Position numbers and translations under genes: made by a program | NCBI GenBank assembly: GCA_947034885.2 | Contig: OX344749.2 | Coordinates: forward strand, 40,577,682-40,641,681 | Source: Thuidium tamariscinum | Taxonomy: Eukaryota > Streptophyta > Bryopsida > Hypnales > Thuidiaceae | DNA length: 64,000 nucleotides | Reading direction: 5' to 3' | Shown: positions 1 through 64,000 of the stretch, piece by piece | Layout of the letters: each line of letters begins with the position of its first letter | How positions within the stretch are numbered: position 1 is the stretch's first letter | The notes under the pieces: generated by a model | Told to the model about the DNA's origin: nothing | Databases searched by the model: none | What the model saw: the letters and a program-made list of their open reading frames with translations, nothing else

Positions 1-1918
1 TGATGGTTTCCCTAACCTCTAAACATTGTAGAGTGATTTAGATGGCAAAGTAGACTCCTTATTTTGTTTATGAAATCTTACATAATTGTGACTAAAAAGA
101 TGAAGTATGTTCAGAACTAACCTAATAGTGAAGACAACAAAAAACCAACATTTTTTTAAATGGAAACCAAATTTTTTGGAAATTATGTCTTGTTATAATA
201 TTTGCATTAAAAAAATTGGAAAAAATTGAATATTTTATAGGAGAATATTGACCTTGAACATTAGATGAGATTTGAAGTTTAACCCCTACAGCCCCATTGC
301 CCCTTCGGGGGACAAAATGGATTTCGGATAGGTTCTTACAGCCTTAATTTTTGGTGGTTCTTTTTGAAAATTTCTCATAAGATAGAAAAATTGATTATCT
401 TCATGTAATTTTTTTTTTCAATTGGTCCTTGGAAGCAAAAGTTATACTACAAAATGCCCAAAACTGAACTTAACAGGTAGCACCAAAAGTTTTGTAAAAA
501 AACAAATTAAAATTTTTTGAATTTTTTTAAAAATAATATATTTTTTCTACATCTGAAACTTTGATTCATAATATTTGGACTAATAATGAGAAAGTTATGG
601 ACAATCATGTTTTTCAGGCAATCTAAACATTTTCTTGAAAAAATAACTTATAGGATTCATTTTTTAATGCAATTTTCACAATTTAAAAAAAAATTGTTGG
701 ACAAAGTCATGTTACTTACTAGAGTATTATCACCGTTGGGATTATTGTATTTCAATCCTAACTTAGAGGTATTAACCATTTAGTTCTTCTTTTAATTTTG
801 GACCTACTTATACTTAACAATTTTTTAAAGAATGAAAATCAAGTGTTTCTCTTGTGAAATTTTTTTCTTAGACTCTCAATTCAATTATTGAACAAAAAAA
901 TTTCTTAATTCAAAATCTATAGAGAAAATTTTTTCTATAGATGGCCAAAATTGCAAACTATAATTCAAAAAGCTATTTTTCCCAACTTTGAATGGTCATA
1001 TCTTTCAGTCTACAAGGTAACACTTCATCAAATTTTTACCATATGATCTTCAACAAGTTAATTACAAGTAATTAAGGTAAGATTCTTGAAAAATGATTTG
1101 AAATCTTTTTTTTAGATAAACACAACAAAAATGGTATTTTTTTGTATTTTTTGATAGGAAATAGGTCTTAAGACTTTAGGGATTAAACAAGGTTGCAAGA
1201 TCTTGGATAGTAGGAAATATGGGAACTTTGTCACATCAACAATGTAATATGGTCAAGAGATTGCCATGTCAAATAAATTTATTTAATATTTTCTTTTTAA
1301 AAAATAATAATTTTAATTCAAAAATAAATAAATAAATTTATTATTATTATTTTCAATATTTAATATTCTAACAACATTGTTTGGGTTCACAACAAGGGAA
1401 ATAGCCTTGCAATGGCCCTCCTATGCCCTCAAAAACAAATTTATTGTACAAAATAGAATATTTAGTTGTGGAATTGTTTGATTTAAGTAATCCGTATAAA
1501 ATAGTAGCATCCATAATCATCAATTTAAGCAATATAGCATAGTTAGAGGCACTTCTTTTAGAAAAAAAAATATTTTTGTGGTATTTGCAATTGAAAAGCA
1601 TGAATATTAGAAAAAAAATAGAATTTTTTGATAAGGCATCTAATTTCTATGAATTTTTAATCCCTCAAGGACCAAGGACATTTTTCTCCCCAAAACCATT
1701 CAAAATTGCCATTTTTGTTGCATTCATCCATTAAAAAAAAATTCAAGTATAGGACCTTGAACTTTACTTGTTTGAGATCATGTGGTAAAATTTTTCATAA
1801 AATTTGACTATACAAATTGGAAGATATTAGCATTCAAAGTTGGAAAAAAAAGTTTTTTAACATTGACATGCAATTTCACATGACTTTGACCGCCATTTGT
1901 GGAAGTTTTTATACCACG
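1..1918. repeat. AT-rich intergenic DNA with dispersed repeat (family H)
   Basis: No gene is supported. About 270-880 is a diverged direct copy of about 2950-3430. Both contain the phrases GGGATTA, CTTAGAGRTATTAA and CAATCTAAR in the same order. An inverted relative lies near 31330-31720. About 1640-1900 resembles 31190-31330 (shared ACTTTGACCRCCATTTGT). The short open frames here are not conserved between the copies. I read it as a decayed dispersed repeat of unknown class. Confidence 0.55.
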
Positions 1919-2104
1919 CACTAGTAGAAAACTGCGTTAGAAATCAGCAAAACGCGTGGGCTGAAATCTGTTGAATTCCACATTTCCAGTGCAAAAATCT
2001 GCGTTGGAATGCATTCCAACGCAGATTTTTGAGCTGGAAACATGGAACTCAACAGATTTCAGCCCACGCATTTTGCTGATTTCTAACGCAGTTTTCTACT
2101 AGTG
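1919..2104. mobile_element. CACTA-type MITE, 186-bp hairpin
   Basis: The element starts CACTAGTAGAAAACTGCG and ends with its reverse complement. The two arms pair almost without mismatch to the centre (GAATGCATTC), so the whole element is one hairpin. The flanking trinucleotides are ACG and ATG, one change from a 3-bp target-site duplication as expected of the CACTA (En/Spm) superfamily. It has no coding capacity and would be mobilised in trans. The same terminal motif is found at 8729-8806. Confidence 0.85.
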
Positions 2105-2109
2105 ATGGG

Positions 2110-2337
2110 AACGATACTATTATGTGAGCCTAGGAGTGTGAGCCTAGAAGACTATACACCTATCATATACATGTCTTTATTAAAGAAACCTTCTATTATT
2201 ATAGTGTATATATATTATTGATACCTATATTACAAGTGTTTTTATTATTAGCACCTTCAATGGTTATAGTATTTATACTTACAAACATAGTCAAGGCTCA
2301 CATGCTCACATTTTCATGCTCACATATAAGCACCTTT
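2110..2337 (+). mobile_element. TIR element family E, copy 1
   Basis: Left end resembles GATACTATTATGTGAGCC; the right end is an imperfect inverted copy (GCTCACATATAAGC). The interior matches the copies at 2471-2707 (inverted) and 24341-25073, including TAGAAGACTATA and GCACCTTCAATG. It is non-coding and MITE-like. It abuts the hairpin element at 1919-2104. Confidence 0.6.
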
Positions 2338-2470
2338 GATCTTGAATCTACTTCTACTTAACAATGTTTTAGAGAATAAATATCAAGTTTTTATTCTTTT
2401 AATTTTTTTTTAGATTTTCAACTCAATTCTTTAACACAATAAATTTTATATTCAAAGTCCATCATACATA

Positions 2471-2707
2471 GTGATGCTAGTATGTGAGCATGAAGGTACG
2501 AGTATGTGAACCTTGAGCATGTATATATAAGTAGATATACAACAACCATTGATGGTGATTATGACATAAACATCTATAACATAGGTATCTATAATATAGT
2601 TGTTCTATAATTATAGGAAGTTTCTTTACTATAGGCACCTATATTATAGATATGTAGTCTTCTAGGCTCATGGGCTCATACTCTTAGGCTCACGTAATAG
2701 TAACCCC
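2471..2707 (-). mobile_element. TIR element family E, copy 2 (inverted)
   Basis: Runs from GTGATGCTAGTATGTGAGC to GCTCACGTAATAGTAACCC. Its ends are imperfect inverted repeats of each other. Internally it is the reverse complement of copy 1 (TATAGATATGTAGTCTTCTA against TAGAAGACTATA). Together with copy 1 it forms a head-to-head pair about 130 bp apart. Confidence 0.6.
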
Positions 2708-3540
2708 ATTGCCTTTACTTTACCTTTATTTCAAAGACATTGAATCAAAATGTGGATGTGCAATAAACTGTCCCTTGTATCTACATCTAAATGTAACCCA
2801 CTTTTAAAATATTTTGCATTGATTTCTTGCCTAAATTGTACATCTTATATTCATATGAGCCTTAGGTCAATTTTAGATATATTGATATTTAACTTTATAA
2901 AAAATCACAAATCATTTATACGGTGGCAAAAAAGCGCATGCAAAGATAATTCTAACTTCTAAGGGACCATTGTCCTTTTGAGGAACAAATTGCATTTTGG
3001 ACATGTATCTAGAGTCTCAACTTTTGTCATGATTTTTGAAACTTTCTTTTAAAGATTTTATTAATGAAGTTTTAATTATTTTTTGTTCTACATGGAATAC
3101 TTGATTCATTTCATTTGAATAAGTTATGTAAAAGTTTAGACAATCTTATTTTTGAGGCAATCTAAGCACCTTCTTGAAAAAAATAACTTTTAGGATTTAT
3201 TTTTGAAAGCAATTTTTACAATTTAAAAAAGAAGAAGTTGCACATAGTTTAGTTTCTTGCTAGAATAATCTTATCATTGGGATTAGTGTGTTGTAATTCC
3301 ATCTTAGAGATATTAATAATTTAGATTTTCCTTCTAACTTATACAAACTTCTAATTAACAATTTTTAAGAATGAAAATTAAATTTTTTCTAAATTCATAT
3401 TTTTCCTAATAAAAATTTCAAATTAATTTTCTACCATTAATATTCAAAGCTCAAAACTTTGTAGTGCAAAAAGATTTTACTCTTTGCAATAGAAATAGTG
3501 GCAATTTTGGGTGTTTTTTGGTTAAAAAAAGACCTTGATC
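2708..3540. repeat. Dispersed repeat family H, second copy
   Basis: A diverged direct copy of the repeat at about 270-880; the best-matching part is about 2950-3430. It has no supported gene. A short open frame at 2750-2962 has no recognisable content. Confidence 0.5.
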
Positions 3541-4350
3541 CTGTGGGGATTAATTCTCCTTTTTCTCAAAGAAGGTCCAACAAAAATTCACACAATTTAA
3601 CAATAGAATCCCGTGTATAGGAAGAACTAGTAGTTAGCATAAGATGAGTAAGTTCATTTTCCGAAATAGCTGGTCCAAAATTGAAACTTCTGGCCAATTG
3701 AAAAAAATTAAAATTATTAAATACCTTATCTATATTTCAAGAATAATTCTCATTAAAGTAAAAATAAAAAGAATTATTTGAAAAAAGTATTATTAATGTG
3801 AAACAACAAGCCAAATTACTGAAGAATATAAATGGAAAAAAAACCTTAATTAAGGACTATGGATGTTAGCTAGTTGGGCTCAAATTTCTCTCCGGACACC
3901 AATAGAAACCATGCCCAAATCTATTTTGGACGGTTTTAGGTGCAGTTACCTTCAATCAAAGGTGGCTTGCCGAAACTCTTTTCACACTGGCTTGAGTTTG
4001 TTTACCAGAACTCTTTTCACACTTGCCGACGAATGCAGCCCCACCGTGTTAGGGTTTGGTTTCGCGGAGAGAGCCTTGAGCTCCATATCTCGGGAGGTTG
4101 TTGCAACGAGATTCAAACACGGTCACACGGACATGAATTTGCTCTAGATTTCATTATTCACCTTGTCCCTCCTTCTCGCACGCCTCTCCTCCCAGTCTAC
4201 GCTTCAGCAATCATTTCCTGAAATGATGTCTTCTCGCATGGCTCATCTTTCTGGTTAGATTTTTGGTCATTATATTGGATTCTTGAAGAGGAGCTAGACA
4301 AGCGCCTCTATTGACAAATTCGATTTGTAGGAAGCTAGTCCGGAGTGGCC
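3541..4350 (+). promoter_or_regulatory. Upstream/5' UTR region of the SPIK-repeat protein gene
   Basis: From about 3860 the composition becomes more GC-rich and non-repetitive, as expected of promoter and 5' leader. A TATAAAT sequence lies at 3828-3834, but I cannot show it is used. The initiator ATG at 4351 sits in a good plant context (GCCATGGCG). Open frames inside 3863-4221 have no family features and are read as untranslated leader. Confidence 0.4.
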
Positions 4351-7300
4351 ATGGCGGAAGAGAGGCCGAAGGTGAAGTCACTGAAGTTGAAGAAGGAATC
4401 CGGGGGGTCCGAGCTTCTGAAGTCGGCACTGAAAAGACCTTCTTCCGAGGTGAAGGGTACTCCTGACAGGAAAGACGTAGGGAATTCGATTTCGAAGGGG
4501 AAGGAGGTTCGGACCCCGGGTAGTACTACGAAGGAGCCCGTCAGGAGCAGCAGCTTTGGGAAAAACCTAGTGAAAGTCGCCAAGGAAATTGCGAGGAGCA
4601 ATGAAGGGAAGGTGGCGAGCAAGGAGGGGAAGGTGTTGGTGAGGCCGGAGCAAAGGGCGTCTGAGGTGAAGTCGCCAATCAAGGTGTCGAGCAAACCAAT
4701 AACCAAGGTCAGTCACTATCAATCTGCAGATTTTTTTCTTTGTACGGCATTTCTTTGTAGTGAAGCACGTCGAAAATTGCTTGTGCTTAATCATCAGTTT
4801 CAGAATATGGGATTTTATTTGGTTGTGGTCGATTAAATTCATTGCAGGTTGGGACGCCGTCGAAGGATTTGGCCAAGTCGCCAATCAAGAAGGAAGGGAG
4901 AGTGTCGGTGAAAGATGAGGTGAAGTCGCCTATCAAGATGCCGATCAAGAAGGATGGGAGATTGTTGGTGAAGGATGAAGTGAAGTCGCCAATCAAGGTG
5001 TCGAGCAAGGAGGGGAAAGTGCTGACGAAAGAGAAAGGGAATGCCAATGGCAAGGAACAGGGAAAGAGTGTGAATGGGAAGGAACGGGGTGTTACCGTTG
5101 GCAAGGAGGTTGGGAAAACTAATGGAAAGAGTTCTAAGGTGAAAGATGAAGTCAGGGATTTGCACAGGGAGAAGGAGAAAGGAAAGAGTCCTGCTGCCAA
5201 GATTCCTCTTGCGAAAACACCAGTGAAGCCGGAGAGTGCATCGAAATCAGTAACCAAGGTTAGCCACTGTGTTATGTAAATTTTTCTTTGGACGGCATGT
5301 CTTTAGAATGAGGTGGTGGATGCTATTTTGCGTCGGTTTTAAGCTTTTTAAGCAATATGTAGGAGTGTGATCTCTGGAAGTTGTCTAGTGCTGTGGAGAG
5401 TTATCTTTTGGTAAGAGCCAAATCTGTAGAGATAAAACAGATTTTTATCATCATTTATGAATTTCTTGTGCAATCTCAATGTGGGAGGTTGTAGACCACC
5501 ACTCAAGGGATAGTTACTAGCCCTATTTCCGTTCAAAGATGAGTGGTCATACTGGCATAACCAATTCGTGCCTACTTCGCTTGCTAATTTAGGCCGATCA
5601 CGCGCATGAATAGTCGACATGCTTTGGGTTACAGGGGTCAGTCTATAGGCGATGGAATCAGGTCCCTAATGCTTTCTTGTATCCTCTACCTGATTGAAGC
5701 TCTTCTAAGTTTCTCCCTGCTCAGTTTCCAGTTTTAATGCATGAGATCATCTTTGGCTCTGCGGTTAATGCTTAAATGAATATTGCAGACTGGGGCATCG
5801 CCGACTGGAGGCGGACAAGTCAGGAAGCAGATGATGAAGACTAAAACCACTACTATGACGGCCACCAAGACTGTGACGGAGCAGAAGAAGGAGAAGAAAG
5901 TGTTCGAGTTGCCAGGACAGAGACATGATCCTCCAGAAGAGGTACATTGTTTACATCGTTCTACTTACCAGCCTGTTTTTTGTTTTTGTTTTCGGGGGGT
6001 TCCAGTGGTTGTCTTTCGATTTCGAATGCAGGTACTTCTGTTGCTTCTGCTTTGCCTCGATATATATCTTCTAGAAAGTATGACAATCAGGATGAGCAGC
6101 TGGAATCTATCTTCTACCAATCGATTAGCAACAGTTATGACTGGTCACTTTTGAGAAGTTAGGTCGGACTTCAGAGGACCCGAAGGTTGAAAGCCAGCAT
6201 ACATTTAGGGTTTCTTTGGAAGACCCCTGAATCTATCTTTCGGGTGCCTTTTCATAAATCACAAACCTTTTAGCAGGGTGAGTAGGGTTTGTGATCATGT
6301 TGGAACAGACGTTAGGCTGCTGTGGGGTTGCCTAGTAATTTTCACAAGAAAGAGATCCGTATGACTTGATCTCATTGAGCTTTGGTTTTTGTAAAGACAC
6401 GAGGGCCTCTATGCCTTGGATCAGCGTTTCTATTTAAGTATTACAGCCTACCACTATGACCACTCATATTCCTTTTAGACTTTGCGAGTGCCATACAGTG
6501 GTCCTCAGTGCAGACTGCTTCGCACAAAATAAAATCGCTGGTTTGAGTAGGACTCTGTTGCCTTCTAGACCCCGTCAAATGCCGGATATGCATGTCGGGT
6601 TCTCTATGTTATCCTTCTGGGTTTCACGAATTGGATTTGATATTGCGCAATAGCTTTGCGCTTACTACTGCTCTGGTTCATGATATCCGACGTCGTGGAT
6701 GTAGTTTTCATGCTGGTGCTGGTGCCGGTTGTTTGCAGAGAGATGCTTTGCGGATCTTTTACACTACTCTCCGGGAACAGATGCCTGACAGCGAAATGGC
6801 AGAAATTTGGTGGGTTTTCATATTATCTTCAATTTTGAATTTTGTATCAATATCACCGGTAGTTCTGCGTTTCTTATCCTCGTGAGTTTACTGGAGGACA
6901 ATCTGTTGAGTTCACGAAGTAAGAGTTTTGTATGAAATTTTAAAAGGTTTTTTTTTGCTAATAAGTCCAACCCAGTTTATGTTTAGGTGCGGTGCGCTTG
7001 GTATCTAGGTCAGTGGTAGCAGTCGGGATCAGGTCCCTTCCCTTATTTTATCTGTGAGTTTCTCTTTATCCATGTCAGTTTGGGGAATGTAGGTTGATGG
7101 AATATGGATTACTTCCTGCCGATGAGGCACAAAAAGCGTTCCAGCGCAAGCAGAAACGGACGCAATCTTCCAAGCAGGGAGGCCCTTCAAGCAAGCTTTC
7201 CACTCCTGTACGACTATCCAACGGATCCCCAGGAATCAAGAAGTCTACTTCCGTTTCCAACGGCAAGGGAAATCAAGTTGTTGGGAGTGCCAATGACAAG

Positions 7301-7393
7301 GCCAAGAAAAAGAGACCCATTAACTCAGACAGTGACAGTGATGACTTCCTTCAAAACGTTGTGACCAAGAATAAGAAAAAGTTGAAGACCTAA
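4351..7393 (+). CDS. Lys-rich SPIK-repeat nuclear-type protein, plant conserved family
   Basis: Five exons: 4351-4707, 4848-5258, 5789-5941, 6739-6809 and 7093-7393 (TAA 7391-7393), all with GT-AG introns. The joined frame is 430 codons. Residues 1-290 are low-complexity and very basic, with KSPIK at 107-111, 129-133, 145-149 and 165-169; SPxK resembles CDK sites and histone H1 tails. Residues about 295-350 form the only conserved module (FELPGQRHDPPEE, then RIFYTTLREQMPDSEMAEIW, LMEYGLLPADEA). From memory this matches a plant family often auto-named 'muscle M-line assembly protein unc-89-like', with no established function. The C-terminus is basic with an acidic NSDSDSDDF patch near 412-420, suggesting a nuclear protein (inference). 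The ATTTG/G exon 4-5 junction restores the family's W-L-M-E-x-G-L. Confidence 0.85.
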
Positions 7394-8160
7394 GTTTGGC
7401 CCTTCCTTTCAGAGATTTTTCCTTCTCCCCTTTTCCTTTTTTTTGCTTGGAGAGCATGATCATTTTGAAATCGATTATCCTGTTAGTGAGATTTTGACGT
7501 CAGCAGCTTTTAGAGAGGTTGATTAGGAGAGCGGCACTTGTAATCCCAGGAAAAGCAACGCAGAAAGTGCCCATGAGATGCATTGGAGCATATTGATCCA
7601 CTGTGCGTTTTCCAGGAGGATGCTGAAGCATTGTAAAGTGTATATTGAAAGGGAATCACCTGCAGGATTGTTGATTTGATGGTTGTAAGGTAAACTTACT
7701 TGCACCTATTGTGAACAGTGTAAAGCATTTTTTTATTTTTCTTATAACATTCGTGAACTTGAGGGTTAGGGTCCCTCTGCTTTAGCTCCTTACACTATTG
7801 ACTCTTTTTTTAATTTATTGAAACTTAAATAGTTTCAATAATGAATCTTATAAAAATAGGAATAGATCTTGCAACTTCAACCGTAACCTAGAATGTTATG
7901 TTGGGAGTTGAAAATCAATAAAGTCAACATAGATTTCTCATATCTCACCACAAGGGCATCTTAAATGGACATAATTTTGTAGAGTCTTCTATCACTATGA
8001 TATACGGAGTATTATGTTGTACTTAAAAGTTCCATGAATCCTTATACAATGAGTTGGTGATTATGGAAATCATGAATTTTGTTATCGTGGGAATCATTGG
8101 TTAAAAGAAACCCAGAAGCACTCATTGGAAGTCAAAGTATTATAGAAGATCTTCCATTTC
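7394..8160 (+). other. 3' UTR and downstream intergenic DNA
   Basis: About 7394-7740 is non-repetitive and probably 3' untranslated sequence of the preceding gene, followed by AT-rich intergenic DNA. No clear single polyadenylation signal stands out. From about 7800 the sequence is anonymous and without a gene. Confidence 0.4.
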
Positions 8161-8663
8161 CACCCCTAATTCTAAGGATAAATGGTTGCATTTTTGTCTT
8201 GCATAGAGAGATTCTTTCTTGTTCATTGACCAGAAAACCACCTCCATGTCGTTTCTGGGTTAATTTCCACAATTTCAAAGTCTCCTTAGAGAACAATTGG
8301 AAGTTTGGATAGGTTTTTATAGTTTCACCACTTCTAATTTTGAGGATGAATGGTTGCATTTTTGTCCTGCACAGAGAGATTCTTTCTTGTTCATTGACCA
8401 GAAACCACCTCCATGTCATTTATAGGTTAATTTCTAGAGTGTCAAAGTCTCCTTAGAGAACAATTGGAAGTTTGGATAGGTTTTTATAGTTTCACCACTT
8501 CTAATTTTGAGGATGAATGGTTGTATTTTTGTCCTGCACAAAGAGATTATTTCTTGTTCATTGACCAAAAAACCACCTCCATGTCATTTATAGGTTAATT
8601 TCTACATTTTCAAAGTCTCCTTAGAGAACAATTGGAAGTTTGGATAGGTTTTTATAATTTCAA
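8160..8663. repeat. Tandem repeat, ~168-bp unit, three copies
   Basis: The phrase CTAATTYTRAGGATRAATGG recurs at 8166, 8334 and 8501, a period of 167-168 bp. Each unit contains AGAGATTCTTTCTTGTTCAT (or a close variant) and CAATTGGAAGTTTGGATAGG. The units are clearly related but not identical. Single inverted pieces of the unit's left part occur near 13600-13680 and 25485-25560. Confidence 0.85.
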
Positions 8664-8728
8664 TTTTTGATATTTTCAACAAAAGTATATAAAAGGTTTG
8701 TTTTCAATTTTTACAATCTTGCAAAAAT

Positions 8729-8806
8729 CACTAGTAGAAATTTGCGTTTGCCTCAACAAAATCTACTTGACGTGTTTGTTGAGGCAAATGCAGATTTCTA
8801 CTAGTG
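8729..8806. mobile_element. CACTA-type MITE, 78-bp hairpin
   Basis: CACTAGTAGAAATTTGCG at the left and its imperfect reverse complement at the right, with about 30 bp per arm pairing (TTTGCCTCAACAAA inside). The 3-bp duplication AAT flanks it at 8726-8728 and 8807-8809. Same terminal motif as 1919-2104. Confidence 0.85.
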
Positions 8807-8809
8807 AAT

Positions 8810-10074
8810 GAAAGGTCTATAAAATCTAAGTTGCTTGTTGGGATTATCTTGTGTTAAAGATTGGTGTATTTAATCCCAACTTAGAACCAATACAATTTAG
8901 TTTGTTGTTCCATCTTGTAAGTAGTTCAATTTAATGACTTTCTCAAAGAATGGGATTCAAGTTCTTGTTTTTACTTTAAAATCTTTGCAAATATTCAAAT
9001 CAATTCTACAACATTAGTTTCTTAAGAATTCAACATTTGTAGTGTGATGGATGGATGTCCAACATTGTCATCTTTTAACCTCTCTTACTTCTCTAATACT
9101 TTGTAGAAGTCAAACCTTCATTGTAGGTTAAGCATATATACGGTTATATGTAGAATCTTAGGTTTCTATATATAATACTTTATGTTGCTCCTAAAAACAT
9201 TAGAGTGGTTCTTTTTATCTAAATATGGTGTTTTTTGAAGCCTCCTAGTAATCCCTAAGTTTTCTTAGTGTCTCCTAGAGGTTCCATTTTCTTTGAAGAA
9301 ACTTGAAGACAAAGTGATTGTAAATATTGAATGCAAGATGAAAGTAACTTCAATCTTCCCACCACAAGTTTTCAAGCATTGTTTCTACTTTGTACTAAAT
9401 TATTAGAAAACACTTTTGAATTTTTTATGTTAATTACAATACTCTTATCTTCTTAGATAGTTATAGGGCTTATTAGCTAATACGTACTAGATAGGTATTG
9501 CATTTCTATGGTTATTCTCTTCTTATTGCAGGGTTCATAGTTCAATAGGTATCTCAAACTCTTATTTTCATATGACATTAAATTGTTGTATCCTTGACAT
9601 TTAGTAGAAGATCTTTAAAATTAAAATTATTAAGAAAATTAATGATCTACAATTGTAAGGTACAAAAGTCATAATTCTTTCATCATTTAATGCCATTATC
9701 TACGTGTTCAAATTTCTCAAATTTCTTCTGCACTTGCTCATACAAATTCTTAGACTTTCAAAAACTAGATGAAATGATGAGATTTTTAAAAAACATTCAT
9801 CCAAATTTCAAATTAAAAAAATAAAATGATTGTTTTGCATTGTGAATGCTAGTTTGAGAGTCAATTAGTAAACACAAAATATTCACACAATTCTATAAGT
9901 TAAACAAAGTTTATAAAAATATATACTATAACCTTGTTCTAAAAGCATCCAAATATTTGCATGTACTTTTGTGGACAAGTTTGCAAATTCTATCAAATCA
10001 CTACATATTGATGTTGATCAAATTCTCTAAAATATCAAGGGCAAGACTTGCTTATGTAGTAAACTAACACCTCT
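8810..10074. other. Intergenic AT-rich DNA, no gene seen
   Basis: About 8830-9000 is a fragment related to family H (GGGATTATCTTGTG, AATCCCAACTTAGA). The rest is anonymous AT-rich sequence with frequent stops in all frames. Confidence 0.4.
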
Positions 10075-13000
10075 ACTTCATATGAGCATCTTCTATACTA
10101 ACTACCAAAATTGAGTACAAATCTATGATGTTTTCGATCAAACAATTATACCATGAGCATTAATAGACAAAGCCCAAAAGTGTATACACAAAAGTTGTAG
10201 TGTACAACATATTCTACATTATCCAATGGAAGTTTGAAGAATTTTTTTTTTATTTGAAAGAAAATTAGTTTGAAAGTTAGCCATGTCTAAAACTTAGTTT
10301 TGATCACTATAATTTGGAATTACTTTATCTTTTGTCAATTTTTTCTTAGAACTTTAAAAATACTTTTCTTTGAATTGGCATATTGTTATACATCATTTCA
10401 AATAGTTGTACACAAAAATTTAAGGAAATTCACATTTATTATAGAACTTACCCCCTCAAGGATCAACATGTGTTTTTTAGTTGTATAGAAATTTTGGGCA
10501 GGTACGTGTGATTATATATTTTTATGTTTTTTGCCCAAATTTTAATAAAAGGTAGGAGCAAGGAATATCTTTCACATACACTAACTTTCATAAAATTTGG
10601 AAATATGAGTCAAAAGTTATGGCCTTATATGTTTCTTTTTTTTGTAACTTGGTAGTTTGGGCAGATACGAAAAAATCACTTTCTTCAAAAACAGAAATTT
10701 GAAATTGGTTTTCAAAAGTTATGGGTCATTGCAAGAAACACCAATCCTATTTCCCGTCACAATGAGAACCACTTTTTTGTTGTCCACTATAACTTTTGGA
10801 GAGTAAGTCCAATGAACATGAAATTTTCATTGAACATACCTAACTTGAAGGTTATTAGATTCCTTTTTCCAAAAATTAAAAAAAATCATTTTATATTTTA
10901 AAAACATTTTTGTTGAGCCGTCACAAGGTGTAGTTTACAATAATCACTATGTTATGAGTGCCCAAATTTAATGATTTATAAACAAAACTTTCATGGTCTA
11001 TATGTATAGGAGTAAAACATATAACTTTCGAATGAAATCTGAAAATATATTATTTCATGTCCTCTGCACGAGTGCAAATTTTTTTCCGTAACACACAATT
11101 TTTGAACATTAAAGATGGTTCTAAAATTATTCCTTTGGTGAAATCTCATTAAAATCAACTCTTTAAAAATGGGAAATTTTTAATTAAATTTTTTTTAATT
11201 TTCCTATTTTTTACAAATTAAAATGTAAAAGTACCAATTTTCATGAGATTTTGCACTTTTCTAGTTCTCCTACTTAGAGATTTTTTCTATGCTTTTCCTT
11301 TGTAGAGTACCTTCTTCTTAAAGGTATATACATGAAACATATTTTTTTATTATTTTTAAAAATCATTTTTCTAACTTTAAAGCCCTCTTGAAGAAAAAAA
11401 AAGAGCATTGTCAAAACGCTACACTTTTTGGTCAATGTATCTTGCAATGACCCTTATGTGTACATAGAAAGCTTTTAATCATTCCATTTTTATCAATGAG
11501 TCAAAAGTTGTAGGTGAGGGCTCTAAAACTAAGCGGGGATTTTCAACCGTCTAGTAGGGGTTGTGAAATGGACACTTGAATTGTCGAAAAATGAACTATG
11601 GATTACAATGGACCTTGATAAGATTTGTTTTTACTTCTTCAATGGATGGTTTAAGAACCACACTTGGTTCATTTCTAATTGAGTGGCTAGGTGTTTACTA
11701 ATTTAATTCAAAATAAGAATTTGTTCTTCAACTACCTTCTTACAAGTATTGAAAAATTTGAAATAATGATTAATTCAAGCATTCATTTCAGATTTACTCT
11801 TAGAAACCATTTCTATTGCTTTATACATTTTGCAATGCTAGTTTTTGGTTTTATTGCTTTATACAAGCCTTGGTTTTTTTTCAAACTATGCAAGGATGGG
11901 TTTCCAAGGGCCTATGATCACAAATAGGGACCTATACTAGATTGTGTTTGAAAATTCATAACTAATTCAATAATGATTCAAAAATTATGAAACAATTTGT
12001 GTTAGATTCTTCATCTATTTTTCTTTGGCTGAAAAATAAACTAAAAATATTTCCATCTCAGGATATACATGAAAAAGGCACATCAATGCTTAAATTATTG
12101 CTTTTTGAGCCTCTTATCTTATGAGGATTTTTTTGGTTGCAAGCAGTTATGGATTCTTTACTTTGAAATAAGCTTTGAAGTCCTTTATCTTACTTAATTT
12201 AAATTTTTTTAAAATCATAGGATGTAAATTGCTTATTACAACATTGCAACCATTGGAATTGGCATTTTTCAATTCCATGATTCAATTCTTAACAATTTAG
12301 TATTTCTAATCATTTTCTATTATTGTCTACTTACTATTTTTTTCCTATATATTGTACAATTCCAAATTATGTGAAAATTTTCAAGCATATGGCCAATTTG
12401 TCTAAAAAAAGAATCCAAAGAAGCACTACCATTTTAGACATTTTTTCATAAGAAATTGAGCTTGCAAAGTACAGTTGCCTTGTTTTTCATAAGGCCAAAA
12501 AAATGATTTCAATGAATTTCAATGCTTACATCTTTCAATCCACATGGTAGAAATGTCTCAAATTTTTACCACATGTTTTAAGTCAACATACTGCAAGATC
12601 CTATAGTTGCTTGTGTCAAAAAAAGCTCTTTTTTAAAGATTTGGTACTAACTCTAAAAATGGCAATTTTTCAACATTTTCGGTGAAAATATAGTCATGAA
12701 ACTTTAAGAGGTAATATATTAACAATTTAGAAAACACACAAATGATGTTGGTTCTCAAAATATTTATATTTCTTTGAAATTGAGAGCATGGGAATGCACT
12801 AGCCATAGTAAAGAGATTATAGATTGCAGTATGGACCATTGTTATATCTTAATGCCTTTGCATTTGAAATGTTTGTTGAATTGGATAATGTGATCAATCT
12901 ATATAAAAAAAATTGAAGGAATTCAAAAAATAGAAAATTGACAAAAATTTCACAAACATTTATAAAATTGGAAGTTATTTTGATGATATTAACAATGATA

Positions 13001-13560
13001 ATTTAAATTTTTGGATTTGTTTATCCAATTATATATAGCATGATCTCTAATATTTGTACAAAAAAGTTGAACCTAAAAAAGCATTCTATGGTTGTAAAAT
13101 ATTTATTGAACATGTGGCTAAATTCAACAAATATTTCAAATGTGATGGTATTAAGATATAACAATTGTCCATGTTGCAATCTATACTCTCTCTACAATGG
13201 CTAATGCATCCCTATGCTCTCAATCTCAAAAGAAATATAAATATTTTGAGGATCAACATCAATTGTGCATTTTCCAAATTCTTTGAAAATTTTGACAAAA
13301 AATAAAGTAATTCCAAATTACAATGATCAAAATTAAATTTTAGACATAGCTAACTTTGAAATCAATTTTCTTTTAAAAATTCTTCAAACTTCAATGGTAA
13401 TGTGGAATATGTTGCACACTACAATTTTTGTGTATACACTTTTGGACTTTGTCCATTTATACTCATGGTATTATTGTTTAAATGAAAACATTACAAACTC
13501 ATTCTCAATTTTGGTAATCAATGTATAAAGATAATTGACATGGTTCTCTTTAAACATTTA
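10075..13560. repeat. Composite repeat block bounded by inverted repeats
   Basis: About 10075-10335 reappears inverted at about 13300-13545, with shared ACCAAAATTGAG, ACCATGAG and GTGTATACACAAAAG in mirrored order. Inside is repeat C (about 10440-12700), which is related to 62640-63900 and is itself interrupted by the fold-back element at 10723-11453. A second inverted repeat pairs about 12726-12885 with 13120-13275 (CAAAATATTTATATTTCTTT; ATTGAGAGCATRGGRATGCA). The arrangement suggests a large, decayed TIR or fold-back element carrying or invaded by repeat C. No transposase frame is recognisable. Confidence 0.55.
10723..11453. mobile_element. Fold-back family element, 731 bp, TSD TTAT
   Basis: Begins GGGTCATTGCAAGAAACACC and ends CTTGCAATGACCC. 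TTAT flanks it at 10719-10722 and 11454-11457. The interior closely matches the element at 43133-43880 in the same order (CATGAAATTTTYATTGAA, AAAAAAAATCATTTTATATT, TCATGAGATTTTGCACTTTT). It lies inside repeat C. The related copy near 62930 continues across the site without the insert. Confidence 0.85.
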
Positions 13561-15148
13561 GTATCCAATGAATGATATAATCTTTCTTTGTAGGTATGAA
13601 GTGTGACTATTCATCCTCAATAATAGGGATGGAAAGGAGAGATCTTCTACAATATTTTGACCTCCAATGGGTATATTTAGCTTATTCAAAATAGATGATG
13701 TCACATGGTATCAAAATGCATGATTTCCACATCAACCAATCCATCCTTCAAATATTAAACTTCTAGTTTAGTAATCAAAAGCCCCCTCCAATTAAACTTC
13801 TACTTTACTAATCAAAACCACCGTTCAATTAAACTTCTACTTTCCTACCAAAAACCATCCTCCAAGTCTATAGGAGTGGTCAAATCATTTCACACAACCC
13901 ACTAACTGACACATATGTCCAAACTAATGCCCCCGTCTTTGTGAAATACTAAAACCCCAAATTTCACAAACAAGATAAATAAATACACAAGGATTGAGGA
14001 AGGGATCTAAATTCCTAAAGGACAAAGTAAGGGAGGAGGCTCAAAAACCATTCAGGCTCTAAAACCACTCACCTTTTGAAATGTATATTTCTGGTACATG
14101 ATGCTTTTTGATCTTTACAGTAATGTACAAAAAGTGAACATTTGAGGGGGTGGGCGATTTTGGAGCCCTATACCATATTGACTTCAGAAATTCATAACTA
14201 ACTCTACAGAGCTCCAAAAAATATGAAACGACTTGGGTTAGATGCCTATTCAAGCTGTCTTTCAAGGAAAATTCACTAGAAAATACTTCAAGATGTTTGA
14301 CCTGCCCAAAATTCTGTTCCAGCCTTTAGATGGTCAGTTTATGGACCTCCTCCCTTAGCATTCTTTGGCAACATCGGTTCTCTGATCAGCCATTCAAGAA
14401 TGGAATTTCCATTTTTTTTCTTCTAAATTTTCATAAAACATATGGTCAAGGAATAGCTTCAAGGCACATCAGTTTTCATGACATTTGACATGGTTAAAAG
14501 TTATTGTACGATATGTAGTTTTGTTTCAGATTTAGAAAATTTTACCTATGATTTATTTCATTTCAAAAGTGATTATTTCATTTTTTTCAAATCAGATAAT
14601 TAATCTAAAAATTAATACAAATCAATAGCAATCTAAAACCAGATAGGGTTCCATCCGATTCAAAATTGGATAAATGAGGATAACAATCAAAGTCTATTGT
14701 GATTTACAGTTATATAAGCAAGAGAGAAAGAAATAGGTAAGAGAGGCTGTCACTAAAGCACAGCCACTTTTGAGGCAGCAGAGGCAGCAGAGGCAGCCAC
14801 CTGTTCCACTGGGTCCAGTCCACAAAGCATAAATAATAAATAAAAACTCTTCCTTCTTCAAATTTCGGTTACTTTTAAGGAATAATTGCCAGAGGAAAAA
14901 CAATCGGTTCTTCAATTGTTATCTTTCACGTCACAAACATGCCCAAATGAAAAACAGGTCTCCTCCATCTTTCTTGCTAAGTCCCCAGTGAGGCACCCGG
15001 TTGCTCAAGTTGACCACGACATGCTTCCACTCCATTGATTCCCTCAAGTTTTCCTGTACTGTACAGTGGTAAGCCTCAGAATAATCAAGGAATCTAGGTT
15101 CGAAGTCTAAATTCGGAATAATACCTGTGCTTCTTTGTGCAGAGCATT
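13561..15148. other. Intergenic DNA downstream of ZW10 with repeat fragments
   Basis: About 13600-13680 is an inverted piece of the 168-bp unit seen at 8160. About 14150-14290 is related to 11940-12070 and 55945-56060 (CATAACTAAYTC, AAATATGAAACRACTTG). About 14300-14540 is a diverged piece of repeat C. A short GGCAGCAGA microsatellite lies near 14772-14800. From about 14900 the sequence becomes more complex and is probably the 3' UTR of the ZW10 gene. No separate gene is supported. Confidence 0.45.
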
Positions 15149-18100
15149 TTACTTCGACGGACTGTCAACGATCACTTTGAGACACTCTGCTCTGAGAGGC
15201 GTTTCTGAAAAGATTGCTTTCACCAAGTGTTGCACCTGAACAAAACATGGCGGCATCATATGACTGCCAAAATCATGGATAATTCACTAGAATCCCCCAT
15301 TAGGCACTGTGCCTACAGTGTCCTAGTAAAAATATGACAAAAAGCACGTTTAAATGTGGTTGAGCTTTGACTGGCTACTCATAGATCCCAATGGAGACCC
15401 ACACTGCTCCGGACCATGAGCTCTTCCATTGAATTATTCTCACACTGCTCTTCGAGTCGATAGAGACTCGGTTTAGGTACACAATACAAATGCATTACGG
15501 TGGACCACGTAATTCTAAGCCTCGTACCTCATCGGCTGAGAATCCACACGAACGCAAATCTCCACTTTCCCATGACTGTGTAATCGGCCTCAAAGACATG
15601 TCCAGCAGGTCTGCAAATGTTCAAGACTGGCGCCTTTAGTAAAATGTAGCTCTACAAACGGACAACCTTCCTCTCACTACTCGTCGAGGTTGGGAACGAT
15701 TAACCCCTAAACGTCACAAACCAAACAACTATGAAGATAGAACCATTCTAAAAAAAGCAACAAAACTTGAATTTGAATTGATTATAGCATTCCTCACCAT
15801 ACAGATCTATAGTCAACAACCTCATCAATCTAAACTCATTTCTTTTGGAAAAATCCACCATATAGATGCAAACATTATAAGGTTTGATGAACCCAGTCTC
15901 CGAGAATCAAAGGTCTGAAAAACATCCCCTATGACATTCAAGAGTTAATGAGATAGGCGAACAACATCTAAAAAAGAGGAAGCCTCTGCCTGTTAGCACT
16001 TATCCCAATCAGTACATTGACCAAATGAATTTGACCAAGGGCCTGTTCACACTTCTCCAGACAGTGCTCGAGGACATTGCTATTTGGAGCCCATAGGGAC
16101 ATGATGGCATGACATTCAAAAAGAAATAGGCAAAGTTAGCAAATTTATTGACCATTCTCTAGACTGCAGGTATTTGGAGCACTCCACAAAATGGACAAAC
16201 AAACAAGACCACTCATAAAATATTACCATGCAAGCATCAATGGCATTTAATCATTGATATTCAAGATTCTTTCTCCGTGACTGACCAGACAGAGTAAAAC
16301 CCTTATGGACAGCTAACCAAATTTTCACCAACCATGTTACTATAATTAGTTAAATATGGTGTAACATCGAGTCCTCAAATGTAAACCCACCCTGATTGTG
16401 AACAAATTCTTGAAGCTATCAAATCCTTGAATGGAAAAATAGCATAATGAGAATTCTAGAGATTGAGCCTTGCCTGTCAACCGTAGCAGTTTACGCCAGG
16501 CAGATACATTCGCAGGATCGCTTTCAGTGTCATCTACCTCCCCGGTTGCTGGACCAAATAATGTTTTCATACTGGTAATCGCAGCAAGCATCAGTTCACG
16601 TAGCTGCACACACAAGTGCATTCGTGGAAAAGCACTGTTGAATATATTATAGCTTGACATCCACAAGTCGGTAACAGACGAAAGCTTCACAAAATGCCAA
16701 ACCCAGGAATCCCAAATTGCGCCTCATGTTTTCCATAAGCAGTTTTGAGTAGGTCATATGAGTAGGTAGATTTTTTCAATTTTCTAGCGACATTCTATGT
16801 GTTTGACCATGAAACCTACATTGCTCAAAACTATTAGGTCACTGAACGGATTATTACCATATACTACGATTCTGAGCTCCAATAGAGCATTACCTTTTCT
16901 CCCTCTTCGACAGAAATGTCGTCAAAAGCAAGCACTTCATTAATAAGACGAGAGACCACCGCATTCACGAGCTTGCCGAACGATACTTCATACACACTTG
17001 CAGCAAGAACAGGTTGCCACACCATCCGAACAGTCTCTAACACATTCACTGCCTGGAGAACAATCATAAACTCCAGGATTATTACCCTCTCAGTTTACTC
17101 GAAGTCACTAGAAGCAGAAATAGGTTTCTCTTTTATAAACTCTGTTTGGTGACAAGAATAATAGCGTCACTGTCCATCTAGAACAGGTCATACTAGAGGT
17201 CACACTGCTAACTAGTGGGCAGTATATCTGCACAAAAATTCCAATGACAGAAGAGAATTTAAAGAATGGCTGCAGACCTGGCTTATTGCATGACTGCATG
17301 TATCATAATTTTTTCTTTGTTCGAGATACTGGAAGCCATTTGCCTTGTGAAGAACCTGCATGAATTTACATGAGTCAAGTACCCAGTGGCACTTCACTGA
17401 TGCAGTGATACAAACAGATTTGGAACAGATTTGAAACAAGACATTAGGGTAGGACAGGGAAATGATAGGAAGTGATATGGCATCAAACCTCCATGAGGTC
17501 CACAGTAATTAGATGCATTTGTTTTTCAAGAATTTCGCGACCCAACTTTTGAAACAAAAGAGCTAAATCCACGAATGACATGATTCCCTGGACATTTGAA
17601 GGAAGAGCTGGATAATACTGTACAACAAAAACACTGTATCAGCCCATCATCGAACAATACTTGGTCATGTACACCCACCCACCCCCTGATTGCAAAATTC
17701 TGGTAAATAAAAGATGGCTATTCAAAACTACTACATTCATCCCTTAAATGTTTTCAAGTGACACATTTAACTCTACGGCCTCTAAGGCCAATTCTCGAAA
17801 GTACACCATAAAGATTCGTCAAGTGCAGATACCAAAGCTAAGAGCCTAAATATCAGCATCCATAACAGATAGTCGGCAGGATAAGAGCTCAGACCTGGAA
17901 GTGAAGATAGAGGACATGTTGAGCAACGTGAAAACAATCATTGTGGCACAATACAGCAATTTTGTGTATACTATTTAACTGCTGCATCACCTGCACAATG
18001 ACAAAATACAAAATAAAAAGAATTAACGGGGTGAAGGGAACCAACGAAAACTATCATGCATCCCGAAGGAGCTACAGAATCCTGAATCCTTAATCCTCGA

Positions 18101-21100
18101 AATGAGATTAAAAAAACTACGTAGACATTAAAAGGCTACCAGAGATGATATCCGAAACCAGGTCATCAATCGTAATGACTGACCTTTACAGGAACAATGG
18201 CAAGGTAGAGAAGTATGGCATCCCAAGCACCAAGGTAGAGCTCCATTGCTATGGCGGGACTAGACTTGGACGCATCCTGCAGCCACATGGAAAAACATTT
18301 CCTTGAGTTAGAAACTAAGCATCATCGAATCTAGTATTTCTTTCTTCATTATTGACACAAATAAACCATTAAATTAGTTTCAGGAGGTACTAAAACAACA
18401 ACGGGCCTCTTGATTGATTTCATAAATGGAAGAGGGCTGGAAGTACTAACGTGCTACGCTTAACCATGAAACAAATGAATGCTTAAAAGTCAACGCGGAC
18501 AAACTGTTAAGAGCACACTCCTACACACAGATGTGATGGAATTCATCCTGGTTTATGAGTAGTAAGCAATCAGAAGATTATTCAATCAATTGATATTAAC
18601 TTCTAAATGATCAAATGACAAAAATTAGCCGCTTCCATACCTTTAAAAGTTGAAACAAATCGTTTAGGAAGCTTTAAAAGTTGTGACAATAGAGAGAAGA
18701 AATCATATCCTATATTTTTGAACGACAGGGAATATGCTTCGAAAGTTACAATAATCGACTATTCACTTCCTATGTGGAGTTTCTATATTTAGCTTGGGTA
18801 CTCAGGATAATGATTCTGTAATTAGTAGGCACACATGAGAATCACGTGGAAGTTGAACCTGCAGTGTTTGATGTACTATGTCCAGGAGCTGCTTCACCGC
18901 AAGGGTAATGAAACATGCCTCATTCTGGAGCAACGATATGTTATCGCTGCCATGCGCATCCTGTATAGGCTCCTCTTCTTGATTGGCCTAAAAATTCACA
19001 GAAATCATCGGTTAGAAGACTATGACTCGATAAAATCTAACAACTTATTGAGGTGCACTGCTGAAAAGACAATATGAAGTATCCGACACATGAAGTATCC
19101 GACAATGTGAAGAATCTATAAATCTAACACCACACGCGTAAAGTAGAATTCTTAGCGTACAAGACCTACTTGCAAGTGCAAGTAGCAACCTGAAATACAC
19201 ATTCGAAACAGAGAGACGAAACCTTTCACAGAAGATGAACTCGAGAATTTAGTGTGGCCACTCAATGCACCACCCACCAATTGCATCAAAAACATGTTAT
19301 TCCGACCTCTCAGTCACTTTAAGGTTTCTGAAAGAACAAAAATATACCCAAAACAGTGAAAAACACGAAGGGAGACACAGAAGTAGAATAGACCAGACAT
19401 ACCACATGAGATTTATAATCAGATTTTATCAGCAAATCACGTGCTCTTGCCACGACAGACTTCCTTTTCTTAACAGCAAAATGAATTTCCACGTCGGATG
19501 AGAAGCTGCGAAGCTTATCCCCACGAGATTCATCCCAGTCTGGAATCAGGCCAGATCTACCCAAGGATGTCTCGAACTCGGCAGTTGCCTGGGCCAACTC
19601 CTGAAAGCTGGTGAGCTCTGAAATCTCAGAAGGAACGGCCTACACAAGCAGCAAAAGCAAACCTTAAAGGGAGGTAGATCCCTGTTGGGAAAATCTAATA
19701 TTTCTCTGTGGTAGATTCGACCGCCAAGACCCAGACGAAGACAAAAGAGTCTACAATAGATCATGGAACGGCCGAAGAAATATCTAGGAGACCTGAACAG
19801 CCTGATTTTCATACATCAAAAGAAACACAAGCTTGTGATAACGCATACTCTAAGTATTGAGGACACAACACCGAGATTTAAACAAGAAGTAAAGTTGATG
19901 AAAGCGAAATATCCAGTCTAAAACACCAAAGTGAACTGAATTGCAGACCACCGAGCACAATAAATACCTTGCTAAGGTAGTTTGCAGTTATAGACTCTGT
20001 CAATTGAGGCCAAATAACACGACCTAGAAGCGCCATCCATTCATCATTATCAATCAGCAAGTTGGTCCGAAGAAACTTGAACACTCGAAGCAGCTTCGCA
20101 AACATCTCCACGTGTCCCATCACATGTGTCTGAAAGACTCAGCTCAATATTAGCCATAAGTGCACTCAATATTGGATGCATCAAGACCAGAGATTCACGG
20201 TTTAGCAATGACCAGTTCGATTGATCATATTGTGAAAAGCATAGTTCAGATAGGATCAAATTGCACACCACCAGAATCAATGAAGATCATTGCCTGTGCA
20301 GGTAAAAAAAGAAATTTTAATTCGTCTAAAGAAAGCTCCCATATAACCTACATAAATCAGACTATAAAAATATCAGGCAAAATTTGAACCTTTTGGTCCA
20401 TTTACGGTTAAGGGTCAATATAGTTGAGGTTTCTACTAGAGCACCAAACAGACAAAAGAGAGTTCTTGTCGGCACATTCTGAGGTCGATATGAAGGCATC
20501 AAATAATTTACTGTTACGAAGATGCTATTGAGATGTGCAAGACCAAACAGAACGAAGTAGTCCAATTCAAGATTGAGAGTCTGACACTCTTCACTATCCA
20601 CATATTGGTAGCAGAAGGCGAATCTAGTAACTCGAAAAAATTCAGATAGTGTAAGCTACTTGATCACATGAAAATGGGATGGCAAAATGTCAATTACCTG
20701 GCTCCTACTTGAACTCCAGCTGATAACTGCTCTTCCTTGTTGATCCAATTCTTTGGCATCTATTACAAATCCAGGATCTTGAACAATAGGATCTATTATT
20801 TGCTTGAAGAGCGAGTCTGCTGTTTTAGCTAGCCTGGTGTCCAAGACTCCTATATTCTGTTCCGCAAGAAAATTGAGAGTAAGCAACGAGATCGCCCTTG
20901 GTTAACCAGGTGGGAATACTCGTGAATTTAATGCTAGCATAGTTTATTCTTCAATTCAATATCGGTATCAATAAGCTACAGGAGTTCAGAAATTCCATTT
21001 CAACACCGAGATATTTACGACAGTTAAAGCGATTCAAATCGAATAAATGGTTCAATTTCAGAAGGCTCTAAAGTGGTAGCACCGAAGGTACAGAAAGTTG

Positions 21101-22237
21101 CTAGCATACATGCATTGCAGAAAGAATGGTGCTTAATTGCACTTCATTAACGTTCACTCCTGCCTTGCTGTCGCTGCAAGAGACATGGGAATAGATGCGA
21201 AGCTTGGAATCGCGTAAGTTAATTACAACGGCTTTGGCAAACACCTCCTCCAGGAAATTTCCAAGCTGCACATAACCAGTATCAAGAAAAATTAAGGACA
21301 CCTACTTGTGACAAGTATCTCAATGGTAGCATCCGATAATCTTGCAGAATGAGTACATATTGACTTTGAGAATGAATACCACCTTAGCATCAGGTTTCGT
21401 GTTTGATTTTAGGTCGCCTACCAGTCAAACTTTGAACCTCACTAACTTTTGCACATGATACCAAAACAACAAATTCTTTGATGCATTGGAATCCTCTGTG
21501 AGTTGCTAACAAAAATTTATGTATCCATTTGCCTTCCCCACAGAAAATCTCACGGAATTTATTTAGATCGTTGCTGAATTAAAAGTGTCCCAAGTCATAC
21601 ATCCACACGAGGCCATGCAACCGAAACGGAAACCCTAATCTCATACCTGTGCATAACACTTCGCCCACTCGTCTTCCAATAGACGAAACGCCTGCACATT
21701 CTCCCCCTTCCTCTCTTCCTCATCCCTGTCTCCAGTCCACTCCCCCGGAAGCGCCAGCCATTCCCGAATCTCACACAATTTCGTCCCCGACTCCACAAAC
21801 TCTCCTCCAAAAAACGCCCTCTCCGCCGACTTCAAACCCTCGCGCACTCTCGCAATAAATTCCAAGGCAGCAAGATACTCCCGCTTCTCCACCTGTTCGT
21901 CCCGCAACTGCTCCGCCGTGACTGCCAATCTGCAAATCTCGCTGTCGAAAGGAACCTCTCCGTCAAGACCTTCCAAGATCTTATTCACGTCATACGCAAG
22001 CGTCTCGACTCCTCCGCTGGCGACGTGCGCATCTTCGACTATGCTCTGAAATTTATCATAATTTGATGTGAGAATCTCCCGCAGTTGAACTTTGAGCTGG
22101 TCCGATCTGGTGTGCAGATTCTCAGAGAGGATGCGGAGATCGGAAGCGGACAGAGGGGCGGAGTCTTCGGGCTTGGATCCGAGAGAAGAAGTTGTGAATT
22201 CTCGCAGGTCGAAACCTGCGGTGGATCTTTCCATCAT
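15149..22237 (-). CDS. ZW10: Centromere/kinetochore protein ZW10 homolog (NRZ/Dsl1 tether subunit)
   Basis: Fourteen exons, transcribed right to left: 22237-21647, 21265-21110, 20856-20698, 20129-19968, 19639-19403, 18987-18859, 18276-18184, 17990-17895, 17617-17489, 17355-17278, 17052-16894, 16603-16474, 15610-15528 and 15235-15149 (stop TAA). All phases join into 762 codons plus stop, typical for the family. Recognition rests on the C-terminal part: LLDMSLRPITQSWESGDL then HLVKAIFSETPLRAECL, the ZW10 signature, and on KKRKSVVARARDLL and VHQTLQDASKSSPAIAMELY in the middle. In known systems ZW10 works with RINT1/MAG2 and NAG/MIP proteins as an ER tether for Golgi-derived vesicles and with ROD-Zwilch at kinetochores. 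The N-terminal ~200 residues are more diverged. Intron 12 starts with GC. The start codon is the first of two adjacent ATGs (22237 and 22234). Confidence 0.93.
15611..16473 (-). other. ZW10 intron 12 with GC-AG borders
   Basis: The exon reads TTGACAG then GCAAGG, and the intron ends TTTGCAG. Only this non-canonical GC donor joins phase 1 (ACA G) to phase 2 (AC CTG) and gives RLTDLLDMSL, as the family requires. AG/GCAAG is the usual form of plant GC-AG introns. No repeat or gene is seen inside. Confidence 0.8.
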
Positions 22238-22600
22238 TGCGAGTGAAAACTAAAATCGTCTCCGCTAGAGTTTGCGATTCATGTTTGTCGGATTGCGCGT
22301 GAGTCTGTGAGACATCTTCGGGCAATGCTCGAAAATTCAAACCTAAAAATGTTGAAAATCTATGTGATGACTCTTGTTTAGAAAGCCTAATAGAAATGAT
22401 CGTGAAATCATTCTTTTGTCTAATATAGCGATTGAAAACTTAAAACGTCTCCGCTAGAGTTTGCGATTGCGTAAGAATTTGTGAGACCTCTTCGGGCAAT
22501 CATCGAAAATCGAAAATTAAATCCCATGAAATGACTATTCGGAAACCCTAATGTGATGTATCGTGACATCATTCTAAAGGATTGAGTTGTCTGGTGTCGA
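22238..22600 (-). promoter_or_regulatory. ZW10 proximal promoter/leader with ~189-bp tandem duplication
   Basis: Two copies of about 189 bp start at about 22241 and 22430. The 19-base phrase TCCGCTAGAGTTTGCGATT begins at 22261 and 22450, and GAGACMTCTTCGGGCAATC follows in both. The first copy abuts the start codon, so the duplication would repeat leader or core-promoter sequence. Divergence between copies shows it is not an assembly stutter. Confidence 0.8.
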
Positions 22601-22654
22601 AGAAGATGCAGGAAGTGAAAAATGAAGAGTTCGCGGGGAAAGTTCTCTTAACTG

Positions 22655-22666
22655 TGCCACGTGGCA
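22655..22666. promoter_or_regulatory. Perfect palindromic G-box upstream of ZW10
   Basis: TGCCACGTGGCA, a 12-bp perfect palindrome with the CACGTG core recognised by plant bZIP and bHLH factors, about 420 bp upstream of the ZW10 ATG. Function is inferred from motif and position only. Confidence 0.5.
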
Positions 22667-22689
22667 AACATAGAATTTAAAATAATTTG

Positions 22690-24340
22690 CTGAAAGTGTG
22701 CAACTAAATAGAATTTGATACCTCATTTGAATTTTTTTTTAAAAGGGCCATTTTGAAGTTGGGTGAGGTATATTGCATTAGCAAGTGCAAGTAAATCTCA
22801 AATATCACAACCATACCTCAAGTATCCATGTTTAAACTAATCTATAAAAGAAATAGGTACTTCTTTTTGCCCAAAAAATTCTTAGAATTGTCATTTCTAT
22901 TTCTTAAAGAAAAGAAATTGAAAATGATTATTTTTGAACATCTAACCATAAGATCTTATGCCTAACTTGTTGTAGAATGAATTTCAAAAATTTTGACCAC
23001 TAAGATTGTAGAGGGTTTGGGATATGTGGAAGGTTGCAAGAGATGCTCTTATAAGGGATTACATGTAAGTTTAGGCAAACTCCCTTTGAAAATCAACATT
23101 TCAACAAAAAATAAAAAATAAAAAATGGAAATGACATCTATATTTAAATATACATTAGGTGCAAAAAAAACACCAAATGGAAATGACATCTGTATTTAAA
23201 TATACATCAAGTGCAAAAGTATACATCCAATTTATATATGGCTCATTAGATTTTATTAGAATCGATTTGCCACAAATGTTCAAAGTAATTCATATTCTCC
23301 ATTGTCACATTGCATCATCAATTAAAACCTCTCAAATTGAAGTGTGAGTGAGGTGCCATGATTATCACATGCTACCAAGCGGTCCTAAACTCTACATCTA
23401 TGGCTATTATAATTGCTAGAATTTACAACACTCTAAAGTAGAACCACCTGTAATCGATCATTTAAGATATTGGAGACATGATTTGCTGTAGTATAAAGCA
23501 CAACAAGTAGTTTCAAAGGTGCAAAGATAAAAATGGCGGGGATTGCAAAAAGTTTGGTAATTTTATCACATGAACTAAAATTACTATGAATTTTGAAAGG
23601 CCAAAAGTATTGCAAATTTATAACCAATGTGTAGACTCTTTCAATTACAACCATAGAAGAACTTCATTCCTATTCATTACTTCTTTTTTAGTTGTTCACT
23701 AGCTTTGGGACATGTATTATGAACTTATTAGTCCCAACCTTGATAAAGAAGAAAGCATGTATTCCAAGCTCTAGTTGGAAGTTTGTTCCAGCTTTACCAA
23801 AAATAAATGAAGTCTACAGGTTGGAGATGGGGTATTGATGGCTTCTATCTTAGTTTGCACTTGAATTATGTCTAGGCATTCATTTGCTCCTAAAGTGTTA
23901 TATTAAAGGCAATTTGTTCTTCAAATGAAATTAGCAAGGGTATCATCATACATCTTCACAACAATTAAGTTCAGTTTTGGATTCTCTAGATAAAAGCAAA
24001 AAAAAAACCCTTATTTCTAGCCGTGTTTAGGGTGTATTTAAGACTCTCCCTAGCTAATTTCAGGTCTTTGATTGCAAATATGAATTCAGAAATTGAAAGA
24101 ATTTTTTTTTGCAAAAAAAATTGTCTCGTATTTTCCCCCACAATAAATCCACCTGTTGGATCCACTTTTGATGGTAGGATTTAATGTCTTGCACTTCAAT
24201 TTTTGACTGCCATTTCAATTGTTTTGTTCCTAAGTTATACATGGTTCTCATGTCTCCGTGCTTCATACAGGTTGCATCATGTTGAAGCTTGAGCTCAGAA
24301 TTCACAACAAATATGATGGAGTTGCTAAGGCCAATGTAGA
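22690..24340. other. Intergenic AT-rich DNA, no gene seen
   Basis: A short direct duplication of about 50 bp occurs at 23120-23215 (AATGGAAATGACATCT twice). The remainder is anonymous, with no reading frame of recognisable content. Confidence 0.4.
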
Positions 24341-25073
24341 GGGTTGCTATTATGTGAGTCTAGAAGTGTAAGCCTATGAGCCTAGAAGACTATATTTCTA
24401 GTATAAGTACCTTTATTAAAGAATTCTTCTATGATTTTAGTGTATTTATATTATAGATACCTATATTATGGATGTTTATGTTATAAGCACCTTCAATGCA
24501 CTATAAGAGAAAGGGGTGTTTTAAGTATAGTCCTAGCGATAACATTTTAAGTCATTAACGGATTTTTGAAGCCATTGGAAAACTATGAGTTCCTGGACTA
24601 TAGGAATATAATTTCTGCCACGTAAACAAAAATCCTACGTGGTCGAGAGAGTGCCACGTCATAAATTTATTTATTTTTTGAAAAAAAAATTGGTCTTTTT
24701 TTCATATTTCAAGACCCCCCCCCCCCCAATTTTTATTTTTTTGGTAAATGCTAGCCTGACAACGGCCAGCAATTACGAAAATAGTTTCGGGAAATAGCCC
24801 CGAAATGGCCCTTTGGAGGCCTCAAATCCCCTCTAATGTAATGACCTTTATAAGAGACTTTAAGTAAAAAATAAGTGTCTTTCTAGAAAATTTACTAGAA
24901 AGACACTTATTTCTTACTTAAAGTCTCCTATAAAGATCATTACTTAAAATGTTATTTCTAGGACTATACTTAAAACACCCCTTTTTCTTGTAGTGATGGT
25001 AGTAGTATATCTACTAATATATATACTCAAAGTTCACACACTCATATTTTCATGCTCACATACTAGCATCATT
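24341..25073 (+). mobile_element. TIR element family E, copy 3, split by a CACTA-type insertion
   Basis: Left end GGGTTGCTATTATGTGAG, right end CTCACATACTAGCATCA, imperfect inverted repeats of each other. Colinear with copy 1 (2110-2337) except that the 497-bp element 24499-24995 interrupts it after GCACCTTCAATG. Copy 1 is uninterrupted at the same place and serves as an empty site. Confidence 0.75.
24499..24995. mobile_element. CACTA-type non-autonomous element, 497 bp, TSD ATG
   Basis: Ends CACTATAAGAGAAAGGGGTG and its near reverse complement (ending CTTTTTCTTGTAGTG). ATG flanks it at 24496-24498 and 24996-24998. The TIR continues inward for about 40 bp. A second internal hairpin (AAAGACACTTATTT, arms around 24870 and 24905) and a run of 13 C at 24715-24727 lie inside. 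A fragment of the same element is at 45722-45830. Confidence 0.85.
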
Positions 25074-26510
25074 GGGCCAATGATTGCACAAGTCAATGTG
25101 TACTAGAATAACTACCATGAAACAAACAACATTGACATTTAGAAGACCATGGCCCCACCTTTGTTGGTAGGATTTAATGTTTAGTGTGGAGTAATGTGGA
25201 AACTTGAAGCACCACTATAACATTTCATATCGCCAATTTGACATTCTATAAAAAAAATGGAAACAAAGCCTTGGTCAAGACTCTCTCTCTCATTTCAAAT
25301 ATATGCCTCTTCCAAGGACTTGTCTTGGACTTTCCTCCTGCAACAATGAATGAGAAAGTATTGGCATTTAGTTATAAGCTAGTTGGTTGAAATGTAGAAT
25401 TTACAAATCAAGTTCAAAATTTTATTTTCTTAACCCCTAAACAACACATAGGCCATACTCTAGTCGATGAACAAGAGAAAATCTTTCTGTATAGGACAAA
25501 AATACAATTATTCATCCTCAAAATTAGGGGTGGAAAGGAAAGATCTTCTATAGGGCTTTGACTTCCAATAAGAGCTTTTGAATTTTTTTGGAACCAATGA
25601 TTCCTATAGTATCAAAATTGAGGATTTTTACAGCCAACATCTTGTCGTTTAGGTGTTAACCCCTAACTGCCCAATTGACCATATGTGGTTGATTTGAAAT
25701 TTGAGGCCCATTTCTGAATGGGCAGTTAAATTCCTGTGACCGTTTTAAAAAAATTCGGGCAGTTTTAAGGATTAAGTATTAAAAACTTTCATTTTTCATT
25801 GAAAAAAGTACATATTTGATTATTGAGTGGTGTTCAAAGGCATAGATGTACCATAAGTGAAGTGTAAAGCTTGCCAATTTTATTTCATTTCCTAGCTTTA
25901 TGCAATTTCACTTAATTTGAGATCTAAAAAATTGTGTATATCCATTTGCTTTGAAAATGGTCCCAATGGAAAGAAGAAAGTGTTTTCATGATATTCTCCA
26001 TTGAAAATTTAAACATACAACTATTGATTTGGAGTTATTTGCAATTTCTACTTATAAAAATAATTGCATTTCAACAATTGCAAGGTGGATTGTGTAATGA
26101 ATTTAATATCTTTTCATATGAAATTAAGTTTTTTAGAAGTGCATATTAGTGTGCTAACACTTTTTGTAGTTGTTCATGTCACCTCAAATCCCCAAAAAAA
26201 TTTATATGCAAATTTGAGAAACATTGTGGGAAAAGGCAGCATACTAAATATAGAAAATGTACTCTTCTCTCGTTATAATCTCACAACTCCAATGCAATTT
26301 TGTGCTCAAAAATTTGTGTACTTACTAATAAACAAGCTCTTTAACCCTAGACTGCCCAAGGGGCCAAAAAGTGGCCTCTCATAGAATTCAAAGTGCTATA
26401 ACTTTTGCATCCAATGTCCAAATTCAATGAAACTTGTTGGAAAATTTGCACCTATTATTCTAGTTTGTGTGGTAAAATTTTCAGATCAATCTAAGAGGTG
26501 ATGATTGTGT
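25074..26510. repeat. Intergenic DNA with repeat fragments
   Basis: About 25485-25620 is an inverted copy of part of the 168-bp unit from 8160, and is also related to 13600-13720. About 26380-26510 is a unit (GCTATAACTTTTGCATCCAATG, first 20 bases diagnostic) related to 27590-27770 and 27790-27930. No gene is supported. Confidence 0.45.
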
Positions 26511-26514
26511 GGAA

Positions 26515-27579
26515 GGGTCATTGCAAGAAACACCAACCACTTTTGTAGCACTTTGCAAAATTTGTTCTTGTCCAATGCTATAACTTTTGATTGATGAATC
26601 CAATGCCCAAACCAAAAAAACTATTTCTAGAATTTTTGATTGCAATCATATTCTATATTTTTCAGAATTTACAAAAAATCATTTTATATTTTAAATTTAT
26701 TTTTGTTAGTTTGTCACACTTTCAAGATTAGGCTTTTTTTAAACAATTGATTGGTTCAAATTAATTATTTTTGGTTGAAATTTTGTGGTATGTTTTTATA
26801 GTAGGTAGGCATATTCCTACCAAATGGCATCTAAAAAAACATTATTTTATGACCTCTACATTAGTACAAACAGGCCTCCCTTGCGTGCATATTTTAGAAC
26901 ATTAGAAATGATTTTGAACTCATTCTTTTAGACAAACCAGTCTTCTCAAATGGCCAATTTTTAGTTTTGTTCAAAATTATTTTCCCTATTTTTTACAAAT
27001 TAAAACATCAATGTATTTATTTTCTAAGACATCATCTTGGACATTGAATTCTAGTAAAGAAAATACATACATTGATGTTTTAATTTGTAAAAAATAGGGA
27101 AAACAATTTTGAACAAAACTAAAAATTGTCCATTTGAGAAGACTTTACAGTGATGAGGTTTGATCAAAAAAATGAGTTCAAAATCATTTCTAATGTTCTG
27201 AAATATGCATGCAAGGGAGGCCTATTTGCACTAATGTAGACGTCATAAAATAATGTTTTTTTGGATGCCCTTTGGTAGGAACATGCCTACCTACTACAAA
27301 AATATACCACAAAAATTTCAATAAAAAATAATTAATTTGAACCAATCAATTGTATAAAAAAGCCTAATCTTGAAAGTGTGACAAATTAACAAAAATAAAT
27401 TTAAAATATAAAATGATTTTTTGTAAATTCTGAAAAATATAGAATATGATTGCAATCAAAAACTCTACAAATAGTTTTTTGGTTTGGGCATTGGATTTAT
27501 CAATCAAAAGTTATAGCATTGGACAAGAACAAATTTTGCAAAGCGCTACAAAAGTGGTTGGTGTTTCTTGCAATGACCC
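26515..27579. mobile_element. Fold-back family element, 1065 bp, TSD GGAA
   Basis: Begins GGGTCATTGCAAGAAACACC, ends GTGTTTCTTGCAATGACCC. GGAA flanks it at 26511-26514 and 27580-27583. The right half is the reverse complement of the left over about 510 bp per arm with few mismatches, leaving a loop of roughly 25 bp around 27040. The whole element would fold into one long hairpin. Arm identity is higher than in the other copies, suggesting recent formation or gene conversion. Open frames inside (for example 27446-27760) are by-products of the arms. Confidence 0.9.
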
Positions 27580-27583
27580 GGAA

Positions 27584-28753
27584 GCCAATCGAAGTTCACA
27601 GAGGTTCAATGTGATTCACCAAAATGCACTTCATGGCTATATTTTCGGGGGCTTGTATCTCCTTCATCCAATGTTTGATTTGAATAAAATTTGTTGGATT
27701 CTACTCCCCTTGAAGTCTAGTTATTGTAGTGAAATTTTCAAGTCAATCCAAGTTGTTTAGATTGTTTGGGAGCAATTAGAAATTCAAAATCCCGCCATTT
27801 TGCAACTTCAGTGAACTTTGACGGCTAACCTTGTATCTTCTTCATACAGTGTTCAATTTCAATAATTTTTTTTGCAAAAGTTGCGCATATTAGTCTAGTT
27901 TGTGTCGCTAAAGTTTCACATCAATCCAAGAAGTTCTCAATGACTAAGGTGCATTCTAGTAGAAGGAGGTTCAGCCCTAGATGTGTTTTTTGCAACTTTT
28001 CTTACCTATTTTTTGACATTTGCAAGCCATTTTGCAAACACATTGAGTCAATTGAATGATTTTTTTTCCACCAGTGTGTTTGTATACTAATTTTGAATCA
28101 CTTTTTAGTTTAAAGTTTTTTCATTTGCTTAGGTTTAGAAGTCAAATTTCACCTCTAAATGAGTTTTTAGGAAAATTTCAGCATTCTTTTTCAACACTAA
28201 AACATTTTAATCTTGCAATCTATGTGGTCAAATGACTTCAAATTTGATCCATGCCACCTACAACATGCTCACTACAAGATTGTACGGTTAAGATGTGTAT
28301 TACTTAGTGACATTTAGATTTATAGCACTTCAAAAGCTACAATTTTTTGAACCCAAAATGGCCATGGGCCTTCTAGGGTTAAACATCTATACGGTTAGAT
28401 TTTGTAAAAAAATCAATTTGCTTCGCTAGGGATGACTACAAGTCCATGCACTATATTCATCATCAAAACATGCTTGAAAAGGCTTGGGGATTTAGGGGTT
28501 AAGGCCTAACCAAGAGTTTACTCCAGACAACCAATTGGTCCAAGAAAATGCAGGATTTTAGCCAATTAAGCTAAAATTTCTTCCCAAACTCTGTCCTCCA
28601 CTATAGCATTCAGTAACAGCTTGTCATACTACCTCCCAGCGGATGAAATGGTGTGGAATATTCCACACCATTCAGTAACTAAAATTGCAAACTTCAAGAT
28701 ATGTCAGATGAAATTAGGTGACGGGGACTTCACAAAGGGAAAGGCAGTCCTTC
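27584..28753. repeat. Intergenic repeat-rich DNA
   Basis: Two diverged units (27590-27770, 27790-27930) are related to 26380-26510, which lies on the other side of the fold-back element, so that element inserted into an existing repeat array. A 26-bp perfect palindrome lies at 28647-28672. No gene is supported. Confidence 0.45.
28647..28672. repeat. Perfect 26-bp palindrome
   Basis: Centred between 28659 and 28660, half-site AATGGTGTGGAAT. A near copy (GATGGTGTGGAATATGCCAC) is at 38481-38500 and a half-like copy at 39618-39635. The two latter flank the fold-back element at 38517-39596, so the motif belongs to an older repeat. Confidence 0.7.
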
Positions 28754-28755
28754 TA

Positions 28756-29028
28756 AGGTAGGTACACTCAAAAGCACCCTGTTCCTAAAAGCGCCATCTA
28801 CAGTGCACATACATTTCCGAAATCAGTCATGTTCACAGACTGTAGATGGTGCTTTCAAAAACAGACTTTGACTGTTAATAACTTTTGCATACGGTATCCA
28901 AATCCTGCATTCTTTGGTGCGTTGGAACATGCTTTCACTTGCCAACAAGACTACATAAAAATTTGAACTAATTAATAGCAAGAACTAGGTTCAGTATGAA
29001 TAAGTGGCGCTTTTGGGTGTACCTACCT
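28756..29028 (+). mobile_element. MITE family F, copy 1, 273 bp, TA duplication
   Basis: Ends AGGTAGGTACACTCAAAAG and its near reverse complement (CTTTTGGGTGTACCTACCT), flanked by TA on both sides. It contains an internal inverted repeat (CATCTACAGT against ACTGTAGATG). The copy at 46050-46325 is inverted relative to this one, with colinear interior. A TA duplication fits Tc1/mariner-like MITEs; the TIR is not the Stowaway consensus. Confidence 0.8.
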
Positions 29029-29030
29029 TA

Positions 29031-32000
29031 CGGGCTACTGAATGTTATGACTATGCACATTCAATTTCTCGTGGATTTTTTATTGCTTGCAAAATCTCTT
29101 GCAGACTTGAGGACTTGCACATTCAGTTTCTAGTGAATTTCTTCATTTCTTGTGGATTCTCTTGCAGACTTGCACATTCGTTTTTTCTGTAGATTTTGTA
29201 TTGCTTGCCCACAGGAATTAATCAGTACAATCATGCAGCATGGATCAAGAGGTGCCAAAAGTAAGTTACTGCCATTTGTTTCCTTCACTGCCATTTTTAC
29301 TCCACATACTGATAGAAAATATTACATTAGCACATATCCAATGTCTATTATTTGATTTCAAGCACAATCCGAAGATTGCAACCAAGAATTATTTTTAGTT
29401 TAAAGTTTTTAAGTGAAAAACTTCATAGTTTGTTGTCATTTTTTAGCCAAATTATTTTTATCTAGTGTAATCTAGCATTGTAATGCCAATAAAAGATTGC
29501 TTCTACCTACATCCTATTTCTAATGTCAATTTCGTTAAATTGGTGATATTCCATTGCATTGGTGCACTTTAAGATACACTGTCTAAAATCAAAATTTGTA
29601 CTTAGTTAGTGGCCAAAAAATAAACCTTTGTAAAGACATATACAATAATTTCTAGCTTGTGGATTATTGCCGATTTAATGAAAATTGTAGAGACTCAAAA
29701 TCACAAACAAGTTTTTGGAGATGAAAGTTAGATTGATTTCTCAACTTTTCATAGTTCAAATTATTTAAAAAAAATTATTCTACTAAGGGAAAAACACCCA
29801 ATACCACACATGTACCTTGCATTGGATCCTAGACTCATCCAAAACTGTCCCTAAACAGTAGTTAATGTGTTCTCCAAATGCTTTATTCTAATTTGATTAC
29901 GCATATTAAAGACACATATCAAAATTTGATTGGCTTATTATTAAGTTTAGCAACGTTTAGATTTAGGGGCATCATTCTATTGAACAATTTTAGTGATTTA
30001 GGGAGCCAACACTTTAGAAAATCATAGAAATTACATACAACATCCAAAAAATCTACCTTTTTTTTAATATTCATGATTTTTACTCGCTAATGCTAGAAAA
30101 ATATTATTTTTAGAAAAACTGCCTCTAAATATACCAAATTCCTTATTTGGACGGTTTTGGATGTTTCTTCCATATGCCAAAATAGGGTCTAAAATTCTAC
30201 ATTAAATACACTTTTGAGTTTTAATAATGAGTTGCCAAGCTCTCATCTTCAAATTAACCCATATTCTTTGAAGGTTCATAAAAAACAAACCTCTCTATCC
30301 TTTATTCTTACTAAATGTTAATATTGAAAATCCTCTATTTTGCCATGAACATTTTTTAAAGGTTAGTTGTCTTCTGGCATAACTATAGACTTTTTAAGCC
30401 TAAAAATGGACACCTTCTTATTTTACAACAATTTGGTCAAATAATTTCTCCAAAATTTGGCAATTTTTTTTTTGTGGCATTCTTAAAAATAACTATTTTC
30501 CACCAATCTCGCCCTAAGGCTACAATAGTAGAAATATGCTATGAATTACCATCTTTAACATTTGACTCAGAATTGTTGACAATGATTTTTGGGAATCTTG
30601 TAAAAATAGTTATCATCCTACAACCTTTGGAACTTTTACAATTTAGACTAGTGCATGCTTTGAAATTTGTACTTACACTCAATAGATTAGACTTTGCACA
30701 TTAAAAATAGCATATTGAATGTTGTCATTTTAACAAAATTCATTATGATTGTAAATGAGTCATTGCCTACACTTTTCAATCATTGTCAATAGTCATTTAG
30801 GGCATGTTTTTCTACTAATATACATTTTATAACAAATCTAACTCTCTATAAACACTGATCATAGTACATGGTTGGAGGAAATCTTTCTTTTTCTTTCTTT
30901 TTTTGCACTATTTGCATCTTTTTCATAGCAAGCATGGTCATATATGACATTTTTTCATTCATTATAAAAATATAGCCAAGAAGAATTTAAGAAACTTTTA
31001 TCTTATAAATATTAAAAATTTTAATTAAATTTTTATAATTTATTAAATTTTTTCGTAATAAGTAACTTAGTTAAAAAAGATGCTTATTTTTTCCTAAGAT
31101 TTTCAATAAGCTATTTTGAAATGAGTAATCTTTGTAATAAATGCCATTTTAAATGATTTGTCAATTTTTGAACCACCTTTACGACAAAGGCCATTCTCCT
31201 CTCAAAAACCAAAGTTTGATTGTATGGTTTGAAAGATATTTGCACTCAAAATTGGAAAAAACAAGTTTTTTAACATGATTGGCTTGCAAATTCATGACTT
31301 TGACCACCATTTGTTGAAAAATTTTGTGTGTTGAAGAACTAAGTTGAAAATCTATAATTTTTTTATTTTTTAAAGCTTGATTTTCATTCTTTGAATATCT
31401 TTGAAGAGAAGTAATTACAAGATTGAAAGAAAAACTAAATCATTGATAGCCTAAGATGGGATTGAAAAATAGAAATTCCAATGGTTTGATTGTTGAAACA
31501 ACAAACATAATCTTTTCCAACAATTTTTTGAAAAATCATGAATATTTCATTTAGAAATGAATCCTATGAATTATTTCTTCAAGAAGATGCTCAAACTCTC
31601 TAATAAACAAGATTGTTCATAACTTTAACATCTTTAATCCAAATGGAATGAATCAAAACTTCAAATGTAGACAAAAATAAATCTTTTAGTAAAAAAAATT
31701 AGTTTAATTTCAAATTTTTGTAGATTTCTTTATTTGCTTGGTCACATATAAATTATGTTAAAGATGGCATAACTTTTGCTATTAAGTACTAACTAGGATA
31801 AAAACTATATTTTCACAAAGCTAATATATTTTTTCTATCTTATTGGAAAGTTTCACAAAGTTCCATGAACAAGTGAAGTCACAAAAAACTTCCCAAAATT
31901 ATTTTTGTCCCTTTAAAGGACAATTATGGTCTTTTAGGGATTCAATGTGATATTTGAAATTCTATAGATTTTGATTGTCTTTTAAAAAATAGTAATGCTT

Positions 32001-33955
32001 TGTGTAGTCTATCTTTAGAATGCATAGTGTTATATTGGATTTTACATATAAAATATAATAATAAATACACATGTCATTTTTTTTATTAGTTGTCACATTT
32101 TTTTTAACAATTTCAAAAGTGTAATCCATGTTTGTTCAATGTTCTCTACATTCAAGACCTACAAGTGCAACACCGTAATCATGTAGATACATCATGTGAT
32201 TTCTACACAACTATGTTCTTGTGAATTTCACAATCAATGGAGAATACAAGTGTAAACATAACATGCTCATATGAATTGGAAGATTGGTCAATAATGTCTT
32301 TGGTCATGCATGCCAATGATGGTATAGGTTCTTGAATATCGTCATCATTGTTGTCAATTATAATTAAATTCTAAAGTAACTGCTATGATTCTACAACCTA
32401 GAAAATTGAAACATAAAATGATTTAGTAGTCACTTTGAAAGTTTTCTTTAAATTGCGAAGTACGCCTTTGACTTTGGCATTTAAAGTGCATTTTACGTTG
32501 AATTTTTGAATTTAAATTGCATTGAGCAATGAACTTTGAAAATTAAATTGAAATGTAAAGAGAAAATATGATTAGTGTATAATATGAAATTGAATTTGCA
32601 TTATTTTTTCAAATTTAGGGTTGAAATTTCTTCATATTGAAACTACAATTTATTGTAAATTTGGAAATGGAATTTACTAAGACATCTTAATTGAGATTAA
32701 TTTCTTATAGAAATTGAAAATTGTATAACAAAATAGAATTCGATTGAATGTTAAATTTAGTTTGAAAAAGAAATATATATTAAATGTATAAGTCAAGAAT
32801 TTACATTCACCTATATGCCCATCTCCTAGCTCTTACATTCCATCAACTTTGCAAGAGCTCTCTTCTTTGTCCAGCCAAGAATATGAATGCTAGCCACCTT
32901 GAATACAAACATTGAGGAGCATTTGACTCAATATGCAAAAGCATACTAAACACAAAAAATCAAAAACATATTGAAAAACTTGAAACACAAATTTTTTTAA
33001 TTTGATTCACACAACATGTAATTAAAAATTCTTGAAACTCAATTGCAATTAGGGAAGAACTTGAACCTATCATGTACCCCATCACGCCTCCTGCTCACAA
33101 AGATTTCATATCATGAAACACCAAAATGTATTACCTAATTGTTGCAGAGAGACAAAAAAAAGTTCAAACCCTTTCACGGAATCATTGGGCCATGAGCGGT
33201 TCATATTTTTCTAAGATCGATGGCTAAAATAGTAGGGCCTTTTTATTTTAAATCACAATTAGACGGCCATTGATTTTTGGCATGGGATGGGAATGGGGGG
33301 GGAAGGAGGGGGATATGAGACAATTTCTATAATCACCATAGATGGTAATGAACTACTACATACTTTTTTGGATAAAAATAATATTGTATATAATTTTTTC
33401 TATTTTATAATAATTAATAATATATCCTTGGATATTAAATTTTTATTTTTAAATTAATTAAATTAAAAATTAAAAATAATTTAAAAATATTAAAATAATT
33501 ATAGTGAATTTTTTTGGATTTTTAGATAAAATTAAATTTATTCAATAGTCACATAGCAATGTATGCAAGTAAAAATATAATTCTAGAACCAATCACTTCC
33601 ACAATCACCACTAAAACATACGAACTATTCACATTTAATTAGTTGTTCACTACCACTCAACCTAGTATCTAAGAATCAATGATTGCTCTTATAAGACAAC
33701 CTATTCAACACCCAAATACCAAACAATATATATAAAATAAAATAAAATAAGGATTTTATTCAATTGTATATATATATTTTATCATGCTGATCAAGGTTTT
33801 TTCATGGTGATACAATGGTAAAATAAAAAAATTCAAAAAATTCAAAAATAAAACAATTCTGAATTTTTTTCTAATAGTATAGTAGCATCTAAAATTTACA
33901 AAGTCTCCAATCATTCCATCTTAGGTCCAAATACCAACAAAAACAAAAACAATCC
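29031..33955. repeat. Long intergenic repeat-rich region
   Basis: About 29395-29700 is related to 45235-45535 (AGTTTGTTGYCATTTTTTA, CTTCTAATGTCAATTT; family I). About 31190-31330 matches 1770-1900, and 31330-31720 is an inverted diverged copy of family H. A (TA)-rich and purine-poor stretch lies at 33360-33560. Microsatellite-like TATATAT occurs near 33730-33780. No gene is supported. Confidence 0.5.
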
Positions 33956-34477
33956 TCAAACTTTTCCCAACAACCCACCCACATCAAACAATGCATGCTT
34001 CATAAATGTCTCCTTTCTCATCTTCATTGGCAAGACCACCCAATCTCGTATCCACACCACCACTGTCCACGCACTCTGCGTCACCCACCCAATCTTATAT
34101 GCCTCCTCTGCCAATGCACATGTCCTAGCCCACCTCTCTGCTTGATATCCCTCCAATGCTTCCTTCACTCTCTCTTTGGTTGAGTTTTTTGCCTGCAAAT
34201 TTTAGAATGCAAAAGAAAGGCAATTTAGGTGACTGAATATGAGGACATCTAAGGCATCCAACTATGGGTTGGCCTAATTTACAAAACATACAACAAAAGT
34301 CAAATTATAATGGATGCTCTCAAAATTTTGATGCAAGATGGAAAAATTCACCATTTTCAACTTTTCAAGGAAATTTTAAAATGTTATGAATAAATTCTTG
34401 GATCAACTGAGTATTCTATTTTAGAAATTTCAACAATTTCAACACCTTTGGGGCATCTTCTACTATTTCCTTCATCA

Positions 34478-34963
<486 letters not shown>

Positions 34964-35591
34964 CTAAGCAAAAATGTTTTGTCACATTTGTCTACAAACA
35001 ATTCAAAAAAGACTAAGTTTATGAATGCAATGGATTTAGGTCTAAAGCAAAAAAAATTGAAAAGAAGGAGACATGCCTTTGGTCCAAGTGTTCCAAGATA
35101 GAAACCAATATACTTTAGTGGGAGTCATAGGGAAGTAACCAAAACGCAATCCTTTGCCCATGAAAAACTGTGCTTTGGGGGAAAGTTGGTGGCCATTAGG
35201 AAAGATTGCCAATCCTCGGCTATTACAATATCCAACCATTTGTAGCTTTGCAAGCCCCATCCAAGAGCCTATGGTGGAATTTATGCCATCAAAGCCAATT
35301 ACAACCTAGACCAATGCACACAAATCATTGATGTAGGAACTCAGAAGTGTTTGCAAATTTCAAATTCTAGATGAAAAAGAGAGAGTGCTTCAAGCCAACA
35401 TTTCATCCAAATCAATATTCATTCTGAGTAATGTTGGAATCTTTACAAATTCAATTTTTTTACTCTGCCCAAGTAATTAAATAATACTGAAATAAAGTAA
35501 AACCTCAACACAAATAGAAACTAATACGTTCAAAGGATCAAAAAAGAATTTGAATTCAAAGTGAGAATTAGGATTGCACTCAAGAGATTAA

Positions 35592-35592
<1 letters not shown>

Positions 35593-35645
<53 letters not shown>
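35593..35645. repeat. Compound (TC)n-(TA)n microsatellite in monooxygenase intron 3
   Basis: A TC run of about 22 bases followed directly by about 30 bases of TA, inside the intron between exons 3 and 4. Likely length-polymorphic. Confidence 0.9.
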
Positions 35646-35647
<2 letters not shown>

Positions 35648-37525
35648 CATATATTTCAAAAGTGAGGCAAATCTATTCTACATGTTCAACCATTTTGACA
35701 ATAAGAATAGTTAAGAAATTTAAAAGGAGAAATCAAATTCTTGAATGATTGGTAATGAAGTTGGTACCTTGGCTGAGAAGGTGGTTCCATCTTGAAGTTG
35801 TACTTGAGTGGTGCTACTTGGGCTTGTTTTTGAAGTCTTCAAGCCAGTCACACGAGAGTTGAATCGGATGGTTCCTTTGGGTAATTCCCCAGCAAGAACT
35901 TCTAAAATACACTTCCGTTCCGCTACCCGCATATCATGAGGCCTAATCCATCATTCTTAATCAACTTCTCATTTATGTAGAATATTAAGGTAGAAACGTT
36001 AAAGTCTAACTAATTATTGACAAACCAAAAGTATGCGTAGAATATGAGCATCAATTGAAGAAGGCATAGAGAACTGTTAATGATAGAAATTGTTAAGAGA
36101 CTCATTGAATAAGACAATACCATTATATGAATTTATTGTTTGTGTACTTATTGCATTTGTTTCAACATGAGCATGTCTTAGAGATTTAACGTGACCTTAC
36201 TATTAGAAATTGGTGTTCTACTAACAAACTTTATAAACTATTTATGACTCTCCGTGATAGGTAGGCCAAAATTTCTACTTACACTTCAACTTGCATTTTC
36301 TTCTAATAGCTAAAAAAACATATATTACTCTTTCATTCAAATTCCATTCAAGTTCTACTAGATTGCAATAAGTGGCAACTATTTATGGATACCCTTCTTT
36401 TAAGAGATTAGCAAGTAAAGGATTATTACCCCCTTTGTCCATCTGTGACTAATACAATCTCTCATGTAGTTTAAGCCTTCCGTAGCTTTTGCTTTTGGTG
36501 TAAAAATCTTACCCTCCTTCACACTCAACCATTACTATATTGGCTATAGATTTCCCTTGTACGTTTTGATATTCCCATCTACAAAATAAACAATACAAAT
36601 TAACCTTGTCAAGATATTCAAGATTAAACAATGGAATGAATTACATTCATTTCTCTACTATGCATGAAGCAAGGTCAATCCTTAAGTAGTATAACATGCA
36701 TATTCTAGACAATGAAGGGAGGGCTTGCAAGTGTTGAATAGTCCAACCAACTTTTCATTCATACAATGTACTAAATACTTTCAAGAATCTTGAAAATACA
36801 ACTTTCTTTAATGACCAATTTCATGAAATTGTGGTAAATGATATAATTTATATACAAAGATATAAGCAAAAATGTGCAAAAATTCAAAAAAAGATTGAGG
36901 CATTACAAAGTCAAAATAATCAAAACACTTGCCATAATTTATGAACACTTGAGGATTGCAAATTAACCCCCAAAGATTTTTGACCATGTTTTCACCAATT
37001 GCCATTTTTAGTAGAAGTATCAATTTTTTGAAAAAAAATTTAGACATATATAACCATAGGTACTTTTAGTGAACTAATTTGGAAAGACATAGAAAAAATT
37101 TCATTAATTTCTATTGTGTAGGTTGCAAGACATGAGTGTTTGAATTGACAAATATTCTTTTTTTAACCTTGCAAAAAACTAGACAACTGCACTTCACAAG
37201 CTCTCATTAGAATGAAAAAATGTCGAAAATAGTGAATACTCTTTGAATTTTCTCTTCAAATCAAGTTTGCTACAAACTTGAAAATTTTGAGATCATTTTG
37301 AATTGTATAATAGATAGTAAAAAAATAATAAATAGAAAGAAGTAGAAAACGATCCAAAATACTAAACTACTAACAATTTATTTATGGAATCAAAAAATGT
37401 CAATTCCAATGGTTGTAATCTTGTCAAATAAAAACTACTCCTAAATTTCTTTATTTTTCCAAAATATTAAAAATTGAATTAAATGAAGGATTTCAAACTT
37501 TTTTATATTGTAGAAATTCTATAAC

Positions 37526-37671
37526 TACTACAAGAAAATGGGGGTATACATGATTTGTCCACAATGACTATATGGTCAACAATGACTATAAAATAATCAT
37601 TTTGTAGTCATTGGTATCAATACAATCATTGTGGACTTGTAAGTCATCTATACCTTCATTTTCTTGTAGTG
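37526..37671. mobile_element. CACTA-type MITE, 146 bp, TSD AAC
   Basis: Ends TACTACAAGAAAATG (first base changed from C) and CATTTTCTTGTAGTG. AAC flanks it at 37523-37525 and 37672-37674. The terminal motif CACTACAAGAAAA is shared with the right end of 24499-24995. The interior forms partial inverted repeats (ACAATGACTA and neighbours). Confidence 0.85.
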
Positions 37672-37747
37672 AACTATTCGCAAATTCTTCAAAACTAAAA
37701 CTCTTCATAACACTTTTGCCTCATTGATCAAAATAGAATGATTCAAA

Positions 37748-38263
37748 GATTTGCCTATAGGTATATATGAAAAAAACAATTTCAAATTTTAGTTTCTTAA
37801 AGAAGTTATTTTTAGAGAATTTTTTTGGTTGCCTAGGCTATTGGTCAAGCAATGAAAACTACAAATCATACAATAAATTTTTAACCCATATAGTTAAAAG
37901 TTATAAAAATTGTTGGGCCTTAAAGGTACTCCTTGAGAAAAAATTGTGTGGAAATTTAGATTAAAAATAAATAGATACTCAAATTATAGTGAGTTGCTTA
38001 AATTAGATTTGCCTATAGGTATATATGAAAAAAACAATTTCAAATTTTAGTTTCTTAAAGAAGTTATTTTTAGAGAATTTTTTTGGTTGCCTAGGCTATT
38101 GGTCAAGCAATGAAAACTACAAATCAGACAATAACTTTTTAACCCATATAGTTAAAAGTTATAAAAATTGTTAGGCCTTAATGGTACTCTTTGAGAAAAA
38201 GTTGTGTGGAAATTTAGATTAAAAATAAATAGATACTCAAATTATAGTGAGTTGCTTAAATTA
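37748..38263. repeat. Two-copy tandem duplication, 258-bp unit
   Basis: GATTTGCCTATAGGTATATA begins at 37748 and again at 38006. The units differ at only a handful of positions (for example CATACAATAAA against CAGACAATAAC), so the duplication is recent. It lies in intron 2 of the monooxygenase gene. Confidence 0.9.
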
Positions 38264-38516
38264 AATTGCTATGTTGACAAAAAAAATTACAATTTAATGA
38301 TTTAGGGGTTAACCTTAACTCCATAAGCACCCTAAAATTCATACTCTCAATGATTGATGAAATGAGTGCTTTTCCAAAGGTGGCCTTTTGTCCAAGAGAA
38401 TAATTTTTATAAATCCAACATATAATTTTTTTTTTACATAACATTTAGTAGCAAGGTTGGCATTGTCTTGGCTCTACAATGATGGTGTGGAATATGCCAC
38501 ACCCAATGGCATTCAT

Positions 38517-39596
38517 GGGTGAATGCACGAAACACCTGTACTATTTGTTGAGTTTTTTTGGGTTGACCGCTTTAAGATGGCTCTAACTTTTGAATAAAAA
38601 ACTAAGTGCCCAAAATAAAAAAAGATTTCTAGATATCTTGACTCACATTATTATCCTTATCTTTTACAAATTTAAAAAAATCATTTGATATTTAAAATTC
38701 AATTTTGTTAATTTGTCACACTTTGACATTGTGGGGTTTTTAGTACTATTTAGAACCCAAAAAAACTAATTTTGAGCTGAATATTTGAGTGGATATTCTA
38801 TTAGTAGACTTATAGCTTATCTCTAAAGGAATTTTAAAAATAGTCATTTTTTTGATGTGTAGAAGTCCACAAAGAGACCTTCTTTCTACTTGCTTTTTGA
38901 AACATATAAAACATTCTTTTGGTGATTTTCTTGGTCAAGCCTTATCACCAAAAAGTCTTCTCAAATGGCCAATTTTTAGATTTGTTTTTTCTATTTTTTA
39001 CAAATTAAAATGTTGAAGTTGTATTTTTCTTCATTAGAATTTTGGACATAAAACACATAGAATTCCGGTGAAGAAAATACATACTTCAATGTTTTAATTA
39101 ATAAAAAATAAAAAATATTTTTTAAAATTAAAATAAAAATTGGTCATTTGAGAAGACTTTTTGGTGATAAGGCTTGACCAAGAAAATCACCAAAAAAATG
39201 TTTTACACATTTCAAAAAGCAAGCAGAAAAAAGGTCTCTTTGTAGACTTCTACACCACATGAAAATGACTATTTTTGAAATTCCTTTGGAGATAAGCTAT
39301 AATTCTACTAAGAAAACATCCTCTGAAAATTTCAGCTCAAAATTCATTTTTTTGGGTTCTAAATAGTACTAAAAACCCCTAAATTGGAATGTGTGACAAA
39401 AAATCGGGGGCTATTTTAAAATATTAAAATATTTTTTTTAAATCCTCAAAAATTCTGAATGATGTATAATAGTTATGAGTACCCATTTAAAAAAATTTGA
39501 ATCATTTGGAGCTAAAAAACAAAAGTTATGGCTAAAAAACTAGTCACCGCAAAACATGATGCAATACAATAGTACAAGCGTTTCATGCAATCACCC
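38517..39596. mobile_element. Fold-back family element, 1080 bp, TSD TCAT
   Basis: Begins GGGTGAATGCACGAAACACC, ends GTTTCATGCAATCACCC. TCAT flanks it at 38513-38516 and 39597-39600. The two halves are inverted relatives (CTTGGTCAAGCCTTATCACC around 38932 against GGTGATAAGGCTTGACCAAG around 39163), more diverged than in the 26515 copy. It sits in monooxygenase intron 2. Confidence 0.85.
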
Positions 39597-39688
39597 TCAT
39601 CACTAAATAATTTGTTGGGTGTGGAATATGCCTCCCCTTCATTGTAAAGGCATGGCATGCTACTGAATGTTAAGTAGGTAGAATGTTT

Positions 39689-40003
39689 ATGGCAAATTTT
39701 GTAAAAATGACGATATTCCACATATTATTTTTCAAACTGCACAATTTGAACTGAAAACTGACATCTATGACAAGTATAGATTTCGAGACATCTAGGACAC
39801 ATATAGATTTCCAAAATCTATGACAAATTATTTAAATTTTAAACTACATGGTTAAAATGTCATGGGCTCATATAGATTTTAGACATCTACAACACATGTA
39901 GATGTCAAAAATCTATGACAGGTTTAGATTTCAGACCACGCAATTTGAACTATAAAAACTGTCAAACTAATGGAATACAGTCATTTTAATGAAATTCGCC
40001 ATG
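39689..40003. mobile_element. Inverted-repeat element J, copy 1
   Basis: Left end resembles ATGGCAAATTTTGTAAAAATG; the right end is its imperfect reverse complement (CATTTTAATGAAATTCGCCAT). The interior is rich in the repeated words TAGATTTC and ATCTA. A second copy, interrupted, is at about 43940-44987. It lies about 120 bp beyond the inferred end of monooxygenase exon 2. Confidence 0.6.
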
Positions 40004-41187
40004 TTTTGAAATCAACCCTTTCTTCTCATTTTTTTGGGCTAGCTTGATGAAATTGAGGAAGGAATATATGAACGATTAGTACACAATTCAAAAAAGGAGG
40101 GATTCAAGTGCCGATCTCCTACTCGGCCAGATTGATGAACATGGCTCGCAGTTGGTCGCCCACACCCAGAACATCCAGGACTCGGAATGCATTGTCCCAC
40201 AGAAGGATGCCACCTCCCCGCGCCCTCAGTGCCTCTGCTTGCTCCAACACCAGCGACTACAGCCCAACTCTGATCATCAGATTGACTCACAATTCAGCAG
40301 TGTTCAATCCACTGGTTGATATGAGATTGTCAAGTTTGTTAAATTGACGTCCGCCGTGACTTTGGGACCAAAGAATTAATTGAGACAGTCATCTGCACAA
40401 AGCTCTTAAACCTAGGACTAGTCTTTCGATTTATTTATGTTAACAGATATTTCAGATTCTTAGGCCATTTTTTCATTCATTTTCTAGGACCAGTATAGAT
40501 TTAAGACCTCAAGGTCTTGAAATCTAGGAGCGGTAAACATTTTACACCACACTGTCGAAACCTGAAAATGCCAAGTTTCCGCCATTTGAACGAAATATCC
40601 GTTTGTTCCAAATGTTCAGCGTACCCTGAACTGAAAGTACCCAAGTCACGGAACGTCCACCAATATCTAAAAATTCTCAAAACTAGGACTGGTAGAGAGT
40701 ATTTAATGTATTTTCCAATGAAGTGATCTTCAAAGTGCCGAATTAAGTCCTGGAGTTACACCAATTGAATCCAGATTTGACGTTGTCTGTCGACTCAAGT
40801 CTCTAAAGCCTTTGCAGAGCTGATGGGACAGCCAGGTTTCGATGCATCAGGCATACCCATCTAGCTGTTACGTTGCTGGTACGTACTATGAAAGGAAATC
40901 GAGGAAAGGAGAAGTCCAGATCAAATTATTTTTAACACCCTAGCCTGAAATTCATTAATCAATGTGCGGCTTAATTACTCAAGCTCATGCTCAATTATGC
41001 AAGCTGTAACTGAGTTTTAGTTCCAGAAAAGGGATTTATTGTCTGCAGGAGCAGGCACCGTCCGTCGGTCGTACCTGTGAAGTGCAAGCGCACAAGCGAG
41101 GCCTCCAATCCCCCCGCCCACAATTATGATATTCTCCTCCAGGACCTCCTGTGGAGACGACTCACCTCTGTCGCCTTTGCTATCCAT

Positions 41188-42053
41188 TCGACCTCACAAG
41201 AGTTATTTGGTGGCTCCAATCGATCAAGAGCACGTCCCGACAACCTAAATAACCTGCATACGAAGAGGAAATTAACGCGCGCTGTACGTAACTAACGGAA
41301 GAATTAACATATACAACCGACTGCCTTCACACACTATCTAGATTTCTAGAACAAATGCACACAATAGAGTTAATCGTGAAGTGGGTGCAATGCGGACTCG
41401 GAAGCAGAGTTTGGGAAAAACACAGAACAAAACTTCTTGGAGCACCAAAATTGAGGTCCGAAGGAGTTGGGTGCCGTGTTTCTTTTCTACTATTCTCACT
41501 TATACCTCACTCTCACACCTATTTCAAACCGGGGTTTCCTTTACGATGAACTCTACCTAATGGGCTGAAATCATTCAAGAATCAATTTAGACATTACTGA
41601 GGACTCATTTTCAATTCTTCCAGCGACAGCACGACATGCATGGATACAGATAGAAACAATCCGATTTATGTGCGTATCACCAAATTAAACCACTCAAACG
41701 ACTAATATGCAAAGTGAAGCCGGCGCGCCTCTCGATCTACACTCCTCTGAGAAAAGCTTACCGCATACACGTACTGCGAAACACAGACTTGAGAGAATTG
41801 GAAGCGATCCTCGAGGAATTGGAAGCCCGAATAAGAAACTTACAGACACTGAGACCGAGATAGACGGACAGACAGAAGGTATAGTGTCGATATATCAGAA
41901 GGAGGCATGAGGAGCTCGTTGCGAATGCTAGTTCATGTTAATTAGTCCAGCACGTTCTGCATGCTTGCACGAAAGGTGGGATTCTCCATCCATGAAAGTC
42001 TTGAATAGTCGAATAGGACAAGCAAAAGACAAAGACAAAAGGTCTACTCACGA
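41188..42053 (-). promoter_or_regulatory. Upstream region of the monooxygenase gene
   Basis: Non-repetitive, more balanced base composition than its surroundings, consistent with promoter and 5' leader. I see no diagnostic TATA or operator. Short open frames (for example 41707-41910) show no family features. Confidence 0.35.
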
Positions 42054-42269
42054 TCAGTTGTCCGAGATTCCTGAAGGTCTACTCTTGAAATCGGTCCTGC
42101 ACGTGCGTCTCTTGTCAAACATATCATTGTGATTGATGTGAAGCAACGTACCCTCCAGAGGCTTGTAGTTTTCTATAATGGAAAAGGAAATTTTATCAAC
42201 TACTGCAGTACTGCCACTTATTGAGGTGAAAACACTCAAAACTATCAAAATGAGCAATTGAGCATTCAT
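42054..42269 (-). CDS. Possible small secreted peptide or first exon with signal peptide
   Basis: An ATG at 42269 opens a 71-codon frame beginning MNAQLLILIVLSVFTSISGS, a credible cleavable signal peptide (hydrophobic core, small residues before a likely cleavage site). After KPLEG a good donor (GG then GTACGT, near 42151) suggests that the real exon may stop there and that what follows is intron. No downstream exon was found and no family is recognised. It lies upstream of the monooxygenase on the same strand. It may be a gene remnant. Confidence 0.3.
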   Translation of the reverse strand: MNAQLLILIVLSVFTSISGSTAVVDKISFSIIENYKPLEGTLLHINHNDMFDKRRTCRTDFKSRPSGISDN

Positions 42270-42320
42270 TTGTTGGAGGCACCTTTTCAAGAAAAAAACA
42301 ACCACATTTGCATGGTATAA

Positions 42321-43068
42321 GCAATTGAAAAATTATGAATTTAAAAAAAAATATAGAATTTTTAGAAAAGACATATAATTGCTATGAATTTTCGAAGTGG
42401 AAGTCCATAAGACACTAATATCTTCATCATTAGAGGGTTTTTTAGCTCTATAGAAGGCCCTCAAAGATTGACATGCACCCCTATTTAATGAGGTGTAAAA
42501 CTAGTAGCTCAAGTACCTACTTGCTTGTTGTTATCTTGTGTGAAGTACAAGTGAGGACTACAATAGATGACAAACCAACAAGGTACTATTACCAAATATT
42601 AAATTTGGATAGTACAATATTATATTGATGGTTGTCAGAAAAGAATCCATTAGTGGAGTGGATGTACAATACTATATTATTATCTTAATGGTTGTACAAT
42701 ATAATGTTCATGGTTGGATAGTACATGTGTCATCCTCATGTCCTAAACCCAAATTTTAAATGACAAAGCTTCATCATGGTCTCCGTGACCCACCCAATGG
42801 AAGCTATTGTCCCACAAAAGTACATCAATATTTTTTTCTTTTCCAATGAGCGGGTATAGGGGAATAGTCTTCCTCAAGGACAATATTTAAATACAAAAGC
42901 ACCCTTTCAACCACCCCTCTTAGAGGCCCTCTTTAGAGCTCAAAAATCCTCTAATGAAGCAATTGAAAAACTATAAATTTTAAAAAAAAATAGAATTTTT
43001 AGAAAAGGCATATAATTGTTATGAATTTTCAAAGTGGAAGTCCATAAGACACTAATATCTTCATATAG
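42321..43068. repeat. ~110-bp direct repeats bracketing an inverted pair
   Basis: About 42321-42432 and 42959-43068 are direct copies (GAAGTGGAAGTCCATAAGAC region diagnostic in the first). Just inside them, 42429-42462 (TTAGAGGGTTTTTTAGCTC) is inverted at 42923-42958. The layout recalls a miniature element with terminal repeats, but no retrotransposon primer site or polypurine tract is evident. Confidence 0.55.
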
Positions 43069-43132
43069 TGTAGTTATAATATTGAAATCTTGAGAATTAA
43101 ATGTCACTGAATTGCAATTGAGTGTAGAAATG

Positions 43133-43880
43133 GGGTCATTGCAAGAACGGTGGTACTATTTTGCTGTCACAATTGGACATACTCTCTCATTGTCTACAAT
43201 AACTTTTGTAGCACAAGTCGAATGAACATGAAATTTTTATTGAAGATGTATAACTTTATTGTTATCACATCTCTTATTTTTCAGAAATTAAAAAAAATCA
43301 TTTTATATTTAAAAACTATTTTTGTTAATTTGTCACAAGTTGAGGTTTAGGGGTTTTCACTACGTTATGAACCCCTAAATTTAAATATTTGGAGTTGAAA
43401 CTTTCATGGTCTACTTGCATAATAAAAAAAACTCATATCTACCAAAGGAAATCTAAAAATACGTTATTTTAAGTCCTCCACATGAGTACAAATAGCTCTT
43501 CTATTGTACACAATTTTTGAACATTGAAGATGGTTCTTGGATCTTCTTTTTTGGTGAAATGTCATCAATATCAACTCTTCGTAAATGGACAATTTTTAGT
43601 TTTAAGAAAAATTCCTTTCTCTATTTTCTATAAATTAAAATGTGAAATTACAATGACAAAACTACTTTCATGAGATTTTGCACTTTTCTAGTTCACCTAC
43701 TTAGAAAAAATTTCTATACTTTTCCTTCTTAGGGTACCTTCTTTTTAAAGATATATATATATGAAATTTATTTTTTACCTTTTTTAAAAATTATTTTTCT
43801 AATTTTAAAGTACTCCCGAAAAAAATAGGAGTACTGTGAAAAACGCTACGCTTTTTGAACGCCGTTTCTTGCAATGACCC
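43133..43880. mobile_element. Fold-back family element, 748 bp, TSD AATG
   Basis: Begins GGGTCATTGCAAGAACGGTG, ends CGTTTCTTGCAATGACCC. AATG flanks it at 43129-43132 and 43881-43884. Colinear with the element at 10723-11453. Confidence 0.88.
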
Positions 43881-43939
43881 AATGGTTCAATTGCACCTTT
43901 GGGGACACTTTCAATAGAAGTTTACTTAAAGTGGGAATA

Positions 43940-44987
43940 TATGGTGAATTTCATTAAAATGGAAATATTCCATTAGTTTGGCACTTTTGACAGTTCAAAC
44001 CAAGTGGTCAGAAATCTAAAATTGTCCGGTGATTGCAAGAAACATTTGCCAATTTTGTTGTGTTTGGCTGATTTTTTGGGAGTACTTTAAAATTAAAAAA
44101 TTAATTTTAAGAAAATTTTAAAAATATGAATAATGTATACACCTCTAAGACAAAGGTTTTCACTAAAGGAAATGGATAGAAAAATTCTCTAAGTAGGAGA
44201 ACTTGAAAAGTGCCAAGCCTCAAGAAAATACATACCTTCATGTTTTAATTAGGGAAAAATAGTAAAAATAAGTATTTTTCAAAAAATAGAAAGTGGCCAT
44301 TTGCAATAACTTTATAGAGATGGTCATTCACCAAAAAATCCACCAAAATAATATTTTATATGTTTCAAAATACAAGCAAAAAAGAGCTCACTTTGTAGAA
44401 TTCCACACCACATAAAATTAACTATTTTTTAAAATCCTTCCCTGGAGAGCTAAAAGTCTACTAGAAGACCATCTCATTCAAATTGCATCTTAAAATCATT
44501 AAAAAAAAGGTACTCCATAGTACTAAAATCCCCTAAATTGCAAAGTGTGAGTGTGTGACATCCAATTGGGGTCTATTTTTTAATAGTAAAATATTTTTGT
44601 AAAATAATGAAAAAATTACGTAAACTGTATGATAGTTATGAGTACCTTCTCTTTAAATCTTGAGTCAGTTAGAGCCAAAACACAAAAGTTATGGCCAAAA
44701 AATAGATTAGCAGATGTAATGTGACACAAAATAGGACAAGCGTTTCTTGCAATCACCTTGTTATGGATTTTTGAAATCTACATGAGTTGTAGATGTTTGA
44801 AATCTATAGTTGTCTAAGATGTTTCAGACTATGTGATTTGAAATCTAAAACTATCATAGATTTTGAAATCTACATGGGTCCTAGATGTTTTGATATCTAT
44901 ACCCTTCCTAGATGTCAATTTTGAGTTTAGACCGTGCAGTCTGAAAATGAGATAATGAATACTACCCTTTTAACGAAATTTGCCATG
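43940..44987. mobile_element. Inverted-repeat element J, copy 2, split by a fold-back element
   Basis: Left end ATGGTGAATTTCATTAAAATG; right end AACGAAATTTGCCAT. Related to copy 1 (39689-40003). The fold-back element 44027-44758 lies inside it, so J is the older insertion. Confidence 0.6.
44027..44758. mobile_element. Fold-back family element, 732 bp, imperfect TSD
   Basis: Ends CGGTGATTGCAAGAAAC and GTTTCTTGCAATCACCT. The flanking tetranucleotides are TGTC (44023-44026) and TGTT (44759-44762), one mismatch. The first and last base of the usual GGG/CCC terminus are changed. The interior resembles 38517-39596 and 52435-53153. Confidence 0.75.
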
Positions 44988-45007
44988 TATGTAGACAATT
45001 GTGGGTG

Positions 45008-46047
45008 TTTTTACCTTATTTGTCATCTAAAAATCTAAAACCTCCCACTTTGAAAGTTTATAAGTTGATAGTTACCTTCTAGCAAGAGCATTTTTTCATT
45101 TTTTATAAAGTGTCAATGTCATAGTGATATTTCAAATTTCAACATTCATTTATATATTGGATAGAAACTATGATGTAATTTGCAAATATTGCATGTCTAT
45201 ATTTTTATTTTCATCCACAATATAGTGATTTTACATAAGATTTATTTCATTTGGGAGTTTTTTGGCAAAAAAATTCATGGTTTGTTGCCATTTTTTAACG
45301 AATTTTTTTTTGGTGCAATTTGGCACTATAATGTCTAAAAAAAATTATACTTTAAGATACATCTTGCTTCTAATGTCAATTTTGTTGAATTGCCAATATT
45401 CAATGGATGCATTATGCTATCATTAGAAACCAAAATCTTTACTTAGTTAGCTCTAGGCCAAAAATTAAACCTTTGTGAAAATACATGTTATAATTGTTGA
45501 TTTATGGAATATTCTAATTTAATGAAATTGATGTTGGATGATTGCAAGAAACACTTGTACTATTTGTTGTGTTTTTAGAAGTATTGTAAATTTTTTTCAA
45601 GAATGTCTTAAAATTAAAAAAACAAATTTTTTTAATTTGAAAAATATAAAGAATTTATATGTACCTTTAAAAAGAAGATTTACAAGAAAGGAAAAATATA
45701 GGAAATTTTTCTAAATAGGAGACATTAGGAGGGATTTGAGGGCTCCCAGGGGCTGTTTTAGGGTTTGTTCCCGAAAGGCCGAAACTGTTGGAGGAACTGC
45801 TAGCTGCTATCAGCTAACAATTAACCAAAAGGAATGGGTTTTTATAAACTTCCCTAATAGAATCAGAGTAGACTCTATATTCTAATCAAAATTCATGTTC
45901 GTAATAGGAAATATACCTTCAATTTGTTTAATACATGAGCTTGTTTCCAACCAAAACAAACATCATTACAAGTATTAAAACTACCTCAATTTCTATCAAT
46001 TTACCTAGTCCAAAATGATAATTTGTTTAATGCTAGCAGATCTAGCA
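45008..46047. repeat. Intergenic DNA with truncated elements
   Basis: About 45235-45535 is family I (also 29395-29700). About 45538-45722 is a truncated fold-back family end (ATGATTGCAAGAAACACTTG) without its partner. About 45722-45830 is a fragment of the CACTA-type element seen whole at 24499-24995 (ATTAGRRGGGATTTGAGG, TTCCCGAAA). No gene is supported. Confidence 0.6.
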
Positions 46048-46049
46048 TA

Positions 46050-46325
46050 AGGTAGGTACATTCAAAAGTGCCACTTATTCATATTGTGGCTAGTTATTGT
46101 TATTAGTTAGTTCAAATTTTTATGTAGTCTTATTGGCAAGTGAAAGCATGTTCCAACGCACTAAAGAATGTAGGATTTGGATACCGTATGCAAAAGTTAT
46201 TAACGATCAAAGTCTGTTTCAGAAAGCACCGTCTACAGTTTGTGAACATGACTGATTTTGGAAATGTATGTGTAGTGTAGATCATGGCACTTTTAGGAAC
46301 AAGGCACTTTTGGGTGTACCTATCT
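46050..46325 (-). mobile_element. MITE family F, copy 2, 276 bp, TA duplication
   Basis: Ends AGGTAGGTACATTCAAAAG and CTTTTGGGTGTACCTATCT, flanked by TA. The interior is the reverse complement of 28756-29028. Confidence 0.82.
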
Positions 46326-49038
46326 TACATGAACCTCGTAAATGGATCATATTAGTTAGTCAACTCCTTGAAAGAAAACTATTAATGCTATCAACCATAC
46401 TCAGTAATTGAGAGAAGATCCAACACAGAGATATTTTAACTTTTTACCAAGTCTGTATCTCAAAAAACCAATAACAACTTGAAAGGAGTGAGGTACAAAA
46501 TTGAATAGGTACCTTGCTTATTAAAACAAGAAGCAGTAACAAAACTATTTTAGTCACGGAGCAAACATAAACCATGAAAAAACCAAGCTTATTAAGATAT
46601 GAAGACATAATATCCACTTGTTGCCCAAGGACAAATATCCAAGTCCAGTATGCCACAATGAAAATAGCATAACAGAGAACACCTTGATCAAAGCTTGAAA
46701 TTTTTTGAAATTTTTTTTGAAAAAATTTCCGAGCTCAGTGGTAACTGTTACCTATATCCATGCCAACCAGCCAACCATTAGTATGCTAATTGACGTATAC
46801 GAGGTGTTTGCAAGTTACCACAACTTGTTATTGTTTATTCACAAGAGAGAATTTTCAAAACAACTAGTATCCACATCCCCAAAGTATGCTTAAAACACAA
46901 CTTATAATTAGCCTTGCAACAAACTCAAATTACCACTTGTTACTTGTTGTTTTAAGAGCAAAGAACTATTTTCAATACGCTTCCTCAGCAAAAAACGACC
47001 TACTACTTCACAGATCTAGAGCAATTTTTGTGTAGAAATGAAAACGAGTTGTGTGAATAAAGAATAAGCACAAGTTGCTCGCAATTCTGTAACCCAGTCA
47101 TTTCAAAAAGTTTAACAATCATGCTGAAGCCATGAGGAGCGCCAAAGCTTCATTGTAATCAACAGTAGGAACGTAGCTTCCTTAAACAACTCATCAATTG
47201 GTCAATTAAGGAACTAGTTCCAATAAGCTGTCAAGTTAGAATCTACCAGCAAGGTCTTACAGCTCATAGATGACTGCAAATTGTCTATAATTGTAATACT
47301 TTTGTTTAAAGAAGAAGTAGGATCTTAATATTTGAAGAGTACTAATATTTAGTACTTTCAAGCGTAGTGGAAACTTACAAAGGTATTTTGCTCAAGTTTC
47401 ATAAATTAGAACAATATTAACTCAGTTTGCCTTTATTTTTGGAGTAAAGATCAGTAGAGTCTACATTTATATTATAAACTAAAAATATCATTCCTTTTTT
47501 TTATAAAAAACTAAAGGATATTTTTACAAAATATTAAGCACTTGGAATAAATCCTAGAAACCAAGTCTAAGAAAATGTTTTTTCGAAACTTCCTTGTTAA
47601 AGTCAAGGTAGATTCTAAATCCCTTAAAAAATTCCAACTCACATTCTTGAATTAAGAGTTGGTTTTATAATACCCAACTGACCTAATTTATACAAGCAAG
47701 TAAAAGATGTAAATCCGCTTGTTAGTTAAAATTTTTTTTTGCATATGGGCACAGTTATTGGCAACATTCACTATTGGGCATCGAATTAGATGTCGATTAG
47801 TAACCCAGTCAAATGTTGGTGTCAATCAATACCTATCCAAAAGCTAAATCAGTATTTCAATAGTACTTTGAAGCCTTTACATATTCTCCTAAGTTTATGG
47901 CTTTGGCCAGGAAGAGTTGCAAAAGCGGTACTTTATGAATTTGAGCCGTTACTACCACATCCTAGATCTGATAAAAATCAATTATACTATTGAATAACAA
48001 TTCTACCAATCGATCATTTCGATCACAACATTGGGAGTGTTTCCTCGGCCATATAACAACAAATAGTTAAAAGCAATCCATAATGGGTATCTAATATATT
48101 CTCTGAGAAATATAACAAAACTTCCTAATTTCCTAGAATTTGTGAGAAATGTAGGAAAATGGCAAAAATGACCAAACTTAAAACTAGCAGGACTATGCAA
48201 GGAAAGTGTGCAACCCAATTTCAACATGACAAGGACTAAGCACAGCTCGTTGTAGACAAACTTAAAAACTTCACCCACCAATAGTATAGTTTGGAGAATT
48301 TTGAAAGAATTTTCAAGAAGTGGTAACCCTCACCTGTGCCTATACTAAGAAGCAAACCATTAGTGTGCTAAATTGATGTACACGAGGTGTCTACAAGTTA
48401 CCACTACTTGTCATCATAAAATCACATGAGAATAGCTTCAAAACAACTCACAATATAAGCCAGAAAAGTATAAAAAAAGTAGTTTTCAAAACTATTTTGT
48501 GTAAAAAACGCTACTTGTTGGCTGTTGTTTTGGGATCCAAGCACCATATTTGAAACTCCACAAATTCTACTACAGTCCTGTGTTTATAGTCAAGTAAATC
48601 TTAGCTCCTAGAATGCAAGAATTTTTTTTCTTGTAAATGAGCCAGTTCGAGATACAAGCCCAATCCGCAGCTCCCAAGCAGACAAAGTGTAGAGTACCTT
48701 AGGCCAGGGTTTTTTTTTAGGCAATTAAATGCCCAATTTCTCCAAAACAAAAAGGGCTGGATCTAGCCTATAGAAAAAAAATGGGATAAATCACTCCAAA
48801 AATGCCAAATTGCAATTGCCTCACTATTCTTATAGCCATAATGTTATTGAAATTAATTTTAATGATAAAACCAATGCCAGCAGTAAGTATAGTGTAGCAC
48901 CGCCAAAATGGAGATTATGCTAGATTGGTGAAGTCTCTTGGGCTTGGTGAGCATTTGAAGCCTAACTATGAACAACATTTAATACTCCTATTGCCCAAGT
49001 ACACTCGCAAGCAAAGAGACATGAAGCCTAAATTACTA
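46326..49038. other. Intergenic DNA, no gene supported
   Basis: About 46700-46880 and 48290-48450 are a diverged direct repeat (CAACCATTAGTATGCTAAT against CAAACCATTAGTGTGCTAA; CAAGTTACCAC in both). The rest is anonymous. Confidence 0.4.
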
Positions 49039-51072
49039 CTAGTAATGTAAATATAGTGCCTTAATTTCTTCTGTTGAAGCAAGTAAACTGCCAATCAACA
49101 GCCAAGATGTAGGTGTCAGTGCTTGTATTTGTACAAGCCTAGGGTCAGGGGTTTTCATGTTGCCTCTGTCAAGAGGGATTGGAAGCTGGTTAGTTGGCCC
49201 TCTTGGCACCCTAGTTATTTCAAATTTTGGAGGAGTGGAATTACGGGAAGGATGAAGTGGCAGACTTATAGAGTTGGGTTGGAGCCTGGTTTCTTTGGTG
49301 ATTAGGTTTGCCATTGCAGAATTAGGGGGACTGGGGGAGAGATGGACAGTTGGGATTGGAGCCTCGGAGGTCAGTTTGCACCTTTGGGGAGGGATCAGAT
49401 GTTGTGGAGATAGGAATTCGGGCGGACAATCTGTGGAAGGGCAGAGCTATTGGAGTGGACGGATAGTCCGCGAAGGGCAGGAGCCGGACAGTTGACAGAC
49501 AGTCCACAAAGGCGCAGTGGGACGAGTTGGCGGAGGACGGGTGAGCCATGAGGGGCGAGCTGCAATGAGGGAGCCAAACTGTCCGGCATGGACTACTGCA
49601 ATGAGGAAGCCAACGAAGGAGGTGCAGACTGCTAGGTGAGTTGGCCGCAGCGGAGTGAGCGAACTGCCTCGGAGGAGTTGGTCGTGGAGAAGTTTGGGGC
49701 CTGGGTAGCGTGGTTGGGGTTTGGCTGTTTGGGCATTAACATAGCAATTCCAGCCTTCTAGGATTCATCGAAGGTTGTTAAGTTGAGGTTGCAAAGTTAG
49801 GGTCCGTACTTGATTGAGTATTGATCTATTGGAGGTTGCAAATTGCTTGAATGTCTGAAAGTCTAAGGCACCGATCTGATTATTGTAATGCTTGGCAAGC
49901 GATGGCAGCAACAAATTTGGAGGTGGGGTACAAAATTGCAAATGACTAGATAATTCAACACCATGATGAAGGTGGCGACGTTTTGCTCTACAACTATGGT
50001 GATCAGATTTGATGATGAATGTTGTGATTAAAGATTCAAGTGGTGCTCTAGTAGTCCAGTCGCTCTTATTTGTGATCTTTTAATTTTGTAAGTTTTTGAA
50101 TTATCTATTCTATGTTTCAGTCATTAAGTGGAAATGAAGTTTCTTGTTTGGCCATTTGAGCATTTAGTATTTTGATTGTGTTGTACATGGATGGCTGGAC
50201 CTTGGCTGCAGCATTAAAGAATGAAGATTGAGGAGTCAGAAGTCTAAACTTATTCAGATTTTGTAAAATTGCTTTGGAAACTTTAGCAGTTCAATAGTTA
50301 GCTGCCAAGTTGGCTAGTGTCAACTGTCAAGTGGTGCTTTGTGCAATTTTAAGGAAATAAAGTACCAACGGATTAAATCATTAAGCCATTAAGTGATTAA
50401 GTTATTATTGAAGTAAGGCGGCTATACCAAGCAACTTGTTAGGAAAATCATGAGCAGTTTTAAATTTCAGAATTTCCCTCCAGATATTGATCTATGACAA
50501 ATTTCAGATTTTAATTTAGTTTTTTGTGCCTTCTATTTCAAGTTTAAATTTGGCTTATCATAATTTGTTGAGGTGATTTTAGTTGTAAAAGAGATTTGAA
50601 TATTAAAGCTGTTGTAAATGTGAAATGGTTGAATTGTTGTAGCCTTGTAGATTTGTATCCTTAGTGTTGGTTGCAGCCTTGCAAGGTAGTAAGGTGCAGC
50701 TTTCTTTTAGGGTTTGGAGCTTTGTTGATTTGGTCTAGTTGTCTATCTTGTTGCAACTTTCAAATGCAGTGGGGGCATTTTCATGTTTGGGGGTTTTTGA
50801 GGTCCGTTTCTATAATATTCACGGCTTCAGTGTTGAGTTTGGCCTTTACAAGCTTATAGGATCATTTTAGCAATTTTGACAGATAAAGTGCTTTGAATCA
50901 GTTGAGTTGTTTAAGCATATGGTGTGTATAGAAGTTTAAATTACAACATTTTGGTTGTAGAGAGTGAAGTTCATTGTATGTTGGGATTGTTTATCTCATT
51001 TTGCTTTTAGGGATCATTTATCTTTTGCATTCTTCTTTAAAGATCATTTGTTGGGATTATTGGTGGCTGAGT
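49039..51072. other. GC-elevated segment upstream of the hAT-like gene
   Basis: About 49130-49740 is clearly richer in G on the + strand than its surroundings, with open frames on both strands that look like compositional by-products. It may be the leader of the following transposase-like gene or an unrelated repeat. From 49750 to 51060 the DNA is T-rich with no recognised exon. Confidence 0.3.
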
Positions 51073-52434
51073 ATGGAAGGTTCTGCTCCTATAGATGTAG
51101 GCTTGGCTGCTGCAGCTAATGCAGCAGCCTTGAAGAGAACTACAGCATTGCATGCTAAGAAAATGGCTAGAATTCAAAAGGAAAAAGAAGCAGCTACTCG
51201 AAAAGCACTGCAGAATAGTCAGGTTATTGAAGAGAGTGGGCGTGAGAAGGCACAATAGAAGGAAAACAATGCAGTCATACTTTTTAGCTTCCCATAATTC
51301 AAAAAATGGAGATGTTGTTGTAGTGCAAGAGTTTTCTGTTCCATTGGTAAACCAGACACCTTCTTTAGATTCGAATAGTATTTTTCCCATGCAAGAAGCA
51401 GTTGTGTCTTTGGACACATTCCATAATTTTGTTGGAGCACAGTCTGCTTCAACGTCTGTTGTTGTCTTAGGAAGTATTCCAGATACAGTTATCTTGTCTA
51501 GTGATGATTCAGCCTTCACTGTCTTTGAGGATAATCCTGATTATGTTGCTTTACATAACTTACATGTAGCATGTGAGAGTGAGGAAGCATCTACAAATGA
51601 TGACTATGAGATTCTTCCCCCTTCCAAGCATTCTAAGAAGAATTACGATTTAGCATGTAAATTTCAGATGGAGTGATCTGCTAAATTACCTTGGGTTGAA
51701 ATGGTTTTAGCAGTTGATGGAGGATTGCATATGGTCCGTTGTCATGTGTGCATTGAAATGGAAAAGAAACCCTATACACTTTGCAGATTCATGAGAAGAG
51801 GAAGAAACATAAAAGCAACATGTTGTTGTATGCAGCCAAGCGACCTACTACAGTGTTGAAGCAGATCAACAACAACAATACCATTGAGTCTAGGAAAAAA
51901 CGAGTGCAGTTTGCTACTTTAATTTGTTTCAGATTCTTAGTGAGGGTAGACTAATGACTGAGTTTTCTTCTAGATCTGCCTTATATGAGCTGCTTGTAGT
52001 CTCTGATTTACCAAGGATGCATTGGAGTGATGGAGTAGGCTGCATTATGGCATCTCACATGTGGACTATAGTTCAAGATAGAATGAAGGCCATTGTTGGA
52101 GCTACTACATACATTGCCATCATTATTGATGAAACTACAACTGTAGACAATTGCAGTTACATTGCTGTTCATTGTTATGTCATGCAAAATTGGACCCGTG
52201 TTTCCATGTTCATCTTGTTGTAGAAGCTTGAGGCAAATGGAGCTTCAACAGATAATTTGACTTTTGTCATTATTTCAGCTTTGAGTATTAAAGTGGAATT
52301 GTCTGTAGAAGCCATTGCATCTAAGGTCATGTGTTTTGGTGTTGATGGAGTAGCTTCTTTTCAGGATCAAAGAAGTGGAGTTACAAAGCAGATTCAAACC
52401 TCTCATGCCCCTTTTGCCAAAGGTGTTCACTGCA

Positions 52435-53153
52435 GAGTCGTTGTAAGAAACACTTACCAGTTTTGTTTAAAAATGGCTCAAAATCAGTGAATCCTTTGAG
52501 TCTTGTGACTTTTGGAATAAATTTTTTTTTAAATTGAAAAAAATATGGATAATTTGAAGAGAAATGAGAATATTATGTCTCTTGAAATTCAAACCTAAGA
52601 AAAAAAATTCTAAATGTTATAGACAATGGAAAACACAATGAAAATAGCTATTTTTTCACTAATTTGATAAAAATAGTAAAAAAATTCAAAAAATGAAAAT
52701 GAATTTTTTTCAAGTAAAGGTCTTTCTTTTCCAACAAATTTCATCTTTGGAAAAAATAAATTTTATTCTCCACACTTGCGCAAAGTTAGCTACTTTGACG
52801 ACATGTGGAGGTTGAACAGTATAGTATTTTCAAAAAATCTCTTTGTGGTCTTGTGTAACTTTAGGTAAGGTCCTTGCATGACAATTTTCAGCTCAAAATT
52901 TGCATTTTTGGGTAAAAAATAGGACTAAAACCCCCCAAAATGGCCAAAGTAGACACCCAATCGGGGGCAATTTAAAAATAGTAAAATAATTTTGAAAAAA
53001 TTGAAAAAATTGCACAAAACGTAAAACTTTTGTAGGCACCTTCATTTCAAGTTTCAAGTCAAATAAAAAAATGATGCAAAAATGATGAGCAAAAAACTAC
53101 CTCCTAAAGGTCAAGGGGACAAAAAAAAGGACAAGTGCTTCTTGCAATCACCT
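52435..53153. mobile_element. Fold-back family element, 719 bp, TSD TGCA, inside the transposase
   Basis: The left end is worn (GAGTCGTTGTAAGAAACAC); the right end CTTCTTGCAATCACCT is good. TGCA flanks it at 52431-52434 and 53154-53157. Coding sequence reads continuously up to the left duplication (VHC) and resumes directly at the right one (MAHKCNLAF), so the insertion point is exact. The interior resembles 38517-39596 and 44027-44758. Confidence 0.88.
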
Positions 53154-53474
53154 TGCATGGCTCACAAATGCAATCTGGCCTTCAAGGCATTGTCCTCTTT
53201 AGACATTATGTCTGTCATTGAAGATTTGTTGAGAGTTTGTCACAACTACTTTACATATAGCCCTAAGAAATATGCCGAATTCCACAACCTTGCACTGTTG
53301 ATGGAAACAAAAGGCTTGAAGTTGCTCAAGAATGTGGCCACCCATTGGGTATCTCTAATTGACCCTCTAAGGCGACTTTTAAGTGAATACCGCTCAGTTG
53401 TGGTCAAGAGCAATGTTGATTCTACCAACAACAAAGAAACTATAAGATTTCTTTTGATATGCTTATTTCATTGA

Positions 53475-54490
53475 ATTTTTTTGACTAAGTTGTAGGATTG
53501 ATTTAGTGCTGATTTTTTTGAAACTCAGTTGTAGAATTGGTTTAGTGTTGATTTCTTTGGAACTCAATTGTAGGGCTGGTTTAGTATTGATTTTTTTGGA
53601 ACTTAGTTGTAGGCCTGGTTCAGTGTTGATTTCTTTGGAACTAATTTGTAGATCTTTTATAGTGCTGATTTTTTTTGGACTAAGTTGTAGGACTTATTCA
53701 ATGTTGATATTTTTGAAACTAACTTGTGGATTTTCTATAGTGTTTAATTTTTGGATACTAAGTTGTAGGACTTGTTTTGTACTAATTTGATGTTACTCAA
53801 TTGCAAGATTGGTTTAGTGCTGATTTTTTTCAAACTAACTTGTGGAATTTTTATACTACTAATTTTTCTTTGATTGAGTTGTAGAACTTATTCAATGTTG
53901 ATTTTTTTGGAACTAACTTGTGGGTTTTCTATAGTGCTGAATTTTTTGGTACTAAGTTGTAGGACTTGTTTTGTACTAATTTAATTTCACTCAATTGTAG
54001 GACTGGTTTAGTGTTGATTTTCTTGAAACTAACTTGTGGGTTTTTTGTAGTGCTAATTTTTTTGAATTAACTTGTGGGTTTTGTATAGTGTTGATCTTTT
54101 TTGGATTAAGTTATAGGACTTGTTTAGTGTTGATTTTTTTTGGACTAAATTGTAGGATTTCTATAATGGAGTTTTTTGTTTAACTAACTTATGGTTTTTT
54201 ATAGTGCTGATATTTTAGTACTATGTTGTAGGTCTTGTTTAGTACTAACTTGTTTGGTACTAACTACTAAGTTGTAGGACTTGTTTTATACTAAATTTGT
54301 TTGGCTAACTTCTAGATTTTTTCTAGTACTGAATTTTTCTAGTGTAACTCGTGGTTTTTTCTTTTTGTTGATTATTTTTGACTGGTCTGTGAAGTTTTGG
54401 TGCTCCTGAATTTTCTAGACGAGCATGTGGAATTTTTCTACTACTGAATTTTTTATACAACTTGAAGGTTTAGCTACATTCTTTGATTTG
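53475..54490. repeat. 39-bp minisatellite in an intron of the hAT-like gene
   Basis: TGTAG recurs at 53491, 53530, 53569 and 53608, a period of exactly 39 bp at the start. Each unit carries GGTTTAGTGTTGATTT, a T-run and GGAACT. Period and sequence decay further right but related words continue to about 54490 (roughly 25 unit lengths). As 39 is divisible by 3, one frame stays open for over 90 codons (53506-53790); this is not evidence of coding. A few decayed related words are seen at 55020-55300. Confidence 0.85.
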
Positions 54491-55941
54491 GTACTAACTA
54501 TATTTTATGTTTTCCAATGCAGAAATATGTGAGGCCAAAGGCCAAAGGTGTTTTGGCTAAGCTCATTAATCTTTATGTTGTTCTAGGCATGACATGCCTC
54601 TTGCCACTTCTTGAAAGCATTGATAATCTAGTCCTCTTTGCCCAAAAACGAGATGTGTACATTTCTGATTTTGTAACTGCCCAACAAGTTTGTCAAGGAC
54701 ACTTGTTCAAATTCTACTTAGACCTTAATCAAGCCTTTGACACTGAGGAAATTTGGTTCTTCAAGCAGCTTCTAGATTGCTCTCATGAGCAAATCCACAT
54801 GAAGTGGGTATGCTAAACTTGCCAGTGGATTTAAATTCTGATGGGCATGACTCACAGCTAGCTTTTGTCTCAGGTATGCAAACTATATTTGCAGTGTATG
54901 AAGGGCAATATGTGACCCGAGAATCTTTTGGAGACATTGTGAGCATGGTGAAAAATGAATGCAAAGGTATGTCCTATTGTTGTGTTTTAATGGCTTAGTT
55001 ATTTATCTACTATTATGCTTTATTGGCTTTCTTGTGAAATTTATCTAGTGTTGACTTTTGTAGTTACAGTTGTAGAATTTGGCTACTACTACTTTTTGGA
55101 GTTAAGTTATGGAATATTTTTATTGCTAAATTTTTTTGGTTAAGTTCTAAAATTGTCTACTCTAGTCTTTTTACTTAAATTTGATATTGTCTACTGCTGT
55201 ATTTTTTGAGTTCAATTCCAAAATTGCCCATTGTTGTATATTTTTGGCTTAGTTCGTAAATTGTCTATTATTATATTTTTAAAGATTAATTGTAAATTTT
55301 GAAACTATCATTGACTATGGAGTGTGGACCTTGCGAGTACAGCACAACAGCTCATTGATGAACTCAAATCTAGATTTACAGCCCATAGTATTATGGATGC
55401 CTTCAGCTTCGTTTATCCGTAGTATTGGTTATAAGGTGACTGTGAATCTAGCTTCTGAAAACACCTTCATGTGATCAAGAAAACTTTTGGTGAGCCTAAA
55501 TGGATTTCTAGAGAAGAAGGCCCTAAACCTGTGCCACCTATCTTGGATTGCTCTCTGCTAGAATTGCAACAACCAATGTTTAAGCTAGCTATGTTTTCAA
55601 ATTCCATGGTAGCAATGGAATCACCATTTTTGGTAAATACTCTTACAAAGCTCTGGAGGACTTTGAATGCAAACTCAGCACTTGCCAATAGTTTTAGTGA
55701 ATATGTGAAACTTGTAGAGATTGCCATGATTCATGTGCTTGGTTCTATTGAGGATGAACGTTGCTTTTCATCCTTATCATTTTTGAAAGATAAACTTCGA
55801 AATAGGCTAGATGCCAACTTGGGAGTAGTAGTTGGCATGAAGGCACAGCAAGTGTACACCATCAACAACTTCCCCTATGAAGAATGTTTTGAGCAGTGGG
55901 TTCATTCACCTGAGCGGTATCACTATGGTCTGACAGCATAG

Positions 55942-57949
55942 TAAATTGATAACTAATTCAATAATGCTTCAAAAAATATGAAACAACTTGTGTTACATTC
56001 CTCATGTATTTTTCCTTGACTGAAAAATAAACTAAAAATGTTTCCATCTAAAGACATATATGAAAAAGGCAGATCAACTCTTAAATGAGTGGTTTCTGAG
56101 CCTCCTACCATACCAGTTGTTGATTGATGTGAAGCCGCGCCTAGGAATGTACACGTAAGGTCGATATTTTGTTGAAGATGATGGTCGGTGCTGAACGGGC
56201 GGACTCAGTATTCCCAAGTGTTGACATTGGAGTGTCCGTCTGTACACTGCAACATACAGAGGAGGTGCACCGGTGACCCAATTGTTCTCGTTCAGTGATT
56301 GCTTCCCTTTCCCTGTTGAATTTCATGATGAATTTCGTACCTTCTCCCATTACTTGAGAAGATTAGGATTGGATTGCGATGTCAGTGCTTGGCTTGGAGC
56401 TTGGAAGTGCGCAAAAGAATTAGTCGTTCGTTGACTTGGTGAGTAGAGATCTTGATTGAGTTGAATTTAAGTACTGTGCAGATTTGCCTCCAAATTTCTA
56501 TTGAAGTGCTTGCTTTATGAGAGTGAACGAGAGGTAATCAGTTGTTTTCGTAATCTTGTGCATGTTGTTTGGTAGGCTTGAAATACCAGCATTAGAAGGG
56601 AGCATCGGTGTCTTCAAGTACCGATAAATTTTGGCGAAGTTTTGAATGTGAAAGTAGGAAGACAGTTGAGGCCCATTCTGTTTTGTGGTGAAGTCCAACT
56701 ACAAAAAATCCCTCATATTATGCAATTAGGCTTAGCGATTGGATAGGGTTTGGCTTATATTTCATGTATTAGAGGTATGAGGTATCCATGTACAAGTGTA
56801 TATATTTTCTAATTTGAGCTTGAAGATTGTATACCAAATGCTCATGAAGGTCTTGAACTGCTTTATTGATGTGAAAACTTGAGAAGTTTAGAAAGAGTAC
56901 CTTTCCTGTCATTGAAGCAAGGAAATTTGAGAATTAAAGAAGTATAGTATTGATGATATATCACTTGACAGTCTCAGTATTTTATGCAATTAATTTTGTA
57001 GGATAGGCAAAATTGACAAAAAATTCGAATTTGATTGCACCATACAACAGCTTTTCACAGGTGCGTTTTCAATTATTTCGTATTTTTTTTTAAATGGTAG
57101 AGAATGTGTTGTGATTTAGTATTTGAGTCAGAAGAAATGTGAGATCAAAATTCCTTAAGATTTTTGGAACATCACTATTGAACTTTGGAGAGATTAATAT
57201 TGCTTGAAGGACAAAAAATATATGCAGGTATAATTGTCACATATTACAGATGAGCACATTTAAAATATTTTATTGGATCTTTTTAGCAACTGAAAGATGA
57301 TTTCACTATCTTTTCATATGCATTATTTGGACATCCTATGAATAAGTTATGAATTTTTAAAGTGGTCTTTATAGTTGTACTGAAAACCTGCACTGCATTA
57401 TTATAGACTCATGTTTTAATTGTGTACATTTTGTGTAATCAATGTCTGGGCTTGATGTAGTGTGCATCTAGACTTGCAATCTAATGGTTTTCTGTGATTG
57501 TAATTATGAAATTTAGCAAAAATGGAGATGATAAGTATTATCTAAATAAATTTCAATTGTTAATGAAGTGGTAATCAATTTTGGGTGGGAATGCCCTTAC
57601 AAAGCTCACATTGAACCGTGTATTATGTTCAATTCCTACCTCCTTCCTAACAACTGATACCACAGGGTGGGGGTGTAGCAGAATATACAAGGCCTTTCCT
57701 GGGAGCAACACATTGAAATTAGGCGCATTGCTCCTGTGGTGGAAAATTCAGTGTGGTGGATAATCTGGTCTAGGGTCAAGTCATTGAAATTGACTCATGC
57801 AAGTATAAGTGAGGTCAATTAACTTGAAAAAGAATTAGCCTTGAATTGTTGCAATTAATGAACTAAGCAGATTAAGGGTAATTAAAGAAGTCATCATATC
57901 AATCTAGAAATTACCCTTTCTTTTTTGAGCTCAGAATATATCATAAGCA
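55942..57949. other. Intergenic DNA after the transposase-like gene
   Basis: About 55945-56110 is a fragment of the repeat also found at 11940-12120 (CTAATTCAATAATG, AATAAACTAAAAATRTTTCC), starting within a few bases of the transposase stop codon. About 56130-56400 has a more even base composition but no recognised product. 57570-57770 is an unrecognised GC-richer segment. No gene is supported. Confidence 0.4.
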
Positions 57950-58666
57950 ATGGCTAACCAATCAATTGTAGAGATTGTGCCCATTAATCTTGCAGAAAGG
58001 GTCAAACCAGAATACGATAAATTGTTCAAGTCGCCTCCGTTAATTCATAGGATCCAAGGAAAAAAATATGGACAAAATTTTCTACGTGATAATTATCCTT
58101 CTGAATGGTTTAAATATAATAGGAATATCAAAAAAGCAAATCTATGGCTTGAGCATTCTATGAAACAGTGTCCTCAAGAAATAGGAGAAAGTAAACGGGA
58201 CTAGTTGAGGAGAAATTGCACTTTAAAAATTGCTGAAAATGATACAATGGAACCGTTGGTTTTTCAAGGGGTTAGTATGACATAGGAGGTGGAGGACATT
58301 ATAACTCACTTGGTAGAAAAACTTGATTGAATTCGAAAAAGAAAGAATAGAAAAACTCGTAAAGAACAAGAAAATGAAGGAATTGAGGAGATAAATCCTA
58401 TTAGTGAGAGTGCAATAGTTCCCATGGAGTTACATGTTGAGAGTGATGATGAAAAATTATTAATGGCAGAATTAAATGAAAATGTACACATAGTGAGAGG
58501 TAGACTATTCAGTGAGATAAAACATTTAAAAAAGTTTGTCCCCCGAAAGAAACGATTTGATGCCGATATACATAAAAAACCGACAATGAGCGCATGCACA
58601 TGTTGGCTAAGTATTATCGAGAAAAACAAAGGTGCAAATGATCATCCAAATCAGTATTCATTGTGA
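57950..58666 (+). pseudogene. Unrecognised 239-codon frame broken by three stops
   Basis: One frame runs from ATG 57950 to TGA 58664-58666 without a shift. It is interrupted only by TAG 58202, TAG 58283 and TGA 58328. Each stop is one C-to-T or G-to-A transition from a sense codon (CAG, TGG or CGA). The predicted protein is hydrophilic and rich in Lys, Glu and Asn, with a basic C-terminal third (KKFVPRKKRFDADIHKKP). I do not recognise the family. It is either a decayed gene or part of a transposon. The absence of frameshifts points to recent inactivation. Confidence 0.5.
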
Positions 58667-58864
58667 TAATTTGTCAAACTTTGTATAGTGTTTTAATATG
58701 TTGTTATTTGTTTCATTTGCAATCTAATTTGTGAGTTCCTGAAAGTTTCATTGTTTATGCACATTCAAGTATGTTAAGTATAGGATGTTGTATGGTTTAG
58801 GATATCTTATATTGTAATTTGGACATGTATGTCCTGGTCTAACTTGTTGATTTTGGTGTGCCAG

Positions 58865-60210
58865 GGCAAGCTAGGGCTAGGGATGAACACTTTGGAATGA
58901 TGTTGCAATTACTCAAGAAGTTATGATGGAGTCTTAAATTGTATGTTTGTACATTCCTTTATTTTTCATATATGATTCTTAGTTTTGATTTAATATTTCT
59001 GTTTTGTGGGTCTGTCTTGTGGTCTTTAGAAATATTTCTTTCTTAAACTGACAACTGTCTGATGAGTTTTGTTGCCTTACATATTTTTTTAAATTATGAT
59101 TGGAAGATTTAGAGCTATAAATATCCATGTACAAATTGTAATTTGGTAAAAGTTATGAAATTATTGTGGATTTGAGTGACAAATAGGAATATTCCCTTTT
59201 TCCATAATTGAAGATGTGCTTTTGATTGAGTGTTTTCAATATGTGAGGCATGTTTTGAAGGGGAATGGCATGGGGAGTATGTGCAAGTACAGAAGATGAC
59301 CTCAGTTCATTGAAATTTCCCATTGTGGAGCTACAAGGAATTGTTGACCATCTTATTGCTGTTATCATTTTTAGATAGCTTCAGTTATGGGTAGCAATTT
59401 TTGTAGTCCTATTTGTACAGTTCTTTATTTGCTTCTTGTTAGCTTTTAGCATTAACTGGATTGCATGTTATTATTAATGTGGACTTTGAACCAATGAAAC
59501 CTTATTATAGGTAGAGTTCATGGCATTTTGTTTCCTGTGCTAATTGCTTTGGGAGACAACTTGTGGTGGTTGCATCATGATTATTACAGGTTTTATTAGA
59601 CAACATGGCATATGTAGATGATCATGGTCTTTTAAAGAATGAGGATGCAAGCTATTGTAAGTTTTACTTGTGAGGTGGTTGAGTTGTCATTTTCTATCTT
59701 ATTTGTCTTCCTGGTAGTTCCATTTTAATGTTTATAATGTGTCATGTTGATTTTGTAGGAAGATGAGACTGTACTTGCGAAGAGCAAATATTTAATGTCT
59801 TGCATATTAGATTCTAAATTTTGATTTTCGTTTCATGGGCTATGATGTATTCATTTAGCAAATTTTTCCTTGATTTGCTATAATTTATAAAATATATGTT
59901 ATTTGAAATTTGTTCCTTGTGAGTCACTGCTTCAATTTTTGGTGATTAGTTGTTATATATCTTTACTAAGTATCATCTGCTGTTGTCGTACTGTAAATAT
60001 ATACATTGTATAGAACGTGTGTATATTATATGTTTTAGAAGATTCTTGATTCGAAGAAGAAACTTACTGGTGACGCTTCCATTAGCTTTAAATTGACGCT
60101 TGTTAGCGATGGAATTGTATTTAAGGTGAAAAACCTTGGACAAACTTCATCAGTACGAAGTATTCTTTTGAGTTTTAGAATTTGTACTTGGATTTGGAGT
60201 TCGATTGTAA
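58865..60210 (+). other. Possible exons of a cryptic gene
   Basis: Several short blocks read like coding exons next to plausible splice sites. From 58865 (after CAG) QARARDEHFGMMLQLLKKL; from 59293 (after ACAG) DDLSSLKFPIVELQGIVDHL; 59590-59656 (after ACAG, before GTAAGT) VLLDNMAYVDDHGLLKNEDA; from 60039 (after TTTTAG) KILDSKKKLTGDASISFKLT. I could not join them in one consistent phase and recognise no family. They precede the intact frame at 60212, of which they may be part. Confidence 0.25.
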
Positions 60211-60211
60211 A

Positions 60212-60661
60212 ATGTCGAACTGGAGGGTTTTTATGAAGTCACAAGATGTAGAGTCTGAGCCAGAGGCAGAATTAGAGCTTTCTTTATCACAGTTGCATAG
60301 TCAGCCATCTCAGCCGGCGATTTCACGATCACTGCCTACATATTTCACAGATGAGGCCGGACCTTCTCGTTTGTTGAAGAAACCTCCTGTGGACCGTCGT
60401 TGTCATGAAAATCTTGATCGAAACGCCCAAGCTTTGGTGATTCTACTTGAAGTAGGATGTGTTGAACTTAGTACATATGATGTGATGTTCGAAGCAAGCT
60501 ATGAGGGCCTGAATGAAGACCAATATTTTTGCATGATGAGGCTTGACAGTGAAGGCACTGGCCATCAACGTTGGTTGAAAGGGCCAGTGAATCCATTAAC
60601 GAAGGTTGAGCGTGCAGATTACGTAGCCAATACTATCAGGCGCATCCTCAAGTTCTTGTAG
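60212..60661 (+). CDS. Hypothetical protein, 149 codons, unrecognised
   Basis: ATG 60212 to TAG 60659-60661, uninterrupted, with a stop upstream in frame at 60176. The N-terminal 60 residues are acidic and Ser/Gln-rich (SEPEAELELSLSQLHSQPSQ); the rest is a mixed, globular-looking sequence ending in VERADYVANTIRRILKFL, probably an amphipathic helix. Base composition is less AT-rich than the flanks, favouring a true coding exon. It may be the last exon of the cryptic gene suggested upstream. The family is not recognised, so no function is proposed. Confidence 0.4.
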   Translation: MSNWRVFMKSQDVESEPEAELELSLSQLHSQPSQPAISRSLPTYFTDEAGPSRLLKKPPVDRRCHENLDRNAQALVILLEVGCVELSTYDVMFEASYEGLNEDQYFCMMRLDSEGTGHQRWLKGPVNPLTKVERADYVANTIRRILKFL

Positions 60662-61011
60662 ATGGAGTAGTCCTCTTCATCGACTTCAGTTTTTACCTCC
60701 AATGGATGATGGATGGAGTTTAATATGTTATTCAAGTGTTTGGTGATTCATTTGAATTTTAAAAATAAAAAAAATGGGAGTTTAGAAGTAGTTTACTACC
60801 TAGTTTTGACTTTAGAGGTTCATTGGCCTTAGAGGGTGAATAGGAGCTTACCTTTGAATGTTTTCCTTGGGCCAATGGTGGTTTGGAGGCCCATGTGTGA
60901 TGCATATGGGCTGGTTCTATTTACCTTAGGAGTCTAGGGACTAGGTAGGCATCTTCTTTCTCCTCCAAGTCGGGTTTGTATGGGGAAAAAGCTATCTAAT
61001 TGTTTTGGAGT

Positions 61012-61725
61012 TTGGTTGGAGATGTGTGTAGTGAGCCAAAATTTTGATCGGCCATAACCTTTGATGTACAAACAATCTTGCAATGAGAACTTGAGGTTTT
61101 TTTCCTTATATTTTTGTGCTTTTATGCATACCTTTCTTGCTTGATTTGGAGTTGTGAGTGAGGAGTTACAAGCGTGTGAGTGGAGGAGGGTCTGTTGCCT
61201 CCCACTGAAGAGGAGCAAAGATTCGGGCGACCACCACAGTCTGTATTTTAATCTTCTCTCTTTGAAAATTTTAGGCATTGTAATAGTTTTTCTTAGCTTT
61301 CTATAGACGTATGACTTGAAACATTTGAAGTTGTGAGTCAAAAGTTATGTGTTGTCAAGTTATAAGGAGTCTGCTGCCTTTCAAATGAGAAGGCCGAAAC
61401 TTTGCTTGATCATAACTTTTGTTCAGTTGTTTAGAATGTTTTGAGATTTAAGGAGGAGTTATTTTAAGTTCTTAGCTCTTTGAAAAGCTATAGTACTTGT
61501 GATTTGGACAAAAATTGAAGGAGTTATAAAAGTTTAAGATAAGAGAGGTCTGTTGCCTTTCAATAGAGAAGGCCGAGACTTTGATTGTTCATAACTTTTG
61601 GACAGTATCTTAGATTCATTTGAGAATTTCAGGGTAGTTGTATTATATTGTTAGCTTTTCAAAATGCTATAGCATTTAGCATTTGAGCTTATAGAACATT
61701 TGTAGTACTTGTTTGAAGATTACAG
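61012..61725. repeat. Tandem repeat, 179-bp unit, about four copies
   Basis: TCTGYTGCCT occurs at 61191, 61370 and 61549, a period of exactly 179 bp. Each unit contains GRCCGARACTTTG or a relative, CATAACTTTTG and a T-rich tail. A more diverged unit precedes at about 61012. Open frames across it are not conserved between units. Confidence 0.85.
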
Positions 61726-62390
61726 CCATTTACAAAAGTTTCTTTGAAACTATTTGGGTTTTTTTTAAAGTTTGGATGAAAGAAGACTCCAAGTATCAAG
61801 ACTTTGGAGATTTGAAGACCCTTGGAGGTGTTGTTTGTGTTGTGGCTTGTGGTTCGGCAGGGTTGTTTTCATTTGTTATTCCCAGCCGGTTTTGGAGGCT
61901 AGTTGCAATTTCAATTTTAGCTTTGTAAACTATTGCGAGCCGTGGTTATTCAATAAGCGCTCCTTTTTGTGTTTGTGGCGACGAAGTGGGGTTAATGGCT
62001 CACATGGTCGATCTTATATGTTGTTCACATTGGTGAAAGGGGCTTTTTGGTCACCGTGGGTTTGAAGTTTAGGAGCCCATCATCCAGACGGTCACTCGTG
62101 TTGGCCGTCCCGTTTTACCTGTCCCGGAACTTGTTTCTTATCACACACCCTTACCTTGGCCTTTTAGAGCCACCACATGATAGGCCAACGGGGACCTGAT
62201 CAAGAATTGAAGATAAGAAAATAGAAGACAGAAGATTCGACTGAACTCCCTAGTGAACTATTCACAGTTGCAGCCAGATATTTCGTATATTCCCAAAGCG
62301 CTCCCCTCTCAACACGACACCGTTTTTGAAGAAATCACCTGAACACTTGCTGAATGTATAGCCTAACTTCATCCCTTAGAATTCATCCAA
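61726..62390. other. GC-elevated anonymous segment
   Basis: About 61830-62200 is less AT-rich, with overlapping short frames (61713-61928, 61772-62065) of no recognised content. It may belong to a decayed retroelement, but no LTR, primer site or pol motif is visible. Confidence 0.3.
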
Positions 62391-62391
62391 A

Positions 62392-62645
62392 AATTTGTCA
62401 TTCAAAGAACAAGATGTCATCCATCTAAAATTTATTACATCTAAAAATTTGTCATTCATTCACCAACATTTCATCCATCCAAAATGTATTTCATTTGCAA
62501 AATTTGTCATTCATTTGCCAACTTTTCATCCATCCACAATATATTTCATTTCCAATTTTTGTCATTCATCCATCAAATTTTCATTCATCCAAAAGCACTT
62601 CATCTCAAAAAATGTCATTCATCTAACAATTTTCCATCCTTAAGA
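62392..62645. repeat. Tandem repeat, ~55-bp unit, about 4.6 copies
   Basis: AAATTTGTCATTCA begins at about 62392, 62446 and 62501, with variants near 62557 and 62611. Between them CATCCATCCAAAAT recurs. The units are strongly diverged. The open frame 62395-62643 is a by-product of the repeat. Confidence 0.75.
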
Positions 62646-63900
62646 GATTCAAGAGTTTAACCCCTAAAGGACCAAAGTGCTTTTTTGGCAACATAGCGAT
62701 TTTGGGCAGGTACGTGTGACTAGAGATTTCTATATTTTGGAACCAAAATTTAATAGAAGGTGTGGACGAGGAGTATCTTTCAAGCCCAACAATTTTCATG
62801 ACTTTTGACTACATGGTTGAAAAGTTATTGACTTATTGCATAATATGTTGTTTGTTTCTCAACTTGGGCAGTTCGGGCAGATTAGAAAAAATCACTTTTT
62901 TTGGAAACCAAGATTTGAAATTGGTTTTATAGATTTATATATATGTGAAAATCTTTGAATCATTCCATTTGGATTAATGAGTCAGAAGTTATGAAGAATT
63001 TTAGTTTGCGGGTAGTTATGGATTCTCTACTCTAAAATAAACTTTGAAGTCCTTTATTTTACTCAATTTTCAATATTTTTGAAAAAACAAAAAAAATTGG
63101 GTGTAGAATGTTTATTACAACATTTGAACCATTGAGATTGGCATTTTTCAATTCAATAAATAAATTGTTAAACATTTAGTGTTTTGAATCATTCTCTACT
63201 TCTCTCTACTTACTATTTTTTTTGTACATGTTGTACAATTCGAAATGATTTGAAATTTTTTGAGCATTTAGCCAATTTGAATTGAAGAATGAATCCAAAT
63301 AATAACAACCATTTTGAATATTTTTTCATACAAATGTGGCCTTCTGAAGTGCAGCTGCCTCTAGGGGAGGACACTTCCCGTTTTTTAATAACCTACGTGC
63401 GGCGGAATATAGGGTACATTTAAATAATCTCAGATAAAATTTATAAAACATTTACATATAAATTAGGGGACATTAAAAAGGCAAAGTGTTTTAAAAATAA
63501 AATAAGGATGATAATATGGATGATTTTTTCACTTTATGATAAAATAGGGGCTCTTTTAATGTTGCCAAGTAATGATTACAAGTAATTGATAGCCCCCCTA
63601 AAAATACCCCACCATCGCACGTGGGTCCCCCAAATACACAAGAAGTGTCCTCCCCGGGAGCTGCCTGGATTTCCGCAGTGATAAAAAAGGGATTTTTGTA
63701 ACTCCAAACACTATTATCTTACAATCTACATGGCGGAATTTTCTGAAATTTTTTGTACATGCTCTCAAACTAGTTTACTCTAAGATCCTATGGTTACATT
63801 ATTCTAAAAATGTTTTTTTTCTAAAATTTGATAGTTATCCTGAAAATGACAGTTTTGGAGCAATTTTGGTGAAAACATAATCTAAATCCTTTAGGGGTTA
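62646..63900. repeat. Repeat C, second copy
   Basis: Colinear with about 10440-12700: GGGCAGGTACGTGTGA at both starts, then AATTTGAAATTGGTTTT, CTTTGAAGTCCTTTAT, GGCATTTTTCAATTC. It lacks the fold-back insert of the first copy but carries the hAT MITE 63361-63658. It has no coding capacity. Confidence 0.75.
63361..63658. mobile_element. hAT-type MITE, 298 bp, TSD AGCTGCCT
   Basis: Ends CTAGGGGAGGACACTTC and GAAGTGTCCTCCCCGGG, a 17-bp TIR with two mismatches. The 8-bp duplication AGCTGCCT is perfect at 63353-63360 and 63659-63666, diagnostic of hAT. Repeat C copy 1 has the uninterrupted equivalent (ACAGTTGCCTTG) near 12472-12484. No coding capacity. Confidence 0.92.
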
Positions 63901-63903
63901 AAA

Positions 63904-64000
63904 CCCCGGGGGGGGGGGGGGGTGAAGTTACAAGGGGGAGTTTGGGGTGGGGGGTAGGGGGGTGGGGGTTGGAAAATCCCCCCCTTAGTGTTGTTGGAGG
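63904..64000. repeat. G-rich terminus with G-quadruplex potential
   Basis: AAACCCC followed by about 15 G, then five further runs of four to six G separated by short spacers. The run sits where repeat C ends (AGGGGTTAAAACCCC) and at the window edge. Confidence 0.7.

Follow-up and report, generated by a model that had tools for sequence, protein, structure and literature searches.

Fold-back transposons are classically Mutator-like, PIF/Harbinger elements leave a 3-bp duplication (TAA/TNA), Academ elements leave one of 3-4 bp, and termini that begin with GGG are found in several superfamilies. In plants, the usual practice is to assign MITEs by their ends and the length of their duplications to one of five superfamilies (PMC12550479), and in an overview of these groups (PMC10741241) lengths other than 4 bp are given for those apart from PIF/Harbinger. 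A family that leaves 4 bp and is present in thousands of copies would be put in the wrong group, or overlooked, under this scheme. Among the closest described elements are those of Sola, which the same overview describes as leaving 4-bp duplications and having very variable termini with terminal repeats of 11-1124 bp, as occurring in the moss Physcomitrella and as seemingly uncommon in flowering plants (PMC10741241). Sola is also listed for Capsicum (PMC9033089) and for the fern Ceratopteris (PMC6890710), and the Sola2 duplications described from two amoebozoans are AT-rich (AWWT; PMC3627910). Ginger elements, known in plants, are given duplications of 4-6 bp and TG..CA termini (PMC10741241), Chapaev and CACTA elements are described with CAC..GTG termini (PMC4079192, PMC10741241), and TTAA targets are given for Kolobok and piggyBac. 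As the Repbase rule is quoted, the first 11 bases and the duplication length must match (PMC4455052).

Here a group of repeats in a 64,000-nucleotide stretch of DNA (the window) is compared with these systems. The reading that is preferred, at a probability of nearly nine in ten, is that of an old and very abundant non-autonomous cut-and-paste DNA transposon family, MITE-like and ~730 bp long, with a fold-back lineage and a source enzyme that would act with a 4-bp stagger.

Six copies in the window, their duplications and empty sites

The sequence-only reading had placed six elements of a single mobile family in the window, and all coordinates proved to be exact. Four of them are short forms, two on the forward strand, E1 (10723..11453, 731 bp) and E4 (43133..43880, 748 bp), and two in reverse orientation, E5 (44027..44758, 732 bp) and E6 (52435..53153, 719 bp, inside a coding region). 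The other two are fold-backs on the forward strand, E2 (26515..27579, 1065 bp) and E3 (38517..39596, 1080 bp). A truncated seventh copy with a single end, E7, lies on the reverse strand at 45536..45722, where another repeat adjoins it at 45723. With at most 3 mismatches the end motif was found 14 times in the window, whereas 100 shuffles averaged 1.0 occurrences and never exceeded 4. The termini can be written as GGGTSATTGCA..TGCAATSACCC, most copies starting with GGG, and homology among the window elements spans most of their length, which supports the claim of one family. In the short forms E1, E4, E5 and E6 the terminal repeats are short, 14-17 of the first 20 bases matching. The longest stop-free frame measures 46-71 amino acids across the six elements, and, as the sequence-only reading had stated, no transposase with the family ends is visible in the window.

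The perfect 4-bp duplications claimed for five of the six elements were likewise confirmed: TTAT/TTAT flanks E1, GGAA/GGAA E2, TCAT/TCAT E3, AATG/AATG E4 and TGCA/TGCA E6. At this length none of the 30 comparisons between elements matched, and at the other lengths from 2 to 12 no perfect match was found within the six elements. With a random 4-mer match rate of 0.0066, five or more matches out of six have a probability of ~8e-11. The remaining element, E5, is flanked by TGTC/TGTT, as had been noticed before, and this imperfect pair is accounted for by a paralogous empty site on the reverse strand (39729..40007, 78% identical, contiguous), which carries a single TGTC without a gap. A paralogous empty site for E1 on the forward strand (62731..62990, 72% identical, contiguous) has one TTAT and no gap. 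Three further paralogues of the E1 and E5 surroundings extend across the insertion point but have gaps at it or next to it.

E6 interrupts a transposase-like gene on the forward strand. The coding sequence on its 5' side (52224..52434) ends in frame with ..GVHC, and that on its 3' side (53154..53474) begins with the TGCA copy of the duplication, followed by MAHKCNLA... Removal of E6 together with one TGCA closes the interrupted reading frame exactly. Relatives of this coding region are contiguous across the insertion site in six of the seven that span it; in the relative P0023 three residues are missing at this site.

Copy number and duplications in the host genome

In the host assembly (363 Mb), whose gene content indicates a plant, the exact 17-bp end is present in 7,412 copies (3,645 + 3,767), and its reversed control in none. 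Full or nearly full-length copies, 39 in number with E1 itself excluded, scored at 86-89%, and the nearest sampled relatives have a median identity of 92%. Among 78 tabulated candidates, which include one false element (L070), 64 measure 676-756 bp and seven 1,065-1,082 bp. The elements thus resemble plant MITEs in being short, AT-rich and non-coding and in having thousands of dispersed copies, terminal inverted repeats and target duplications; they differ from them in leaving a 4-bp duplication of diverse sequence. As a separate observation, a ZW10-like open reading frame has relatives that match at up to 66% across the greater part of it.

A perfect 4-bp duplication was found in 61 of the 78 candidates, compared with 77 of 6006 between-element control pairs, and duplications of 5 to 12 bp in none of the 78. 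The genomic copies therefore gave no other fixed length, an outcome by which the sequence-only reading would have been refuted. Perfect duplications were present in 16 of the 20 best genomic matches of E1, in 15 of 20 neighbouring end pairs and in 25 of 32 unpaired ends (among 40, a script located the opposing end for these 32). They were absent in 17 of the 78, and in one of the 20 best copies of E1 the flanks agree at 0 of 4 positions. The 61 perfect duplications comprise 39 distinct sequences, in line with the diversity seen in the window, with A or T at the two outer positions in 90% and 87% and G or C at the inner positions in about one third of cases.

These data are consistent with a process in which the GGGTSATTGCAAGAAACAC termini would be recognised by a transposase provided in trans; this enzyme would excise the element, which would then be joined to its target at a 4-bp stagger. 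Filling of the gaps, presumably by host repair, would yield the duplication that is observed, and target choice is A/T-biased at its outer positions.

The search for longer elements with the same ends that encode a transposase, which the sequence-only reading had proposed, gave neither a transposase nor a longer autonomous copy among the sampled ends, a small part of the 7,412. From 100 listed ends 80 were fetched, and the 40 unpaired ones were read to a depth of 1.3 kb. The 100 include 20 neighbouring (+,-) pairs, which delimit elements of 389-1818 bp. The 1818-bp pair is a fold-back with a short element inside it, and L070, a 2455-bp "pair", joins one end each from two separate elements. For 9 of the 40 unpaired ends, family sequence covers <610 of the first 750 bases and breaks off early; L122 and L123, which had appeared promising as partners, are one segmental duplication, 93% identical including a 20-base flank. 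A pattern that excluded the usual inner bases was found at 82 places, of which 16 were read 2.5 kb deep, and no transposase was seen in these 16. In 14 of them family sequence lies near the end, in short, nested, interrupted or truncated form; L131 and L136 carry, after the end motif, >1.2 kb of sequence that is not related to the family and has no frame of 110 amino acids. The three frames of >110 amino acids in L135 are outside the element, two beyond its far end and the third on the opposite strand near the other end of the stretch. Outside the host, the 17-mer was present in 37 contigs from prokaryotes and 3 from viruses. When the six elements were compared with these 40 loci by BLAST, no match of element scale was obtained: the best covers 97 bp at 70% (E 2.4e-6, in a stretch of L007 with 77% A+T, away from the end motif), the longest 122 bp (E 0.09). 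These loci were read as chance occurrences and not as relatives.

Comparison with known superfamilies

The exclusion of the common plant superfamilies by the sequence-only reading is upheld by the 61 of 78 duplications at 4 bp and the absence of longer ones. The 8-bp duplication of hAT and the 7-12 bp duplication of Mutator/MULE were found in 0 of 78, and the diverse 4-bp duplications differ from the TA of Tc1/mariner. A match at 3 bp, the length left by PIF/Harbinger, occurred in 3 of 78, one in each of three sets, and two of these (L066 and L082) are TTTT runs that match at 4 bp too. TTAA, specific for piggyBac and Kolobok, was present in 1 of the 16 perfect duplications of the best E1 matches. 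Most copies start with GGG, which does not agree with the CAC..GTG of CACTA/Chapaev (CMC), and the family termini GGG..CCC are unlike the TG..CA of Ginger, with which a 4-bp duplication is shared. Tc1/mariner, CACTA, hAT, Mutator, Ginger, piggyBac and Kolobok thus fail by length, target or terminal motif. It is very improbable that a known superfamily such as Mutator or hAT has left an unusually short duplication here: Mutator-like fold-backs and GGG termini elsewhere would speak for it, but no duplication of 5-12 bp was seen in the 78 candidates and exactly 4 bp in 61.

The source most likely belongs to a superfamily with 4-bp duplications. Among named ones Sola, as described, is the best candidate, and an undescribed superfamily comes next. 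That the family is an abundant non-autonomous branch of Sola in the host plant is put forward tentatively, at somewhat less than an even chance. The 4-bp duplications found here agree with those of Sola, for which very variable termini and a moss record (PMC10741241) and listings in pepper and fern (PMC9033089, PMC6890710) are described, and the A/T-rich outer positions recall the AWWT of Sola2 (PMC3627910). However, the inner positions are G or C in about one third of the duplications, a superfamily is not defined by duplication length alone, and Sola is described as seemingly uncommon in flowering plants (PMC10741241). Moreover, the members of the family are non-coding and of 0.7-1.1 kb, none with a transposase being found among the sampled ends.

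It is less probable that a cut-and-paste superfamily that is undescribed, or not yet recorded in plants, drives the family. The termini or targets of Ginger, Kolobok, piggyBac and Chapaev, as described, all misfit, and the TIR words were found in 21 of 5.39 million open-access papers, no title among which concerned transposons. Little can be concluded for Repbase or Dfam from such an absence in open-access full text, however; the termini of Sola are variable, and it is by descriptions that the family is set apart from the other 4-bp groups named here. If the enzyme is of the Sola type, the family would represent large-scale amplification of Sola in a land plant; if it is not, a transposase of a new type would be indicated.

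The fold-back branch

The sequence-only reading had called the whole family fold-back. This label holds for a subfamily (E2, E3, L075, L088, L096, L111 and L125) and not for the family, since inverted repeats form most of the element in E2, E3 and their relatives and do not in E1, E4, E5 and E6. In consisting almost entirely of inverted repeat the E2- and E3-like copies resemble the described fold-back elements (MuDR-Foldback, Galileo, FARE). They differ in that they are only a subfamily, which has its ends and one half in common with ordinary short-repeat elements, and in leaving 4 bp instead of 7-12 bp.

The left arm of E2 (26515..27025, forward strand) has its counterpart in the left ~520 bp of the short form, and the right arm (27058..27579, reverse strand) is its inverted copy, about 94-95% identical. 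E2 is predicted to form a single hairpin of -497.8 kcal/mol. The arms of E3 are 72.5-74% identical and mosaic, the outer left being E2-like and the outer right E5-like. The length of the 1,065-1,082 bp copies is that of a hairpin built from one half. In this lineage the left half with its own end was probably duplicated in inverted orientation, giving a palindrome with two like ends.

In a tree the arms group by element (support 0.93-0.99). Within a copy the arm identity is 0.947 in E2, 0.966 in L075 and 0.934 in L088, whereas between these three it is 0.867-0.914. Gene conversion, or repair with the hairpin as template, would be the simplest means by which the arms are held alike within a copy. 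The alternative that palindromes formed independently and repeatedly, without homogenisation, is unlikely. The weak likeness of the central spacers of E2 and E3 would agree with it: their score was reached in 252 of 5000 shuffles, and a common palindrome for the two was accordingly not accepted on the basis of a shared spacer. But the E2-like copies (E2, L075, L088, L096 and L125) can be aligned over their full length, either among themselves or with E2, their arms are 87-91% identical between copies, and repeated formation is made less likely because their near-uniform size of 1,065-1,082 bp would require the same position in every copy. Upkeep of the arms within each copy is therefore preferred. 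The wider proposal, that an undescribed plant cut-and-paste superfamily, marked by these ends and by 4-bp targets with A/T at the outer positions, has produced thousands of copies in the host genome and given rise to hairpin derivatives with arms kept alike by within-copy conversion, is doubtful as a whole. A fold-back branch beside colinear short-repeat relatives offers a usable natural test of how the likeness of inverted arms is maintained. The palindrome with two like ends would still have been transposed, as perfect 4-bp duplications flank 7 of 9 fold-back copies, the exceptions being L075 (3 mismatches) and L096 (2).

Window elements and empty sites

The six elements of the GGGT family (ends GGGTSATTGCA..TGCAATSACCC) proposed by the sequence-only reading were found at their claimed places on direct inspection of terminal and flanking sequence: E1, 10723-11453; E2, 26515-27579; E3, 38517-39596; E4, 43133-43880; E5, 44027-44758; and E6, 52435-53153. 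As had been claimed, five of them carried perfect 4-bp target-site duplications (TSDs; TTAT, GGAA, TCAT, AATG and TGCA), and the remaining one was flanked by TGTC and TGTT. Among the flank lengths of 2-12 bp compared, perfect matches within elements occurred at length 4 (5/6) and at no other length. Comparison of each left with each right flank between elements gave 0/30 perfect matches, the chance rate of a 4-mer match in the window being 0.0066. The 17-base end occurred 14 times with up to three mismatches, versus a shuffle mean of 1.0. When the four short elements were made into a profile, its matches above the inclusion threshold were parts of the same six and of a truncated copy at 45536-45722, and nothing else. 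The six elements are non-coding, their longest stop-free frames measuring 46-71 aa.

Eight comparisons with paralogues of the E1 and E5 surroundings were examined. Two were clean, three were gapped at or beside the insertion point (37712-37967 and 31621-31724 for E1; 39831-39964 for E5) and three did not cover it. The clean paralogue of the E5 site (39729-40007, minus strand, 78% identical) is uninterrupted and has a single TGTC at the insertion point; the right-hand TGTT is therefore a mutated TSD copy. That of the E1 site (62731-62990, 72% identical) is gap-free with a single TTAT. E6 lies inside the coding region of a transposase-like gene (51134-55941) that is broken by E6 and by stops; public collections of proteins contain relatives. 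Once E6 and a single TGCA are removed, the gene's frame reads ..AKGVHC/MAHKCNLAFK... The insertion point is spanned by seven of the 11 relatives, six of which (P0015, P0017, P0018, P0019, P0021 and P0022) are contiguous there with equal spacing; the seventh, P0023, is without three residues at this point. By these alignments, three independent sites (E5, E1 and E6) show the duplication to be exactly 4 bp.

Copies and target sites in the host assembly

In the host assembly (363.2 Mb, 19 contigs) the exact end GGGTSATTGCAAGAAAC was present at 3,645 forward and 3,767 reverse positions, and the same pattern read backwards, used as a control, at 0. Were every element exact at both ends, this would correspond to about 3,700 copies; as the pattern matches only 4/12 window ends exactly, there are probably more. 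Tabulated were 78 candidates, namely the six window elements, the 20 best matches to E1, 20 neighbouring end pairs (one of which, L070, proved not to be a real element) and those 32 out of 40 unpaired ends for which the opposing end was located. The claimed duplication length held in these genomic copies: 61/78 had a perfect 4-bp TSD and 0/78 one of 5-12 bp, the between-element control matching at 4 bp in 77/6006 comparisons. The other 17 candidates matched at three (seven), two (four), one (five) or none (one) of the four positions. There were 39 distinct TSDs, with A/T at positions 1 and 4 in 90% and 87% and C in 2% and 3%. Outside the TSD, T at the fifth preceding base (54%) mirrors A at the fifth following base (57%). 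Such target symmetry would be expected if the active sites of the transposase act as a symmetric pair.

Other repeats lie inside or against GGGT-family ends. A second short family, its elements measuring about 290 bp and ending in CATTAG..TTAATG or CTAATG, was seen at 24549-24838 (minus strand), from 45723 onward, and at about 38-330 of the assembly stretch L138 (TIR orientation), just inside a 17-bp end and by eye with no evident duplication. CATTAG was present within the 33 bases shown in 10/82 ends with odd interiors. A GGGT-family element with the TSD GGGA (L135, a minus-strand end on contig C3) holds just inside one end, at about 38-530, a ~490-bp insert flanked by AAATTATGAACCCAA and an inverted copy of it, which seems to represent a third family. 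At C1:40707626, C1:41709250 and C8:24283128 a second end motif lies within ~10 bases of the end, as would result from one element inserting into another's end. On C1, a 1.3-kb stretch that contains a decayed family member occurs twice, ~127 kb apart (near 3.003 and 3.130 Mb; L122/L123), with 93% identity.

Short form, fold-backs and age

E1, E4, E5 and E6 share one colinear layout of about 720-750 bp, and 14-17 of the first 20 bases of their terminal repeats match. E2 (1,065 bp) and E3 (1,080 bp) are palindromes composed of the short form's left ~520 bp and an inverted copy; for E2, folding prediction gives a single long hairpin. The label 'fold-back' given to the whole family thus suits E2, E3 and their genomic relatives but not the four elements with short terminal repeats. 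In the 78 candidates, a sample biased to the short form by the 20 best E1 matches, 64 measured 676-756 bp and seven 1,065-1,082 bp. E2-like copies were found in L075, L088, L096, L125, L081 (shortened) and L069 (with a nested short element), and L111 is an E3-like fold-back (71%); TSDs were perfect in seven of the nine fold-back copies, the exceptions being L075 and L096. The family works as MITEs do, with fold-backs as derivatives.

In the arm tree, E2, L075 and L088 each have their own two arms in one group (support 0.93-0.99). Arm identity is 0.947, 0.966 and 0.934 within these copies and 0.867 to 0.914 between them, whereas simple copying of one palindrome should leave arms differing within a copy at least as much as between copies. 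Either homogenisation within copies or repeated formation has therefore acted, and homogenisation is favoured because fold-back size is near-constant. E3 has a mosaic structure: the outer part is nearest to E2 on the left and to E5 on the right, and the inner arms are 0.86-0.95 alike. It lies in the loop of another inverted repeat (38464-38506 and 39615-39657; 43-nt arms, 79% complementary), and seems to have landed mid-hairpin.

Of 71 sampled elements, 68 had a neighbour covering 90% or more of their length, and nearest-neighbour identity had a median of 92.2% (maximum 96.2%, minimum 66.1%). The short window elements differ mutually by 25-50%, whereas 1/24 TSD positions differs in the window; so few changes have a probability of 0.016 given a per-copy divergence of 0.125 after insertion. 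Most divergence is therefore probably older than these insertions, and we infer that several diverged lineages moved side by side.

Superfamily, transposase and neighbouring genes

The exclusion of the common plant superfamilies (Tc1/mariner, CACTA, PIF, hAT and Mutator) is borne out by their described features. Tc1/mariner, hAT, Mutator, CACTA and Ginger misfit on the features given in PMC10741241, as do Kolobok and piggyBac on those in the literature and Chapaev on those in PMC4079192. PIF/Harbinger TSDs are 3 bp, which rules it out. By the TSD lengths in PMC10741241, and for PIF/Harbinger by its 3 bp, none of the five plant-MITE superfamilies named in PMC12550479 fits. Sola elements have 4-bp TSDs and variable ends and are reported in a moss (PMC10741241), a fern (PMC6890710) and pepper (PMC9033089). 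The 4-bp TSD, the sole feature compared, is common to Sola and the GGGT family; of the earlier proposal of a rare Sola-like or an undescribed superfamily, this fit stands, and membership of Sola itself is put at a probability of about 0.45. That a superfamily undescribed, or not yet recorded in plants, drives the family is considered rather unlikely. Judged by title, none of the 21 open-access papers containing the end words deals with transposons; one program in the survey of PMC12550479 accepted TSDs of 2-10 bp, so such 4-bp elements may sit there under another name. A new superfamily has a real but modest chance, and the remaining probability is shared by known superfamilies with atypical behaviour and by further groups.

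No transposase with GGGT-family ends was found, at limited depth, in 80 of the 100 exact ends listed (out of 7,412) and in 16/82 ends with unusual interiors. The suggested search for longer, transposase-bearing elements thus gave none among the sampled ends, a small part of the 7,412; 9/40 unpaired ends and 2/16 unusual-interior ends lead on into other sequence. That no such transposase is visible in the window agrees with a Pfam scan of 17/19 stop-free frames 120 aa or longer, which recognised one FAD-binding domain exon (PF01494; 34475-34963, minus strand) and nothing else. Neither the E6-interrupted gene nor its relatives were recognised by Pfam; by its motifs we take this gene to be hAT-like. 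Within it a degenerate tandem repeat (..actaagttgtaggacttg..) was seen by eye at 53485-54330, perhaps in an intron. At 21641-22249 (minus strand) lies the portion of a gene that encodes the N-terminal part of a ZW10-like protein; its best relative is 66% identical over most of the length, and one relative bears the name ZW10 in its source.
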